Positions 1 to 64,000 of a stretch of 64,000 nucleotides of DNA are shown here, piece by piece. A model generated the notes under the pieces. The model saw only the letters and a program-made list of their open reading frames with translations, had not been told where the DNA came from and searched no databases. The translations under genes were made by a program, and so were the position numbers. The stretch's first letter is position 1; the number at the start of each line of letters is the position of its first letter. Origin of the DNA: Hyunsoonleella flava (GTDB taxonomy: Bacteria; Bacteroidota; Bacteroidia; Flavobacteriales; Flavobacteriaceae). The stretch spans positions 62,001 through 126,000 of the forward strand of contig NZ_SIRT01000012.1 of NCBI RefSeq assembly GCF_004310325.1. The letters are read 5' to 3'.

Positions 1-917
1 GCGAAAAATATATTACCAAAGGCGGACCAGATGGTGGTGATGGTGGTCGCGGTGGACATGTGATTATACGAGGAAATTCTAATCTTTGGACGCTTCATCA
101 TTTAAAGTTCAAAAAGCACGTTCGTGCGGGCCATGGCGCTCATGGAAGTAGTAGCCGTAGCACAGGAGCCGATGGCGAAGATGCCTACATCGATGTACCC
201 TTGGGTACGGTTGTAAGGGATACTGAAACCAACACTATTATTTTTGAAATTACGGAACACGGTGAAGAGAAAATTATTGTTGAAGGCGGTAAAGGCGGTT
301 TAGGTAACTGGCATTTTAAATCCTCTACAAATCAAACACCAAGATACGCGCAACCAGGGTTACCCATGCAAGAGTTATACATTACTATGGAGCTTAAGGT
401 GTTGGCAGATGTTGGATTAGTTGGCTTTCCTAACGCTGGTAAATCTACCTTGCTTTCTGTAATTACTTCAGCTAAGCCTAAGATAGCAGATTATGAGTTT
501 ACCACTCTAAAGCCAAATCTTGGTATTGTGGAATATCGCGACTTTAAAACATTTGTAATGGCTGATATTCCCGGTATCATCGAGGGTGCGGCTGAAGGTA
601 AAGGCTTAGGGCATTACTTCCTGCGCCATATAGAGCGCAATTCTGTACTATTGTTTTTAATTCCTGCAGATGCAGATGATATTAAAAAACAGTACGATAT
701 TCTACTAGACGAATTACGTCGCTACAATCCAGAAATGTTGGACAAGGAGCGCCTAATCGCCATTTCAAAAAGTGATATGCTGGATGAGGAGCTAAAGTCA
801 GAATTAAATGCAGAACTGGAAGGCGAACTACCTATTCCGTACGTATTTATTTCTTCAGTTGCGCAACAAGGTATTACCCAGCTTAAGGACAAGCTTTGGG
901 GAATGTTGAATGATTAG
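1..917 (+). CDS. obgE: GTPase Obg, 5' end outside the window
   Basis: Obg-family GTPase involved in late 50S assembly and stress or cell-cycle control. The frame is already open at base 3 and encodes the glycine-rich Obg fold ([13 protein letters not shown]), so the true start lies upstream and the GTG at 60 is internal. The G domain shows P-loop GFPNAGKST, the switch segment [14 protein letters not shown] as G3, SKSD in place of the usual NKxD as G4, and SSV as G5. The protein ends soon after the G domain (KLWGMLND), so there is no long C-terminal extension. Family assignment is secure. The SKSD form of G4 is seen here and I believe it is usual in this lineage. Confidence 0.96.
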
Positions 918-977
918 GTACTTATCATTTCAATACCAATATTTTTTTGTTTTTTTACGATAGAAAAGCGGTTTCTT

Positions 978-1700
978 ATGAAAGAAAAAATTAAAAGTAT
1001 TGTAGAAATTAATGATAATAAAAAGAGCAGGTATTTTGCTTTTTTTATCCAAGGATTGATTTTAGTCTCAGTAATTTCATTTTCTGTAGAAACTATTCCA
1101 AATTTAAAACCTCAAACAAAGTTCATACTTCAAGTTATTGAATGGTTTTGTGTTATTATGTTTTCGTTGGAATATTTGTTGAGAATTTACGTGTCGGACA
1201 GCAAACCTAAATTTATCTTCAGTTTTTTTGGTATCATCGATTTTCTAGCTATTCTACCGTTTTATCTATCTTTTGGTATCGATTTGAGATCTTTAAGAGC
1301 GCTGCGTTTTTTGCGTTTATTCAGAATATTAAAATTGGTACGGTACAATCGGGCAATGAACCATTTTACTACGGCAATTAAATCGGCCAAAGAAGAAATC
1401 CTTCTATTTATATTCATCACATTAATGCTCATTTACTTTTCGGCAGTAGGTATTTACTATTTTGAAAATGAAGCACAACCCGAACATTTTTCATCGGTTT
1501 TTGATAGCTTATGGTGGGCTATAATTACGTTAACTACCGTTGGTTATGGAGACGTGTATCCAATTACGGTTGGGGGAAAGGTATTTACGTTTATTATTTT
1601 AATGATTGGTTTGGGTATTGTGGCTATACCAACGGGGATTATTTCTTCTGCCTTGACAAAATCTGTAGATAAAAAACACCACGATTCTGAGGAGAACTAA
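978..1700 (+). CDS. Voltage-gated-type potassium channel, six-transmembrane
   Basis: A 240-residue inner-membrane ion channel. The first hydrophobic segment starts near residue 20. An S4-like helix follows (RSLRALRFLRLFRILKLVR) with a basic residue at nearly every third position. Then come S5, a pore loop with the K+ selectivity filter TTVGYGDVYP near residues 183-192, and S6. This is the complete Kv/KvAP architecture with no cytoplasmic RCK domain. It sits 60 bp after obgE with only T-rich sequence and no hairpin between them. Its last four bases overlap the convergent hydrolase gene. K+ selectivity follows from the filter. Voltage gating is inferred from the regular arginines. Confidence 0.93.
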   Translation: MKEKIKSIVEINDNKKSRYFAFFIQGLILVSVISFSVETIPNLKPQTKFILQVIEWFCVIMFSLEYLLRIYVSDSKPKFIFSFFGIIDFLAILPFYLSFGIDLRSLRALRFLRLFRILKLVRYNRAMNHFTTAIKSAKEEILLFIFITLMLIYFSAVGIYYFENEAQPEHFSSVFDSLWWAIITLTTVGYGDVYPITVGGKVFTFIILMIGLGIVAIPTGIISSALTKSVDKKHHDSEEN

Positions 1701-2821
1701 AACCGTTCATTAATCCAATCTACAATCAATTCTAAAGCGTCAGTAGAAAAGGTTTCCTCAATTGTTTTGTATTCGTCAATATTACCTGTGTCAGCAGTTT
1801 GAAACAGATGATTTAAACCCTTTAATTCTTTAATGGTAACATCTTTATTTCCAGAAGTTGCTAAAGCTTTTTCAATTGCTGGTAAATTTACTTCTGGTAA
1901 AACCTGAACATCTTTACTGCCATTCAATACCAAAATAGGGCAGGAAACTTTTTCTAGGTAATCTTTTGGTTCAATTCTAATAAATTCTAAAAGCCATTTT
2001 GAATCTAATATTTTAAACTGTTGCTCAATTAAAGTTGGTGTTATGGATGGCGCAACAACCGACATAGGGTTCTTCGCTTTAAAATCATTTAAACCATTTC
2101 TAATTACAGTTTTAAGCGTATCTATATTTTTATGGTTTTTAATCGCTCCATAAATAATGGTAGTCAGTTTTTCATTTTCGTCCAGCATCATTGGTGGTGT
2201 ACCTCTTAATTCCAACATTTTTCGTGATTGTGTTTGGAGGATTTTACCACCGTCAACGCCTGTTCCAGCCAATAAAATAGCAAACGCTACGTCTTTGTTT
2301 TTTGATGCTACTATCGGTGCAATAAGTCCGCCTTCGCTATGGCCAATAAGTCCAATTTTCGAGATGTCAATGTCTTGTCGTTTCTTCAGAAAGGCTATTG
2401 CTGCGGCGACATCCGATGCAAAGTCGAAAGATGTTGCACTTTTAAAATCACCTTCAGATGCTGCAATACCTCTATCGTCATATCGTAACACCGCAATGCC
2501 TTGTTTTGTTAAATAATCCGATAGAACTAAAAAAGGCTTATGGTTAAAAGGTTTTAAAAACGCATCTCTATTTTGAGGTCCAGAGCCGCTAATTAAAACT
2601 GCAACTGGAGGTTTTTTGACGTCTTTTGGAAGTGTAAGTGTTCCAGATAATTTGATGTTGTCAGCCTTTGGATTTGTAAATGTTACATTTTCAGAAGGAT
2701 AATCAAGAGGAAGTTGTGGTTCTTGAGGTCTTTCATTCTGACTGAAAGCAAAATGTGTGTTAAGAAATAATACTATTAAAAGCTGAAACAATTGCTTTTT
2801 TGAAAGAATACTATTATTCAT
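1697..2821 (-). CDS. Secreted alpha/beta hydrolase
   Basis: A 374-residue alpha/beta-hydrolase with an N-terminal signal peptide ending near FAFSQ, so probably periplasmic or exported. The oxyanion region is VLISGSGPQNRD. The nucleophile elbow is GHSEGG with Ser162. The acid is probably the Asp in NGSKDVQV and the histidine lies in GLNHLFQ, giving a complete Ser-Asp-His triad. The substrate cannot be deduced. Related family members are annotated as esterases or peptidases of the dienelactone hydrolase/acyl-peptidase type. It is convergent with the K+ channel gene (4-bp overlap) and divergent from the DUF4136 lipoprotein gene (47 bp apart). Confidence 0.88.
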   Translation of the reverse strand: MNNSILSKKQLFQLLIVLFLNTHFAFSQNERPQEPQLPLDYPSENVTFTNPKADNIKLSGTLTLPKDVKKPPVAVLISGSGPQNRDAFLKPFNHKPFLVLSDYLTKQGIAVLRYDDRGIAASEGDFKSATSFDFASDVAAAIAFLKKRQDIDISKIGLIGHSEGGLIAPIVASKNKDVAFAILLAGTGVDGGKILQTQSRKMLELRGTPPMMLDENEKLTTIIYGAIKNHKNIDTLKTVIRNGLNDFKAKNPMSVVAPSITPTLIEQQFKILDSKWLLEFIRIEPKDYLEKVSCPILVLNGSKDVQVLPEVNLPAIEKALATSGNKDVTIKELKGLNHLFQTADTGNIDEYKTIEETFSTDALELIVDWINERF

Positions 2822-2868
2822 GTATAAATGGAATAATTTTTGACTAAATTTATTTAAAAATAGCCATT

Positions 2869-3393
2869 ATGAAACGACTTCTAGCATTTTTTGCGTTACT
2901 AACCATATTTTCTTGTGCGCCCATCTATGTTAATTACGATTACGAAAAAGGCACAGACTTCTCAAAATTTAAGACATATCAATATTTTGGTGATATGGAA
3001 ACAGGACTAAGCGACTTGGATACAAAACGTTTATTGGATGCTTTGGATACCGAATTAAAAGCAAATGGATTTTCAATTTCTGAAAACCCAGATTTTTTAA
3101 TTGATATTAAAAGTGTTGAATTTCGAAATGCTCAACGGGAAACGGTAGGTGTTGGTGTTGGCGGTGGAAGTGGAAATGTAGGGGGTGGTATTTCTATTGG
3201 TTTGCCCATTGGTCAATCTAAAATGACACGCGAAATTGTTTTTGATTTTGTAGATGCTTCCAACAAGCAATTATTTTGGCAAGCAAAAAGCGAGTCGGGT
3301 TTTAATCCGAGAGCCGAACCTATAAAACGCGAAGAAAGGTTTGCTGCGATTGTACAGAAGGTGTTTAAGAAGTATCCAACGCTTTCGAAATAA
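2869..3393 (+). CDS. DUF4136 family lipoprotein
   Basis: A 174-residue lipoprotein with a lipobox at FSCAPIY, so Cys16 would be lipidated. The mature protein begins with the DUF4136 signature (YDYEKGTDFSKFKTYQYF), followed by a glycine-rich stretch (VGVGGGSGNVGGG) and a C-terminal KKYP segment. The function of this family is unknown. An outer-membrane or periplasmic anchor position is inferred from the lipobox alone. It shares a 47-bp divergent region with the upstream hydrolase. Confidence 0.88.
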   Translation: MKRLLAFFALLTIFSCAPIYVNYDYEKGTDFSKFKTYQYFGDMETGLSDLDTKRLLDALDTELKANGFSISENPDFLIDIKSVEFRNAQRETVGVGVGGGSGNVGGGISIGLPIGQSKMTREIVFDFVDASNKQLFWQAKSESGFNPRAEPIKREERFAAIVQKVFKKYPTLSK

Positions 3394-3480
3394 CGCTCAA
3401 TTTTATAATTATCCTAACATTTTAAATTCTTCATATATTTCCATCTTTTGTAGTTTTACCTAAATCGATGAAATATAGAT

Positions 3481-4203
3481 ATGATTCAAAATAAAGTAGC
3501 ACTAATCACAGGAGGTTCAAAAGGAATAGGTTATGGTGTAGCCCAAGCTTTAATGCAAAAAGGTGTATACGTGGCGGTGACGAGCAGGAGTGAAGGAGCT
3601 GCAAAAGACGCAGCAAAAAAGTTAAATGAAAGTGTTTCAACTGAAGCCAAAGCTATTGGTATTGCTGCGGATGTAAGAGATTTTGAAAGTCAGGAAAGAG
3701 CGGTAGCAGCCGTATTGAGTCAATTTGGACAACTGGATATCATCATTGCAAATGCTGGATTGGGACGGTTTGGAAGTATTGAAAACTTGTCACTTGAAGA
3801 TTGGCATGATGTCATTGATACCAATTTAACAGGCGTATTTTATTCAATAAAGGCTGGGGTTTCTGCACTTAAAGCATCAAAAGGGTATTTTATTTCCATA
3901 TCAAGTTTGGCAGGCACCAATTTTTTTGCAGGAGGAGCTGCCTATAATGCCAGTAAATTTGGTGTTACTGGTTTTACGCAAGCCATAATGTTAGACTTAA
4001 GACAACATGGCGTAAAAGTAAGTACCATAATGCCGGGGTCTGTTTCTACACATTTTAATGGAAATGAACCTAATGAAAAAGATGCTTGGAAAATTCAAAT
4101 TGAGGATATTGGAAAACTTGTGGTTGATCTTTTAGAAATGCATCCAAGAACCTTACCAAGTAAAATAGAGGTGCGTCCTACGATGCCTCCTTCAAAAAAA
4201 TAA
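3481..4203 (+). CDS. Short-chain dehydrogenase/reductase
   Basis: A 240-residue classical SDR oxidoreductase with a Rossmann fold. It shows the cofactor motif TGGSKGIG near residues 10-17, the NAG motif (IIIANAGLG), catalytic Ser in SISSLAG (about 141-142), and YNASK with Tyr155 and Lys159. The TSRSE segment after beta-2 would favour NADPH over NADH. Length is normal and the active site complete. The substrate cannot be inferred; 3-oxoacyl-ACP reductase-like enzymes share this pattern. It is convergent with the M64 peptidase gene, with 2 bp between the stop codons and no hairpin. Confidence 0.92.
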   Translation: MIQNKVALITGGSKGIGYGVAQALMQKGVYVAVTSRSEGAAKDAAKKLNESVSTEAKAIGIAADVRDFESQERAVAAVLSQFGQLDIIIANAGLGRFGSIENLSLEDWHDVIDTNLTGVFYSIKAGVSALKASKGYFISISSLAGTNFFAGGAAYNASKFGVTGFTQAIMLDLRQHGVKVSTIMPGSVSTHFNGNEPNEKDAWKIQIEDIGKLVVDLLEMHPRTLPSKIEVRPTMPPSKK

Positions 4204-4205
4204 GT

Positions 4206-5624
4206 TTAATTTTTAACTAGCTTTCTGCTATTTAATAGTGTATTGTTTGTATAAAAATTAGCAATGTAAATTCCAGAGCTTAAATTACTAATATCGATCT
4301 CTTTTGGCTCGTAGTTTGAAAGCGTTAAAGAGTGCAATTGTTTGCCATCTAAACTAGTAATGTTCACTTTAATGGTAGTGTCAGTTCTACTTTGAAATTT
4401 GAAATTGAGTATTGAAGTTGCAGGATTAGGGTATAAAGAAATGGTATAACTATTTGTTTTTCCTTCTATATCATAAATACTTAAGGATGAGTAATTTATG
4501 CTCCATGTAACAGTATTCACGTGAACTGTATCGTGGTTGTCTACTCTAAGCATAGGGCTTTCATCAGTAACAACAGCAGTTAAGGTGTTATTCCCATCCA
4601 TTAAATCTGTTTCTAATAGTGAAAGCATATCTACATTGGTGCCAACATTAGCACCGTTTAAAGTCCAAATACTTTCTAGAGTATTAGGGTTTGGTTTTAT
4701 CAAGTTTAATTCAAAATCCAGAGGAAAACTTGGGTTCTCAACAGGACTAGCGTTATCTGGACTAAAGCCATCTACGGGAGATACCAAATCGTGGATTTTT
4801 TCAATCATTCCTTCTTTACATACTGCACAGAAGTCACGCCCTAAATAGCGCATTTTACAATTTTGGTGAGGTCTATTCCAAGTTGCAGCTTCTCCAGAAG
4901 TTCCATAAGGATAGATGTTTACGCCATTTTCGCCCAACCAGTTTTTCCATTTTACCAAGCTTGGGTTAGATTCTTGTGTGGCATTAATATCTTCTCTTAA
5001 CCTACCATCTCCGGGATAATATTCGTCTAATAAATTAAATAGCGAATGTCCTAACTCGTGAATAGCAATTTCATTAGCACTTGTTGCCATAGACGACATG
5101 GGGAATTCGCCACCACTGCCACCATAAACAGTTGAGTTTACCAGAATCAATGCAGAGTCGTAAGCGGGGAAATTGTCTGCTAGTACAGAAATGATTTTTG
5201 ATCTTGCTACATTTGAACTTGGCCAGTCAATACCATAAAACAGTAACCTATGAAATCCAAAACCATCAAAAGTTGAGTTAAAATAGGTGTCGGCTGTTGT
5301 TATGGGGGTCAATGGCTCAGTAACATCAGTAGCTGTAGCTGGATGATCTGCACCACTTTCGTTTGAGGGCACCTTAATGGCATATACGTTAAAATAATCG
5401 CTGTATTCTAAAAATGGCGACTGACTGAACAGTTCGGTGGTAAAACTTGTGGCATCGGTTACAAATTGGTCTAATTCACTTTCTTGATAACCATCACCAA
5501 GAATGACCAAATTAATACGTTTATCATCATCTCCTTCATACTTAATAGTTTCCACATCAAAAGTTTGCGCAGAACCCAGAGCAACACAAATAAGGCTAAT
5601 CAATAAAGTAACATACTGTTTCAT
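4206..5624 (-). CDS. M64-family metallopeptidase with type IX secretion sorting domain
   Basis: A 472-residue secreted zinc peptidase. A signal peptide (cleavage near GSAQ) is followed by the M64 (IgA-peptidase-like) domain. Its zinc motif is HELGH at 189-193, followed by LLDEYYPGDG, matching the HExxHxxxxLxDE pattern. The last roughly 75 residues form a type A C-terminal sorting domain (LYPNPATS, then ISNLSSGIY, ending KLVKN), which in Bacteroidota directs export through the type IX system. A surface-exposed or released protease is inferred. The start codon overlaps the stop of the upstream lipoprotein gene by 4 bp, so the two are probably co-translated. Confidence 0.93.
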   Translation of the reverse strand: MKQYVTLLISLICVALGSAQTFDVETIKYEGDDDKRINLVILGDGYQESELDQFVTDATSFTTELFSQSPFLEYSDYFNVYAIKVPSNESGADHPATATDVTEPLTPITTADTYFNSTFDGFGFHRLLFYGIDWPSSNVARSKIISVLADNFPAYDSALILVNSTVYGGSGGEFPMSSMATSANEIAIHELGHSLFNLLDEYYPGDGRLREDINATQESNPSLVKWKNWLGENGVNIYPYGTSGEAATWNRPHQNCKMRYLGRDFCAVCKEGMIEKIHDLVSPVDGFSPDNASPVENPSFPLDFELNLIKPNPNTLESIWTLNGANVGTNVDMLSLLETDLMDGNNTLTAVVTDESPMLRVDNHDTVHVNTVTWSINYSSLSIYDIEGKTNSYTISLYPNPATSILNFKFQSRTDTTIKVNITSLDGKQLHSLTLSNYEPKEIDISNLSSGIYIANFYTNNTLLNSRKLVKN

Positions 5625-6136
5625 AACTCACTTACTTTGGTTAGGATAAGAGGGCGTTTTTCATTATTATAGTTAATTGCGATGTATTTGGTTTCGGGAT
5701 ATAATTGTAGTCTAACCGTAAAGTCGGCACTATCTAATTCCATTTTTACAATTCTAAAGTTCTTGGTTTCATCTACATATTCCACATGTTTTAGTAAAGG
5801 GTTTTTAATCAATTGCTGCGATAGTGTAGCTGAGGAGGCATCAAATTGTGAGCAGATTAAATCTTCAGCATGACCATTTTTATCTAAGAATTTCTTTTGA
5901 TTTTTGAGTTTACCATCAACTTTTTTCGAACTGATAAAATCTATGGTTTTTTTACCGTTGTTATCTTTTTTAATGGTGTAATTTAAGAATACGATTTTAG
6001 GTGTTTGTTTGATGTCATCCAGACTGTTCGAAGATGTAGCTGTTCGGTTGCCTCCACAGGAAACAAGAATGGAGACCATGACAGCAATTATGAGAACATG
6101 AGAAACAAGATATTTTTTGGGGCATCTGTGATTCAT
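5621..6136 (-). CDS. Hypothetical lipoprotein linked to the M64 peptidase
   Basis: A 171-residue protein with a signal sequence and lipobox (ILVSCGGNR), so probably lipid-anchored. I do not recognise a domain. The mature part is lysine-rich in the middle (KKDNNGKKTIDF, KKVDGKLKNQKKF) and ends in beta-like segments. It lies directly upstream of the M64 peptidase gene on the same strand with a 4-bp overlap, so a role in handling, anchoring or inhibiting that peptidase is a reasonable guess without direct support. Confidence 0.8.
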   Translation of the reverse strand: MNHRCPKKYLVSHVLIIAVMVSILVSCGGNRTATSSNSLDDIKQTPKIVFLNYTIKKDNNGKKTIDFISSKKVDGKLKNQKKFLDKNGHAEDLICSQFDASSATLSQQLIKNPLLKHVEYVDETKNFRIVKMELDSADFTVRLQLYPETKYIAINYNNEKRPLILTKVSEL

Positions 6137-6181
6137 GACTTTTAATTAAAGCACATTTATATCGACGTAAAGATAAGAAAT

Positions 6182-6205
6182 AAAAAAGAGGCTTTGAAAA
6201 GCCTC
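6182..6205 (-). terminator. Intrinsic terminator after the macroglobulin gene
   Basis: On the minus strand GAGGCTT and AAGCCTC form a perfect 7-bp stem with a 4-nt loop, followed directly by six T residues. It lies about 30 bp beyond the macroglobulin stop codon and separates that gene from the lipoprotein/M64 pair. Confidence 0.85.
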
Positions 6206-6235
6206 CTTTCTGTGGTATTGGAAATTTACTATTGG

Positions 6236-9200
6236 TTATTCTACTATTAGCCTTGTTCCTTCACTATGGCTACTGAATTCTGGCGCATACATACTTTGAA
6301 TTGTGGTAATCCCGTTGCTCATGCTTCCAGCATTGTTTACGCGTAAATCATATTCAAATACATAAACGCCTTTTGGTAAATAATCAAAAAAGAAATTTGT
6401 CGAGGCATCCTTTGTGCTTTCATAATAGCCCAAACCATCCTGCCGTTTGTATTTCGACAATACGTTTACAGGTTCTAAGCCTGCAGCCCGCATATCTTTC
6501 ATATGTAAAAACTCCATGTTTCTATCACTTTTTAATTCGATTCGAACTCTGATTAAATCACCTATATTCAATTTGGTTTCAGAAGTTATTTCTGAAATTT
6601 GCTCGCCTTTATCGGTATTTTGTTTTAGAAATAATCTTTTCTTGAGACTTAACGGTGTTTCGGCTGAAGTAATCTTATCTAAATTCTCAAAATACTGCCA
6701 ATATAGAGCACCCCAAGCAATGCCTTTTCCTTTTTTGGTGATTTTTACTTCTCCCATTTCAGGTTGTATTTCGGATGGAGACCAAGAGGTTTTATAATAA
6801 CCTGTACCAGCTTCAACTTTTACATTTTCAAGTTTCTTAGGGTCTATGTGTTGTCCACCTAAAACCACGTCAACCATGTCTGTAACAGATAGCCAATCGC
6901 TACCTTGAAGCAATAAAGCGTACACTGCTTCGGTAGTGGCTTTTGTGGTTTTCCACTTATTGGTTTGTTTGTTTTTTAGTAGCCAGATTTTTAGATTGTC
7001 AATGGTTTCTAGATTTACCCTCTCAGGCTCAATAACATTTCCTGCTTCTGAAAACGTTTCAATCATCAATGCTTGTGTTTCTATAGGTGCTTGATACCAA
7101 TACCAGGAGTTGGTGTTAGATTTCCAATACATGCCTAATTCATCAGAGGTAATACTTGTTTCTTGGAGAGAATTCAAGATTTTAGCAGTAGTGCCGTTAT
7201 CATTAGTTCTGTATGAGACTAGTGCCATCATACCTTTTGCATACAATGAGCGTTTTAACCAATACTTTTCAATTTGCGATTGGTAGTACGCACTTATTTT
7301 TTCAACCTCTTTAGATTTTTTCATCTCTGGAAAGAAGCTGCGCATATACAAATAATGTAGTTGTGTGTAGCTTAAATGGTCTTTGCTTAAATCTACCTTA
7401 GCATTGTATTTTCTGATGTCTTTATATTCTTTTATAAATTGTGCATCTAAATATTTTATTGCTTTTGAAATCATTTGAAAATGAGATTTCTCGTCGCTCT
7501 TTCCTCGCTCTGTCGAAATGACATTCAATTTATTTAAGTGTCCAAAACCAGCGATGATATGTTGTGTAATGTATCGATTTTCACGCCCGCCTTTAAACCA
7601 AGACCAACCTCCTGAAGACATTTGATTGGATTTTAATTTATTGATTGCAGATTGCAGTTCATTGTTCATTTTATTTAAATCGAATAACAGTGCGATGCGT
7701 TTTTTCTGCTCCGTTTCGCTTTGCGCATCACGTAGCCAAGGTGTCTCTTGAATTAAAATCGATTTTAATTCTTCATTTTTTTCCAAGTTTGAAAGTAGTG
7801 CAGTTGCTGAGCCTGTCGAAGTATCAGTGTTTCTCCATTGATTAAAAACCTCTTGAATTCTAGGGTTAGAATTTGCAATATGACTTGCCAAAGCATTGGC
7901 ATAATATCGGGAAAAAGTTTGCTCATTGCATTCATAAGGGTATTCCATTAAGTAAGGCAACGCCTGTACCGCATACCATGCAGGATTTGAGGTCATCTCT
8001 AAAGTCAACCTATGGTTTTTTAGAGTGGTGGCTGAGGCGCTCGAAGCCAATTTATCCAAAGTAAATGTTCTGGTTTCATTACTTTTTACCCACATCGGTA
8101 AGGTTTCGGTAACTAACATTCTGTTGGATAGCACAGGTAAGGCATTTTGCTCGCCATCGCTATAATCGCCCGTGGTGGCTACTATTTTGTATTGCACCGC
8201 CTGAATACCATCGGGAATTGATAGTTTCCATGAGATTTGAGTGTTACCTTTTGCGTCTACAGAAAAAACCTTGGTGGCTGAGGCACTCGAAGCCACATTA
8301 TTTTCTTTATCATTATTATTAATGACTTCGAGAGCCTGAGTCAACAGAATATTGGAAATATCTTCTCCTGAAATAGCATCGGTTAACATTAATTTAGCTT
8401 GTCCGCTAAGAGCTGTATCTGTAAGATTTGCAATTTTTGTGCTGATAACAATGTCGTCACCTTCGCGTAAAAAACGTGGCGCATTGGGAATCACCATCAA
8501 TTCTTTTTGGGTCACCGCACTTAAGCTTGTTGTAGCGCTCTCTAAGGTTTTGGTATGTGCCAATAGTTGCAATTTCCACTGCGTTAAAGCTTCTGGTGTT
8601 GTAAAGCTAAAACTGATATTGCCGTCTGTATCCGTTTGTAACTGAGGAAAGAAAAATGCTGTTTCTTGCAGGTTTTTTCTAACCTTTATCTGGTTTAGTT
8701 TTTTTGCGCCTGATTTTGTAGTAATTAGAATAACACCATTGGCACCTTTCTCGCCATATTTGTTAATAGCAGATTGATCCTTTAATACGGTTGTATGCTC
8801 AGCATCGCTCATGTCAAAATCATCAAAATTAGTTGGTACACCGTCCACTAGAACTAAAGGCTTTTTGTTATTGTTCCAATTAGCTTGCCCACGTATGTAA
8901 ATTTGCTCATCGTTTACCTCTTTAGTGACACTACCTTGTATTGCGGTAACACCAGGTAAATTGCCTCGAAGTTTATTTTTTAAGGTATTACTAAAATATA
9001 ACCCAAACCAATTCAATCTATCATAGCCTTGAGGTTTTAGGTTATGGGAAAAGCGCTCTTGATACACCCTAAAATACTGCGTGCCAAAGCTGTTATGGGC
9101 AGTTGTATTACCATAGGAATGATATGTCGGTTTGCTGATGGGGTTAAAATTCCAGTTATGTGTCTTAAACTGGTCTAGAGACGCATCGTACATACTTGCC

Positions 9201-12200
9201 AACAATTCTGCGCTTACCTTATCACCTTTAGGGCCTTTAATTTTAAACTGCCAAGTTTCATCGGTTCCTGGTTGTAGCTTGTCTCTAAAGGTCAATGTTT
9301 CAATGTTTAAATCTGTGCTTGGGTAAGGTACAGCTATGGCAACATTACCAGATTGAAAACTATTGAATGCAGCAAAACTATAGCGAATAGCAAAACCGCC
9401 AAGATCTGCTGGCGTTACAGGAACACTAATGATCCTTTTATTATTGTTTAGTGTGATAACTTCTTTTTTTACAATAGCTCTATCTTTTTCAACAACTACG
9501 GTTACCGCAATGTTTCTTGCAGAAGATGCAATGGTGATTTGAGCTGTTTCACCTATGGTATATGAGGGCTTATCAGTTGTAATACTGAACAATTCTTGGT
9601 CTGGAAGCGTTTCATCTTTAGGGCTAAATACCATTGTTCGAGCTTCATCTTTCACCAGCTGTCCAAATTTATCCTTGGTTTCCAAGGTGATGAGGTATGC
9701 TCCAGATGCCCACTTTTTCATTTTACCTAATTCTAAAGTTTCGGATGTTCCGGTATTAAAAGATTTCTCCAACACAAGATTTCCCTTTTTCCAGTTACTA
9801 GGAAGATGCTCATCACTATAAGCATCGTGTGGGAATAAGGTTTTAAATTGTTCTCTTGAAATGTCTTGATAATTTGGTGCTGGCCATGGTCTTGACCTCA
9901 ATACTGCCTCAGGAGCCTTTAACTTATAAATTTTTATGGTGCCTTTTGCAGGAACAGTTTCACCATTAAGGTTTTTAGTGCTAATGGTTAACGTGTTGTC
10001 TTTTTTAGTTTTATCTAAACGCTCATCTACGGCAATGTTAGCGGTTAAGGCATGATAACCTAAATTAACTACTGTGGTTGCACTTCTGGTTTCGCCATTT
10101 AAATCGGTAACATCGGCTGTCACTTCATACTTAAAAATTGGCAAACTATTTTTATCTACACTTGCATCTGGTATAGCTTTAAAGGTAATTTCAAAATTCC
10201 CAGAATCATCGGTAGTGGTTTCGCCATGAGCGATTTCCTGAGGTTCGCTATTGATATAAGGACGATACCAAAAATACCAGCGAGGATATTGCACTTTTCT
10301 ATGTACACGATATACCACTTTGGCATCTGTAATATTGCTGCCAGCATAGGCCAAAGCGTTACCTTTTATGGTGATGGAATCGTTAATTTTAAACGTTTCG
10401 GTAACAGGGTTAAAGGAGGTTTCAAATTTTGGACGTTTGTATTCCTCAATAGAAAAATAATGACGATTTCTACCGAAATAACCGTCGCTAGAGCTTAAAT
10501 CAATCCAATATTGACCGTTCAATCCAGTATTCGGTAGTATGAACTCTCCCGATACAGAACCAAAATCATTGGTATTAAGTTTAAGTGTTTTAACAGATTC
10601 ACCATTGGTATTGTGAAGTGTAAGTTCTACTTCATGGTTTGATAACACTTCAGATTTACCATCGTCAGTTTTCATCGCAATTGCTTTAAAATAAACGGTT
10701 TGCCCTGGTCTGTAAATACTTCGGTCTGTAAATAAAAATGATTTATATTGTGTTTTTATCTTCTGATTTTTATAACGTTGATTTAAATAGAAATCCCCAA
10801 AATAAGCGAGTTCGTTGCCCTTTTTTATTTTCAGATTGATATTTCTATACCAACCACTGCCTAATTTTTTAAGTCGAATTTCTCCTAAATCATTTGATGT
10901 GTAATTTTCAAATTGCTTGTTTCTGTTATTGCGTTTGTAATAAGACAGTTCAACTTTTGCTCCAGAGATGGGCGTGCCATTATTTCTATCTATAATTTGA
11001 AATATTTTATCATCTTGGGTTTCGCTTTCCACTAAAGCCATATCTGTTACTTGCAGGTGCGCAAATGCAAAGTTGTTGGCGTTATTTTCTCCTGCGGTAG
11101 CTACAATTAAGTATCTGCCATTATCAAGTTTTGGGACTAAAACTTCGGTAGTATGTGTTTGATAATCGCCTTCATTTTTTAATTTGGAGTTCCAAGATGT
11201 TGTGGCATCCAACTTTTCAATAAACGCCCATTGTTCATCCTGTCTGTATATTTTACCAAAACCCTTATGTCGTTTTTCGGAAAGTTGATACGCTTTAAAC
11301 GTTATGGTGTTTAAATTTTTATAGCGAACCAAAATGCGGGAATGCTCTTGAGTTGGTAGATATGCTTCTGCGGTAATCTGAAGCGTTTCGTGGCAAATTT
11401 GTGATTTTAAAACTTTACATTTTTCTGCAGCACGACTTTTAGGGAAAGTGCTAATAATACGTTCGCATATCTCTACAGCCTCCTTGGCTTTCCAGCGATT
11501 CGTCTCTTGCTTTTTAGGAATGTACTGTTTGCTCTGTTCAAAGTACAACGCAGCAATTTCATAATCATAAAGTCCAGAAACTTCATGTGTTTTTACGCGC
11601 TCACTTTCAGATGTCAAAGTAGCTAAAAGCAGATTTTCCTTATCGTCAAAAGTGGCATGCTCTCGCACAAACTTCAAACGGTTAATATTCACATCCGCTA
11701 GGGCAAAAGGCGCATCGTCATCTAAGTGAAATCTAATTAAGGATTTATAAATTTTTAACGCATGCAACTGCAATGCTGAGGTATCTTTCGATTCAATATT
11801 CAAAACCGAAAATGTTTCAGCGTCGTCTAAATATGCAGCACTATCAATTTCAAATGTATAAGCAGGTTTGGTAATGTGTGTTTCGTTGGTTTTGTAAAAC
11901 TCCAGAGCGGTATGGCTCAAAAAATCAAACAGCGTTGGTCTGTAAATCTTAGAGCCCTTTTGTTCGGTTAGCAGTACATTATAATGCTTTAATGGCTCTT
12001 GCTGTAACAGTAGTCCGTTTTCCAAGGAGTTTTGAAAATGTAAATGCACTTCATCAAACAAGGTCTGTAAATCCCAAGTTCTAAAATCTTCAGCATCTAC
12101 TTTTTCAGAGGTTTTTGTACGATTGTAAAATTTATAGCGATTTTGCTGAAAATATTGCCAATACAAATTAGCCAAAATACTCTCCAACACATTTTTAGTT

Positions 12201-12511
12201 GGAAACTCACTGCCAGCAATGGCAGTTTTAAAATCATTTATAATTTTAAGCTGCGCATCTTCCTCTAAAGTTAGTGCGTACTTGCTCTTAAAGAGCATGG
12301 TTTTTACAACTTGTGGGTGGTTTTTATCCACTGTGGCTTTTTTTGAAATTTGTTCTACCACGTTTAAAGCAGATTTGGGCAAACCTTCAAGCTCATGGCT
12401 TTCCACTTTGCTCCAAAGATCTTCATAATTAGAATTTTGAGCTTGTGAAAGTGTTGAAAATAATACGATCATAACTAATAAAACAAAGGATTTCACTTGA
12501 GCTGAATTCAT
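6236..12511 (-). CDS. Alpha-2-macroglobulin family protein with embedded TonB-plug-like segment
   Basis: A 2091-residue envelope protein. A signal peptide (FSTLSQAQ) is followed by a long N-terminal region, then macroglobulin domains including an MG2-like segment (SIYRPGQTVYFKA). The A2M region carries ECNEQ with Cys1528, matching the CxEQ thioester pattern, so covalent trapping of proteases is plausible. After it comes an alpha-toroid (TED-like) domain (SSGGWSWFKGG). Bacterial A2Ms are thought to protect the periplasm from foreign proteases. Around residues 1180-1265 sits a segment resembling a SusC plug (LVLVDGVP, TTVLKD, GANGVILITTKSG). There is no pbpC neighbour, unlike the enterobacterial arrangement. 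Several palindromic repeats are read in frame near residues 1406-1677. The gene ends in its own terminator. Confidence 0.93.
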   Translation of the reverse strand: MNSAQVKSFVLLVMIVLFSTLSQAQNSNYEDLWSKVESHELEGLPKSALNVVEQISKKATVDKNHPQVVKTMLFKSKYALTLEEDAQLKIINDFKTAIAGSEFPTKNVLESILANLYWQYFQQNRYKFYNRTKTSEKVDAEDFRTWDLQTLFDEVHLHFQNSLENGLLLQQEPLKHYNVLLTEQKGSKIYRPTLFDFLSHTALEFYKTNETHITKPAYTFEIDSAAYLDDAETFSVLNIESKDTSALQLHALKIYKSLIRFHLDDDAPFALADVNINRLKFVREHATFDDKENLLLATLTSESERVKTHEVSGLYDYEIAALYFEQSKQYIPKKQETNRWKAKEAVEICERIISTFPKSRAAEKCKVLKSQICHETLQITAEAYLPTQEHSRILVRYKNLNTITFKAYQLSEKRHKGFGKIYRQDEQWAFIEKLDATTSWNSKLKNEGDYQTHTTEVLVPKLDNGRYLIVATAGENNANNFAFAHLQVTDMALVESETQDDKIFQIIDRNNGTPISGAKVELSYYKRNNRNKQFENYTSNDLGEIRLKKLGSGWYRNINLKIKKGNELAYFGDFYLNQRYKNQKIKTQYKSFLFTDRSIYRPGQTVYFKAIAMKTDDGKSEVLSNHEVELTLHNTNGESVKTLKLNTNDFGSVSGEFILPNTGLNGQYWIDLSSSDGYFGRNRHYFSIEEYKRPKFETSFNPVTETFKINDSITIKGNALAYAGSNITDAKVVYRVHRKVQYPRWYFWYRPYINSEPQEIAHGETTTDDSGNFEITFKAIPDASVDKNSLPIFKYEVTADVTDLNGETRSATTVVNLGYHALTANIAVDERLDKTKKDNTLTISTKNLNGETVPAKGTIKIYKLKAPEAVLRSRPWPAPNYQDISREQFKTLFPHDAYSDEHLPSNWKKGNLVLEKSFNTGTSETLELGKMKKWASGAYLITLETKDKFGQLVKDEARTMVFSPKDETLPDQELFSITTDKPSYTIGETAQITIASSARNIAVTVVVEKDRAIVKKEVITLNNNKRIISVPVTPADLGGFAIRYSFAAFNSFQSGNVAIAVPYPSTDLNIETLTFRDKLQPGTDETWQFKIKGPKGDKVSAELLASMYDASLDQFKTHNWNFNPISKPTYHSYGNTTAHNSFGTQYFRVYQERFSHNLKPQGYDRLNWFGLYFSNTLKNKLRGNLPGVTAIQGSVTKEVNDEQIYIRGQANWNNNKKPLVLVDGVPTNFDDFDMSDAEHTTVLKDQSAINKYGEKGANGVILITTKSGAKKLNQIKVRKNLQETAFFFPQLQTDTDGNISFSFTTPEALTQWKLQLLAHTKTLESATTSLSAVTQKELMVIPNAPRFLREGDDIVISTKIANLTDTALSGQAKLMLTDAISGEDISNILLTQALEVINNNDKENNVASSASATKVFSVDAKGNTQISWKLSIPDGIQAVQYKIVATTGDYSDGEQNALPVLSNRMLVTETLPMWVKSNETRTFTLDKLASSASATTLKNHRLTLEMTSNPAWYAVQALPYLMEYPYECNEQTFSRYYANALASHIANSNPRIQEVFNQWRNTDTSTGSATALLSNLEKNEELKSILIQETPWLRDAQSETEQKKRIALLFDLNKMNNELQSAINKLKSNQMSSGGWSWFKGGRENRYITQHIIAGFGHLNKLNVISTERGKSDEKSHFQMISKAIKYLDAQFIKEYKDIRKYNAKVDLSKDHLSYTQLHYLYMRSFFPEMKKSKEVEKISAYYQSQIEKYWLKRSLYAKGMMALVSYRTNDNGTTAKILNSLQETSITSDELGMYWKSNTNSWYWYQAPIETQALMIETFSEAGNVIEPERVNLETIDNLKIWLLKNKQTNKWKTTKATTEAVYALLLQGSDWLSVTDMVDVVLGGQHIDPKKLENVKVEAGTGYYKTSWSPSEIQPEMGEVKITKKGKGIAWGALYWQYFENLDKITSAETPLSLKKRLFLKQNTDKGEQISEITSETKLNIGDLIRVRIELKSDRNMEFLHMKDMRAAGLEPVNVLSKYKRQDGLGYYESTKDASTNFFFDYLPKGVYVFEYDLRVNNAGSMSNGITTIQSMYAPEFSSHSEGTRLIVE
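7481..7526. repeat. Palindromic intergenic-type repeat inside the macroglobulin gene
   Basis: On the minus strand the sequence reads TGTCATTTCGAC, then a purine-rich GAGCGAGGAAAGAGCGACGA centre, then GAAATCTCAT. This looks like the hairpin repeats that lie between genes in flavobacteria, beginning TGTCAT as at 15218. Here it is translated in frame as NVISTERGKSDEKSHF. Repeat identity is from general recollection of such elements and only partly from this window. Confidence 0.5.
8026..8049. repeat. 24-bp hairpin repeat in coding sequence, copy 1
   Basis: Matches 8272-8295 at 23 of 24 positions. On the minus strand GGCT and AGCC bracket CGAG/CTC, giving a small hairpin. It encodes ASSASATT in the macroglobulin (near residues 1488-1495). 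Confidence 0.75.
8272..8295. repeat. 24-bp hairpin repeat in coding sequence, copy 2
   Basis: Nearly identical to 8026-8049 and read in the same frame, giving ASSASATK near residues 1406-1413. A diverged third copy at about 7806-7829 encodes TSTGSAT in the same register. Confidence 0.75.
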
Positions 12512-12700
12512 TTCAGTATCTTTTTTAATTTATCCCTAAACTATGTTCAAAAGCCATTCCAAAAAAACAATAAAAGAGGGAATACTTCCGTTCGATGAGG
12601 GAAGTTAATCATTTTAAGAGTAAAACACATTTTTAAATAACAAACGAAGTGCTAAATCTTAAGATTATCTTAATCGGAAAACAAACTCGTTCAAAAAAGT

Positions 12701-12708
12701 TATTTTTG
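12701..12708 (+). promoter_or_regulatory. Candidate -7 promoter element of the TPR gene
   Basis: TATTTTTG matches the Bacteroidota -7 consensus TAnnTTTG, 20 bp upstream of the TPR gene start. I see no clear -33 TTTG at the right distance, so the call rests on the -7 box only. Confidence 0.35.
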
Positions 12709-12728
12709 CTGCAATTACCTCAAAATTT

Positions 12729-13679
12729 ATGAAACGCCTATTGTTACTTTTATTGTGTCCCGTTTTGTGTTTCTCCCAGCAATCATTGGAAGAAGTAGAT
12801 GCACTTTTCGCGCAAAAAAAGTATAAAAAAGCGGAAACCGTAGTTCAAACGTTTTTAGAAGATCACCCCGAAAATTTAAAAGCCTTAGAGCTTTTGGGAG
12901 ATGCCTATGGCCACCAAGAAAAATGGGAAGAAGCTATTGATACCTACAAAAAATTAGTAAATGCAAAACCCCAAGTTGCCAATTACCATTACAAATATGG
13001 TGGCGTTTTGGGTATGAAGGCACTGCAAAATAAATTTAAGGCCATAAGTTTTATTGGTGATATAAAATCATCGTTTACCAAGGCTACAGAACTTGATAAA
13101 AACCATATTGAAGCGCGTTGGGCTTTGGTAGAATTATACATGCAGCTTCCAGGAATTTTTGGCGGTAGCAAATCAAAATCATTGAAATATGCTGAGGAAC
13201 TAGAAGCGCTTTCTAAGGTAGATGGCTACCTCGCTAAGGGGTATGTTTACGAGTACGATGACGAGCCAGAACTTGCCGAAAAATATTATAAAATGGCCAT
13301 ACAAGAAGGCGGATCTTTAACCTGTTTTAATAAGCTAACTAGATTTTACGAGAACAAAAACCAACCAGAAAAAGCCATAAGAACCATTGAGAGTGCCCAT
13401 AAAAAACACCAGCGAAATGCATTGCACTATCAAATAGGTAAAGTAGCCGCAGAGTACAATATAGAACTGGATAAGGGCGAAAAATGCCTGCAAACCTATC
13501 TTGCTAATTATTCTGCTAAAGACGGCGTTCCCAAGGCTTGGGCGCACTACCGTTTGGCACAAATACACACGTATAAAAATAATAAAACGCAGGCTCTGGC
13601 ACATATAGAAATTGCCATTGCTGAGTTGCCAAAAATTAAACCGTTCAAGGCACAAAAAGAGAAGATTTTAGACCTTTAA
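12729..13679 (+). CDS. Secreted tetratricopeptide repeat protein
   Basis: A 316-residue protein with a signal peptide (LLLCPVLCFSQ) followed by TPR-like helical pairs throughout, for example ALELLGDAYGHQEKWEEAIDTY and AWAHYRLAQIHTYKNNKTQALAHI (shown in part). TPRs serve as protein-binding scaffolds, and a periplasmic location follows from the signal sequence. The partner is unknown. It is divergent from the macroglobulin gene (217 bp between starts). A structured repeat element begins 9 bp after its stop codon. Confidence 0.87.
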   Translation: MKRLLLLLLCPVLCFSQQSLEEVDALFAQKKYKKAETVVQTFLEDHPENLKALELLGDAYGHQEKWEEAIDTYKKLVNAKPQVANYHYKYGGVLGMKALQNKFKAISFIGDIKSSFTKATELDKNHIEARWALVELYMQLPGIFGGSKSKSLKYAEELEALSKVDGYLAKGYVYEYDDEPELAEKYYKMAIQEGGSLTCFNKLTRFYENKNQPEKAIRTIESAHKKHQRNALHYQIGKVAAEYNIELDKGEKCLQTYLANYSAKDGVPKAWAHYRLAQIHTYKNNKTQALAHIEIAIAELPKIKPFKAQKEKILDL

Positions 13680-13688
13680 TCTTTTTTT

Positions 13689-13772
13689 GGCGTTCCCTCC
13701 GCTTGAGCGCCGGTCGGGCTTTCACGAGTCGCTCTCTGCGAGGAGCTCCAACAATCGCTCAATCCCTAACGC
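13689..13772 (+). repeat. Structured intergenic element, copy A (upstream of mpl)
   Basis: An 84-bp element with ends GCGTT and AACGC that can pair. It contains the conserved core TCGGGCTTTC, a GCTC(T)CT/AGGAGC stem, and the 3' block CAATCCCTAACGC. Related copies lie at 25613-25705 and 52653-52741 in the same orientation. It ends 88 bp before mpl. A similar named motif from comparative genomics is Flavo-1 RNA; I cannot tell whether this is that family. Confidence 0.8.
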
Positions 13773-13860
13773 GGAAAGAAACATCCGTTCACAGCCCTAA
13801 AGTATTCAACTTTTAAGCATTAAGCTTTGAACTTTAAACATAGAGTTTGATATTTGCTTT

Positions 13861-15216
13861 ATGAACGTACATTTTATCGCCATTGGCGGTGCAGCGATGC
13901 ACAATTTAGCACTAGCATTACATAACAAAGGTTACAACGTTACGGGAAGTGACGACACAATTTTTGAACCCTCAAAATCCAGATTGGAAGCAAAAGGCTT
14001 ATTGCCTGAAACATTTGGGTGGTATCCCGAAAAAATTACTTCGGATTTAGATGCTATTGTTTTAGGTATGCACGCCAAATCTGATAATCCTGAATTATTG
14101 AAAGCTCAGGATTTAGGACTTAAAATCTACAGTTACCCGGAGTTTTTGTATGAACAATCCAAACACAAAACCCGAGTTGTTATTGGTGGTAGCCATGGTA
14201 AAACTACAATTACTTCTATGATTTTGCATGTGATGCATTATCATGATAGAGATGTAGATTACATGGTTGGCGCACAATTAGAAGGTTTTGATGTGATGGT
14301 AAAACTTACGGAGGACAATGACTTTATTGTTTTAGAAGGTGATGAATATTTGAGTTCACCTATTGATAGACGTCCAAAATTTCATTTATACAAACCGAAT
14401 ATCGCCCTATTAAGCGGTATTGCATGGGATCATATTAATGTATTTCCAACTTACGAAAACTACGTAGAGCAGTTTAGTATTTTTGTGGATTCTATTGTTT
14501 CAGGCGGCAGTATCAATTATAATGAAGAAGATGCCGAAGTAAAGCGAGTGGTAGAGGCTAGTGAAAATACCATTAGAAAATTACCATACCGAACACCCGC
14601 GTACACTGTTGAAAACGGACAAACACTTTTAGAAACACCCGAAGGCGATTTACCCATTGAAGTATTTGGGAAACATAACCTAAACAATTTAGCAGGAGCC
14701 AAATGGATTTGCCAACACATGGGCATTGATGAGGACGATTTTTATGAAGCCATTTCTACATTTAAGGGTGCAAGCAAACGCTTGGAAAAAATAGCAGAAG
14801 GCCAAACAAGTGTAGCCTTTAAAGACTTTGCGCATTCACCAAGTAAGGTAGAGGCCACCACAAAAGCTGTAAAAGAACAATACCAAAACAGAACCTTGGT
14901 AGCCTGTTTAGAACTTCATACTTATAGCAGTTTAAATGCTGAATTTTTAAAAGAATACAAAGGCGCATTAGATGCTGCAGATGTAGCCGTAGTATTTTAT
15001 TCACCACACGCGGTTGAGATTAAAAAGCTAGAAAAAGTAACGCACGAACAAATTGCTGAAGCTTTTCAACGAGACGATTTAATTATTTACACCAACCCAG
15101 ACGATTTTAAAGACTTTTTGTTTGCTCAAAACTTTGATAACAAAGCATTATTATTGATGAGTTCTGGGAATTATGGTGGTTTGGATTTTGAGGAGGTAGA
15201 AGGTTTAATAAACTAG
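13861..15216 (+). CDS. mpl: Mur ligase family protein, Mpl type (UDP-MurNAc:tripeptide ligase)
   Basis: A 451-residue Mur ligase. The N-terminal Rossmann motif is FIAIGGAAMHNLA, the ATP P-loop is GSHGKTT (Lys114), and the central domain has EGDEYLSS and the HINVF region. The C-terminal domain has FKDFAHSPSKV. Lack of an N-terminal extension, and DFAHSPSK, point to the Mpl group, which reattaches the tripeptide L-Ala-D-Glu-mDAP to UDP-MurNAc during wall recycling, rather than MurC. An amidase gene that could release such peptides lies 1.5 kb downstream. MurC remains the alternative reading. Confidence 0.85.
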   Translation: MNVHFIAIGGAAMHNLALALHNKGYNVTGSDDTIFEPSKSRLEAKGLLPETFGWYPEKITSDLDAIVLGMHAKSDNPELLKAQDLGLKIYSYPEFLYEQSKHKTRVVIGGSHGKTTITSMILHVMHYHDRDVDYMVGAQLEGFDVMVKLTEDNDFIVLEGDEYLSSPIDRRPKFHLYKPNIALLSGIAWDHINVFPTYENYVEQFSIFVDSIVSGGSINYNEEDAEVKRVVEASENTIRKLPYRTPAYTVENGQTLLETPEGDLPIEVFGKHNLNNLAGAKWICQHMGIDEDDFYEAISTFKGASKRLEKIAEGQTSVAFKDFAHSPSKVEATTKAVKEQYQNRTLVACLELHTYSSLNAEFLKEYKGALDAADVAVVFYSPHAVEIKKLEKVTHEQIAEAFQRDDLIIYTNPDDFKDFLFAQNFDNKALLLMSSGNYGGLDFEEVEGLIN

Positions 15217-15285
15217 CTGTCATCCTGAACTTGATTCAGGATCTCAACACTTTTGATGGATTCCGCATCAAGTGCGGAATGACAG
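15217..15285. repeat. REP-like inverted repeat
   Basis: Two arms of about 26 bp face each other. The left begins CTGTCATCCTGAACTTGAT and the right ends ATCAAGTGCGGAATGACAG. The arms agree at most positions, with changes concentrated around CCTGAA/TCCGCA, and each arm is itself palindromic. It starts directly after the mpl stop codon and could form a stable transcript-end hairpin. Elements beginning TGTCAT are dispersed in many Bacteroidota genomes. Confidence 0.75.
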
Positions 15286-15393
15286 ATACAACAGGTTAGA
15301 AGTAGGTTGCATGATTTATCTTAAGGGTTTTAGTTTTTAAAGATGTAACAATTACCTTTAAATTTCTACTGATTTATTATAAACTAATTACAA

Positions 15394-16785
15394 ATGAAAT
15401 TTAGTAGGCTTTTTTATGATTCAAGGGTAAGCTTCACAAAAATTTCAATCAATTGGATTATAATTTCTGTTGTGATTGGTTTATTATCGGCTTTAACAAT
15501 TTACAATTTCTTTTATGTGATTAGAGAATCTTTTAGAGTGATGACTTTTGGATTTGCTAATTTACCTTATGTTTTAACTGAGGAAGATAGAAATTCTTAT
15601 AATTTATTTTTTGCAGGTTTGTCAGTGGTTTTTGCAAATTCGATCACCATTAATATGTTATTAAGTCGACCTTCTGGTATTCTGTATTGGAGAAATCCAA
15701 TTAGGAGAAGAATATTAAACGATCAGGTATTCTTAAACTTTAATTTTTCTTATTGGTTCACAAAAATGGGCTTATGCTTCTTTATATTTTCAATGTGTTG
15801 TTTGGATTTTGATTTTTCTCCATATGTTGGTGTTCTATCCTCATTATTACTTTTGGTATTATATTTAGATTCATGGAAAGGGTTGAGCAGAATTTTTCGA
15901 AAAAACAGATTCAAATTTCAAATAATTCATTTTACTGTTCTAATATTGTTAACCTTTGGTTTGAGCAAAATAAATACAATCGACTATCAATCTATTGATG
16001 ATACAGCAATAAAATCAAGTCCTATTTACCAGTTACCTTACTCTAACTTTTATCATGAATTTCATTCGGCTTATCACAGAGAAGTAGTGCTTACTTTGGA
16101 ATTAGAAGATGACAATGAATTATTGATATTATATCAAGGAAAAAGAGCAGTTGTCAATGATATTCCAGACATTATTGCGGCTGAAAGAGCATCGCTACGT
16201 GAAGAAATGGTACCATTTCTTCACGTTAGAATTATAGCAGATAAAGCTTTAAATATAGAATATATTAAACAGGTTGAAAAGATATTATACACTATTGCTC
16301 AACTATATGTTGTTTATGATGTCTATAATGATGATTTATTAACCCATAGATTTGAGAGAAGGGGTATTAAATTTAAGATTACCCCAACAATTATAGAATT
16401 ACAATCAAATATAGATATTCAAACCCCGCCTTTACCTGAATGGTGGTATTTTGATAGGTCTAAAAACCTTATGAGTATTATAAAAGTAGATATTGGTAGT
16501 GTTATTAAAGTAAACGGTATTATAACTCCTAAAGAAATCTTGGTAGAAGAATTCAAAAAGTATATTCTTAAGAATATACTTTTTGAATATTCTTATGAAA
16601 AAAACACATCATATCAAGATTACATTAATGTATTATCATCTCAATATAAAGCTGCGTTTGAGTTGCGTAAACAGAATCAAACAATTTTTAAAGAACATAG
16701 CTATAATGACCGTGAGGCTTATCTGGAGGAGCAGAATAAGCTAAAACAACAATTTCCAATACGGATAATTGAAACGTTTGATTAA
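15394..16785 (+). CDS. Orphan multi-pass membrane protein
   Basis: A 463-residue protein I do not recognise. The first 200 residues hold about five hydrophobic segments, for example INWIIISVVIGLLSALTIY, LFFAGLSVVFANSITINML, MGLCFFIFSMCCLDF, VGVLSSLLLLVLYL and IIHFTVLILLTFGL. The remainder (about 205-463) is soluble and charged, with beta-alpha character and a tryptophan-rich LPEWWYFDR motif near 347. Base composition is more AT-rich than its neighbours. It is convergent with the amidase gene (4-bp overlap). No function is proposed. Confidence 0.75.
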   Translation: MKFSRLFYDSRVSFTKISINWIIISVVIGLLSALTIYNFFYVIRESFRVMTFGFANLPYVLTEEDRNSYNLFFAGLSVVFANSITINMLLSRPSGILYWRNPIRRRILNDQVFLNFNFSYWFTKMGLCFFIFSMCCLDFDFSPYVGVLSSLLLLVLYLDSWKGLSRIFRKNRFKFQIIHFTVLILLTFGLSKINTIDYQSIDDTAIKSSPIYQLPYSNFYHEFHSAYHREVVLTLELEDDNELLILYQGKRAVVNDIPDIIAAERASLREEMVPFLHVRIIADKALNIEYIKQVEKILYTIAQLYVVYDVYNDDLLTHRFERRGIKFKITPTIIELQSNIDIQTPPLPEWWYFDRSKNLMSIIKVDIGSVIKVNGIITPKEILVEEFKKYILKNILFEYSYEKNTSYQDYINVLSSQYKAAFELRKQNQTIFKEHSYNDREAYLEEQNKLKQQFPIRIIETFD

Positions 16786-17942
16786 TTATTACGCTCCTTA
16801 AAATCCACCAAAAGCCCTTCATAAAACCATTTTGCCAAGGCTTCTCGGTTTTCCCAATTCAAAATACGTCTTTGGTCTTTTTTGTTTTTAATATTGCCTA
16901 ATTCAATATAAACCATGGCTGGTAGGGTGTTTTTAATAACATAGAGGCTTCGGGAGCTTACGGTGCCAGAATAGGTGCGGTTGGGTTGGTGTTTGGCATA
17001 TTTCTTTTTAAACGTGTTGTGAATGTTTTGAGCAAGCTTTTTACCGCTTTTACTCTTTTGATGATGGTAAAAGAAAACATCAATATTTTTACCCTTGCTT
17101 CTGCTATCAATATGTGTAACAATTAGTCTTTGGTAGGCACCTTTGTGCTTTAGATAGAGTTTATTTACCACTTTGGTACGTTCACGAAGTCGCAGTTTTT
17201 GATTTAGTGAAATAGAATGATTTGGATAATACACTTCATCATAATCTACCTCTAAAACACGTTTATCCCTAATGCCATCATTTTTATCTTTAATGATGAT
17301 GTAAACCTTAGCACCATTGGCAAGGAGTTTTCGGGCAAGTCTTAAGGTAACATCATAAGCATATTCATCTTCTGAAATAAGTTTGCCTGCGTAGGTTTCA
17401 ATAGCACCAGGGTCTGGACCGCCATGTCCGGAAATTAAATAATATACAGCACCTTTTAAGGTTTCACTTTCTTTTGGAAACACTTTGTGTTTTTCACCAA
17501 AAAGCGAATTGGTAATCGTTTCAATCTCTGGAACAACAATAGAATCTTTTGGCTTGGACACTAGAATAATCGGGATACTATCTTTTATACTTATATCTTT
17601 TGCAGTAACAACAGTGTCTCGTTTTATAAGTGGCAGTAGATATGTTTTACCAATCAACAAGCCATTGTCTGGTTTTAACTTGTCTTTATTCAACTTAATA
17701 AAAGCCCTAAAATTTTCAGTAGGCTCTAGACCGTGTTTCCTTAGTAAGACATAAATACCGTCTCCTTTTTCGGCAATAACTTCTTTTTCTGAAGTTTGTG
17801 CCCCAGCAGAAAAGGTCATCAGAAGTATAACGTACAGTAGTGTTTTTATAATTTTAGGACTTAATGTTAATAATCGCTTGAATGAAAACGGCTTTAGTTT
17901 TAAATTATTCTTTGATGGCTTAAACCGAAATACCTTAAACAA
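16782..17942 (-). CDS. N-acetylmuramoyl-L-alanine amidase with LysM-like domain
   Basis: A 386-residue cell-wall hydrolase that cuts the amide bond between MurNAc and the stem peptide. After a basic leader and signal-like helix (TLLYVILLMTFSAGAQ) comes a LysM-like segment (AEKGDGIYVLLRKHGL to GKTYLLPL). The Amidase_3 fold follows, with zinc ligands likely in SGHGGPDPG, the E of ISEDEYAYD and VTHIDS, and a catalytic Glu in IELGNIKN. The only initiation codon ahead of the signal helix is TTG at 17942, because an in-frame stop lies at 17952-17954. It overlaps the MOSC gene by 8 bp, which suggests translational coupling. Confidence 0.87.
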   Translation of the reverse strand: MFKVFRFKPSKNNLKLKPFSFKRLLTLSPKIIKTLLYVILLMTFSAGAQTSEKEVIAEKGDGIYVLLRKHGLEPTENFRAFIKLNKDKLKPDNGLLIGKTYLLPLIKRDTVVTAKDISIKDSIPIILVSKPKDSIVVPEIETITNSLFGEKHKVFPKESETLKGAVYYLISGHGGPDPGAIETYAGKLISEDEYAYDVTLRLARKLLANGAKVYIIIKDKNDGIRDKRVLEVDYDEVYYPNHSISLNQKLRLRERTKVVNKLYLKHKGAYQRLIVTHIDSRSKGKNIDVFFYHHQKSKSGKKLAQNIHNTFKKKYAKHQPNRTYSGTVSSRSLYVIKNTLPAMVYIELGNIKNKKDQRRILNWENREALAKWFYEGLLVDFKERNN

Positions 17943-18570
17943 TAAATTGCTTCAATTTTTCTCGTTTGCGTTCTGGTAAAATATTTAAAGACACCGCTAT
18001 GTTTAGTAGGTTTTGAGATTTTACTTTTGAAAATATCAAGTTATACAATTCTGCCACGGTAAGGCTTTCCTCTAAACGATCAACTAATGTCAATTTATCC
18101 TTGGTACGAACCAAACCCTCTTCAATAACACTAACATAGGTTCCCGGAAAACCATGGTCAATAAATTGTTTTAAAATATTTTGAGATCCAAATTTCGCAC
18201 CAAATTTAAAACAAGGTTCTCTAGGTTGGGTAACTTGCACTGAGGCTTCTCCAATTTTGTATATATCGCCTACCATCATTTGTGTTTCGTTCATCCCGTT
18301 TACGGTGAGGTTTTCTCCAAACATGCCCCAATTCCAATCTAAATCAGGATACAAGGTCTTCCAATAGGGGTAATGGTCTGCTGAAAATAAATAGCAGGCT
18401 TTAAAAGTACCACCATGAACTTTTTTATCGGCTATAAAGTCATTGTTAACACCTTGCTTTCCTAAATAAATGGGGTTTTGTGTTGGTATTTTAAAAATGC
18501 CAGTGGACACTTCTTTGTTTTGCCATAAGATGGTTTTGGGTTCAGAGATATTGGTAGATTTTATGTACAT
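17935..18570 (-). CDS. MOSC domain-containing protein (YiiM-like)
   Basis: A 211-residue protein made of a single MOSC domain. The conserved Cys lies in QPREPCFKFGAKFG. Upstream are MFGENLTVNGM and KVHGG, and downstream is HGFPGTYVSVIEEG. Stand-alone MOSC proteins such as YiiM and YuaD are thought to use molybdenum cofactor for hydroxylamine-type reductions. A short helical tail (LPERKREKLKQF) follows. It is first gene of a probable two-gene unit with the amidase, and divergent from radC. A functional link to the amidase is not obvious. Confidence 0.9.
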   Translation of the reverse strand: MYIKSTNISEPKTILWQNKEVSTGIFKIPTQNPIYLGKQGVNNDFIADKKVHGGTFKACYLFSADHYPYWKTLYPDLDWNWGMFGENLTVNGMNETQMMVGDIYKIGEASVQVTQPREPCFKFGAKFGSQNILKQFIDHGFPGTYVSVIEEGLVRTKDKLTLVDRLEESLTVAELYNLIFSKVKSQNLLNIAVSLNILPERKREKLKQFIV

Positions 18571-18731
18571 AGATTGTTAGCCTATAAATTGTACTTAAAA
18601 GTAGCAAAATTTTTGTGGTAATTACTGTAGGTAAACATACTTAGCAATAGATTAACGAATCATCAAAACACGCTTAAACTTTTTGCCATAAAATTTTACA
18701 GGGTTATCATTACAATATTTATCTTTAACCA

Positions 18732-19430
18732 ATGCAAGAGAAACCATCTTCGTTTTCAATAAAAAATTGGAGTCAGGACGATCAACCTCGTGAAAAATTA
18801 CTGTATAAAGGGAAATCTGCCCTTAGTGATGCCGAATTGGTGGCTATTTTAATAGGTTCGGGCAATAAAGAAGAAAGTGCCGTGGCATTGTGCAAACGTA
18901 TTTTGGCCAGTGTTGACAATAATTTAAGTGAATTAGGAAAACTTTCCATCAAACAGCTTATGGAGTTTAAAGGCATTGGTGAAGCAAAAGCAATAACCAT
19001 TGCTGCTGCTTTGGAATTAGGGAGAAGGCGTAGGGGAGAAGAGGCACTTGAAAAGAAAAAAATTACATCTAGTGTATCGGTATTTGAGTTGATGCAACCT
19101 GTAATTGGGGAGCTGGAACATGAAGAGTTTTGGATTATTTATTTGAACAATTCCAATAAAGTTATTCAGAAAAATCAATTGAGCAAAGGAGGCATCACTG
19201 GCACTTTGGTTGATGTAAGACTAGTATTAAAAAATGCACTTGAAGTTGGCGCAACAGGATTGGTTTTAGCCCATAATCATCCATCGGGAACGTTAAAACC
19301 TAGTGAAGCAGACAAACAGATTACACAAAAATTAAAGTCGGCAGCATTAAGTTTGGACATTCGGGTTTTAGATCATCTTATAATTACCGAAAAAGCCTAT
19401 TTTAGTTTTGCTGATGAGAATATTTTGTAA
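18732..19430 (+). CDS. radC: RadC family JAB-domain protein
   Basis: A 232-residue RadC/UPF0758 protein. The N-terminal helix-hairpin-helix region (LMEFKGIGEAKAITIAAALELG) resembles DNA-binding HhH elements. The C-terminal JAB/MPN domain carries the zinc motif HNHPSG (His181, His183) followed by SEADKQIT. Length and domain order are typical of housekeeping RadC. The historic DNA-repair role is doubtful and the metalloprotease-like activity unproven. It is followed after 15 bp by the deacetylase-like gene. Confidence 0.95.
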   Translation: MQEKPSSFSIKNWSQDDQPREKLLYKGKSALSDAELVAILIGSGNKEESAVALCKRILASVDNNLSELGKLSIKQLMEFKGIGEAKAITIAAALELGRRRRGEEALEKKKITSSVSVFELMQPVIGELEHEEFWIIYLNNSNKVIQKNQLSKGGITGTLVDVRLVLKNALEVGATGLVLAHNHPSGTLKPSEADKQITQKLKSAALSLDIRVLDHLIITEKAYFSFADENIL

Positions 19431-19445
19431 AAGTTGAGAACCTAA

Positions 19446-20750
19446 ATGCTACTAGTTTACACCCATAAAATAACACCACGATTAAAATATGTTTTCAAGC
19501 ATATTTGTACGCGTGTATTGGGCGTTAAAGTAGATTTTACAACTAAAATAGAAGATTTTATTGCGCACGACAGCATAAAAATGTCGTATACAAAACAGCA
19601 TTTGGGCAATGAGTTTTTTATAAAGAGCCATGAGATTTTATTTGAACAGGGACTTTCGGATATAGAAATAAATGTTCAAAAATGGGAAAACACCAAATGC
19701 TTTTTCTTCAACGGCGACAAGAGTGCAATGCCATTTGATATTTTTGCTGCGTCTTTTTATATGCTATCTCGATATGAAGAATATTTACCGCAACGCAAAG
19801 ACCAATACGGGAGATTTATGGCAACCGAAAGTTTGGGATATAAACATGGTTTTCTGCATCAACCAGTTGTAGATATTTGGGCATATAAATTTAAAACTGC
19901 ACTGCAAGAACAGTTTCCAGAATTTGAATTTCCCAAGAAAGAATATCGTATCAAACCCATTATTGATGTTCCTAGTCCATATAACTACAAGCTAAAAGGG
20001 GTGATGCGATCTCTAGGTGGTACTATTAAGGATTTTTTTAGATTTCGATTTAGGGATTTGTATATAAGGTATGCAGTGCTTTTTGGCCTAAAGCATGACC
20101 CTTTTGATACATTCAAGTATATTATTAACAAGCAAAAACAAACGCAGTTTAAGTTTTTGGTATTCTTCTTTATTGGCTCTTATTCTACTTTTGATAAAGG
20201 CATTAATATCAACAAGCGTAAGTATGTGTCTCTTATAAAGCATATAGCCGATTATTGTAAGGTGGGCTTAAAAGCGTCATACTTTTCAGTTAAAGATGTT
20301 GAACTGCTAAAAAAAGAAAAACGTCAAATGGAAGACGTATTGAACACTGCATTGAGTGCATCCCGATTTTCGTTTTCGAAATTAAACCTTCCAGAATCCT
20401 ATAGAAACTTGGTACAATTGGAGGTGAAAGAGGATTATACCATGGGTTATGTAAACCATATAGGATTTAGAGCAGGTTCTTGTACACCATTTTTATTTTA
20501 TGATTTAGACTATGAGGTGCAAACACCTCTTATGGTGTGTCCATTTCACCTTATGGACTTCGCATTGTTAAAAACGACTTCACTATTAGATAAAAAGAAA
20601 GTATTGAATACGATTATCGACGAAGTAAAGCATGTAAATGGAGAATTTGTACCTGTATTTCATAATTATACGTTTATTAATTCTGGACGATGGAGCGGTT
20701 TTAAAGAACTGTTTAATATTATTTTAGCCTCAGCGAATGAAAAAAATTAA
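19446..20750 (+). CDS. Polysaccharide deacetylase-like protein
   Basis: A 434-residue protein matching a Bacteroidota family annotated as polysaccharide deacetylase with an N-terminal DUF7033-type domain. The first 100 residues hold YTHKITPRLKYVFKHI and FDIFAASFYMLSRYEEYL. The central part has KPIIDVPSPYNYK, where an NodB-fold protein would carry its first acidic pair, and later FRAGSCTPFLFYDL. Classical NodB zinc motifs (H-x3-H) are not clear, so enzymatic activity is uncertain. The end overlaps the yjjG-like gene by 14 bp, consistent with one operon with radC. Confidence 0.8.
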   Translation: MLLVYTHKITPRLKYVFKHICTRVLGVKVDFTTKIEDFIAHDSIKMSYTKQHLGNEFFIKSHEILFEQGLSDIEINVQKWENTKCFFFNGDKSAMPFDIFAASFYMLSRYEEYLPQRKDQYGRFMATESLGYKHGFLHQPVVDIWAYKFKTALQEQFPEFEFPKKEYRIKPIIDVPSPYNYKLKGVMRSLGGTIKDFFRFRFRDLYIRYAVLFGLKHDPFDTFKYIINKQKQTQFKFLVFFFIGSYSTFDKGININKRKYVSLIKHIADYCKVGLKASYFSVKDVELLKKEKRQMEDVLNTALSASRFSFSKLNLPESYRNLVQLEVKEDYTMGYVNHIGFRAGSCTPFLFYDLDYEVQTPLMVCPFHLMDFALLKTTSLLDKKKVLNTIIDEVKHVNGEFVPVFHNYTFINSGRWSGFKELFNIILASANEKN

Positions 20751-21429
20751 CGGTATTACCGATGTGTTTTTCGATTTAGACCATACACTGTGGGATTTTG
20801 AAAAGAATTCTGCCCTAACTTTTAAAAAGATTTTTGAGCTTAATACTATTGAAGTAGGCTTAAATGATTTTCTGGAAAAATATATTCCTATTAACTTCAA
20901 ATATTGGAAATTATATAGAGAGGAGCGCATTAAAAAAGAAGATTTACGGTTTGCGCGTTTAAATGAAACGTTTCAAACACTAAACTTATCTGTTGAGGAC
21001 GGTATGATTCGTAAACTGTCTGACGATTACATCAAATATTTATCAACTTTTAATTTTTTGATAGAGGATACTACAAGTATACTTCAGTATCTAAAATCTA
21101 AATACAAATTACACATAATTACCAACGGTTTCAACGAGGTGCAGTACAAGAAAATGGACCGATCAAACATCACACCTTATTTTGAGACTATAACCAATTC
21201 GGAAATTGCTGGTGTAAAAAAGCCAAACCCCAAAATATTCAATTTCGCATTGAATTTAGCAAAAACAAAACCAAAACAAAGTATCATGATAGGAGATAGT
21301 TTGGAGGCTGACATTGAAGGTGCTTTAAACATTGGGATGGATGCTATTTTTTTTAGCCAAGATACAACCCGTTTAAACGGAAAAATAAAAGGTGTTTCAA
21401 AATTAATAGAGCTGAAACAGTTTTTATAA
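20737..21429 (+). CDS. yjjG: YjjG-type HAD pyrimidine 5'-nucleotidase
   Basis: A 230-residue HAD phosphatase. Motif I is FFDLDHTLWDF, with two Asp acting as nucleophile and acid/base. Motif II is IITNGF, the Lys lies in GVKKPNPKIF, and motif IV is IGDSLEADIEGA. The four-helix cap begins with NSALTFKKIF. This pattern is that of the YjjG family, which dephosphorylates non-canonical pyrimidine nucleotides in the cytoplasm and so protects nucleotide pools. Its start lies within the previous gene (14-bp overlap). Confidence 0.92.
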   Translation: MKKINGITDVFFDLDHTLWDFEKNSALTFKKIFELNTIEVGLNDFLEKYIPINFKYWKLYREERIKKEDLRFARLNETFQTLNLSVEDGMIRKLSDDYIKYLSTFNFLIEDTTSILQYLKSKYKLHIITNGFNEVQYKKMDRSNITPYFETITNSEIAGVKKPNPKIFNFALNLAKTKPKQSIMIGDSLEADIEGALNIGMDAIFFSQDTTRLNGKIKGVSKLIELKQFL

Positions 21430-21465
21430 AGCAATACTTGACCAAAACGCGACGTTTTTAGACTA

Positions 21466-22017
21466 ATGATGGTAACTAGAACTAAATATTTATACCTCGC
21501 GCTTGTTACTTTGTTAGTATGTGGTTGCACTAAGCCAATTGATTTTGATCAGGCTAATGATTTAGTGTTGCAACCTGTAATAGAATCTAGTTTAATATTT
21601 TACTCAGCTTCGGCATCAGACTTTTTTGTTGGTGGAAGCGAGCAAAGTACAGCAGAGGATTTTGTTGAAATTGATCTATTTGGTGGAAGTTTTATTCAAG
21701 ATAATCTCGTAAGAGTGGAGTTTGTTTTTGAAATTGAAAACTCTATTAACCGAGCATATCAGCTGCGTCTAAATTTTCTTGATGAAAATAATCAGTTATT
21801 AGAAAGTTTCAATGTTAATACCGATGCATCGCCAAACAATGAAGTTATAGCATCAACACATATGGAAGTTTTTGAAGGAGATGCACTAGAGCGTCTAAAA
21901 CAATCTAGAATCATTGCTTTTACGCTTGTAATGCAACCAGGTGAAGCCATTAATCAGGACACTCCGGGGGAAATTAGTGTAAAATCCAAAGGCGTTTTTT
22001 CTTTAAATATCGATTAA
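21466..22017 (+). CDS. Hypothetical lipoprotein, first gene of an envelope operon
   Basis: A 183-residue lipoprotein with lipobox LLVCGCTKPID. The mature part is rich in acidic and beta-forming residues (SASDFFVGGSEQST, VRVEFVFEIENS) and may form a single beta-sandwich. No known domain is recognised. Its stop overlaps the start of the DUF5723 gene (TAATG type, 1 bp), so the two are tightly coupled. An envelope role alongside that outer-membrane protein is inferred from linkage. Confidence 0.8.
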   Translation: MMVTRTKYLYLALVTLLVCGCTKPIDFDQANDLVLQPVIESSLIFYSASASDFFVGGSEQSTAEDFVEIDLFGGSFIQDNLVRVEFVFEIENSINRAYQLRLNFLDENNQLLESFNVNTDASPNNEVIASTHMEVFEGDALERLKQSRIIAFTLVMQPGEAINQDTPGEISVKSKGVFSLNID

Positions 22018-23432
22018 TGCGTTCTCAACAACTTTTCATTCTCATGGTTTTTTTGGCTAGTTTTTCCTTTGGGCAAAATAAACAAGTGCTTTATGGATTT
22101 TCTGAAGTACCTCAATCCTTACTATTAAACCCTGGAATGCAAATAGACAACAAAGGCTATTTTGGAATATCACTTTTGTCCCATGTCCACGTAAATGGAA
22201 GCTCTTCAGGTATTTCATTATATGACCTTTTTGCCGAAGATGGTAGAGATTTCAATTTGAAACTGCGAAATACCGTTAATACATTGAGACCAACAGATTT
22301 TTTAACTGCAACTCAACAATTGGAAATTATCTCAGGAGGTTTTGCATTAGGACCTTCATACGATAAAAATGAATATTTAAGTTTTGGCTTGTATCAAGAG
22401 TTTGATGCTATAAGTTATTTTCCAAAGGACTACGCTATTTTGGCTTTGGAAGGCAATCAAAGAAATATTGGTCGCCCTTTTTTATTAGAACATTTAAATT
22501 TTTCAGCGAATGTAGTTTCAGTGTTACATATTGGATACAATAAAAGGGTGAATTCTAAATTCACCTATGGTGTTAGAGGTAAGATCTACTCTAACGTAGC
22601 TGATATAAGTTCCAACGCAAATAGCGGAAGATTTATAACGCTTCAGGGAGATAACAATATCTACAAGCATTTTTTTGATTTAAATCTTGAGGTAAAAACT
22701 TCTGGAATAGATGGATTCTTAGATGATAATACTGATTCTCAAGAGGCTATTAAAGATTTAAGACGTCGCTTACTGTTCGGAGGTAGTCTAGGTGTTGGGA
22801 TAGATTTAGGTTTTACCTACCATATAACGGACCAGTGGTTTGTAGATGCGAGCATATTAGATGTTGGTTTCATAACACATTCAAAAGACATCAAGAGATA
22901 TCAAGTAAAAGGAGATTTAGAATTTGAAGGAATAGACCCAATTTTTCCAGAGAATAATGATAATCTAACTGCCGATGAATATTGGAGTCAAATTGAAGAA
23001 GATTTTGAGGAGATATTCACTTTAGATTCTACAACATCTCGGTATACAACATCACGACCAGTAAAGTTTAATAGCTCTCTTAATTATGCCTTTGGCAAAA
23101 AAAAATTAAAGGATTGTGATTGTTCTGCAGAAGACGATGGCTATTTAAATAGAATAGGAGCGCAGTTATATGCCATAAAAAGACCTAAAGGCTTACAAGC
23201 AGCACTTACGGCATACTATTACCGACGTATTTTTAGTGGGTTTAGTGCCAAAGCAACCTATACGGTAGATACATATAGTTTTAGTAATATTGGTTTAGGG
23301 GTTTCGGCTAATATTTTTGGTTTAAACCTGTATCTTATGGCTGATAATTTATTAGCATATCGAAATATATATGATGCGCAACATGTATCTTTACAACTAG
23401 GACTTAATTATATTTTTAAAAATGAAAACTAA
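22017..23432 (+). CDS. DUF5723 family outer-membrane protein
   Basis: A 471-residue protein with a signal peptide (LASFSFGQ) followed by alternating beta-strand character through to the aromatic-rich C-terminus (LQLGLNYIFKNEN), as expected of an outer-membrane beta-barrel. The opening FSEVPQSLLLNPGM matches DUF5723 proteins of Bacteroidota. A cysteine pair lies in LKDCDCSAEDDG. Function is unknown. It overlaps the next gene by 11 bp and the upstream lipoprotein gene by 1 bp. Confidence 0.85.
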   Translation: MRSQQLFILMVFLASFSFGQNKQVLYGFSEVPQSLLLNPGMQIDNKGYFGISLLSHVHVNGSSSGISLYDLFAEDGRDFNLKLRNTVNTLRPTDFLTATQQLEIISGGFALGPSYDKNEYLSFGLYQEFDAISYFPKDYAILALEGNQRNIGRPFLLEHLNFSANVVSVLHIGYNKRVNSKFTYGVRGKIYSNVADISSNANSGRFITLQGDNNIYKHFFDLNLEVKTSGIDGFLDDNTDSQEAIKDLRRRLLFGGSLGVGIDLGFTYHITDQWFVDASILDVGFITHSKDIKRYQVKGDLEFEGIDPIFPENNDNLTADEYWSQIEEDFEEIFTLDSTTSRYTTSRPVKFNSSLNYAFGKKKLKDCDCSAEDDGYLNRIGAQLYAIKRPKGLQAALTAYYYRRIFSGFSAKATYTVDTYSFSNIGLGVSANIFGLNLYLMADNLLAYRNIYDAQHVSLQLGLNYIFKNEN

Positions 23433-24285
23433 AATAATCGTTTCCTTAATCACTTTTTTATTGGTTTCCAATACGTTTGCGCAATCAAATCTTAACCAGT
23501 ACAAATACGTAATTGTACCCAATAAATTTGATTTTTTAAAAGAAGAAAATAAATATCGTTTAAACGAACTAGCTCAATTTTTATTCGAAAAACATGGGTT
23601 TTCTGCATTAATGGAAGGGAGTGATTACCCTCAGGATCTCACAATGGATAGATGTTTGGCTTTGCGCTCGAATGTTATTAAAGGAACAGGGATGTTTAAA
23701 ACGAAGTTAAATGTAGTTTTAAAGGATTGTAATGATAGGGTGGTTTACACATCAGAAGTAGGGGAGAGCAGGGAAAAAGAATTTAAAACAGCCTATAATA
23801 TAGCGTTAAGAGCTGCATTTGACTCTTTTAAAGCTTTAAATTATAAATACGAGCCAAAGAATACTTCTATGGCGTCTCAACCAAACCAAGTTGCAGAAGA
23901 GGTAAAAGCCCAAACACAAGAAGAAATTAAAAAGTTAAAACAAGAGATAGAGACACTAAAAAAAGAACCTGAAAAGGTTGAAGAAAAGAGGGTTGAGGTA
24001 AATGAAACACCGCTGGTTATACCTAATGAAAATAAGGTTGACGCACCAAATACCACTTCAAATATATCGCCATCTAACGTGTTGTATGCACAGGCAATTG
24101 ATAATGGTTTTCAATTAGTGGATAGTTCACCTAAGGTAATTTATAAGATTAAAAATACAGGAGTAAAAGATGTATTTTTAGTGGAAGGCAAATCTGCAAT
24201 AGTTTACAAAAATGGTAATGGTTGGATACTAGAGTACCATACTCAAAATACTAAAATTGTTGAAGAATTAAATATAAAGTTTTAG
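23422..24285 (+). CDS. Hypothetical secreted protein with coiled-coil segment
   Basis: A 287-residue protein with a signal peptide (LLVSNTFAQ). The N-terminal domain (about 20-140) starts YKYVIVPNKFDFLKE and contains conserved FLFEKHGF. A charged coiled-coil-like linker (EEIKKLKQEIETLKKE) follows near 165-185. The C-terminal domain (from about 215) is beta-rich (IYKIKNTGVKDVFLVEG). No assigned function. It is the third gene of the envelope operon with the lipoprotein and DUF5723 genes. Confidence 0.8.
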   Translation: MKTKIIVSLITFLLVSNTFAQSNLNQYKYVIVPNKFDFLKEENKYRLNELAQFLFEKHGFSALMEGSDYPQDLTMDRCLALRSNVIKGTGMFKTKLNVVLKDCNDRVVYTSEVGESREKEFKTAYNIALRAAFDSFKALNYKYEPKNTSMASQPNQVAEEVKAQTQEEIKKLKQEIETLKKEPEKVEEKRVEVNETPLVIPNENKVDAPNTTSNISPSNVLYAQAIDNGFQLVDSSPKVIYKIKNTGVKDVFLVEGKSAIVYKNGNGWILEYHTQNTKIVEELNIKF

Positions 24286-24295
24286 GCTTTAATCT

Positions 24296-25579
24296 TCAGT
24301 ATCCATATTTATCTTTCCAACGTTTTTTTAAAAACTCACGTTGCGCATTTTCTCGAGCGTTATTACTAGGTTCGTAAAGCGTTGTGCCTTTAATTTCTTC
24401 TGGTAGAAACTCTTGGTCAGCAAAATTATTATCGTAGTTGTGTGCATATTTATAATCCTTACCGTAACCTAGCTCTTTCATTAGTTTTGTAGGTGCGTTT
24501 CTGATTTCCAGAGGCACGGACAAATCACCAGTTTCCCTCACCAATTGTTGGGCATCACCAATAGCTTTATAAGCTGCATTGCTTTTTGGTGAACAAGCCA
24601 AATACGTAGCGCACTGGCTTAATATAATTCTAGATTCAGGAAAACCAATGGTAGAAACAGCTTGAAATGTATTGTTAGCTATAACTAAAGCCGTAGGATT
24701 TGCGTTACCAATATCTTCGCTAGCAGAAATTAAAAGCCTGCGGGCAATAAATTTAACATCTTCTCCACCTTCAATCATTCGCGCAAGCCAATACACCGCA
24801 CCATTTGGATCACTACCACGAATAGATTTTATAAATGCCGAAATAATATCATAATGTTGCTCACCAGTCTTATCATATCTCACGGTATTGTTCTGCACTT
24901 TCTCTAAAACAAGGTCATCAGTAATCGTCACTTTATCAGTATCGCTAGAATTTACGATTAGCTCAAAAATGTTAAGCAATTTTCTAGCGTCTCCACCAGA
25001 CAGTCTTAATAGCGCATTGGTTTCCTTAAGTGCAATGCTTTTTTTAGAAAAGATGTCATCAATTTCGATAGCACGGTTTAAAAGCGTTTCTAAATCGTTT
25101 TTAGAAAAGGCATTTAAAATATATACCTGACAGCGCGATAACAAGGCAGGTATCACTTCAAAACTTGGGTTTTCAGTTGTAGCACCAATTAGAGTAATCC
25201 AACCTTTCTCTACGGCCTGTAATAAAGAATCCTGCTGCGATTTGCTAAACCTGTGTATCTCGTCAATAAACAGAATAGGATTTTTAGTAGTAAACAAACC
25301 ACCGCTTTGTTTTGCCTTATCAATTACTTCCCTTATATCCTTCACACCAGAATTTATGGCACTCAGCGTATAAAAAGGTCTCCCAGATTCCGAGGCAATA
25401 ATGTTTGCTAAGGTGGTTTTTCCAGTCCCAGGAGGGCCCCAAAAAATCATCGAAGCAATCAACCCGTGCTTCAATTGCTGTGTCAAAGCGCCATTTTTGC
25501 CTACCAAATGTTCTTGACTTACATAGTCTTGTAAGGTCTTTGGTCTTAACCGTTCCGCCAAGGGTGCATTTGTATTCAT
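24296..25579 (-). CDS. rarA: Replication-associated recombination protein A (AAA+ ATPase)
   Basis: A 427-residue AAA+ ATPase of the RarA/MgsA/WRNIP1 family, acting at stalled or damaged replication forks and related to clamp-loader subunits. It opens with PLAERLRPKTLQDYVSQEHL. The Walker A is GPPGTGKTT, Walker B DEIHRFSKSQQD, sensor 1 ATTENPSFE, and the arginine finger lies in LLSRCQV. The C-terminal tetramerisation region is recognisable (GGEDVKFIARRL, and LGYGKDYKYAHNY). Full length. It is divergent from the rhomboid gene, with structured element B between them. Confidence 0.96.
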   Translation of the reverse strand: MNTNAPLAERLRPKTLQDYVSQEHLVGKNGALTQQLKHGLIASMIFWGPPGTGKTTLANIIASESGRPFYTLSAINSGVKDIREVIDKAKQSGGLFTTKNPILFIDEIHRFSKSQQDSLLQAVEKGWITLIGATTENPSFEVIPALLSRCQVYILNAFSKNDLETLLNRAIEIDDIFSKKSIALKETNALLRLSGGDARKLLNIFELIVNSSDTDKVTITDDLVLEKVQNNTVRYDKTGEQHYDIISAFIKSIRGSDPNGAVYWLARMIEGGEDVKFIARRLLISASEDIGNANPTALVIANNTFQAVSTIGFPESRIILSQCATYLACSPKSNAAYKAIGDAQQLVRETGDLSVPLEIRNAPTKLMKELGYGKDYKYAHNYDNNFADQEFLPEEIKGTTLYEPSNNARENAQREFLKKRWKDKYGY

Positions 25580-25612
25580 TAATGTAAAATTACATGAATT
25601 TATTAAAGTTTT

Positions 25613-25705
25613 GGGCGTGCCCCCGATAAAAAATCGGGGTCGGGCTTTCGGCAGTCGCTCCCTCTTCCGTCGGGGAGCTTCAACAAATGCCTCAATCCCT
25701 CACGC
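25613..25705 (+). repeat. Structured intergenic element, copy B (upstream of the rhomboid gene)
   Basis: A 93-bp element whose ends are GCGTG and CACGC, where copies A and C have GCGTT and AACGC; this is a compensating change. It contains CCCCGAT/ATCGGGG, TCGGGCTTTC, GGCA/TGCC, GCTCCC/GGGAGC, and CAATCCCTCACGC. It ends 60 bp before the rhomboid gene. Confidence 0.8.
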
Positions 25706-25765
25706 ACCTATCTGCCAATTTAGCACAAAAACCAAAGCTGGTTAACTATTTGCTATATTAAGTGC

Positions 25766-26497
25766 GTGAAACAAAAACAACATTTTGAATATTCCACGGG
25801 AGTTATAGCATATCCAATACTATTTGTGCTCATTATTTGGTTGGTGTTTTGGTTCGAGGTGAGGTTCGGATTTAATTTTTCCAAATATGGCGTGCTCCCT
25901 CAGACTTTTTCAGGTTTAAAGGGCGTTATATTAAGTCCATTTATCCATGGAGATATTCAGCATCTGTATCATAATACTATTCCGTTGTTTGTATTGTCCA
26001 TGGCATTGTTTTATTTCTATAAGCCCATAGCTTGGAAAGTTATGCTTTGGGGTGTTTTATTATCAGGTTTTTTAACATGGTGCATTGGCAGATCATCCTA
26101 TCATATTGGAGCAAGCGGACTAATTTATGTGCTAGTAAGTTTTACATTTTTCAAAGGTGTCTTCGCAAAACATTATAGGCTTATTGCGTTATCATTACTT
26201 GTAGTATTCCTCTATGGTAGTATGATTTGGTACACGCTTCCTATTGAAGAAGGTATTTCATGGGAAGGTCATCTTTCAGGATTGATAACAGGACTTGTTT
26301 TTGCTTTAATTTTTAAAAGGCAAATTGCCAAACCTAAAAAATATGTATGGGAGCAAGAGAACTACAACGAAGACGACGACCCATTTTTAAAACATTTTGA
26401 TGAAGATGGGAATTTTATTGAACAAATAGAACCCGAAATGGAAGCAGAACAATTTCCAAAAATTAAATATGAATTTAAGGAAGACAAAAAAGAATAA
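25766..26497 (+). CDS. Rhomboid family intramembrane serine protease
   Basis: A 243-residue inner-membrane protease with about six hydrophobic segments. The catalytic Ser117 lies in GASGLIY (GxSG) and His169 in WEGHLSG, forming the rhomboid dyad. The loop-1 region contains HGDIQHLYHNT, with the HxxxN-type pattern. The acidic C-terminal tail (EDDDPFLKHFDEDGNF) is cytoplasmic or disordered. It starts with GTG at 25766. The substrate is not known. It follows structured element B by 60 bp. Confidence 0.93.
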   Translation: MKQKQHFEYSTGVIAYPILFVLIIWLVFWFEVRFGFNFSKYGVLPQTFSGLKGVILSPFIHGDIQHLYHNTIPLFVLSMALFYFYKPIAWKVMLWGVLLSGFLTWCIGRSSYHIGASGLIYVLVSFTFFKGVFAKHYRLIALSLLVVFLYGSMIWYTLPIEEGISWEGHLSGLITGLVFALIFKRQIAKPKKYVWEQENYNEDDDPFLKHFDEDGNFIEQIEPEMEAEQFPKIKYEFKEDKKE

Positions 26498-26506
26498 ACT
26501 AGGAGT

Positions 26507-27247
26507 CTAATTTTGTCTTTGCCGAACAACTTCATATAAAAAAGCACCACAAGCAACTGAAACATTTAAGGACTCAATGTCTCCTAGTAGAGGGAGTTTC
26601 GCTTTTTCATCAACAATTTTTAAGGTAGAAGGGTTTATGCCACGGCCCTCAGAACCCATTATTATGGCCGTTGGTGTCTTAAATGAGACGTCATAAAGCA
26701 AACTATCCGTCTTTTCGGTAGCAGCGACCACTTTTATTCCAGAAGCTTGCATGTAAAATACAGCGTCCTTGATATGGTCTACTTTACAAATAGGGATTTT
26801 AAAAACAGCACCGGCACTTGTTTTAATGGTATCTCCGTTTACAGGGGCGCCACCTTTTTTCTGTATTATAATACCATCAACACCAGTACATTCGGCAGTT
26901 CTAATAATAGCGCCAAAATTACGCACATCACTTAGTTGATCCAATAATAAAAATAAAGGTGTTTTACCAGATTCAATTACGTTTAAAACTAAATCTTCCA
27001 AATCATAGAAATCAATAGGCGAAATTTGAGCCACTGCTCCCTGATGATTCTTTTTAGTCAATCTATTGAGCTTCTCAACAGGAACATAAGAGGTGTTTAT
27101 TGAGTTTTTTCTAAGGATTTGTTCCAATTCTGTAAAAAGCTCACCTCTAAGTCCTTTTTGTAAAAACACCTTGTCTATACTTTCTCCAGAATGTATAGCT
27201 TCAATAATGGCTCTAATACCGAATATTTGGGTTTGGTTTTGCATCAT
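26507..27247 (-). CDS. rlmB: 23S rRNA (guanosine-2'-O)-methyltransferase RlmB
   Basis: A SpoU/TrmH-family enzyme of the RlmB type, methylating the 2'-O of a G in the 23S peptidyl-transferase region. SPOUT motifs are NFGAIIRTAEC (motif 1), IIMGSEGRGI (motif 2) and SLNVSVACGAFLYE (motif 3). The N-terminal RNA-binding part starts IFGIRAIIEAI. I place the start at ATG 27247 (or the adjacent 27244), giving 246 residues. A longer reading would need TTG at 27274 inside the preceding terminator. Few bases separate the start from the terminator's T tract. Confidence 0.92.
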   Translation of the reverse strand: MMQNQTQIFGIRAIIEAIHSGESIDKVFLQKGLRGELFTELEQILRKNSINTSYVPVEKLNRLTKKNHQGAVAQISPIDFYDLEDLVLNVIESGKTPLFLLLDQLSDVRNFGAIIRTAECTGVDGIIIQKKGGAPVNGDTIKTSAGAVFKIPICKVDHIKDAVFYMQASGIKVVAATEKTDSLLYDVSFKTPTAIIMGSEGRGINPSTLKIVDEKAKLPLLGDIESLNVSVACGAFLYEVVRQRQN

Positions 27248-27283
27248 AAAAAAATAGATTGCCAATTTAGGCAATCTATTTTT
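27248..27283 (-). terminator. Intrinsic terminator of the SusCD-lipoprotein operon
   Basis: A 14-bp perfect stem (AAAAATAGATTGCC with its complement) around a 6-nt loop. On the minus strand it is followed by seven T residues, 25 bp after the lipoprotein stop. It ends directly against the rlmB start. A-tract symmetry makes it potentially bidirectional. Confidence 0.88.
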
Positions 27284-27307
27284 AAAATTTGTAAAATAAA
27301 ATTATTA

Positions 27308-28033
27308 CTATTTCGTATCGAATGCAGTCGATTCTTCAGCACCGTAATTTCCACCACCACTGGCTTTAACTACACCACCTACTGTAAGTGTATAAGTTCC
27401 ATTGTTTGGAAAACTTAAACCATCGCCGAAAGCATCTTTTACAATAAAAGTATAATCTCTTCCTGAACATAATACAACTGCATCAGAAGAAGAAGCTTGA
27501 CCATCAGCATAAGGACCTCCAGAAGCTACTACACCATCAAGTGCATCTAAAATTTCCCAAGTTACTTCACTACCGTAACCATCAAAAGCAAAGTCTACTG
27601 AACCAGTAACTTCTTCACAGTTTTGGATATAACCTAATGTAGTAGATTCTCCCGAGAAATATCCTTCGCTATCAGCAAAGTTAAGAACCAAGTTATTTAC
27701 ACCAATACCTAAGTTGTTATCCGTTAATGCTATAGACAACATTGCTTTATTAGAACCAGCAGGAATTGTAATAGCACTTGGTACAGTGTAAGAACCAGAC
27801 GCAGCATTAGAGTTCTCCATGTCTATAACAACACCGTAAGACCTATCAGATCCAGCGATATTAGTTGTATAAACAGGAATATCAAATGTTGCGCTACCGC
27901 CAACATCTACACCTGTAGAATAAGAATCAGCACCAAAGGTTACATATTCCACTTCTTCAACTATGGATTCATCACAGCTGTGAAAGCATGCAACTAGTGT
28001 TAATATTAAAATATTATATACTATTTTTTTCAT
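27308..28033 (-). CDS. Hypothetical lipoprotein, third gene of the SusCD locus
   Basis: A 241-residue lipoprotein (signal sequence, then CFHSCDES). The N-terminal half (about 30-125) is Calx-beta or cell-adhesion-like in pattern, with ITIPAGSNKAMLSIALTDN. The second half contains WEILDALDGVVASGG and DAFGDGLSFPNNGTYTLTVGG, typical of a beta-sandwich. It lies 42 bp after SusD and ends in a strong terminator. In SusCD loci such proteins bind the substrate at the cell surface. This role is inferred from position. Confidence 0.82.
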   Translation of the reverse strand: MKKIVYNILILTLVACFHSCDESIVEEVEYVTFGADSYSTGVDVGGSATFDIPVYTTNIAGSDRSYGVVIDMENSNAASGSYTVPSAITIPAGSNKAMLSIALTDNNLGIGVNNLVLNFADSEGYFSGESTTLGYIQNCEEVTGSVDFAFDGYGSEVTWEILDALDGVVASGGPYADGQASSSDAVVLCSGRDYTFIVKDAFGDGLSFPNNGTYTLTVGGVVKASGGGNYGAEESTAFDTK

Positions 28034-28075
28034 GAATATTAATTTTATTTGGTTGTTTATTAATCCAACAACTTA

Positions 28076-29587
28076 TTAGTCATTTTGCGATGAAATAAAT
28101 GGGTTGTTTTGAATTTCAAGCTGTGGAATTTCAAATTGCATTCTTTCATCATTATATGGGATAGCTTCTCCAACAAAAGATAGATGGTTAGCACCTCTAA
28201 CTGTTGTGGCTTTGTTACGCTTCATGGCTAAATAACTTTTACCTTCTCCCCATAACTCAATTCGTGTTTGTGTATAGATTTCATTTTGTAATTGAGATCC
28301 ACTTAATCCATCTACATAGGAAACATCAGGTACTCTATTAGCTAAAAATGTTTTAAGGCTTGTTCTTGCAGCAGGCTCATTACCAGCTCTTGCGTTAGCC
28401 TCAGCATTTAATAAATAAGCCTCTTCAATTCTCATGTAAACATAATCAGCTGTTACTGTTTGAGACGTACCTCCAATTTGATTAGACGCAAAAAACTTAA
28501 ATAAAGGTTGTAAATGTCTACCGCTGGCAGGGTTGTTAAAGAATTGTGCTTTTCTTGCGTCATCGGCAGGAATAGCGTCATACAATGAGGCATCTATTGA
28601 TTTGTAATCTCCAGCCCAAGCATAGCTATAAGAGAAAGCATCAACTTGTCCCCACCAGGATACTAAGTCTAACCCATTATTAGCGGTAATATCAATACCC
28701 CACATCCAACTAGCATCATTAACGTCATTGAATCCTGTAGTCGCAACATCACCCATCGGCATTATAGTGTAGCTCCCAGAATTGATTACTTGTTGTGTTA
28801 GTGTTGCTACTTCAGTATCGTTGCCTCCTTTCGCACCTAGAACATAGGCTAAAAGCATTCTCGCTATGTCTTGGTTAATTTCGTTTTTCGCTGTTCTGTT
28901 AAAACCATTTAGCAGGCTAATAGCATCACGCAAATCGCTTTCCATTAGGTCATATATTTCACCAGCAGTTGCTTTGGCAACATTTGTGTTAACAGGTGTA
29001 TCATACAATGGCAATATCTCTTCAGAAGCATTATATTCCTTTTGAAAATATTGCGTTAAATAAAAATATGAATGTGCGCGCATAGCCTTTGCTTGACCCA
29101 TAGCATATTGACTATCTGGGTTGTCAGGAATTGCATCATTTCCACCTAAACTTTGAATCACGGTATTTGCAGATCTTAAAATTCTGAAGTAATACCTCCA
29201 TACCATTCTGTTTCTTCCTCGTGCAAAATCTAAAGGTGCTTGAAATTCTGTGATATCAGAACGATACCACCCATAGGTACTCACACTTAATGCCATGTCT
29301 CCACAAAGCATATCTCCATATATGTCATAACCTTTTTGGCCAAAGTCATCATGACTTAAATTGGTACCACCAGTACCTGTCTGAATCATTTGCGCATAAA
29401 TACCGCCAACAAATGCGGCTGGAATTTCCAGGTTAGTTTTGGCTCCTTCACTTAATTGTTCTGCAGTGATAAATTGTGTTGGCTGACTCGTTCCAGAAAC
29501 ACCACTGTTGTCTAGCAAATCATCCGCACAGCCAGTAACACTAAGTGCTAAAACTGTTACAAATGTAATTTTCAATAAATTTTTCAT
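28076..29587 (-). CDS. SusD/RagB family nutrient-binding lipoprotein
   Basis: A 503-residue outer-membrane lipoprotein with lipobox VTGCADDL. SusD-type alpha-helical features include GQAKAMRAHSYFYLTQYFQ, EINQDIARMLLAYVLGA, ADYVYMRIEEAYLLNAEA and RIELWGEGKSYLAMKR. Together with SusC it forms a lid-and-barrel transporter. The SusD lid binds glycans, peptides or other nutrients. The substrate cannot be read from this sequence, because no glycoside hydrolase or sulfatase gene is linked. It starts 17 bp after SusC. Confidence 0.95.
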   Translation of the reverse strand: MKNLLKITFVTVLALSVTGCADDLLDNSGVSGTSQPTQFITAEQLSEGAKTNLEIPAAFVGGIYAQMIQTGTGGTNLSHDDFGQKGYDIYGDMLCGDMALSVSTYGWYRSDITEFQAPLDFARGRNRMVWRYYFRILRSANTVIQSLGGNDAIPDNPDSQYAMGQAKAMRAHSYFYLTQYFQKEYNASEEILPLYDTPVNTNVAKATAGEIYDLMESDLRDAISLLNGFNRTAKNEINQDIARMLLAYVLGAKGGNDTEVATLTQQVINSGSYTIMPMGDVATTGFNDVNDASWMWGIDITANNGLDLVSWWGQVDAFSYSYAWAGDYKSIDASLYDAIPADDARKAQFFNNPASGRHLQPLFKFFASNQIGGTSQTVTADYVYMRIEEAYLLNAEANARAGNEPAARTSLKTFLANRVPDVSYVDGLSGSQLQNEIYTQTRIELWGEGKSYLAMKRNKATTVRGANHLSFVGEAIPYNDERMQFEIPQLEIQNNPFISSQND

Positions 29588-29604
29588 AATTTCTTTTTTT
29601 TTAA

Positions 29605-32600
29605 TTAAAACTTAACTCTAGCTCCTAAAGTAATAGTTGTTGCAGGTGCATAGATTCTACGTGCTGAATTACCAACTTCTCTTACAGACGGGTTAAAACC
29701 ATCTCTAGCTGATTTGATAAAAATATTATCTCCAGACACCCATAAGTTTACTGAATCCAATCCTGCTTTTGCAACAAAATCACTTGATAGGGTATATCCT
29801 ATTCTAGCATTGTTTAATGCTATATAATCTGTACTTATTATAAATCTAGTAGATCCAGAAGTTGAGTTAACAATTGCATTATCAGATAATAAAGGAACAT
29901 CCGTAACATCACCTGGGTTTTGCCATCTTCTCAAGATGTCTTTATGGAAGTTATTACCTGCAGCTCCAAAACGGTCACTCATTAATTCAGCATATTGTCC
30001 ATCATAAGCCCATCCTCCTAAACTATAGGTAAATTGTGTAGAAAAGTCGAAACTTTTAATTTTCCCTGTTATTCTAAAAGCACCTCTTACATCTGGTATA
30101 AACGATTTATCATTAAACACCTGGGTAGCATTCCCCCAAGTTTTTGTAATGGTTCTTTTGATGTTTGCATCAGAACTCAACTGTCTGTATTCATAAAGTG
30201 TTCCTGATGAATTTGCATCACCACCATTTCCATCATCAATAGAAAAGTCATCCTCACCTGAATCAAAAATTCCATTATTATTAGCATCATCATAGTATTG
30301 ATACCACATTGGAGCACCATCAGATGGGTCTACACCTGCATATTCTCTTAACCAGAAGTCGAACATAGATCGTCCTACAGCATAAGCATAGTTTCCATCC
30401 AAACTAGACCCTGAATCTATAATTCTTTCACTCCCCGTTGATGGGTTTATAGGTAACCTTTTCAGCTCGTTATGTAAAAGTTCTCCATTTACCGATACAC
30501 TCAATTTCACGTCTTGTGTATTTATAATGCGTCCAGTAACATCAAATTCTAATCCTGCGTTTAGGATTTCACCATCATTAACTCTAATGAATGCTAGACC
30601 TGCTGACGAACCTCTTCTTTGATCAAAAAACAGATTATCTGTAAGCTTTCTATAGTAATCAACATTTACGTCTAAAAAGTTACCAAAACTCATTTCCACA
30701 CCAGCCTGTATCATATTTGATGTTTCCCATGTTAAGTCTGGGTTACCAAAACTACTAGGGTCAATAGCTAATGCTCCACCTACTAAGTTTGTGTTAAATC
30801 TATCAAAAGCAAGCGTTGTAGAAACTCCTTGTTGATCTCCAGTTATACCATAAGAAGCTTTAACTTTTAAGTAAGACAGAAAGCTATCTGTCATAAAGTC
30901 TTCCTGACTAACTACCCATGCAGCACCAACAGATCCGAAAGTTCCCCACTTATCATTTATAAAGCGAGAAGAACCATCAGTTCTAATAGAACCAGTAAAG
31001 AAATACTTGTCTGCATAATTATAGTTTACTTGCCCAAAATAAGATTCCAGACCAGAAGCGTTTTCATATCCATCAGAAGGTGAAACTTCTTCAAGATAAT
31101 TACTTAAGTTGTACACTCCTGGCAAAATAACATTCTGCTTAAATTGTCTAGACTGTGTAAAACTTGCCTCAAATGTTTCATGAGCCGCTAAAGCCTCTAA
31201 GTTATGCAGTCCAAAAGATTTTTTGTAACGCAGTAATTGAAGAAAAGTTTGAGACCATCTTACTTGATCAGTTACAGTAATGTTACCTTTGGTATTTGCT
31301 CCAGTACCATAAACATGATTACTTGCATTGTTTCTTCTAAAGAATGAATATTGCCCACCATAAGTCGTTTCTAAATCTAAATCCTCAGTTATTTTAATAG
31401 TCATATTTAAGTTACCATTAAATGCATGAGTATCTCTACCATCAAAATCTAATATCGCAGAACCTATAGGGTTAAGTAAGTTTGCATTAGGCCTGTTTCT
31501 TGTAAAAGCCCTTGCAGGATCAGGAGTTGTACTGCCAGTTGGAGCACCATAATCATATTGGAAACCACCATATATTGGATCAGGTATTAACTCTCCACTA
31601 TTTGGATATCTTGCAAATACAGGGTATATAGGGGCCATTTTATCAGCAAACTCAAAAAGGTTTTCAGAACCAACAATTTGTCCATTGTTAGTTGTTAATG
31701 AATTCGCATAGTTTAAATTTCCACTTACCTTTAACCAGTCTTTCACATCAGAACTCAGGTTGATTCTAGCAGAGTATCTCTTGAAATCAGAATTTATTGA
31801 ATACCCATTATCATCTAAGTATCCAAGTGCTGCAAAATATCTAGTTTTTTCAGAACCACCGGAGAACCTTAGGTTAGCCTCTCTTCTAAATCCAGTACCA
31901 AATGCCTCGTCAGCATAACGTTCAGGAGTAAATAATCTGTTCACTCCGTTTCTTACAGTTCTAGTTACGGGGTCAATTAAATCTGCTCCAGTTGCTGCAT
32001 CCCACATGTTATAACCAGCTCCAATACCATTATCGCCTAAAAGCGTATTGTTAGCAAAATCAACAGGATCAGCATTTCCAGTAACAACACCTCTGTTAAA
32101 TAAACCTTCCCATACTAAACCAACATATTGTTCAGGAGAGTCGATAACATCATAACGCGGTATTATCTGTACATTAACACCAGTTTTTAAGTCTACCTCT
32201 ATCGATCCTTTTTCAGATGCAGACCCATTTTTTGTAGTAATCAAAATCACACCATTAGCACCTCTAGAACCATAAATAGCGGTTGCTGTGGCATCTTTTA
32301 ATACGGTTGTGCTTTTTATATCAGCTGGATTAATAGAATTTAACTCGAATGTGCCAGAAAAAGGCACGCCATCTACTACATATAAAGGCGCTCTGTTACC
32401 AAGAGGAGAACCATATCCCCTTACACGCACCGTTGCGATAGTACCTGGTTGTCCTGATGTATTTATTACTGTAACACCGGCAACCTCACCAGCAAGAGCC
32501 TGTGTTACGTTGGTAAAGTTTTTTGCTTCTATATTTTCGGTGCTTATAGAAGCTGCTGTACCAGCAAATGATTGTTTTGTTGCGGTACCATAACCTACAA

Positions 32601-32919
32601 TTAGTACCTCTTCAAGAGCTTCCGCATCTTCAACCATGGTAACATTAATTGTATTTGATGCCCCAACCGCAACTTCCTTTGTTGTGTAGCCAACAAAACT
32701 AAAGACAAGAGTAGCCCCTTGATTAGCTTTTATTGAGTAATTACCATCAAAATCGGCAGAGGTACCATTTGTTGTACCTTTTACTAAGACAGTAGTTCCT
32801 GGTAATGGTAGCCCGTTTTGGTCACTAACAACACCAGATATTGTCTTTTCTTGTGCAAAAGATAAATGCACAACAAACGCTAGTAATAGCGTTAAAAATC
32901 CACTAAACTTTGTTTTCAT
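29605..32919 (-). CDS. SusC/RagA family TonB-linked outer-membrane receptor
   Basis: A 1104-residue TonB-dependent transporter of the SusC type. A signal peptide (VHLSFAQ) is followed by a CarboxypepD_reg-like domain (ISGVVSDQNGLPLPGTTV to FVGYTTKEV), then a plug domain (VLIVGYGT, then TTVLKDATATAIYGSRG and NGVILITTKNG), then the barrel. It closes with TLGARVKF. The start is taken at ATG 32919. The alternative TTG at 32949 would add ten residues ahead of a good signal peptide. Energised by TonB-ExbBD. It is co-transcribed with SusD and the lipoprotein. Confidence 0.95.
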   Translation of the reverse strand: MKTKFSGFLTLLLAFVVHLSFAQEKTISGVVSDQNGLPLPGTTVLVKGTTNGTSADFDGNYSIKANQGATLVFSFVGYTTKEVAVGASNTINVTMVEDAEALEEVLIVGYGTATKQSFAGTAASISTENIEAKNFTNVTQALAGEVAGVTVINTSGQPGTIATVRVRGYGSPLGNRAPLYVVDGVPFSGTFELNSINPADIKSTTVLKDATATAIYGSRGANGVILITTKNGSASEKGSIEVDLKTGVNVQIIPRYDVIDSPEQYVGLVWEGLFNRGVVTGNADPVDFANNTLLGDNGIGAGYNMWDAATGADLIDPVTRTVRNGVNRLFTPERYADEAFGTGFRREANLRFSGGSEKTRYFAALGYLDDNGYSINSDFKRYSARINLSSDVKDWLKVSGNLNYANSLTTNNGQIVGSENLFEFADKMAPIYPVFARYPNSGELIPDPIYGGFQYDYGAPTGSTTPDPARAFTRNRPNANLLNPIGSAILDFDGRDTHAFNGNLNMTIKITEDLDLETTYGGQYSFFRRNNASNHVYGTGANTKGNITVTDQVRWSQTFLQLLRYKKSFGLHNLEALAAHETFEASFTQSRQFKQNVILPGVYNLSNYLEEVSPSDGYENASGLESYFGQVNYNYADKYFFTGSIRTDGSSRFINDKWGTFGSVGAAWVVSQEDFMTDSFLSYLKVKASYGITGDQQGVSTTLAFDRFNTNLVGGALAIDPSSFGNPDLTWETSNMIQAGVEMSFGNFLDVNVDYYRKLTDNLFFDQRRGSSAGLAFIRVNDGEILNAGLEFDVTGRIINTQDVKLSVSVNGELLHNELKRLPINPSTGSERIIDSGSSLDGNYAYAVGRSMFDFWLREYAGVDPSDGAPMWYQYYDDANNNGIFDSGEDDFSIDDGNGGDANSSGTLYEYRQLSSDANIKRTITKTWGNATQVFNDKSFIPDVRGAFRITGKIKSFDFSTQFTYSLGGWAYDGQYAELMSDRFGAAGNNFHKDILRRWQNPGDVTDVPLLSDNAIVNSTSGSTRFIISTDYIALNNARIGYTLSSDFVAKAGLDSVNLWVSGDNIFIKSARDGFNPSVREVGNSARRIYAPATTITLGARVKF

Positions 32920-33101
32920 GTTATAATTATTTGAATTAGTCAATGCCAAAAATCATAAAATAAAGTTAACAAAGCAACAAAATTGCGTTAAAATTGATGT
33001 TTTTTCTAAAAAATAGTTACGAAATGAGTCTTTCACGTGTCTATTTTGGTTGAGAAATGCCAAATCTGGTTATAAATCATTTCACAAATAGACAAGAAAA
33101 A

Positions 33102-33127
33102 AGAGACCACTACGTGTAATAGTCTCT
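33102..33127 (-). terminator. Probable intrinsic terminator after the Omp85-like gene
   Basis: On the minus strand AGAGAC and GTCTCT form a 6-bp stem with a 14-nt loop, followed by a TTTTTTCTT run. It lies about 25 bp past the stop codon of the Omp85-like gene. Confidence 0.6.
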
Positions 33128-33152
33128 ATTTTATCGGAATCATTACAAATAA

Positions 33153-34847
33153 TTAAAAATTAGCTACCAAGCTAATATGAATCTTAGAATTTGATAACTT
33201 AAATTTTTGATTCTCATTTTTGCCGTTGGCATAATTGAATTTGAGAAGTCCAGAATTGGTAAGAACCCCAAAACCAAAACCAAAACCAAATAGTTTTTCT
33301 TTTAGATTGGAGGATTTGTTTTCGAAATATGCGACATCAGTTATGGAATGTATAAATATAGAATTACTCAAGCGGTATCTATATTCGGTATTTAAAACAC
33401 CAAATAAAGAAGCGAACAAACTATTTTCCTCAAAACCTCTAATGGAGTTGATACCTCCAAAGCGTAGCAGTTCATTTTCAAAATAGTTGTCGGAGATTAG
33501 ATTTGAAGCATCAACATTCAAATAAATACTGTTTTTTCTATTCAGTTGAAAGTTGTTAAACGCTTTTAGTGTGATTAAAGATTGCTCAGTTTTAATGTTT
33601 GAAGCAGTTCTATTGCCAAAATTGGTTTCTATATAGAAATTTGATTTTATCGGAAATAGCACATCATAAAATTGAGGTTTCAGAAATTCATAAAAAGCCG
33701 TAAAATAGCTGGTATTGTAATCTTGTAAAGAAATAATCGAAGTGTCGGAGCGCAAATTACTCGATTCAGTACTAGAAATTCCAGCCGATACTTTGTGTAA
33801 CGCGTTTATTTGGTAATTAATTCTTGCCTTCTGGTCAACTGTGGTAAATGAGGAATCTTTTTTGAATATTCTGAGATTCAAATCTACACCAATTGGTGAT
33901 CTAAAGAGATAGGGTAGCTCTAAACGTGCATCAAATGTATCCTGATCAATTTCGTCGCTTTTGTATAGTAAGCTAAAAGTTTCACCATAATTCAAATTAT
34001 TAATCAATCGTAAATTGAGAAATCCATCAAACTCTAATTTATTGGTCTCATCATTTGTGCCAAAACCTAAAAAGCCATCAAAGGTGTTGCTTTTGGATTT
34101 TTCTACATATATATATAAGGACGTGGAATCTTCTTGAAATAAAACTTCGGTAGATTTTACTTGGTTGGCAAATCTTAGGTTGTTGAGTTGTTCGGTCTTC
34201 TTTTCAATTTCAGACAAATCGAAAGTTTGAGAGGTTTTTAATTTCAAATAATGTTTCAGAAAGGATTTTGGAAATTTTTCATACCCAACTATTTTGATGT
34301 CATCAATGGTTCTTTTTGTTTTATTAGAGCTCACAATTAAATCTGCTTTAAGGTTGATGCTATCTTTTCGCTTAATGTTTGAAAGTTTCAATTTTGAGAA
34401 AGGAGTGCCACTATTTGCTATTTCAGAATTCAAAAAGTTAAGGCTATTTTCAATTGATGAAATATCAATGATGAAACAGGTATCGGTTACTTCTTTTGAA
34501 ATTGAATTCAAAAGAGAAGTGTTCAAGTCATTTTTTGAATAGTATATATATATGGTGTTGAATTTTTGCTTTAAGTAAAGTTTCGCGTTAAATAAAGAAT
34601 CATTTTCTTTTTTAATATCGATCAACTTATTTTCGATATATCCAATAGTGTTAAGATGTTTTCTTAAAGAATCAACTTCAGATGTAACAGAAAGGAAATT
34701 TTTATGATTTTTTTGATAACCAACAGAGTCAATTATTTTCGTTTCAACCTCAGTTTCGCCATAAATATTCAGCTGTAAATTTTGACTAAATACTTCAGAA
34801 GAAAAAAATGTATAACTAATAAGGACAAGAAATGAAGTTTTGCGCAC
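33153..34847 (-). CDS. Omp85/BamA-like outer-membrane protein with a single clear POTRA domain
   Basis: A 564-residue protein with a signal peptide (SSEVFSQN). A region of about 150 residues with no clear domain is followed by one recognisable POTRA-like domain (IDDIKIVGYEKFPKSFLKHY, near 175-250), then a beta-barrel. The barrel has the loop-6-type motif GGINSIRGFEEN near residue 470 and ends LVANF. The arrangement resembles two-partner or TamA/ShlB-type translocators more than BamA, which carries five POTRA domains. A passenger protein is not evident nearby. It is transcribed divergently from rpsL. Confidence 0.85.
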   Translation of the reverse strand: MRKTSFLVLISYTFFSSEVFSQNLQLNIYGETEVETKIIDSVGYQKNHKNFLSVTSEVDSLRKHLNTIGYIENKLIDIKKENDSLFNAKLYLKQKFNTIYIYYSKNDLNTSLLNSISKEVTDTCFIIDISSIENSLNFLNSEIANSGTPFSKLKLSNIKRKDSINLKADLIVSSNKTKRTIDDIKIVGYEKFPKSFLKHYLKLKTSQTFDLSEIEKKTEQLNNLRFANQVKSTEVLFQEDSTSLYIYVEKSKSNTFDGFLGFGTNDETNKLEFDGFLNLRLINNLNYGETFSLLYKSDEIDQDTFDARLELPYLFRSPIGVDLNLRIFKKDSSFTTVDQKARINYQINALHKVSAGISSTESSNLRSDTSIISLQDYNTSYFTAFYEFLKPQFYDVLFPIKSNFYIETNFGNRTASNIKTEQSLITLKAFNNFQLNRKNSIYLNVDASNLISDNYFENELLRFGGINSIRGFEENSLFASLFGVLNTEYRYRLSNSIFIHSITDVAYFENKSSNLKEKLFGFGFGFGVLTNSGLLKFNYANGKNENQKFKLSNSKIHISLVANF

Positions 34848-34950
34848 GCTAATTTCTGTGTATTTAAGTGTAAATCTAACGGAAAAAGTACACTTTTAAT
34901 ATGCTCTAAAAATTTAATTTCAAAAACTCTTCAAAATTAATGAATTAGGG

Positions 34951-34999
34951 TTTGAATAATTAATTTTAATTTCTACCTTTGCACGCCTCTAAATAGAGG
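34951..34999 (+). promoter_or_regulatory. Promoter and 5' hairpin of the ribosomal block
   Basis: TTTG at 34951-34954, a 19-bp spacer, then TACCTTTG at 34974-34981. This fits the Bacteroidota -33/-7 consensus closely. Immediately downstream CCTCT/AGAGG (34986-34999) forms a small hairpin that would sit at the very start of the transcript. rpsL begins 26 bp further on, without a Shine-Dalgarno sequence close to its ATG. Confidence 0.7.
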
Positions 35000-35024
35000 T
35001 TAATAAAATTTTATATAGAAATAT

Positions 35025-35399
35025 ATGCCAACAATTTCACAATTAGTAAGAAAAGGAAGAGCCAAAATAACCAAGAAGAGTAAATCGGCTGCTTTGGATT
35101 CTTGTCCGCAAAGACGTGGTGTATGTACTCGTGTTTACACAACTACTCCTAAAAAACCAAACTCAGCAATGAGAAAGGTAGCAAGGGTACGTTTAACAAA
35201 CGGAAACGAGGTTAATGCATACATCGGTGGTGAAGGACATAATTTACAAGAGCACTCGATAGTATTGGTTAGAGGTGGAAGGGTAAAAGATTTGCCAGGT
35301 GTTAGATATCACGTTGTTCGTGGGGCTTTAGATACAGCAGGTGTTGCTGGAAGAACCCAACGTAGATCTAAGTATGGTGCTAAACGCCCTAAAAAGTAA
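35025..35399 (+). CDS. rpsL: 30S ribosomal protein S12
   Basis: A 124-residue uS12, part of the decoding centre next to helix 44 of 16S r[12 protein letters not shown] and [10 protein letters not shown] are intact; these carry the lysine and proline positions at which streptomycin resistance arises, and appear wild type. The protein ends in a KYGAKRPKK tail. First gene of the block, directly behind the strongest promoter in the window and followed after 20 bp by rpsG. Confidence 0.99.
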
Positions 35400-35419
35400 T
35401 TAAACTTTAAGAAGAAGAC

Positions 35420-35896
35420 ATGAGAAAAAGAGCAGCGAAAAAAAGACCACTTTTACCAGATCCAAGATTTAACGATCAGTTGGTGACACGTTTTGTGAAC
35501 AACATGATGTGGGATGGTAAGAAGTCTGTGGCGTTCAAAGTATTCTACGATGCAATTGATATTGTAGATTCAAAGAAAACTGACGAAGAAAAATCAGCTT
35601 TAGAAATATGGAAAGATGCTTTAGGTAATGTGATGCCTCACGTAGAAGTACGTAGTCGTCGTGTTGGTGGTGCAACATTCCAAATTCCAATGCAAATTCG
35701 TCCAGATAGAAAAATATCAACTGCCATGAAATGGTTAATTGGTTATGCTAGAAAACGTAACGAAAAGTCAATGGCACAGCGTTTAGCAGCTGAAATTTTA
35801 GCAGCAGCTAAAGAAGAGGGTGCAGCGGTTAAGAAAAGAGTTGATACACATAAAATGGCAGAAGCTAACAAGGCATTCTCTCACTTTAGATTTTAA
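35420..35896 (+). CDS. rpsG: 30S ribosomal protein S7
   Basis: A 158-residue uS7, the primary binding protein that starts assembly of the 30S head and contacts the E-site tRNA. Recognised by [28 protein letters not shown] and the C-terminal [10 protein letters not shown]. Length normal. It ends 3 bp before fusA, so translation is probably coupled. Confidence 0.99.
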
Positions 35897-35899
35897 AAC

Positions 35900-38026
35900 A
35901 TGGCAAGAGATTTAAAATATACTAGAAATATAGGTATTGCTGCGCATATTGACGCAGGAAAAACTACCACTACAGAGCGTATTCTTTATTATACGGGTGT
36001 TTCTCATAAAATAGGTGAAGTACATGACGGTGCTGCAACTATGGACTGGATGGAGCAAGAGCAGGAAAGAGGTATTACTATTACTTCTGCTGCAACAACT
36101 TGTACATGGAAATTCCCAATCGAAAATGGGGAGCCTACTCCTGAAACTAAAGGATATCATTTTAATATTATTGACACTCCGGGTCACGTGGATTTTACGG
36201 TTGAGGTAAACCGTTCTTTACGTGTACTTGACGGGTTGGTTTTCTTGTTTAGTGCGGTTGATGGTGTTGAGCCTCAATCTGAAACTAACTGGAGACTGGC
36301 TGACAACTATAAAGTGCCAAGAATCGGTTTCGTTAACAAAATGGACCGTCAAGGATCGAACTTTATGGCTGTTTGTCAACAGGTAAAAGATATGTTGAAG
36401 TCTAACGCTGTACCAATTGTATTGAACATTGGAGATGAGGCAGATTTTAAAGGTATCGTTGACTTAGTTAAGAACAGAGCTATTGTATGGCATGACGAAA
36501 CACAAGGGGCAACTTTTGATGTTATCGATATTCCAGAAGAATTAAAAGAAGAAGCACAAAAATATAGAGCCTTATTAATTGAAGAGGTTGCCACTTATGA
36601 TGAAAACCTTTTAGAGAAGTTCATGGAAGATGAAGATTCTATTACAGAAGAAGAAGTGCACGCTGCACTTAGAGCTGCTGTGATGGATATGGCTATCATT
36701 CCTATGGTTTGTGGTTCTGCTTTCAAAAACAAAGGTGTGCAGTTTTTATTAGACGCTGTTTGTCGTTATTTGCCATCACCTTTAGATAGAGATAACATTG
36801 TAGGAACAGATCCTAATACTGGTGATGAAGTTGTACGTAAACCAGATCCTAAGGATCCATTTGCAGCTTTAGCATTTAAGATTGCTACCGATCCTTTCGT
36901 AGGTCGTTTGGCATTCTTTAGAGCATATTCTGGTCGTTTAGATGCTGGTTCTTATATTTTGAACAACCGTTCAGGTAAAAAAGAGCGTATCTCACGTATT
37001 TACCAAATGCACTCTAATAAACAAAACGCTATCGATTTTATCGAAGCAGGTGATATTGGAGCTGCGGTAGGATTTAAAGATATTAAGACTGGTGATACGA
37101 TGTCGGATGAAAAACATCCTATCGTGTTGGAATCTATGGATTTTCCAGATCCTGTAATTGGTATCGCTGTTGAGCCTAAAACTAAGGCTGATGTTGATAA
37201 ATTAGGAATGGCGTTGGCTAAACTATCTGAAGAGGATCCAACATTTACTGCTAGAACTGACGAAGCTTCAGGACAGACTATTATTTCTGGAATGGGTGAG
37301 CTTCACTTAGATATTATTGTGGACCGTTTGAAGCGTGAGTTTAAGGTTGAAGTAAACCAAGGACAGCCACAAGTAGAGTACAAAGAAGCAATTACACAAC
37401 GTGCAGAACACAGAGAAGTTTACAAGAAACAATCTGGTGGACGTGGTAAATTCGCAGATATTGTATTTACATTGGAGCCTGCTGAAGAAGGTAAACAAGG
37501 TTTAGAATTCGTTTCTGAAATTAAAGGTGGTAACGTTCCTAAAGAATTTGTGCCTTCTGTTGAGAAAGGATTTAAGATGGCGATGGTAAATGGCCCATTG
37601 GCAGGATATGAAGTTGATGCTATGAAAGTGACATTAACTGATGGTTCTTACCACGATGTGGATTCTGATCAATTATCATTTGAGTTAGCTGCAAAACTTG
37701 GTTTTAAAGCTGCTGCAAAAGCTGCAAAAGCGGTGATTATGGAGCCAATGATGAAGTTAGAAGTAATCACTCCGGAAGAAAATATGGGTGATATTGTAGG
37801 GGATTTGAATAGAAGAAGAGGTCAAGTAAGTGACATGAGTGATCGTGCTGGAGCTAAAGTAGTTAAGGCTATAGTACCTCTTTCTGAAATGTTTGGATAT
37901 GTAACAACATTAAGAACATTGTCATCAGGTCGTGCGACATCAACAATGGAATTTTCACATTATGCTGAAACTCCTTCTAACATATCTGAAGAAGTAATTA
38001 AAGCAGCTAAAGGCGTTGAAGCTTAA
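35900..38026 (+). CDS. fusA: Elongation factor G
   Basis: A 708-residue translational GTPase that drives tRNA-mRNA translocation and, with RRF, ribosome recycling. GTP-binding motifs are [13 protein letters not shown] (Lys21), DTPGHVDF and NKMDRQG. Domain IV carries the conserved [21 protein letters not shown] region, and domain V ends in [15 protein letters not shown]. Full-length and in the classic str position. Unlike many bacteria, tuf does not follow it: rpsJ starts 11 bp later. Confidence 0.99.
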
Positions 38027-38037
38027 AATTTAAGAAA

Positions 38038-38343
38038 ATGAGTCAAAAAATCAGAATAAAACTTAAGTCTTACGATCACAATTTAGTAGATAAATCTGCT
38101 GATAAGATTGTAAAAACAGTAAAAAGTACTGGAGCTGTAGTAACTGGACCAATTCCATTACCAACGCACAAGAAAATTTTCACTGTATTACGTTCTCCAC
38201 ACGTTAACAAGAAATCAAGAGAGCAGTTTCAATTATCTTCTTACAAGAGATTATTAGATATCTACTCATCGTCATCAAAAACCATTGATGCCTTGATGAA
38301 GCTTGAATTACCAAGTGGTGTTGAAGTAGAGATAAAAGTATAA
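38038..38343 (+). CDS. rpsJ: 30S ribosomal protein S10
   Basis: A 101-residue uS10, a 30S head protein that also acts as the NusE antitermination factor. Markers are [45 protein letters not shown] (shown in part) and [13 protein letters not shown]. It is followed by a 162-bp spacer with a strong terminator-like hairpin, an unusually wide gap in this tight block. Confidence 0.99.
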
Positions 38344-38349
38344 GTATAA

Positions 38350-38478
38350 TTTCGGTTTTATACCGAAAGACATGTCCCACCGATGTGGTCGCGGGAAAAA
38401 CGGATAAATACATTTCAGGGACGAAAGGTATTTCGTCCCTGAAATTTTTAAATAAGAAGGTTGAATTATGTTTCAACC
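38350..38478 (+). promoter_or_regulatory. Hairpin array and attenuator between rpsJ and rplC
   Basis: Four successive hairpins: TTTCGGT/ACCGAAA (38350-38368), CCAC/GTGG inside CCC/GGG (38376-38395), a 14-bp perfect stem 38413-38426 with 38431-38444 around GGTA, followed by TTTTT, and GGTTGAA/TTCAACC (38459-38478). The third is a textbook intrinsic terminator in the middle of the operon. Attenuation by a ribosomal protein, as L4 does in the E. coli S10 leader, is the simplest inference. Confidence 0.7.
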
Positions 38479-38505
38479 AAATAGTAATAATTAATAATAA
38501 ATAAT

Positions 38506-39123
38506 ATGTCTGGGTTAATTGGAAAAAAAATCGGTATGACCAGCATCTTTGATGAAAACGGGAAGAACATTCCTTGTACAGTAATCGAAGCTGGACCATG
38601 TATCGTTACCCAAGTCAGAACTGAAGAAGTGGATGGTTATGAAGCTATCCAGCTTGGTTTCGATGACGCGACAGAAAAAAGCGCTACTAAAGCAGACTTA
38701 GGTCATGCTAAAAAAGCGGGTACTTCTGTAAAACGCAAGGTCGTAGAATTCAAAGGTTTTGATGAGGAGTACAAATTAGGAGATGCTATCACAGTTGAAC
38801 ACTTTGTTGAAGGTGAATTTGTTGATGTGGCTGGTACCTCAAAAGGAAAAGGATTTCAAGGTGTTGTAAAACGTCATGGTTTCGGTGGTGTAGGTCAAGC
38901 TACTCACGGTCAGCATAATCGTTTAAGAGCACCGGGTTCTATCGGAGCTGCATCTTATCCTGCACGTGTATTCAAAGGCATGAAAATGGCCGGAAGAATG
39001 GGTGGTGAAAAAGTGAAAGTTCAAAATTTAAGAGTTTTAAAAGTAGTTCCTGAAAAGAATCTACTTGTAGTGAAAGGGTGTGTGCCTGGACACAAAAACG
39101 CTTATGTAACAATTCAGAAGTAA
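38506..39123 (+). CDS. rplC: 50S ribosomal protein L3
   Basis: A 205-residue uL3, binding 23S rRNA near the peptidyl-transferase centre and early in 50S assembly. It starts [15 protein letters not shown] and contains [18 protein letters not shown] and [12 protein letters not shown]. Its stop TAA shares one base with the rplD ATG (TAATG), so rplD is translated by coupling. Confidence 0.99.
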
Positions 39124-39752
39124 TGAAAGTAGCAGTTTTAGATATAAACGGAAAAGACACAGGTAGAAAGGCAGACCTTTCTAAAGATGTGTTTGCTATT
39201 GAGCCTAATAATCACGCTGTGTATTTGGATGTTAAACAATATTTAGCAAACCAAAGACAAGGTACTCACAAATCTAAAGAAAGAGGAGAGATTACTGGAT
39301 CTACACGTAAGATTAAAAAGCAAAAAGGAACTGGTACTGCAAGAGCAGGTAGTATAAAGAGTGGTGTGTTTAAAGGTGGTGGACGTATGTTTGGTCCAAG
39401 ACCGAGAAACTACGGTTTCAAATTAAACAAAAACGTTAAGCGTCTAGCTCGTAAATCTGCATTGAGTATCAAAGCAAATGAAAAAGCAATTACAGTTTTA
39501 GAAGACTTCAGTTTTGATGCTCCTAAAACTAAAAACTTCACTGCAGTTTTAAAGGCTTTAGAGCTAGAAAACAAAAAAACTTTGTTTGTGTTGGGTGGGT
39601 CGAATAATAACGTATATTTGTCATCGCGCAATTTAAAAGGTTCTGAAGTGATAACTAATTCAGAATTAAGCACTTATAAGATTTTAAATGCAAATCAAGT
39701 GGTGCTTTTAGAAGGTGCTTTAGAAGGAATTGAAACAAACTTAAGTAAATAA
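39123..39752 (+). CDS. rplD: 50S ribosomal protein L4
   Basis: A 209-residue uL4 lining the peptide exit tunnel; in gamma-proteobacteria it is also the S10 operon repressor. It starts at ATG 39123 ([14 protein letters not shown]); the ORF begins earlier at 39078, but that part lies inside rplC. The tunnel loop has [21 protein letters not shown] (in part) and [10 protein letters not shown]. The C-terminal half ends in IETNLSK. Confidence 0.98.
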
Positions 39753-39759
39753 GAAACAG

Positions 39760-40050
39760 ATGAGTATCTTAATTAAACCTATAATCACAGAAAAAGCGAC
39801 AGCAGATAGCGAGTTAAAAAACTGCTATTGGTTCGCAGTGAACACAAAGGCGAACAAGGTAGAAATCAAAAAAGCGGTGGAAGCTGCTTATGGTGTTTCT
39901 GTTGAAAAAGTTCGTACTATAAATGTCCGTCCAGATCGTAGTACCAAGTACACAAAAACTGGTATACAACATGGTAAAACAAATGCTGTTAAAAAGGCAA
40001 TTGTACAACTGGCGGAAGGTGAGATGATTGATTTATATGCTAATATGTAA
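39760..40050 (+). CDS. rplW: 50S ribosomal protein L23
   Basis: A 96-residue uL23 at the tunnel exit, the docking site for trigger factor and SRP. Starts [15 protein letters not shown]. The central loop is short-form bacterial ([15 protein letters not shown]-like region), and the protein ends MIDLYANM. Spacing to rplD is 7 bp and to rplB 5 bp. Confidence 0.98.
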
Positions 40051-40055
40051 TTAGA

Positions 40056-40883
40056 ATGTCAGTAAGAAAATTAAAACCAATCACACCAGGACAGCGATTT
40101 AGAGTAGTAAATGGGTATGACGCCATTACTACTGATAAGCCGGAGAAAAGTTTATTAGCTCCGAAAAAAAGGTCTGGTGGTAGAAACAGTCAAGGAAAAA
40201 TGACCATGCGCTATAAAGGTGGCGGTCATAAAAAGAAGTATCGTATTATCGATTTCAAAAGAGACAAAGCTGGAATTCCTGCCGAAGTTAAAACTATTGA
40301 GTACGATCCAAACAGAACAGCGTTTATTGCTTTATTGAATTATCAAGATGGTGAGAAGCGTTACGTTATTGCTCAAAATGGTTTACAAGTTGGGCAAAAT
40401 GTAGTATCTGGTGCTACAGGTGTTGCCCCTGAAATAGGAAATGCAATGCCACTAAGTGAAATTCCATTAGGAACTATTATTTCTTGTGTAGAGTTACGCC
40501 CAGGTCAAGGTGCTGTTATGGCGCGTAGTGCTGGTGCTTTTGCTCAGTTAATGGCAAGAGATGGCAAGTTTGCTACCATTAAATTACCATCAGGAGAGAC
40601 ACGTTTAGTGTTAACTACTTGTATGGCAACTATCGGGGTTATTTCAAACTCAGATCACCAGTTAATCGTTGGTGGTAAAGCCGGTAGAACAAGATGGTTA
40701 GGTAGAAGACCACGCACAAACCCTGTTAGAATGAACCCAGTTGATCACCCAATGGGTGGTGGTGAAGGTCGTGCTTCAGGTGGACACCCACGTTCTAGAA
40801 ATGGTATACCTGCTAAAGGTTATAGAACCCGTTCTAAAACAAAAGCGAGTAATAAATATATTGTAGAACGTAGAAAGAAATAA
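40056..40883 (+). CDS. rplB: 50S ribosomal protein L2
   Basis: A 275-residue uL2, needed for subunit association and peptidyl-transferase activity. [13 protein letters not shown] opens the N-terminus. [20 protein letters not shown] is present, and the C-terminal [12 protein letters not shown] holds the conserved His linked to activity. Full length and typical. Confidence 0.99.
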
Positions 40884-40886
40884 GAC

Positions 40887-41165
40887 ATGGCAAGATCATT
40901 AAAAAAAGGACCTTACGTTCATTATAAATTAGAAAAGAAAGTAGCTGCAAATGTTGAAGCTAACAAGAAAACTGTAATTAAAACTTGGTCTCGTGCTAGT
41001 ATGATTACTCCAGATTTTGTTGGACAAACTATAGCAGTACACAATGGCCGTCAATTTGTACCAGTATATGTTACTGAAAACATGGTAGGTCATAAATTAG
41101 GAGAATTTTCACCAACACGTTCATTCCGTGGGCATGCAGGTGCTAAAAATAAAGGTAAAAAGTAG
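40887..41165 (+). CDS. rpsS: 30S ribosomal protein S19
   Basis: A 92-residue uS19, forming a complex with S13 in the 30S head. It contains [30 protein letters not shown], and ends [10 protein letters not shown]. Three bp after rplB. Confidence 0.98.
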
Positions 41166-41171
41166 TAAGCT

Positions 41172-41579
41172 ATGGGAAGTCGTAAAAAAGAAATGGCAGA
41201 CGCTATTAAGGAAGCAAAAAAGCACGTTGCTTTTGCTAAGCTTAATAACTGTCCTACGTCACCAAGAAAAATGCGTTTAGTAGCCGATTTAGTAAGAGGT
41301 GAAAAGGTAGATAAAGCACTTAATATCTTAAAGTTTAACAATAAGGAAGCATCTGGTCGTTTAGAGAAGTTGTTATTATCAGCTATCGCGAACTGGCAAG
41401 CTAAAAATGAAGATGCCGATGTTGAAACTGCGGAATTATTCGTAAAGGAGATTAAGGTGGATAGTGGATCAATGTTAAAGAGATTGCGTCCAGCACCTCA
41501 AGGTCGTGCACACAGAATTAGAAAACGTTCTAACCACGTAACATTAGTGGTTGGTGCTAACAATAACACACAAAGCTAA
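41172..41579 (+). CDS. rplV: 50S ribosomal protein L22
   Basis: A 135-residue uL22 whose beta-hairpin reaches the peptide exit tunnel and, with L4, the macrolide site. It contains [19 protein letters not shown] and [19 protein letters not shown]. The first roughly 15 residues ([16 protein letters not shown]) are an N-terminal extension relative to E. coli. Confidence 0.98.
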
Positions 41580-41588
41580 GATAGAAGT

Positions 41589-42308
41589 ATGGGACAAAAG
41601 ACAAATCCAATCGGAAATCGCTTAGGAATTATCAGAGGATGGGAATCTAACTGGTACGGAGGAAACGATTATGGTGATAAACTTGCCGAAGACGATAAGA
41701 TTAGAAAATACGTACATGCACGTTTATCTAAAGCTAGTGTAAGTAGAGTAATTATAGAAAGAACTCTTAAGCTTGTAACCGTTACTATCACTACTGCTCG
41801 CCCTGGTATTATTATCGGGAAAGGTGGTCAAGAGGTAGACAAGTTAAAGGAAGAGCTTAAAAAGATTACTGGAAAAGAAGTTCAGATTAACATCTTCGAG
41901 ATTAAAAGACCTGAACTTGACGCATTTTTAGTAGCATCAAGTATTGCAAGACAAATTGAGAATCGTATCTCTTACCGTCGTGCAATCAAAATGGCTATCG
42001 CTGCTACAATGCGTATGAATGCTGAAGGAATAAAAATTCAAATTAGTGGTCGTTTAAACGGTGCGGAAATGGCACGTAGCGAGCATTACAAAGAAGGACG
42101 TATTCCTTTATCAACCTTTAGAGCCGATATTGATTATGCTTTAGTTGAAGCACACACTACTTATGGTAGATTAGGTGTAAAAGTATGGATCATGAAAGGC
42201 GAAGTATATGGTAAAAGAGAGCTTTCTCCTTTGGTTGGTTTATCCAAGCAAAAAGGAAAAGGTGGACGTGGTGGAAGAGACAACAGAAACCAACGTCGTA
42301 GAAAGTAA
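41589..42308 (+). CDS. rpsC: 30S ribosomal protein S3
   Basis: A 239-residue uS3 at the mRNA entry tunnel with helicase-related activity. KH domain motif [15 protein letters not shown]. The N-terminus is [18 protein letters not shown], and the basic tail ends [10 protein letters not shown]. Length is slightly longer than in E. coli through that tail. Confidence 0.99.
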
Positions 42309-42328
42309 TTTTTTAAAGAGAACAAGAA

Positions 42329-42748
42329 ATGTTACAGCCTAAAAGAACAAAATTTCGTAAACAGCAAAAAGGACGCATGAAAGGGAATGCCGGAAGAGGG
42401 CACCAACTTTCAAGTGGGACTTTTGGGATAAAATCATTAGACTCGAACTTTTTAACATCGCGTCAAATTGAAGCAGCACGTATTGCCGCTACACGTTACA
42501 TGAAAAGAGAAGGGCAACTTTGGATTAAAATATTTCCAGACAAGCCTATCACAAAAAAGCCTCTTGAAGTACGTATGGGTAAAGGTAAAGGTGCCGTTGA
42601 ATATTGGGCAGCTGTGGTTAAACCTGGGCGTGTTTTATTTGAGGTAGGTGGTGTGCCTTTAGACGTTGCAAAAGAAGCATTACGTTTGGCAGCTCAAAAA
42701 TTACCGGTTAAAACTAAGTTTATAATTGCTAGAGATTACGAAGCATAA
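42329..42748 (+). CDS. rplP: 50S ribosomal protein L16
   Basis: A 139-residue uL16 near the A-site tRNA elbow, needed for late 50S maturation. It starts [19 protein letters not shown] and has [18 protein letters not shown]. Separated by 20 bp from rpsC. Confidence 0.99.
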
Positions 42749-42757
42749 TAATTTAAG

Positions 42758-42949
42758 ATGATGAAACAATCAGAAATTAAAGAATTATCAGTAGCTGAGC
42801 TACAAGAAAAGCTTGGTGAAGTAAAAAAGAGCTATTCAGACCTTAAGTTATCTCATGCAATATCTCCTTTAGAAAACCCAATTCAGTTGCGCTCGATGAG
42901 ACGAACTGTAGCAAGAATTGCAACCGAATTAACTAAAAGAGAACAATAA
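42758..42949 (+). CDS. rpmC: 50S ribosomal protein L29
   Basis: A 63-residue uL29 at the tunnel exit near L23. Contains [20 protein letters not shown] and ends LTKREQ. Two adjacent ATG codons are possible starts; the first gives MMKQSE. Confidence 0.97.
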
Positions 42950-42960
42950 TTCTGCTGAAT

Positions 42961-43218
42961 ATGGAAACAAGAAATTTAAGAAAAGAACGTATAGGAGTTG
43001 TTACTAGTAACAAGATGCAGAAGTCTATTGTGGTTTCTGAGGTTAAAAAAGTAAAGCACCCTATGTATGGTAAGTTCGTACTTAAAACAAAAAAGTACGT
43101 AGCGCACGACGAGCAAAATGACTGCAACGAAGGTGATACTGTTAGGATCATGGAAACAAGACCTATGAGTAAATCTAAATGTTGGAGATTAGTTGAAATA
43201 ATTGAAAGAGCTAAATAA
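42961..43218 (+). CDS. rpsQ: 30S ribosomal protein S17
   Basis: An 85-residue uS17, a primary 16S-binding OB-fold protein. It starts [20 protein letters not shown] and has [19 protein letters not shown] and [15 protein letters not shown]. Complete. Confidence 0.98.
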
Positions 43219-43220
43219 TT

Positions 43221-43589
43221 ATGGTACAACAAGAATCAAGATTAAAAGTAGCTGATAACACTGGTGCGAAGGAAGTTTTAACTATCCGTGTGCTAGGAGG
43301 TACTAAAAGAAGATACGCTTCTGTAGGAGACAAAATTGTAGTTTCTGTAAAAGATGCTACTCCTAATGGAAACATTAAAAAAGGAGCAGTTTCTACGGCA
43401 GTGGTTGTACGTACTATAAAAGAAGTAAGACGTCCTGATGGATCTTATATAAGATTTGATGACAATGCATGTGTTTTATTAAACCCAACGGGTGAGATGA
43501 GAGGTACGCGTGTATTTGGGCCTGTTGCTAGAGAACTTCGTGATAAACAATTCATGAAAATTGTATCATTAGCACCTGAAGTGCTTTAA
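43221..43589 (+). CDS. rplN: 50S ribosomal protein L14
   Basis: A 122-residue uL14 at the subunit interface. Starts [19 protein letters not shown] and contains VRPDG-type motif [20 protein letters not shown] and [14 protein letters not shown]. Two bp after rpsQ. Confidence 0.99.
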
Positions 43590-43601
43590 TACATTAATAA
43601 G

Positions 43602-43913
43602 ATGGGAAAGCTTAAAATAAAAACTGGAGATACCGTAAAAGTAATTGCTGGAGACCACAAAGGATCAGAAGGTAAAGTACAACAGGTATTTAAGGATAAG
43701 AATAAAGCGATCGTTGAGGGTGTAAATATGGTAAAGAAACATACCAAACCTAGTGCACAAAATCCTCAAGGAGGAATCGTAGAAAAAGAAGCACCAATCC
43801 ACGTATCTAACTTGTCATTGTTAACTTCAAAAGGAGAAACAACAAGAGTAGGATACAAAATGGAAGGTGATAAGAAAGTGAGATTTTCAGTAAAATCTAA
43901 TGAAGTAATATAG
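43602..43913 (+). CDS. rplX: 50S ribosomal protein L24
   Basis: A 103-residue uL24, an early 50S assembly protein. KOW motif [19 protein letters not shown], then [20 protein letters not shown] and a C-terminal [12 protein letters not shown]. Two bp before rplE. Confidence 0.98.
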
Positions 43914-43915
43914 TT

Positions 43916-44467
43916 ATGGCATATTCACCAAGACTTAAAGAAGAGTATAAAAGCAGAGTAATTGCAGCTCTTACAGACGAATTTGGATATAAAAATGTAA
44001 TGCAAGTTCCTAAACTACAAAAGATAGTAATATCTAAAGGTGTAGGGGCAGCAGTTGCAGACAAAAAGTTAATTGACCACGCTGTGGAAGAGTTAACCAC
44101 AATATCTGGACAAAGAGCTATAGCTACAATGTCTAAAAAAGATGTTGCATCTTTTAAATTACGTAAAGGTATGCCAATTGGGGCAAAAGTAACTTTACGT
44201 GGTGAGAGAATGTATGAGTTTTTAGACCGTTTGGTAACTTCAGCACTTCCACGTGTTAGAGATTTCAGCGGTATTAGAGCTACTGGTTTTGACGGAAGAG
44301 GTAACTACAATTTAGGAGTTACTGAACAAATTATCTTCCCAGAGATTAACATTGATAAAGTGAATAAAATCTCAGGTATGGATATTACTTTTGTGACTTC
44401 AGCAGAAACTGATAAAGAAGCAAAATCATTATTAAGCGAATTAGGATTACCTTTTAAAAAGAATTAA
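43916..44467 (+). CDS. rplE: 50S ribosomal protein L5
   Basis: A 183-residue uL5 of the central protuberance that contacts 5S rRNA and P-site tRNA. Features [36 protein letters not shown] and [17 protein letters not shown]. Complete. Confidence 0.99.
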
Positions 44468-44470
44468 GAT

Positions 44471-44740
44471 ATGGCTAAAGAATCAATGAAAGCCCGTGAG
44501 GTAAAAAGAGCTAAAACAGTGGCTAAGTATGCTGCAAAACGTAAGGCTTTAAAAGAAGCTGGAGATTATGAAGCATTGCAAAAGTTGCCTAAAAATGCTT
44601 CTCCTATACGTCAGCATAACAGATGTAAGCTTACTGGAAGACCTAAAGGTTATATGAGACAATTTGGAATTTCTCGTGTTACATTTAGAGAAATGGCTAA
44701 CCAAGGGTTAATTCCAGGTGTTAAGAAAGCAAGCTGGTAA
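44471..44740 (+). CDS. rpsN: 30S ribosomal protein S14, zinc-free long form
   Basis: An 89-residue uS14 of the C-minus class. Only a single cysteine ([17 protein letters not shown]) is present in place of the CxxC-x(n)-CxxC zinc site of the short form. Ends [11 protein letters not shown]. The long form does not depend on zinc, matching the similarly zinc-poor L36 of this operon. Confidence 0.98.
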
Positions 44741-44815
44741 AAAACGAATTATAAATTGGTAGAAGGTTCAAGGCTGAGAGGCAGTTGAGAAAACCATTAC
44801 CGCAAATTAATAAAT

Positions 44816-45214
44816 ATGTATTCAGATCCAATAGCGGATTATCTTACGAGAGTTAGAAATGCAATTAGAGCTAACCACAGAGTGGTAGAGATTCCTGCGT
44901 CTAACTTAAAGAAAGACATCACTAAAATATTATTCGAGCAAGGATATATTTTAAGCTACAAGTTCGATGATTCTACTGTACAAGGCACCATCAAAATTGC
45001 ACTTAAGTACAATAAAGAAACTAAAGAACCTGTAATCAAGAAAATTCAACGTATTAGTACACCAGGTTTACGTAAGTATGCTGGTGCTAAGGAACTACCT
45101 AGAGTACTTAACGGTCTTGGTATTGCCATAGTTTCAACATCTCACGGTGTAATGACAGGTAAGCAAGCACAAAGAGACAATGTAGGTGGTGAAGTTTTAT
45201 GTTACGTTTACTAA
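44816..45214 (+). CDS. rpsH: 30S ribosomal protein S8
   Basis: A 132-residue uS8, which binds the central domain of 16S rRNA and in E. coli represses the spc operon. Starts MYSDPIADYLTRVRNAI, ends VGGEVLCYVY, with STSHGVMTGKQAQRD before it. A 75-bp spacer precedes it, somewhat wider than its neighbours, with no clear hairpin. Confidence 0.98.
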   Translation: MYSDPIADYLTRVRNAIRANHRVVEIPASNLKKDITKILFEQGYILSYKFDDSTVQGTIKIALKYNKETKEPVIKKIQRISTPGLRKYAGAKELPRVLNGLGIAIVSTSHGVMTGKQAQRDNVGGEVLCYVY

Positions 45215-45232
45215 TATTAAAGCCAGAAAGAA

Positions 45233-45775
45233 ATGTCAAGAATAGGAAATAATCCAGTAGCAATTCCAGAAGGTGTAACAGTAGACGTTAAAGATGGCGT
45301 TGTAACTGTAAAAGGGAAATTAGGAGAATTAACTCAAAACTTTGATTCAATTGAAATCAAAGTTGAAGAGGGTAATGTTTTGGTAACACGTTCTTCAGAT
45401 ACTAAAGATCAAAAAGCAAAACATGGTTTATACAGATCATTAATGCACAACATGATTGAAGGTGTGTCTAAAGGATGGACAAAAGAACTTGAATTGGTTG
45501 GTGTAGGTTACAGAGCATCAAACCAAGGACAGAAATTAGATTTAGCTTTAGGTTTTTCTCATAATATTGTTATGAGCATTGCACCGGAAGTAAAAATCGA
45601 AACGATTTCTGAAAAAGGTAAAAACCCAATCGTAAAACTAACGTCTCACGACAAACAATTAGTTGGTCAAGTAGCCGCTAAGATTCGTGGTTTCCGTAAG
45701 CCAGAGCCTTATAAAGGAAAAGGAATCAAGTTTGTTGGTGAAGAATTAAGAAGAAAAGCAGGTAAATCAGCTTAA
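45233..45775 (+). CDS. rplF: 50S ribosomal protein L6
   Basis: A 180-residue uL6 near the factor-binding site. Starts MSRIGNNPVAIPEGVTV, contains VGVGYRASNQGQKLDLALGFSH (in part) and ends FRKPEPYKGKGIKFVGEELRRKAGKSA (in part). Complete. Confidence 0.98.
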   Translation: MSRIGNNPVAIPEGVTVDVKDGVVTVKGKLGELTQNFDSIEIKVEEGNVLVTRSSDTKDQKAKHGLYRSLMHNMIEGVSKGWTKELELVGVGYRASNQGQKLDLALGFSHNIVMSIAPEVKIETISEKGKNPIVKLTSHDKQLVGQVAAKIRGFRKPEPYKGKGIKFVGEELRRKAGKSA

Positions 45776-45785
45776 TAATTGAGTT

Positions 45786-46142
45786 ATGGCATTGACAAAG
45801 AATCAAAGAAGATTAAGAATTAAAAACAGAATCCGTAAGGTTGTTTCTGGTACAGAAGCAAAACCAAGGTTAGCTGTTTATAGAAGTAATAAAGAGATCT
45901 ATGCTCAAATAGTTGATGACGTTTCTGGTAAAACCTTAAGCGCTGCATCTTCTAGAGATAAGGATATCGCTAAAGCAAAAGGAAATAAAACTGAAGTTGC
46001 GGCTTTAGTTGGAAAAGCTATTGCTGAAAAAGCGTTAAAAGCAGGTATTGAAACTATTTCTTTTGATAGAGGTGGTTACTTATATCACGGAAGAGTAAAA
46101 TCATTAGCTGAAGGCGCTAGAGAAGGCGGACTTAAATTCTAA
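45786..46142 (+). CDS. rplR: 50S ribosomal protein L18
   Basis: A 118-residue uL18 that binds 5S rRNA. Contains [33 protein letters not shown] and [23 protein letters not shown] (in part). Complete. Confidence 0.98.
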
Positions 46143-46148
46143 GAAATT

Positions 46149-46673
46149 ATGTATCAAAAATATAAAAGCGCAGAATTAGTAAAACCAGGTGGACTAGATC
46201 TTAAAGATCGTTTAGTTGGTGTGCAAAGAGTTACTAAAGTAACAAAGGGTGGTAGAGCATTCGGTTTTTCAGCAATCGTTGTTGTTGGTGATGAAGCTGG
46301 TGTTGTAGGCCAAGGTTTAGGGAAGTCTAAAGACGTGGCTAGTGCAATTGCAAAGGCTGTTGAAGATGCTAAGAAAAACTTGGTTCGTATTCCTATTAGG
46401 AAAGGAACGTTACCTCACGAGCAAAAAGGTAAATACGGTGGAGCAAGAGTAAACATTATTCCTGCAGCTCCTGGTACTGGTGTAATCGCTGGTGGTGCTG
46501 TTAGAACAGTTCTTGAAGCAGTTGGTGTACACGATGTATTATCAAAATCTCAAGGATCATCTAACCCTCACAATGTGGTAAAAGCAACTTTTGATGCTTT
46601 ATTACAATTAAGAGATGCGAATGCTATCGCTAAGGATAGAGGTATTTCACTTGAAAAAGTTTTTAACGCTTAA
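46149..46673 (+). CDS. rpsE: 30S ribosomal protein S5
   Basis: A 174-residue uS5, important for decoding fidelity and mRNA entry. The double-stranded RNA-binding domain holds [19 protein letters not shown], and the C-terminal part [20 protein letters not shown]. Complete. Confidence 0.99.
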
Positions 46674-46685
46674 TAACTATCAACG

Positions 46686-46865
46686 ATGGGAAAAATTAAA
46701 GTAACAAAGGTTAAAAGCGCTATCAATCGTACGCAAAGACAAAAAAGAACTTTAGAAGCTTTAGGTCTTAAAAGGATTGGACAAGTAAAAGAACACGAGG
46801 CTACACCAAATATTTTGGGTATGGTAGCAAAAGTTTCACATTTAGTTTCTGTTGAAGAAGCTTAA
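46686..46865 (+). CDS. rpmD: 50S ribosomal protein L30
   Basis: A 59-residue uL30, read directly from the DNA. It starts MGKIKVTKVKSAINRTQRQK, continues LEALGLKRIGQVKEHEATP and ends AKVSHLVSVEEA. Sits between rpsE and rplO as usual. Confidence 0.97.
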   Translation: MGKIKVTKVKSAINRTQRQKRTLEALGLKRIGQVKEHEATPNILGMVAKVSHLVSVEEA

Positions 46866-46881
46866 CATATAATACTGAAAA

Positions 46882-47334
46882 ATGAATTTAAGTAACTTAC
46901 AACCGGCAAAAGGATCGGTAAAAACACAAGGCAAGCGAGTAGGTCGCGGACAAGGTTCAGGTAAAGGTGGTACTGCTACACGTGGTCACAAAGGAGCAAA
47001 GTCTCGTTCTGGATATTCTAAGAAATTAGGATTTGAAGGTGGACAAATGCCATTGCAAAGACGTGTGCCAAAGTTTGGTTTTACAAATATTAACCGTGTA
47101 GAATATCAAGCAATCAATCTTGATACATTGCAAGCGTTAGTAGAAGATAAAAAAGTAAAGGATACAGTAGATTTTAATGCTCTATTTGAAAATGGATTGG
47201 CTGGAAAAAATGATCTAGTTAAAATTTTAGGTAGAGGTGAATTAAAAGCTAAATTAAAAGTATCTGCTCACAAGTTTTCTGCTTCAGCAAAAGCTGCAAT
47301 TGAAGCGGCAGGAGGAGAAGCGATAACTTTATAA
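46882..47334 (+). CDS. rplO: 50S ribosomal protein L15
   Basis: A 150-residue uL15, a late 50S assembly protein. Starts MNLSNLQPAKGSVKTQGKR, with the glycine-rich GRGQGSGKGGTATRGHKGAK and FEGGQMPLQRRVPKFGF. Complete. Confidence 0.98.
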   Translation: MNLSNLQPAKGSVKTQGKRVGRGQGSGKGGTATRGHKGAKSRSGYSKKLGFEGGQMPLQRRVPKFGFTNINRVEYQAINLDTLQALVEDKKVKDTVDFNALFENGLAGKNDLVKILGRGELKAKLKVSAHKFSASAKAAIEAAGGEAITL

Positions 47335-47348
47335 GAATACATTAACGT

Positions 47349-48701
47349 ATGAAATTTATAGAATCAATAAAAAATGTTTGGAAAATTGAAGAACTAAGAA
47401 ACAGAATCATCGTTACATTGAGTCTGCTATTGGTTTATCGATTTGGTGCCCAAGTGGTATTGCCTGGTATTGATGCTGCACAGTTAAGCGGTTTAGCTGA
47501 TAGTACTGATGGAGGTTTGTTAGGGTTACTTAATGCCTTTACAGGTGGAGCTTTTGCTAATGCTTCGGTTTTTGCGCTTGGTATCATGCCTTACATTTCG
47601 GCTTCTATTGTTGTACAGTTAATGGGTATCGCTATTCCTTATTTGCAAAAGCTACAAAAGGAAGGTGCTAGTGGACAAAAGAAAATTACACAAATAACAC
47701 GTTGGTTAACCATTGCTATTTGTTTGGTACAGGCACCAGGATATTTAGCAAGTTTACCGGCTCTAGGAATTCCACAATCAGCTTTCCTATTAGGAACAGG
47801 TGGATTATTCTATTTCTCATCTGTAATTATCTTAGTAACTGGGTGTATTTTCGCTATGTGGTTAGGAGAGAAGATTACGGATAAAGGTATCGGTAACGGT
47901 ATTTCACTTTTAATTATGGTGGGTATTATTGCAACTATGCCTCAGTCGTTTGTGCAAGAGTATGCTGCAAGGGTAACAGAATCTAACGGTGGTTTAATCA
48001 TGATTTTGATTGAACTAGTAGTGTGGTTCGTCATCATATTGGCATCAGTAATGTTAGTAATGGCAGTTAGAAAAATAGCTGTACAGTATGCAAGAAGAAC
48101 TGCTTCTGGTGGTTATGAACGAGCTGCAGCTGGTGGATCAAGACAATACATTCCATTGAAGTTAAATGCATCTGGTGTAATGCCAATCATTTTTGCACAA
48201 GCTATCATGTTTGTGCCTGGATTAATTGGAGGATCATCTTTCTTAAAAGATACAGCAGCTGGTTTGTGGATGCAGACTAATTTTTCTGATATTTTTGGAT
48301 TTTGGTACAACGTAATTTTTGCTTTACTGATTATTGTGTTTACCTACTTCTACACAGCTATTACAGTGCCTACTAATAAAATGGCAGATGATTTGAAACG
48401 TAGTGGTGGTTTTATTCCAGGGATTCGTCCAGGTTCTGAAACATCAGAATATCTAGATAAAATAATGTCTCAGATTACCTTGCCAGGTTCAATATTTTTA
48501 GCATTAATAGCGGTATTCCCTGCATTTATTGTAAAACTAATGAACGTAACACAAGGTTGGGCATTATTCTTTGGAGGTACATCATTATTGATTATGGTTG
48601 GTGTAGCGATTGATACTATGCAGCAAATCAATTCTTATTTGCTGAATAGACACTATGATGGCTTGATGAAAACTGGTAAAAATAGAAAAGCAGTAGCTTA
48701 A
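47349..48701 (+). CDS. secY: Preprotein translocase subunit SecY
   Basis: A 450-residue, ten-helix channel of the Sec translocon in the inner membrane. Starts [20 protein letters not shown]. The pore-ring helix and lateral gate region contain [18 protein letters not shown]. Cytoplasmic loops include [18 protein letters not shown], and the loop before TM9 is [16 protein letters not shown], a SecA/ribosome contact. Placed between rplO and infA. The adk and map genes that intervene in many bacteria are absent. Confidence 0.99.
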
Positions 48702-48711
48702 TAAAGATATT

Positions 48712-48927
48712 ATGGCAAAACAAGCAGCAATAGAACAAGATGGAACAATTATAGAAGCATTATCTAATGCGATGTTCCGTGTTGAATTAGAAAATGGTCA
48801 CATTGTGACTGCGCATATTTCTGGTAAGATGCGTATGCACTATATCAAATTATTACCAGGAGATAAAGTAAAATTAGAAATGAGTCCTTACGATTTAACT
48901 AAGGCTCGTATAACTTATAGATATTAA
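48712..48927 (+). CDS. infA: Translation initiation factor IF-1
   Basis: A 71-residue OB-fold factor that occupies the 30S A site during initiation. [19 protein letters not shown] and [20 protein letters not shown] are intact; ends KARITYRY. Placed 10 bp after secY. Confidence 0.99.
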
Positions 48928-48929
48928 TA

Positions 48930-49016
48930 CATTAAGTTGTAAAGTAATAAAGTAGAAAGTTGTAAAGTAAAGTCATTCAACTTTTAAACTTTAAACTTTT
49001 GAACTTTTAAACTAAA
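48930..49016 (+). repeat. Tandem-word inverted repeat in the infA-rpmJ spacer
   Basis: The left half repeats AAGTTGTAAAGT-type words and the right half repeats CAACTTTTAAACTTT-type words, so the two halves can pair as an imperfect hairpin. Related but different word palindromes occur in the next three spacers (49140-49238, 49616-49717 and 50110-50172). Confidence 0.6.
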
Positions 49017-49022
49017 ATTAAG

Positions 49023-49139
49023 ATGAAAGTAAGAGCATCAGTTAAAAAGAGAAGCGCAGATTGTAAAATTGTGCGTAGAAAAGGAAGACTTTACGTGATA
49101 AACAAAAAGAATCCTAGATTTAAACAAAGACAAGGTTAA
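49023..49139 (+). CDS. rpmJ: 50S ribosomal protein L36, zinc-site variant
   Basis: A 38-residue bL36 read directly from the [41 protein letters not shown]. The usual zinc ligands (Cys11, Cys14, Cys27, His32) are reduced to Cys14 alone. This is the zinc-independent C-minus form. It lies between infA and rpsM in the classic order. Confidence 0.97.
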
Positions 49140-49240
49140 AAATTAAGTCATTAGTTTTTTAGACGTTAGATGAATCTGTTCGAAATCGAAAGGTTTAGGA
49201 TTCTAACAACTAAAAGCTAACAATAGAAACTAAAAACAAT

Positions 49241-49615
49241 ATGGCAAGAATTGCAGGTGTAGACATACCAAAACAAAAAAGAGGAGTTATCTCTTTAACT
49301 TATATCTACGGAATAGGTAAAAGTAGAGCACAAGAAATTTTAGCAACGGCTAAGGTTGATGAAAGCACTAAAGTACAAGATTGGACAGATGACGAAATAG
49401 GAGCAATCCGTGAGGCTGTTGGATCTTATACTATTGAGGGTGAATTACGTTCTGAAACACAATTGAACATTAAGCGATTAATGGATATTGGTTGTTACAG
49501 AGGTATTCGTCACAGAGCGGGTCTTCCTTTAAGAGGGCAACGTACTAAAAACAACTCTAGAACAAGAAAAGGTAGAAGAAAAACTGTTGCTAACAAGAAA
49601 AAAGCAACTAAATAA
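49241..49615 (+). CDS. rpsM: 30S ribosomal protein S13
   Basis: A 124-residue uS13 in the 30S head, contacting P-site tRNA and L5 in bridge B1. Starts [19 protein letters not shown], contains [18 protein letters not shown], and has a basic tail ending KKKATK. Confidence 0.99.
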
Positions 49616-49717
49616 TACATAGTCTTTAGTCTATAGACGTTGGAAAGAATCTGTTTGAAATTGATACGGTTTAGGATTCTAGCGACTATAAACTATAAAC
49701 TAAAAACTAAAAAATAA

Positions 49718-50101
49718 ATGGCAAAGTCAAGTACTAAAAAACGTAAAGTAATAGTAGATGCAGTTGGAGAGGCACACGTTACCGCTTCTTTCAATAATAT
49801 CATCATTTCATTAACTAATAAGAAGGGAGACGTTATCTCATGGTCTTCTGCTGGTAAAATGGGATTTAGAGGATCAAAGAAAAATACACCTTATGCTGCT
49901 CAATTAGCTGCTGAAGATGCTGCTGGTGTAGCATTAGAAGCTGGATTGAAAAAAGTAAAAGTATACGTAAAAGGTCCTGGAAATGGTAGAGAATCTGCTA
50001 TTCGTTCTATTCACAATGCAGGTATTGAGGTTACTGAAATTATTGATGTAACGCCACTACCACATAATGGATGTCGTCCACCAAAACGTAGAAGAGTCTA
50101 A
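49718..50101 (+). CDS. rpsK: 30S ribosomal protein S11
   Basis: A 127-residue uS11 of the 30S platform near the E site. Contains [33 protein letters not shown] and the hallmark [13 protein letters not shown] end. Last gene before a strong internal terminator. Confidence 0.99.
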
Positions 50102-50172
50102 CTAAATTTTAGATGTACGAATCACGATTTTAGAATTTCTTAATCGTAAATCGTTACTCATAAATCGTAAAT

Positions 50173-50213
50173 AAAATTAATATCATCTGTTTGTCAGATG
50201 GTATTAATTTTTT
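50173..50213 (+). terminator. Intrinsic terminator between rpsK and rpsD
   Basis: A 17-bp stem (AAAATTAATATCATCTG with its complement, one G-U pair) around TTTGT, running into a T-rich end. It would end transcription from the upstream ribosomal genes. The stem is symmetrical enough to work in both directions. Confidence 0.82.
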
Positions 50214-50216
50214 GCA

Positions 50217-50316
50217 TAAATTTGCACACCTAAAAAATCAATATTAACACAAGTATCAACGAGAGGTTAATGGTTATCGAAGGATAAGATTAAGACCTTA
50301 ATTCATAACTACTCTC
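50217..50316 (+). promoter_or_regulatory. Promoter and leader hairpin of rpsD-rpoA-rplQ
   Basis: TAAATTTG at 50217-50224 fits the -7 consensus, with TTG at 50191 as a possible -33 (23-bp spacing, at the long end). The leader can fold with GAGAG (50261-50265) pairing CTCTC (50312-50316), GTTA or GTTAT pairing TAAC or ATAAC, and an inner ATTAA/TTAAT hairpin. S4 binding to such leaders controls this operon in other bacteria; here that is inference. Confidence 0.55.
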
Positions 50317-50330
50317 AAAAACAATTAAAA

Positions 50331-50936
50331 ATGGCAAGATATACTGGTCCTAAAACAAAAATCGCTCGTAAATTCGGCGAAGCTATCTTCGGAGAAGATA
50401 AATCTTTTGAAAAAAGAAATTACCCTCCTGGGCAACACGGAAACAACAGACGTCGTGGTAAAAAATCTGAGTACGCTATTCAATTAGCTGAAAAGCAAAA
50501 AGCAAAATACACTTACGGTATTTTAGAGCGTCAGTTTAGAGGCTTATTTAAGAAAGCAAGAGCTGCTCAAGGAATTACTGGTGAGGTATTATTACAACTT
50601 TGTGAATCTCGTTTAGATAACGTAGTTTACAGAATGGGAGTTTCTCCATCAAGAAGCGGTGCACGTCAATTAGTGTCTCACAGACACATTACAGTTAATG
50701 GTGAAATCGTTAACATTCCTTCTTACCAATTAAAAGCAGGAGATGTTGTTGCTGTAAGAGAAAAATCAAAATCACTTGAAGCTATCGAAAGATCACTTTC
50801 GAATTCAAGTCATGTTTACGAATGGATTACTTGGAACAACGATACTAAGTCTGGTACTTACGTTTCTGTTCCTGCTAGAATCCAAATTCCAGAAAATATC
50901 AACGAGCAATTTATCGTCGAATTATATTCCAAATAA
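50331..50936 (+). CDS. rpsD: 30S ribosomal protein S4
   Basis: A 201-residue uS4, a primary 16S-binding protein important for decoding fidelity. Starts [20 protein letters not shown], contains [18 protein letters not shown] and the S4 RNA-binding domain ([25 protein letters not shown]). Separated from rpsK by 229 bp with its own promoter. Confidence 0.99.
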
Positions 50937-51036
50937 TAAATTAACAACATTGGTATTTGGCCAAAGGGTTTATTTGTACTTCTTCAAACTTATAAACCGC
51001 GCAACCAAATAACAATTAAAACGAAGAAACACACAA

Positions 51037-52029
51037 ATGGCAGTATTTAGTTTTCAAAAGCCCGACAAAGTAATCATGATCGATTCTACTGATTTCGAAG
51101 GAAAATTCGAATTCAGACCTTTAGAACCAGGTTATGGTTTAACAGTGGGTAATGCATTAAGAAGAGTATTATTATCTTCTTTAGAAGGATTTGCAATCAC
51201 ATCAGTAAGAATCGAAGGTGTAGACCATGAGTTTTCTACGATTGCTGGGGTAGTTGAAGATGTAACAGAAATCATCTTAAACTTAAAGCAAGTTCGTTTT
51301 AAAAGACAAATAGAAGATATTGATAATGAGTCTATCTCAATTTCAATTTCTGGGCAAGAGCAAATATTAGCAGGAGACTTCCAGAAGTTTATCTCAGGAT
51401 TCCAAGTATTAAATTCAGAATTGGTTATCTGTAATTTAGATCCTAAGGTGAGCATTAACATGGAAATCACTATAGAAAAAGGTAGAGGTTACGTACCAGC
51501 AGAAGAAAACAAAAAGCCTTCTGCACCAATGGGAACAATCTTTACAGATTCTATCTACACACCAATCAAAAATGTGAAGTACAGCATTGAGAACTACCGT
51601 GTAGAGCAAAAAACGGATTATGAGAAGCTAGTATTTGAAATCATCACAGATGGTTCAATTACACCTCAGGATGCGTTAACTGAAGCTGCAAAAACTTTAA
51701 TCCACCACTTCATGTTATTCTCAGATGAGCGTATTACTTTAGAAGCGGATGAAATTGCACAAACTGAAACGTATGATGAAGAATCGCTTCATATGCGTCA
51801 GTTGCTTAAAACAAAGCTTATCGATATGGATTTATCTGTTCGTGCGCTTAACTGTTTAAAAGCTGCAGAAGTAGATACTTTAGGAGACTTAGTATCATTT
51901 AATAAAAATGATTTGATGAAGTTCCGTAACTTCGGTAAAAAATCTTTAACTGAGCTTGAAGAGCTTGTACACGTTAAAGGTTTGAATTTCGGAATGGACT
52001 TAAGCAAATATAAATTAGATAAAGATTAA
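51037..52029 (+). CDS. rpoA: DNA-directed RNA polymerase subunit alpha
   Basis: A 330-residue alpha subunit that nucleates RNA polymerase assembly and binds activators and UP elements. The N-terminal domain contains [20 protein letters not shown] and the C-terminal domain (from about 245) contains [20 protein letters not shown] and the helix-hairpin-helix [10 protein letters not shown]. Complete. Confidence 0.99.
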
Positions 52030-52040
52030 ATTAATCAACT

Positions 52041-52085
52041 CTTCTATAATTTGCTCCTCAAAAGAGTTTGGTAGCAAGATAGAAG
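52041..52085 (+). promoter_or_regulatory. Hairpin between rpoA and rplQ
   Basis: CTTCTAT (52041-52047) pairs ATAGAAG (52079-52085) and TTGCT (52051-52055) pairs AGCAA (52073-52077), separated by a small internal loop. The whole 71-bp spacer is nearly filled by it. No T tract follows, so a regulatory or processing role is more likely than termination. Confidence 0.45.
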
Positions 52086-52100
52086 TTTAAAACAAAAGTC

Positions 52101-52574
52101 ATGAGACACGGAAAAAAATTCAACCACTTAGGGAGAAAAACTGCACACAGAAAAGCAATGTTGGCTAATATGGCATGTTCTTTAATAGAGCACAAACGTA
52201 TTAACACGACGGTTGCTAAGGCAAAAGCTTTAAAGAAATTTGTGGAGCCTCTAGTAACAAAATCTAAAGAAGATACAACACATAACAGACGTATTGTTTT
52301 TAGTAAGCTAAGGCAAAAAGAAGCTGTAACTGAGTTGTTCAGAGACGTTGCGACTAAAGTTGGTGACAGACCAGGAGGTTACACTAGAATTATCAAGTTG
52401 GGTAATCGATTAGGTGATAACGCTGACATGGCGATGATAGAGTTAGTAGATTACAACGAAATCTACAACGCTGGTAAAAAAGCTAAGAAAACTACTAGAA
52501 GAAGTAGAAGAGGCGGTAGTAAACCTGCAGCAGCAGTACCAGTTGAAACTAACGCATCAAACGAAGAAGAATAA
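52101..52574 (+). CDS. rplQ: 50S ribosomal protein L17
   Basis: A 157-residue bL17 near the tunnel exit. Starts [20 protein letters not shown], contains [19 protein letters not shown] and MIELVDYN. The roughly 30-residue C-terminal tail ([20 protein letters not shown], ending acidic NEEE) is longer than E. coli's. Last gene of the ribosomal block. Confidence 0.99.
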
Positions 52575-52597
52575 ATGTTAATAAGCATTTAATATAT

Positions 52598-52633
52598 AAA
52601 GGATAAACTATTTTTAGTTTATCCTTTTTTTTT
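52598..52633 (+). terminator. Intrinsic terminator of the ribosomal block
   Basis: AAAGGATAAACTA with its complement TAGTTTATCCTTT around TTTT, followed by a long T run. It lies about 25 bp after the rplQ stop. Confidence 0.92.
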
Positions 52634-52652
52634 GAATTTTTGTAAAACTTTT

Positions 52653-52741
52653 GGCGTTACCCTCCTTTGGTCGGGTCGGGCTTTCGGCAGTCGCTCTCTC
52701 CTGCGTCGAGGAGCTTCAACAAATGCCTCAATCCCTAACGC
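52653..52741 (+). repeat. Structured intergenic element, copy C (upstream of carA)
   Basis: An 89-bp copy with ends GCGTT/AACGC, ACCC/GGGT stem, TCGGGCTTTC core, GGCA/TGCC, and GCTC(T)CT/AGGAGC stem. It shares the CAGTCGCTC and CTTCAACAAATGCCTCAATCCCT blocks with copy B. It lies between the rplQ terminator and carA, ending 21 bp before the start codon. Confidence 0.82.
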
Positions 52742-52762
52742 ATAAGAAAACAACGTAAACAC

Positions 52763-53887
52763 ATGAAATATCAGAAAAAACAAAACGCCATCATTCTACT
52801 TGCAGATGGTACAATTTTTTATGGAAAAGCAGTAGGAGGAAAGCAAGGAACGGCTTTCGGGGAAGTATGTTTTAATACGGGTATGACGGGATATCAAGAG
52901 ATTTTTACCGATCCTTCATATTTCGGGCAATTAATGGTAGCCACCAATGCGCATATTGGTAATTATGGTACCAATGCTGATGAAGTAGAATCAGATTCTA
53001 TAAAAATAGCAGGTTTAATCGTAAAGAACTTTAGTTACGAATACTCACGTCCTGCAGCTGATGGTTCTTTAGAAGATTTTCTCGATAAGAATAATCTTTT
53101 AGCGATTTCAGATGTAGATACAAGAGCTTTGGTAAGCTACATTAGAGAACACGGTGCAATGAACGCAGTCATCTCTACTGAAGTTGATAACATTGAAGGT
53201 CTAAAAAAGCAACTAGCCGAAGTGCCGAGTATGGAAGGTTTAGAGTTGGCAAGTAAAGTGTCAACCAAAGAGCCTTATTATTTTGGCAACGAAAATGCTA
53301 CTTATAAAGTGGCCGCTTTAGATATCGGGATTAAGAAGAATATTTTAAGAAACATTGCAAGTAGAGATTGTTACATTAAAGTATTTCCTTATGATTCAAA
53401 ATTTGAAGATTTGGAGGCATTCAATCCAGATGGCTATTTCTTGTCAAACGGTCCTGGAGATCCAGAACCATTGGTTGAAGCGCAAGCTGTGGCTAAAGAA
53501 ATCATCAAAAGAGATTTACCTTTATTTGGTATCTGTTTAGGACATCAAGTGATTGCAATTGCAAATGGTGTGTCTACCTATAAAATGTACAACGGACACA
53601 GAGGAATTAACCACCCTGTTAAAAATCTCATTACAGGAAAAGGTGAAATCACATCGCAAAACCATGGGTTTGCAGTGAATAGAGAAGAGGCAGAAGCTAA
53701 TAGCGATTTAGAAGTTACGCATATTCATTTAAATGACGATACGGTTGCTGGTTTGGCGATGAAAGGTAAAAATGTGTTTTCGGTACAGTACCATCCAGAG
53801 GCGAGTCCTGGTCCACACGATTCAGAATATTTGTTCGACCAGTTTGTGGAGAATATTAAGAAAAGTAAATTGTCGCCAGTAGAATAG
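52763..53887 (+). CDS. carA: Carbamoyl-phosphate synthase small subunit
   Basis: A 374-residue glutaminase subunit that supplies ammonia to CarB for carbamoyl phosphate, used for arginine and pyrimidine synthesis. The N-terminal CPSase_sm_chain domain holds GEVCFNTGMTGYQEIFTDPS. The class I glutamine amidotransferase domain has FGICLGHQVIA with the nucleophilic Cys and QYHPEASPGPHDS with the catalytic His. carB is not in the window. Structured element C lies immediately upstream. Confidence 0.98.
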   Translation: MKYQKKQNAIILLADGTIFYGKAVGGKQGTAFGEVCFNTGMTGYQEIFTDPSYFGQLMVATNAHIGNYGTNADEVESDSIKIAGLIVKNFSYEYSRPAADGSLEDFLDKNNLLAISDVDTRALVSYIREHGAMNAVISTEVDNIEGLKKQLAEVPSMEGLELASKVSTKEPYYFGNENATYKVAALDIGIKKNILRNIASRDCYIKVFPYDSKFEDLEAFNPDGYFLSNGPGDPEPLVEAQAVAKEIIKRDLPLFGICLGHQVIAIANGVSTYKMYNGHRGINHPVKNLITGKGEITSQNHGFAVNREEAEANSDLEVTHIHLNDDTVAGLAMKGKNVFSVQYHPEASPGPHDSEYLFDQFVENIKKSKLSPVE

Positions 53888-53894
53888 AAAAATA

Positions 53895-53926
53895 AAAGCT
53901 ATAACAAACTAAAACGTTATAGCTTT
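53895..53926 (+). terminator. Terminator-like hairpin after carA
   Basis: An 11-bp perfect stem, AAAGCTATAAC with GTTATAGCTTT, around a 10-nt loop, 7 bp after carA. The T tract behind it is broken (CATTTGAATATTTT), so efficiency is uncertain. Confidence 0.6.
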
Positions 53927-53976
53927 CATTTGAATATTTTATGACAAATGCTAGTAAAAAACATAACATTTAGCCG

Positions 53977-53984
53977 TAAATTTG
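53977..53984 (+). promoter_or_regulatory. Candidate -7 promoter element of eno
   Basis: TAAATTTG matches TAnnTTTG, 30 bp upstream of the eno start. I find no matching -33 TTTG at the expected distance. Confidence 0.4.
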
Positions 53985-53993
53985 AGGCATTAA

Positions 53994-55307
<1,314 letters not shown>

Positions 55308-55331
55308 TAAGCATATAAATTTTCTAATGAG

Positions 55332-55365
55332 AAGCGGTGATTTTTTAAAAATCATCGCTTTTTTT
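55332..55365 (+). terminator. Intrinsic terminator after eno
   Basis: AAGCGGTGATTTTT pairs with AAAAATCATCGCTT (one G-U pair) and is followed by TTTTT. It lies about 25 bp after the eno stop. Confidence 0.9.
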
Positions 55366-55471
55366 ATCAATTTTAGTAATGTCGCAATTTACAAAACCTT
55401 TACCAGTACACTTCTTAAATCAATGGATATTTCGTAATTTAGCACTTCTTAAAATTTAAATAAAAATACAC

Positions 55472-56761
55472 ATGTCAGATACTGCTACCTTAGAATTTAA
55501 TGGTGAAAAATATGAGTTCCCTGTAGAAGTTGGAACGGAAAATGAAGTTGCAATGGATATCAGTACATTGCGGGGTGCAACTAAGGGTTTGATAACACTT
55601 GATTCTGGCTATAAGAATACAGGATCATGCAAAAGTGCCATAACATTTTTAGATGGTGAAAAGGGTATTTTAAGATATAGGGGTTATTCCATTGAGGAAT
55701 TAGCCGAAAAAGCAGATTTTTTAGAAGTTGCTTATTTGTTGATTTTTGGAGATTTACCAAATCAAGAGCAGTTGGATAAGTTTCATGCTGATATTAAAAA
55801 ACACTCAGTTGTTGACGATGACGTAAAGAAAATTTTGGATGCCTTTCCAAAATCTGCACATCCAATGGGTGTTTTGTCTTCATTAACTAGTGCACTTACT
55901 GCTTTTAATCCAGAATCGGTTAATGTCGATTCAGAAGAAGATATGTACAATGCCATTGTACGTTTAATAGGTAAATTACCTATTCTTGTTTCTTGGACAA
56001 TGCGCAAGAAAATGGGGCTGCCGTTATATTACGGTGATTCTTCATTAGGGTATGTTGAGAACCTTTTAAAAATGATGTTTAAACAACCGAATGAGGAGGT
56101 ATACACACAAAACCCAATTTTAATTGATGCTTTAGATAAATTGTTAATCTTGCATGCTGATCATGAACAAAATTGTTCAACATCTACAGTAAGAATTACA
56201 GGTTCTTCTCACGCTGGTTTGTTTGTTTCTATAGCCGCTGGTATTTCTGCACTTTGGGGACCTTTGCATGGAGGAGCCAACCAAGCTGTACTGGAAATGC
56301 TTGAAGCAATAAAGGCCGATGGAGGAGATACTAAAAAGTACATGGCAAAGGCTAAAGATAAAAGTGATCCATTCCGTTTAATGGGCTTTGGTCATAGAGT
56401 TTATAAAAACTTTGATCCTCGTGCAAGAATTATAAAAAAGGCTGCAGACGAAGTACTAGGAGATCTAGGCGTGGAAGATCCTATTTTGGATATAGCTAAA
56501 GGCCTAGAAAAAGAAGCATTAGAAGACCAATATTTTGTTGATAGAAAACTATATCCGAATGTAGATTTTTATTCTGGAATAATCTATAGAGCTATGGGTA
56601 TTCCAGTAGAAATGTTTACCGTGATGTTTGCTTTAGGTAGATTACCAGGTTGGATTGCACAATGGAGAGAAATGCGTTTAAACAAAGAGCCAATCGGTAG
56701 GCCAAGACAGTTATATGTAGGCGAAACCGAGAGAGCATTTAAATCTATAGATAAACGTTAA
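55472..56761 (+). CDS. gltA: Citrate synthase
   Basis: A 429-residue type II citrate synthase condensing oxaloacetate and acetyl-CoA. Motifs include the substrate-binding histidine in LHADHEQNCSTSTVR, the SSHAGLF and GPLHGGANQAVLEML helices, MGFGHRVYKNFDPRA with the catalytic histidine and arginine, and ENVDFYSG-type NVDFYSGIIYRAMGIP. Full length, followed by a strong terminator. Confidence 0.98.
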   Translation: MSDTATLEFNGEKYEFPVEVGTENEVAMDISTLRGATKGLITLDSGYKNTGSCKSAITFLDGEKGILRYRGYSIEELAEKADFLEVAYLLIFGDLPNQEQLDKFHADIKKHSVVDDDVKKILDAFPKSAHPMGVLSSLTSALTAFNPESVNVDSEEDMYNAIVRLIGKLPILVSWTMRKKMGLPLYYGDSSLGYVENLLKMMFKQPNEEVYTQNPILIDALDKLLILHADHEQNCSTSTVRITGSSHAGLFVSIAAGISALWGPLHGGANQAVLEMLEAIKADGGDTKKYMAKAKDKSDPFRLMGFGHRVYKNFDPRARIIKKAADEVLGDLGVEDPILDIAKGLEKEALEDQYFVDRKLYPNVDFYSGIIYRAMGIPVEMFTVMFALGRLPGWIAQWREMRLNKEPIGRPRQLYVGETERAFKSIDKR

Positions 56762-56786
56762 TAAATACTTTTTTTAAAAAATTACT

Positions 56787-56822
56787 AAGCTTCATGTGTT
56801 TTTCATGAAGCTTTTCTTTTTT
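56787..56822 (+). terminator. Intrinsic terminator after gltA
   Basis: AAGCTTCATG pairs perfectly with CATGAAGCTT around a 7-nt loop, followed by TTCTTTTTT. It lies about 25 bp after gltA. Confidence 0.92.
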
Positions 56823-56916
56823 AACCCTGCTCTTTTTAAGAATAATATAAAGTAAGTCGTTTAAATTCTTAATTTTGCTTTTTTAAAAAATAGCTAGCTT
56901 CCGTTGTAAAAAGTAT

Positions 56917-57831
56917 ATGATACAATTAAACATTAAAAATGAAACGTCTAGATTGCGTTCTGTAGTTTTAGGTACCGCAGAAAGCAATGGTCCAGTTCCA
57001 AAAATTGAAGATTGCTATGACCCTAAAAGTATTGAGCACATTAAAGCTGGTACATATCCCAAGGAGAGCGATATGATTAAAGAAATGAATGCGGTTTATA
57101 AGGTGTTCAAGAAATACGACGTCGAGGTGTATCGTCCTGAAATTATAAAGGATTGCAATCAGATTTTTTCTCGTGATATAGCTTTTGTGATTGATGATAT
57201 TATGATTGAGGCCAATATTCTACCCCACAGGGAAGAAGAAGTGCATGCCATTGATTATATATGGAATCAAGTATTGGAAGACAAACGTATTATTCTTCCA
57301 GAAGATTGTCATGTAGAGGGCGGTGATGTAATGCCATGGAACGATCATATCTTCATAGGAACTTACACTGGCGATGATTATCCAGATTTAATTACTGCCA
57401 GGACAAATATTCAAGCCGTTAGAGCTATTCAGGATTTATTTCCAAAGAAAAAAGTAAAATCGTTTGAACTAAGAAAGTCGAATACAGACCCCAGAGAAAA
57501 TGCATTGCACCTAGATTGTTGTTTTAATCCTTTAGGAAAAGGAAAAGCTATTATTCATAAAAACGGTTTTTTAGTGGAAAGTGAATACCAATGGTTGGTA
57601 GATTTCTTCGGAAAGGACAACGTGTTTGAAATTACCAAAGATGAAATGTATGAGATGTTCAGTAATGTGTTTTCCATCTCAGAAGAGGTAATTATTTCAG
57701 AACGAAACTTTATAAGATTGAACACTTGGTTAAGAGATCAAGGTTTTACAGTTGAAGAAGTGCCTTATGCAGAAATTGGGAAACAAGAAGGGCTACTGCG
57801 ATGTACTACATTGCCGTTATTTCGAGATTAA
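56917..57831 (+). CDS. Amidinotransferase-fold protein (arginine deiminase/DDAH-like)
   Basis: A 304-residue protein with the guanidine-modifying (GME) fold. The active-site pattern is intact: FSRDIAFVIDD near 87-97, HVEGGDVMPW, ALHLDCCFNPL with the catalytic His, and Cys296 in GLLRCTTLPL. Members hydrolyse arginine or methylarginine or transfer amidino groups. The exact substrate cannot be fixed from the motifs. A second GME-fold gene (CtlX) lies 925 bp downstream. The 3' end overlaps the convergent FkbM gene by 15 bp. Confidence 0.88.
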   Translation: MIQLNIKNETSRLRSVVLGTAESNGPVPKIEDCYDPKSIEHIKAGTYPKESDMIKEMNAVYKVFKKYDVEVYRPEIIKDCNQIFSRDIAFVIDDIMIEANILPHREEEVHAIDYIWNQVLEDKRIILPEDCHVEGGDVMPWNDHIFIGTYTGDDYPDLITARTNIQAVRAIQDLFPKKKVKSFELRKSNTDPRENALHLDCCFNPLGKGKAIIHKNGFLVESEYQWLVDFFGKDNVFEITKDEMYEMFSNVFSISEEVIISERNFIRLNTWLRDQGFTVEEVPYAEIGKQEGLLRCTTLPLFRD

Positions 57832-58593
57832 AACATACCAATCATCAAATAAGGAATGTTCTGTGTGTACCCTCCGATAACCTTTTGAAGTTAAAAGCTT
57901 CTGTATTTTATCTCGTATCTCAGTGTAATTATGTTCAACTGTAATAACTCTGAATTTATATTTCTTAAAGTTGAGGCTATTCAAAATAATATACTCGCTT
58001 CCTTCGGTATCAACAGATAAATAATCGATTACTTCCGGAGCATTATATTTCAATAATAGATCATTTAATGAAATCGTCTTAACCGTATATTGGTTTCCGT
58101 TATTTCTGTTTTTTGAATGATAATCTTCATCACCAAAACCAACAATCGTAGATAGGGTTGAACTATGGGATTCTTGGAATTCAAGAGCCTCTCCAGTTTT
58201 GTGCCAAACACAATCTTTTTCTATTGGCCCAATTCTATTTTTCTCTAGTGCTTCATGCCAGCACTTGGCTGGTTCTGCGAGAATACCTTTCCAGCTGAAT
58301 TCTTTTTCCAAAAGAAAAGTATTACTCATTGAAATGCCATCCGTAGCACCAAACTCAATAAAAAAACCATTGGTTTTAAAGTTCAATTCTGATAAAACAA
58401 ACAAATCTTGTTTAATCTGAGACTTGGATTTAGCTTTATACTTAACATACTTAGCACCAATCTCAGCTGGATATTTTAAAATGAAATTATATTCTTTTGC
58501 AGTCTGTTGATCTTTTAACAGACTATCCAATGTTTGTTTTTTTATTAAACTATAATTGAAAAGATTAAAGATTTTTTTTATAATTTTTTTCAT
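57817..58593 (-). CDS. FkbM family methyltransferase
   Basis: A 258-residue SAM-dependent methyltransferase with the FkbM core: the SAM-binding segment GFFIEFGATDGISMSNT, then the typical KDCVWHKTGE and the YLSVDTEGSEYIILN motif. The first 35 residues form a basic, hydrophobic lead (KKIIKKIFNLFNYSLIKK). Targets are usually sugar or lipid hydroxyls. It is isolated: convergent with the amidinotransferase gene and divergent from ctlX. Confidence 0.9.
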   Translation of the reverse strand: MKKIIKKIFNLFNYSLIKKQTLDSLLKDQQTAKEYNFILKYPAEIGAKYVKYKAKSKSQIKQDLFVLSELNFKTNGFFIEFGATDGISMSNTFLLEKEFSWKGILAEPAKCWHEALEKNRIGPIEKDCVWHKTGEALEFQESHSSTLSTIVGFGDEDYHSKNRNNGNQYTVKTISLNDLLLKYNAPEVIDYLSVDTEGSEYIILNSLNFKKYKFRVITVEHNYTEIRDKIQKLLTSKGYRRVHTEHSLFDDWYVLISK

Positions 58594-58755
58594 TTTAGAA
58601 AATAAGTCAGGCGTGCTAAAATCAAGAACTAAAAGCTCTATAGTTTTAAAGGGGCTAAGTTACCAGATTTTTTATTACGACTCTAATTAAAATTTTGGTA
58701 AAACAGCGCAGTACTAATTTAAAAATAAGATACTTTAGCTGAAAATTAAAATCAG

Positions 58756-59691
58756 ATGCCACAGACAACAAACACTATATTGATGGTACGTCCTGTTAAT
58801 TTCAGGATGAATGAACAAACTGTGGTTAATAATTATTACCAGCATGAGGTGGAGGGTGTTTTACCCGAAACCGTCAATGCAAAGGCGCAGAGAGAGTTTG
58901 ATGCTTATGTTGAAAAGCTTCGTAGTATTGGTGTAAACGTAATTGTGGTGAATGATAGAATTGAAACGGATACTCCCGATTCAATTTTTCCAAATAATTG
59001 GGTGTCTTTTCATGAAAATGGAGATGTAGGTTTATATCCTATGTTTGCTAAAAATCGTCGTTTAGAGCGACGAGAGGATATTTTAGAAACTATAGAATCT
59101 GAAGGTTTTGAAATTAATAATATTATAGATTATTCTAGTGCCGAAGAGGAAAACATATTTTTAGAAGGTACGGGCAGTGTGATTTTAGATCGCGTAAATA
59201 GAAAAGCGTATTGTGCTCTGTCTCCGAGAGCTGATGAAGATTTATTTATTGAGTTTTGTGAGGATTTTGAATATTTCCCAATTGTGTTTACCGCAAATCA
59301 AACGGTCGATGGAGCGCGTAAGCCTATTTATCATACCAATGTGATGATGTGTATTGCAGAGACTTTTGCGGTGATTTGCTTGAGTAGTATTGATGATAAA
59401 AAAGAACGGAAAAATGTTATTAAACATTTAAAATCGAGTGGTAAGGAAATTATAGATATTACCGAGAAACAAGTCTCAAACTTTGCTGGCAATATGTTGC
59501 AGGTAAGTGGGCATAACGATGAATTGTATTTGATAATGAGTCAATCAGCCTATGATGCATTAACCAAAGCCCAAATAAGTACCATTGAAAAACACTGTAA
59601 AATTATGTCAAGCTCTTTGGAAACCATAGAAACTTGTGGAGGAGGTAGTGCCCGTTGTATGATGGCCGAAGTGTTTTTGCCAAAGGTTTAA
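58756..59691 (+). CDS. ctlX: Citrulline utilisation hydrolase CtlX
   Basis: A 311-residue GME-fold hydrolase whose N-terminus (TNTILMVRPVNFRMNEQT) is typical of the Bacteroidota CtlX family. FLEGTGSVILD carries the acidic residue, IYHTNVMMC the His, and GGGSARCMMAEVFLP the catalytic Cys301. CtlX is proposed to break down citrulline to ornithine. The overlap with the sensor kinase gene is 4 bp, convergent. The upstream amidinotransferase suggests shared arginine or citrulline metabolism; this is inference. Confidence 0.9.
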   Translation: MPQTTNTILMVRPVNFRMNEQTVVNNYYQHEVEGVLPETVNAKAQREFDAYVEKLRSIGVNVIVVNDRIETDTPDSIFPNNWVSFHENGDVGLYPMFAKNRRLERREDILETIESEGFEINNIIDYSSAEEENIFLEGTGSVILDRVNRKAYCALSPRADEDLFIEFCEDFEYFPIVFTANQTVDGARKPIYHTNVMMCIAETFAVICLSSIDDKKERKNVIKHLKSSGKEIIDITEKQVSNFAGNMLQVSGHNDELYLIMSQSAYDALTKAQISTIEKHCKIMSSSLETIETCGGGSARCMMAEVFLPKV

Positions 59692-61754
59692 TCGCCATTG
59701 GGTTTAGATTTTGGCAACTGTACATAAAACGTACTTCCAACATTAACAGTGCTTTCTACCCAAATTTTCCCACCGTTAAGTTCCACTAATTCTTTACAAA
59801 TGGAAAGACCGAGACCTGTGCCTTTTTCATTGTTAGTACCCATTGTAGAATAGGTATTGCTTTTAAAGAGTTTTTCTAAATTATGTTGTGGAATTCCAAT
59901 CCCGGTATCTGCAATACTTATAATGCAACTACCATTACTTATATGGTTTGATACCGTAATTTTATCTCCTTTTTTAGAGAATTTTAAGGCATTTGCCAGA
60001 AGGTTTTGAATTACAATCTCAATCATACTTCTGTCTGCATAGGCGAAATCCCGAAGGGAATGGTCTACAAGTTCAATGCCCTTACTTTCTAAACGTTGCT
60101 CCACAAGTTTTATCTTCTCTTCAAAAACTTCTTGGATGTCAAACAAACTTGGGCTTGGTTTAAGCGATTGCATTTGAGATTTAGACCAGTTTAACAAATT
60201 GAACAGGAGCAGAGAAGCATTATTGGCGTTTTCACTCAATTCTGGTATTAAGTTATCAAATTCCTCTCTAGATAAGGAGCCGTCCCTTAGCAGATCAATA
60301 AAGCCATTAATTGAAGAAAGAGAATCTTTTAAATCATGTGAAACAATGGAAAACAATTTGTCCTTTACATTGTTAACGTTTTCCAAGTGTTGAGTTTGCT
60401 CAACAAATGCTTCATTTTGTAGTTGTATTTTAAGATTTTTTTCTTCAAGTTCTTGGGCATATTTTAAGCTATTGTTTCGTTTCAAATAGATTAAAACTAG
60501 AAACACACACACGATAGCAAGAATACCTAAAAGAATATAGAAGAAGAGTTTGAATTTACGAAGCTTGTCTTCTTGTTCCGCATCAATGGAGATCTTTGTG
60601 CTAGGTTCTGGATTTGTATTTTTCGTATCAAAATTAAGACTTAAATCGGTTGCAGCTACCTCAGGAATTTTTGAAACAGATTGTACGTTGGATTCGCTAA
60701 TGCTATCTTTCAAATGGTAATAGCGGCGCTGCCAAACAAAAGCCCTGTCAAATCGCCTAGTTGTTGAATCTAGAGCTTTCATCAAACCATAATATTTTAA
60801 AAGCTCATCTGTGTCATTTAACTTTTTTGCTAGAGCCCCCGCTTCAAACAATTGTTGCTCTGCTGTGCGCAGTCGTCCTTGATTTAAATTAAGTTTTCCA
60901 AGGTTGTTTAATGTAGTTACTAAGCTTGTCTCGTTTTTATTCCTTCTGTTAAGTGTCAGGCCTCGTATCAAATACTTCGCAGCAGTATCATAGTCGTTAA
61001 ATTCTAAATACTCTCCCCCTAATTTTGGCAAGATGTTACTTCTGATAGAGTCGGTCTTTCCTTTAGCACTATTTAATACTTTTTCATAAAACTCAATGGC
61101 TTTTCTGTGCTCCTTGGATTTTGAATATAATTCTGCTAACAGTAAACTAGAATTGCTAACCCCAGTTGAATCATTTAATTGCTCTTGTATGTCAAGTGCT
61201 TTTAAATTGTATTCTATGGATTTATCTACAGCATTTAGTTTGTAATACGCTTTTCCAAGGCTTGCATAGGCCGAACGTAATTCGTGACTTAAACCTCTGC
61301 GTTCTAATTCCTGTATGGCCGATAACGAATATTGAAGGCCTTTACTGAAGTTACCACGCTCCATTTCAATTAAACCTATGCTATTATTAACCTTTGCAAT
61401 GTTGAGAGTGTCTTTAAGTTTATTGAATAGTCCTTTAGCCTTGGTGTAGCCATCCATGGCGTTGATGTAATCATTCTTTTCAGCATAAATCAATGCCTTG
61501 TAGTAAGTAATTTTAGCGATACCTGGTTCATAATTGATATCAGATGAAAGCTGGTCGCTCAATTTTATGTATTGCAATGCGCGTTCAAAATCCCTAGCTT
61601 CGTAGAGGAGGTCAATTATTTTAAGAGAAGTATCAACTTTAAGGGAATCATTGGTTTCAAAACCTAAAGCTATAGATAGACTGTCCAGTTCTTTGGTTTG
61701 AGTAAAACCAAAAAATACCTGAAATAATAAAATGAGAGTAATAATTCTCCTCAT
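59688..61754 (-). CDS. TPR-containing sensor histidine kinase
   Basis: A 688-residue membrane-bound kinase. A signal sequence (FQVFFGFTQ) precedes about 350 residues of TPR helices (AYASLGKAYYKLNAVDKSIE and similar), expected outside the cytoplasm. One transmembrane helix lies near 404-425 (FFYILLGILAIVCVFLVLIY), followed by a short coiled coil. The HisKA phospho-acceptor is His473 in FSIVSHDLKDSLSS. The HATPase domain has QNLLANALKFS, DTGIGIP and GTGLGLSICKEL. No linked response regulator is visible. The 407 bp upstream towards argS contains no gene. Confidence 0.93.
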   Translation of the reverse strand: MRRIITLILLFQVFFGFTQTKELDSLSIALGFETNDSLKVDTSLKIIDLLYEARDFERALQYIKLSDQLSSDINYEPGIAKITYYKALIYAEKNDYINAMDGYTKAKGLFNKLKDTLNIAKVNNSIGLIEMERGNFSKGLQYSLSAIQELERRGLSHELRSAYASLGKAYYKLNAVDKSIEYNLKALDIQEQLNDSTGVSNSSLLLAELYSKSKEHRKAIEFYEKVLNSAKGKTDSIRSNILPKLGGEYLEFNDYDTAAKYLIRGLTLNRRNKNETSLVTTLNNLGKLNLNQGRLRTAEQQLFEAGALAKKLNDTDELLKYYGLMKALDSTTRRFDRAFVWQRRYYHLKDSISESNVQSVSKIPEVAATDLSLNFDTKNTNPEPSTKISIDAEQEDKLRKFKLFFYILLGILAIVCVFLVLIYLKRNNSLKYAQELEEKNLKIQLQNEAFVEQTQHLENVNNVKDKLFSIVSHDLKDSLSSINGFIDLLRDGSLSREEFDNLIPELSENANNASLLLFNLLNWSKSQMQSLKPSPSLFDIQEVFEEKIKLVEQRLESKGIELVDHSLRDFAYADRSMIEIVIQNLLANALKFSKKGDKITVSNHISNGSCIISIADTGIGIPQHNLEKLFKSNTYSTMGTNNEKGTGLGLSICKELVELNGGKIWVESTVNVGSTFYVQLPKSKPNGD

Positions 61755-62161
61755 AAAGCGCCTAATTATAGCTTTTTACAAAGCCATTATCAAAAGAAGC
61801 TTGGTTGAGGGAGATCAAGGGGTTCTTTGGGGTGTTATAAAAATTCAATTCTTTGTTAATAATAGCTTCGGCAAACAAAAGTTGTAAAAAGCCTTTTTAT
61901 ATTCTAATTTATAGGTTTTTCTACCAAAAAATTAGATAAAAAGCGAGGTGTATTTTTTGAAAAAATCGACGAATAGATTAAGTGCAGAAAACATAGAAAA
62001 ACGGCACTTTTATCGATGAAATGTATATTCGTGTTATACTATGTTAATTCGGTTTGAGAATAGATTATATATAATATTAAATCGCCGAATCCATACCATG
62101 AAACAATTCTTAGAAAATAGATTAAAATCTTTCTATCTTTGCCCACCTATTAAAACGCAAA
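61755..62161. other. 407-bp intergenic region between the sensor kinase and argS
   Basis: AT-rich divergent region with no convincing ORF, tRNA or stable terminator. It contains a 6-bp inverted repeat ATTCGG/CCGAAT (about 62046-62091) and the argS -7 element. I see no further structure. Confidence 0.6.
62134..62141 (+). promoter_or_regulatory. Candidate -7 promoter element of argS
   Basis: TATCTTTG fits TAnnTTTG, 20 bp upstream of the argS ATG. No TTTG -33 element at the usual distance is visible. Confidence 0.4.
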
Positions 62162-63943
62162 ATGAGTCTTCAGGATATATTATCAAACCATGTAAAACAA
62201 GCTGTTTCAGCGGCATATGAGATAGATTTAGAATCTGTTGAGTTTCAAGCTACACGAAAGGAATTTGCAGGCGATATTACTGTGGTTATTTTTCCAATGT
62301 TACGTTTTGTAAAGGGAAATCCAGTGCAAATTGGCGAAACCATTGGAAACTATTTAGTGAATAATGTTGATGAGGTGAAAGGCTTTAATGTGGTGAAAGG
62401 ATTTTTAAATATTGAAATTAATGATGTTTACTATTTAAATTTCTTTGAAAGTATTAAAGATGAAGAAAAGTATGGTTTTATAACGCCAAAAGAAGATGAT
62501 AAGGCCATTATGGTAGAATATTCATCTCCTAATACCAATAAGCCATTGCATTTGGGGCATATACGAAATAACCTTTTAGGATATAGCGTTGCTGAAGTTT
62601 TGAAGGCCTCAGGAAAAAAAGTATACAAAACCCAGATTATTAATGACAGAGGTATTCATATTTGTAAAAGTATGCTGGCTTGGAAACGGTTTGGAAATAA
62701 CGAAACACCTGAAAGTACGGGTTTAAAAGGGGATAAACTAGTTGGAAATTATTATGTAAAGTTTGACCAGGAGTACAAAAAAGAAATAGAGAAATTAGTA
62801 GACCAAGGACAGAAAGAAGATGAGGCAAAAAAAAATGCACCAATTTTATTAGAAGCTCAAGATATGCTTCGTAAATGGGAAGCAGGAGATAAAGAAACTG
62901 TGGCGCTTTGGCGAAAGATGAACAGTTGGGTTTACGAAGGTTTTAACGAAACCTATAAAGACTTAGGTGTTGATTTTGATACGCTGTATTATGAAAGTAA
63001 AACCTATTTGTTAGGAAAAGAGTTTGTAGCTGAAGGTTTAAAATCTGGAGTATTTTATAAAGAAGAAGATGGTTCCGTTTGGTGTGATTTGACAGAGGAG
63101 GGCCTTGATAAAAAAATAGTGTTAAGGGCAGACGGAACGGCGGTTTACATGACACAAGATATAGGAACTGCCATACAACGGGTAAAAGACTATCCTGATG
63201 TTGGAGGTATGGTGTACACTGTTGGAAATGAGCAAGATTACCATTTTAAGGTGTTGTTCTTAATTCTGAAAAAATTAGGATTCGATTGGGCCAAAAACCT
63301 ACATCATTTAAGTTACGGTATGGTAGATTTACCTAGTGGAAAAATGAAAAGTAGAGAAGGTACTGTTGTAGATGCAGATGATCTTATAGATGATATGGCT
63401 GAGACCGCTGAAGAAATTTCAGAAGAATTGGGTAAACTTGATGGTTATTCAAAAGACGAAAAACAGGAACTTTATAAAACCATTGGTTTAGGTGCTTTAA
63501 AATATTATATTTTAAAAGTAGATCCTAAAAAACGTATTTTGTTTGATCCCAAAGAGTCTATCGATTTTCAAGGAAATACTGGTCCATTTATTCAATATAC
63601 CTATGCAAGGATTCAGTCTATTTTACGAAAAGCGGACGTAAAGAATTTAGATTCAATAGATTCAAGCTTATCCCTTCATATCAAAGAAAGAGAACTCATC
63701 AAACAAATACAATTATTCCCAGAAGTCATTCAAAATGCAGCAGTACAACACAGTCCAGCCTTAATTGCAAATTATACTTACGATTTGGTAAAGGAGTTTA
63801 ATTCCTTCTATCAAAATGTTTCTATTTTGGGAGCAGATAAAGATAACGAAAAACGGTTTAGGGTTCAATTATCAAACACAGTCGCCAATACTATAAAAAA
63901 TGCGTTTCGCGTGTTGGGTATTGATGTCCCAGATCGAATGTAG
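62162..63943 (+). CDS. argS: Arginyl-tRNA synthetase
   Basis: A 593-residue class I aminoacyl-tRNA synthetase charging tRNA-Arg. The class I HIGH motif appears as PLHLGHIRNN near 135-143, preceded by VEYSSPNTNK. KMSKS is represented by GKMKSREGTVV. The N-terminal Add-1 domain and the C-terminal anticodon-binding domain (DALS-type, QYTYARIQSILRKA) are complete; the protein ends VLGIDVPDRM. It lies near the two amidinotransferase-fold genes, though housekeeping use is sufficient explanation. Confidence 0.98.
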   Translation: MSLQDILSNHVKQAVSAAYEIDLESVEFQATRKEFAGDITVVIFPMLRFVKGNPVQIGETIGNYLVNNVDEVKGFNVVKGFLNIEINDVYYLNFFESIKDEEKYGFITPKEDDKAIMVEYSSPNTNKPLHLGHIRNNLLGYSVAEVLKASGKKVYKTQIINDRGIHICKSMLAWKRFGNNETPESTGLKGDKLVGNYYVKFDQEYKKEIEKLVDQGQKEDEAKKNAPILLEAQDMLRKWEAGDKETVALWRKMNSWVYEGFNETYKDLGVDFDTLYYESKTYLLGKEFVAEGLKSGVFYKEEDGSVWCDLTEEGLDKKIVLRADGTAVYMTQDIGTAIQRVKDYPDVGGMVYTVGNEQDYHFKVLFLILKKLGFDWAKNLHHLSYGMVDLPSGKMKSREGTVVDADDLIDDMAETAEEISEELGKLDGYSKDEKQELYKTIGLGALKYYILKVDPKKRILFDPKESIDFQGNTGPFIQYTYARIQSILRKADVKNLDSIDSSLSLHIKERELIKQIQLFPEVIQNAAVQHSPALIANYTYDLVKEFNSFYQNVSILGADKDNEKRFRVQLSNTVANTIKNAFRVLGIDVPDRM

Positions 63944-64000
63944 TTAATGGGAAGTATTATAACTTTAATAATTTATGAATTTCTTGAGTATTGCCAGTTT

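Follow-up and report, generated by a model that had tools for sequence, protein, structure and literature searches.

A dispersed folded repeat of Bacteroidota, complementary to Flavo-1, that probably spreads and is maintained as DNA

The described families with which a folded, dispersed bacterial sequence may be compared include MITEs, such as ERIC and NEMIS, as well as REP sequences and Flavo-1. The definition given in one article describes the REP as a palindrome of 20-40 nt with an unpaired GTAG or CGTC tag (PMC3733652). Flavo-1 (RF01705) is listed in Rfam as 'Gene; sRNA'; its annotation as a likely RNA goes back to 2010 (Weinberg et al., PMC2864571), and a 2022 review places it among the most abundant sRNA families (PMC9029176). 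In F. psychrophilum, a dedicated transcriptome study reports Flavo-1 matches sense or antisense to transcribed regions alike, with many outside them, and several 5' transcribed regions that coincide with Flavo-1, and it offers no clue to the function (PMC9723704). Three sequences in a window of 64,000 nucleotides from Hyunsoonleella flava (the whole stretch analysed), here called copies A, B and C, are best read as copies of a single non-coding repeat that is interspersed in Bacteroidota genomes. It is probably a non-autonomous, REP/MITE-like DNA repeat whose complement is Flavo-1 and which spreads and is maintained as folded DNA. Among the papers listed by a literature text search with consensus strings, none describes it by title.

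The three structured copies had been proposed in an earlier note on this DNA; their coordinates hold, and all the stems listed there were found (Table 1). Exact matches to CAATCCCTNACGC number three, precisely copies A, B and C, and at up to two mismatches its four matches are within chance by count (20 of 100 shuffles reach four); TCGGGCTTTC occurs exactly three times and has nine matches at up to one mismatch, which none of 100 shuffles reached. As the single-copy fold is significant for B only (RNA z of -2.79, with -0.65 for A and -0.41 for C), the structural evidence is drawn from comparison between copies. The genes flanking copy C are presumably rplQ and carA, to judge from their proteins. 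The genome holds 63 exact-pattern copies (36 forward, 27 reverse; none with the reversed pattern as control) and at least 131 covariance-model matches. The wider search that the note had called for, made with model R1, gave matches in all 12 sampled genomes of the genus (13-136 each), in 210 of 299 genomes of the family, in 162 of 395 of the class and in 56 of 395 of a phylum sample, five of these outside the class.

Table 1. Copies A, B and C of the repeat and their stems (window positions; stems read on the plus strand; all three copies belong to the training set of R1)
Copy	Feature	Position	Strand	Sequence or remark
A	whole copy	13689..13772	- (better-folding, Flavo-1 strand)	R1 match 71.4 bits
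A	P1	13690-13694/13768-13772		GCGTT/AACGC
A	P2 region	13695-13713		imperfect
A	P3	13716-13718+13720-13721/13761-13762+13764-13766		
A	P4	13725-13727/13755-13757		CGA/TCG
A	P5	13731-13734/13743-13746		GCTC/GAGC
B	whole copy	25613..25705	-	R1 match 93.6 bits
B	P1	25615-25619/25701-25705		GCGTG/CACGC
B	P2	25621-25627/25633-25639		CCCCGAT/ATCGGGG
B	P3	25642-25644+25646-25647/25694-25695+25697-25699		
B	P4	25650-25653/25688-25691		GGCA/TGCC
B	P5	25657-25662/25673-25678		GCTCCC/GGGAGC
C	whole copy	52653..52741	-	R1 match 97.6 bits
C	P1	52654-52658/52737-52741		GCGTT/AACGC
C	P2	52660-52662/52673-52675		
C	P3	52678-52680+52682-52683/52730-52731+52733-52735		
C	P4	52686-52689/52724-52727		GGCA/TGCC
C	P5	52693-52696/52711-52714		GCTC/GAGC

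Read on the complement strand, the repeat is the same nucleic acid as Flavo-1, with the GGGATT arm, the G.A loops and the distal stem in common; on the other hand, the Rfam model (76 positions) pairs the distal arm only, whereas the repeat also has P1 and the P2 hairpin and seems to behave as a DNA repeat rather than as an sRNA gene. Rfam was run on 20 of 60 distant and 20 of 63 H. flava loci, hand-picked with rarer arm types favoured; a Flavo-1 match lay antisense in 16 of the former (7 over gathering) and in 12 of the latter (1 over gathering, L007, 52.2), so that all 28 RF01705 matches of other copies are on the opposite strand. The eight H. flava loci without an RF01705 match include copies A, B and C (L016, L017 and L018; none at E<=2, and for B none at E<=5 in a separate run either), and the whole window has no match at gathering (42 bits). 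The relation to Flavo-1, which the earlier note had left undefined and which comparison with Rfam was meant to address, is therefore settled for sister copies, whose complement is Flavo-1, while A-C fall outside the Rfam model. They do bear in sequence the Flavo-1 distal arm GGGATT.../...AAgCCC with its purine loops, and the same columns occur in the set of distant copies (A3) that includes all seven passing RF01705; A-C are divergent Flavo-1 relatives lying beyond the reach of that model.

The unit, about 84-93 nt long, folds as a three-way junction. A stem of 5 bp closes it, one branch is a hairpin that varies freely, and the other is a long distal arm built on GGGcTT/AAtCCC; hairpin type and distal-arm type are independent of each other and freely combined. 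By eye, TTGG is retained 5' of the stem in most copies, and the loops harbour nested repeats. In A1, 51 of the 63 H. flava copies, 97.9% of cells pair, compared with 91.5% after shuffling (reached in 0 of 500), P1 and P3 pairing being partly fixed by row selection; excluded were L015, L028, L029 and L056 (cut by an IS), L055 (altered 3' end), L004 (broken P1 arm) and, for a long P2, L003, L008, L022, L025, L026 and L054. In A3, 60 hand-chosen high-scoring matches, one per genome, from the family and class lists, 95.7% of cells are paired and 84.4% after shuffling (0 of 500), and all 17 model matches in 81 loci give 95.8% and 89.6% (0 of 500). The compensating base changes first noticed between A, B and C thus reappear as strong covariation in these enlarged sets. 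Unpaired positions are conserved as well, since the P3 mismatch C.T is present in 60 of 60 distant copies and the next one, T.C, in 58.

Such covariation, together with the RF01705 matches, the P3 mismatch that reads G.A on the complement in 60 of 60 distant copies, as in structured RNAs, and the transcribed 5' regions of F. psychrophilum, would suit a multi-copy non-coding RNA or RNA-level element from the complement strand, which is Flavo-1 as Rfam has it. The scarcity of G-U pairs argues against this. Two unselected sets, taken with all their 27 matches, have them in 3 of 349 paired cells and A3 in 1 of 801, i.e. 0.1-0.9%, versus 9.7% (89 of 921) in an SRP RNA control from the same class (30 loci among the matches listed, with 56 genomes matching); what is compared are related copies rather than independent events, and per pair p is 0.006 for A3. 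The value for A1, 0 of 699, is largely by construction, as the search pattern fixed P3 and an exact complement was demanded for P1. In P2, which was never used in choosing copies, G-U per six positions amounts to 0.12 within a copy versus 0.55 between copies (33 copies). Some copies nevertheless have G-U pairs: L206 (site B), L114, L110, L257 and L055 and, by eye, L004. Since 13-136 matches per genus genome without gene orientation, and the many Flavo-1 matches outside transcribed regions in the published RNA-seq, likewise speak against an RNA, this reading is considered unlikely.

Furthermore, of 111 copies, 108 have the more stable fold on the complement with RNA energies (50 of 51 in A1, 58 of 60 in A3) and 106 with DNA energies (49 of 51 and 57 of 60). 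The rarity of G-U pairs relative to SRP RNA, the better fold of the complement and the neutral orientation to genes led to the fold being read at the DNA level, and it seems to matter as DNA. Of the original proposal, a single structured element with true compensating changes stands, but selection on an RNA of the plus strand is not supported. One-sided and both-sided changes stand at 2:20 in the unselected sets and at 1:84 in A3, versus 67:109 in SRP RNA, and double changes unreachable via wobble make up 59 of 84 in A3 versus 37 of 106 in the SRP control. Double changes of this kind, with few intermediates, could also arise by mutation alone, if the arms of a dead sequence, without selection or function, were made perfect by template switching at quasi-palindromes, a mechanism for which there is a published account (PMC8794818). 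As unpaired bases are conserved too (C.T, T.C and, in most copies by eye, TTGG), arm correction alone does not account for the pattern, and a purely mutational origin is improbable.

The view that the element is dispersed and not one cis-regulator was borne out: among the 63 copies the upstream gene has the same orientation in 31 and the opposite in 32, the downstream gene in 28 and 30 (5 not seen), which is not the constant orientation of a cis-regulatory RNA. The position upstream of plus-strand genes, noted for A-C, accordingly does not extend genome-wide, and copy B is in addition upstream of a divergently oriented minus-strand gene; a fixed cis-regulator of mpl, the rhomboid gene or carA was ruled out by orientation and site turnover. 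Some role in RNA is possible, several copies being located in 5' leaders. The 5' end lies nearer to co-oriented stop codons (median 18 nt, n=31) than to convergent ones (81.5 nt, n=30; p 5e-4, on simple ORF calling), as would be expected if the hairpin were kept to end transcripts or stabilise mRNA for the expression of local genes; with half of the copies oppositely oriented, and the element gained, lost and swapped at sites among relatives, such a role is judged quite unlikely. Local GC skew has a mean of -0.045 (26 of 63 positive, p 0.002, t-test), weak and confounded as a measure of replication-strand bias.

The repeat shares with REPs and REPINs a high-copy, intergenic, palindromic DNA and an IS110-type target, like that of E. 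coli REPs for IS621, and the unpaired 5' TTGG might likewise suggest that it is a classical REP, moved by a RAYT (Y1 transposase). However, it is longer, forms a three-way junction of about 84-93 nt and carries TTGG in most copies instead of a GTAG/CGTC tag; moreover, none of 27 Y1_Tnp loci (about 3.2 kb each, from 10 of 12 genus genomes, some of them broken frames or fusions and not RAYTs) has an R1 match at E<=0.05, and genome G006 has 91 R1 matches without a Y1_Tnp match at E<=0.001. A partnership with RAYTs is disfavoured within the genus on these counts, and a classical REP is very improbable. To MITEs the repeat is alike in being about 90 nt long, non-coding, folded and dispersed, and 57 of the 59 copies uncut by an IS (exceptions L004 and L055) have exactly complementary termini, i.e. 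terminal inverted repeats of only 5 bp; it differs in its arms swapped in place and in the lack of a clear target duplication (57 copies; best 4-mer offset 6 of 57 versus 2.2 expected, among 450 offsets) and of a parent found. As to identity with a simple transposon fragment, raised as a counter-reading in the earlier note, searches for Y1_Tnp and IS110 yielded no parent transposon; an IS110-like element instead inserts into the repeat, cutting the four copies named above. A Pfam IS110 search of the H. flava assembly gave nothing, perhaps because the element breaks contigs; a full IS110-like transposase was found in a relative (L094), where the IS is not within the repeat (no R1 match at E<=0.1). 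The contig-end inserts were also weighed as a group II intron or as attC, two readings dropped from the boundary sequence alone. Spread by phage was set aside, copy B having no match in the phage collection; in IMG/VR, a looser version of the pattern matches at least 120 stretches.

The repeat can be followed at orthologous sites. The site of copy B is occupied at the orthologous position in seven relatives, six with another distal-arm type, giving four kinds of distal arm across eight species with the hairpin kept in seven of the eight; in-place replacement of the distal arm by those of other subfamilies is seen at two orthologous sites. For a repeat spreading and maintained as folded DNA, the structure would be a cruciform or a single strand exposed during replication, its arms may be matched in one event through template switching, recombination with the conserved P3 blocks as anchors could swap distal arms from one copy to another, and a putative trans-acting enzyme would mobilise it in REP/MITE fashion. 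Against this counts that a conserved fold usually implies some reader of the fold, and the Y1_Tnp and IS110 searches found no mobilising gene. A bolder reading, put forward tentatively, is that Flavo-1 is a phylum-wide family of single-stranded-DNA elements and not an RNA gene, whose modular cassettes keep the junction while the distal arm is exchanged by a putative enzyme reading the G.A core of the folded strand.

If Flavo-1 is a DNA repeat, its annotation would need re-examination, sRNA counts in Bacteroidota would be inflated, and folded DNA elements with arm exchange in place would be open to genetic tests. Covariation by itself is no proof of RNA, and G-U content offers a simple check.

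The copies A, B and C of the structured repeat were found with the coordinates and stems that the earlier note had given them (table). The element is predicted to fold into a three-way junction, with a closing stem P1, a variable hairpin P2 and a long distal arm (P3-P5); RNAalifold without a supplied structure returned P1 (GCGTT/AACGC), a P2 closed by CC/GG, and P3 (GGG.TT/AA.CCC) with two further pairs. In the H. flava genome (3.81 Mb, 63 contigs) the pattern TCGGGCTTTC-N20-50-CAATCCCT occurs at 63 places, 36 forward and 27 reverse, and the reversed pattern at none. The covariance model R1, built from 51 of these 63 copies and roughly calibrated, gave at least 131 matches there, and from at least 13 to at least 136 per genome in all 12 genomes of the genus, with scoring limited to 150 candidates in each. 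At least one match was present in 210/299 genomes of the family (171/236 genera) and in 162/395 of the class (76/197 genera); in a phylum sample 56 of 395 genomes matched, 5 of them outside the class. Matches to an H. flava copy also occur in 77 plasmid records (Bacteroides 57, Phocaeicola 10, Parabacteroides 9, Butyricimonas 1).

Compensating base changes, which the earlier note had read from three copies, hold up over many more. In set A1 (51 H. flava copies) 97.9% of the cells pair, as against 91.5% after shuffling, with 51 double-change cells against 19.3; the figures are 95.7% against 84.4% and 84 against 22.0 in A3 (60 distant copies), and 95.8% against 89.6% and 12 against 3.5 in A2 (all 17 R1 matches in 81 loci), none of 500 shuffles being as high in any set. 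Sliding the partners by one column brought pairing in A1 to 52%. P2 varies freely among copies, yet its arms pair inside each copy: in 33 copies with a P2 of at least 16 nt, 4.21 of 6 positions are Watson-Crick pairs, compared with 3.24 for permuted arms (0/10000 as high). Folded singly, B alone among the three window copies clearly beats shuffles. The folding strand is probably the complement of the strand first described, since the complement folds better with RNA energies (50/51 copies in A1, 58/60 in A3) as well as DNA energies (49/51 and 57/60), and since the P3 mismatch in A3, C.T in 60/60, becomes G.A on the complement. The following mismatch is T.C in 58/60 and the one beyond C.T in 38/60, so that the complement of these 38 copies has a tandem G.A; in A1 most of the P3 mismatch bases were set by the search pattern.

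Whether such pairing belongs to an RNA or to DNA was approached through G-U pairs, taking as RNA control 30 small SRP RNA sequences from the same class, with the structure given by RNAalifold (89/921 cells G-U). The 0/699 G-U cells of A1 are largely a matter of construction, since the search pattern set P3 and an exact complement was required for P1. Fairer sets, found by R1 without these demands, gave 1/801 in A3, whose copies were picked from high-scoring matches, 1/815 in A6 (all 60 R1 matches of the H. flava loci, themselves pattern-chosen), and 3/349 in A2+A5 (all 27 R1 matches of the carA loci, the window and syntenic stretches of relatives), the last with p = 6e-10 against SRP RNA by cells, which are not independent events. 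One-sided to both-sided changes stand at 1:84 in A3 and 2:20 in A2+A5 (p = 0.008) against 67:109 in SRP RNA; counted per pair, 1/9 double-change pairs in A3 also show a one-sided change, against 15/22 in SRP RNA (p = 0.006). Of the double changes, 59/84 in A3 are unreachable through wobble, against 37/106 in SRP RNA. In P2, which had no part in the choice of copies, the G-U count per 6 positions is 0.12 when both arms come from one copy and 0.55 when they come from different copies. Two versions of the P2 stem are seen at the orthologous site B, CCCCGAT/ATCGGGG in H. flava, L205, L206 and L210 and CCCAGAT/ATCTGGG in L207, L208 and L214, with no intermediate among the loci read; a counter-case at this site is L206, which carries G-T in P1. 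Template switching produces double changes of this kind in DNA, as described in PMC8794818. The G-U recount lowers the force of one number and leaves the odds as before.

Arms are swapped in place at orthologous sites and enter new combinations, as follows from the arm differences at sites A and B and from the independence of P2 type and distal type in the H. flava genome (mutual information 0.277, 0.277 when shuffled, n = 63). At site B seven relatives hold the element (L205-L208, L210, L213, L214; weakly by R1 in L213, 27.0 bits, and L206, 23.9 bits). P1 is GCGTG/CACGC in H. flava, L205, L208, L210 and L214, with a single change each in L206, L207 and L213, and the GATAAAAATC hairpin is kept in 6/7. 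The distal arms are of four types (H. flava and L210; L207 and L208; L205, L206 and L214; L213). L219, L220 and L222 lack the element; the flanks are separated in genome G002 (L217, L218), with no R1 match. At site A three different distal arms occur in H. flava, L207 and L212; a fourth survives in broken form in L205 and L206 (by eye), L209 has a degenerate match, and the remaining relatives examined lack the element. At site C it lies upstream of carA in the window and in 5/80 related loci (L100, L101, L103, L104, L162), and R1 did not find it in L099, L102 and L105, among the closest relatives. By eye, several carA leaders hold other hairpin repeats at the spot and several are just short; in L099, L102, L106, L124 and L138 these repeats are of the kinds CATTCCTGC..GCAGGAATC, GAGCGCAGTCGAAG etc., and they seem nested also in distal-arm loops of L093 and L205. 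Arm replacement might proceed by gene conversion, by template switching between copies or by a dedicated enzyme.

With simple ORF calling, the upstream gene lies on the strand of the element in 31 cases and opposite in 32, the downstream gene in 28 and 30 (5 without a gene). From stop codon to element start the median is 18 nt for co-oriented genes (n = 31) and 81.5 nt for convergent stops (n = 30; p = 5e-4). No target duplication stands out in 57 copies. As to a mobilising enzyme, 27 Y1_Tnp loci from 10/12 genomes of the genus, among them broken and fused frames, contained no R1 match (~1.6 expected by chance), and genome G006, with 91 matches to R1, has none to Y1_Tnp. The AGCGGTAGCGGGG palindromes are perhaps the cognate REP of the H. 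flava Y1_Tnp gene. In the L197 fusion PF01218 matches with E 6e-136 and Y1_Tnp with 23.4 bits, barely above the cut-off of 23; three further genus genomes (L185, L193, L194) carry Y1_Tnp frames of similar length, ~505-530 aa.

The repeat itself serves as a target: an IS110-like element with a putative bridge RNA inserts behind its conserved C(A/T)ATCCCTAAC. Eight H. flava contig ends (L065-L072) stop in one identical sequence behind the 3' block of the repeat (CAATCCCT in six, CTATCCCT in two), and the relatives L093 and L097 show the same left end behind the same block. In L094 a left end 85% alike is adjacent to a protein of 330 aa that carries PF01548 and PF02371; the transposase is seen solely in this copy, which belongs to a relative and lies outside the repeat. 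Since the IS of L094 is not at a repeat and the H. flava assembly has no IS110 match, the tie of the contig-end insert to IS110 rests on the left end. The left end in H. flava contains TATATCCCTAAC, the target's own sequence, which we infer to resemble a bridge-RNA guide, and folds mildly better than shuffles (z -1.77); for IS621, bridge-RNA guides and REP targets are described in PMC11208160. In L095 and L096 the elements run into just ~24 nt of the left end before a different sequence begins; these may be scars, or the repeat may have a second kind of 3' tail.

Coordinates of the repeat copies and of neighbouring or related features
Feature	Location	Strand	Remarks
Copy A	window 13689-13772
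Copy B	window 25613-25705
Copy C	window 52653-52741
S4-Flavobacteria ribosomal protein leader	window 50272-50310	+	RF03141, 44.9 bits; upstream of plus-strand frame 50331-50936
Copy on B. thetaiotaomicron plasmid p5482	L434:5999-6098		annotated as part of an opposite-strand hypothetical protein
AGCGGTAGCGGGG palindromes	L031:1820-1850 and 2020-2160		beside H. flava Y1_Tnp gene; by eye; unlike the element
In-frame fusion of a Y1_Tnp (IS200-like) domain with coproporphyrinogen III oxidase	L197:1462-2970
Protein with PF01548 and PF02371	L094:1705-2697

The comparison with Rfam places the repeat in a named family, the complement of other copies being Flavo-1 (RF01705). At E<=0.5, 16/20 distant loci match it in full length at the element, 7/20 with 49.0-63.7 bits, which reaches the gathering cut-off of 42; at E<=2, 12/20 H. 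flava loci match, one of them, L007 (52.2 bits), above the cut-off, and the eight without a match include copies A, B and C. All 28 matches are opposite in strand to R1, as is that of the p5482 copy (25.2 bits), in agreement with the complement as folding strand; according to the alignments, the Rfam model pairs the distal arm only, P1 and P2 lying outside it. By homology we class A-C with the Flavo-1 family of repeats, as divergent relatives, though they fall below Rfam's own score test. Table 1 of Weinberg 2010 (PMC2864571) lists Flavo-1 as a probable RNA, not cis-regulatory, of Bacteroidetes. The observations on F. psychrophilum in PMC9723704, where Flavo-1 matches lie indistinctly sense or antisense to transcribed regions and many outside them, fit a DNA repeat, and we read the Flavo-1 family as a DNA repeat, probably one that behaves like a REP or a MITE.
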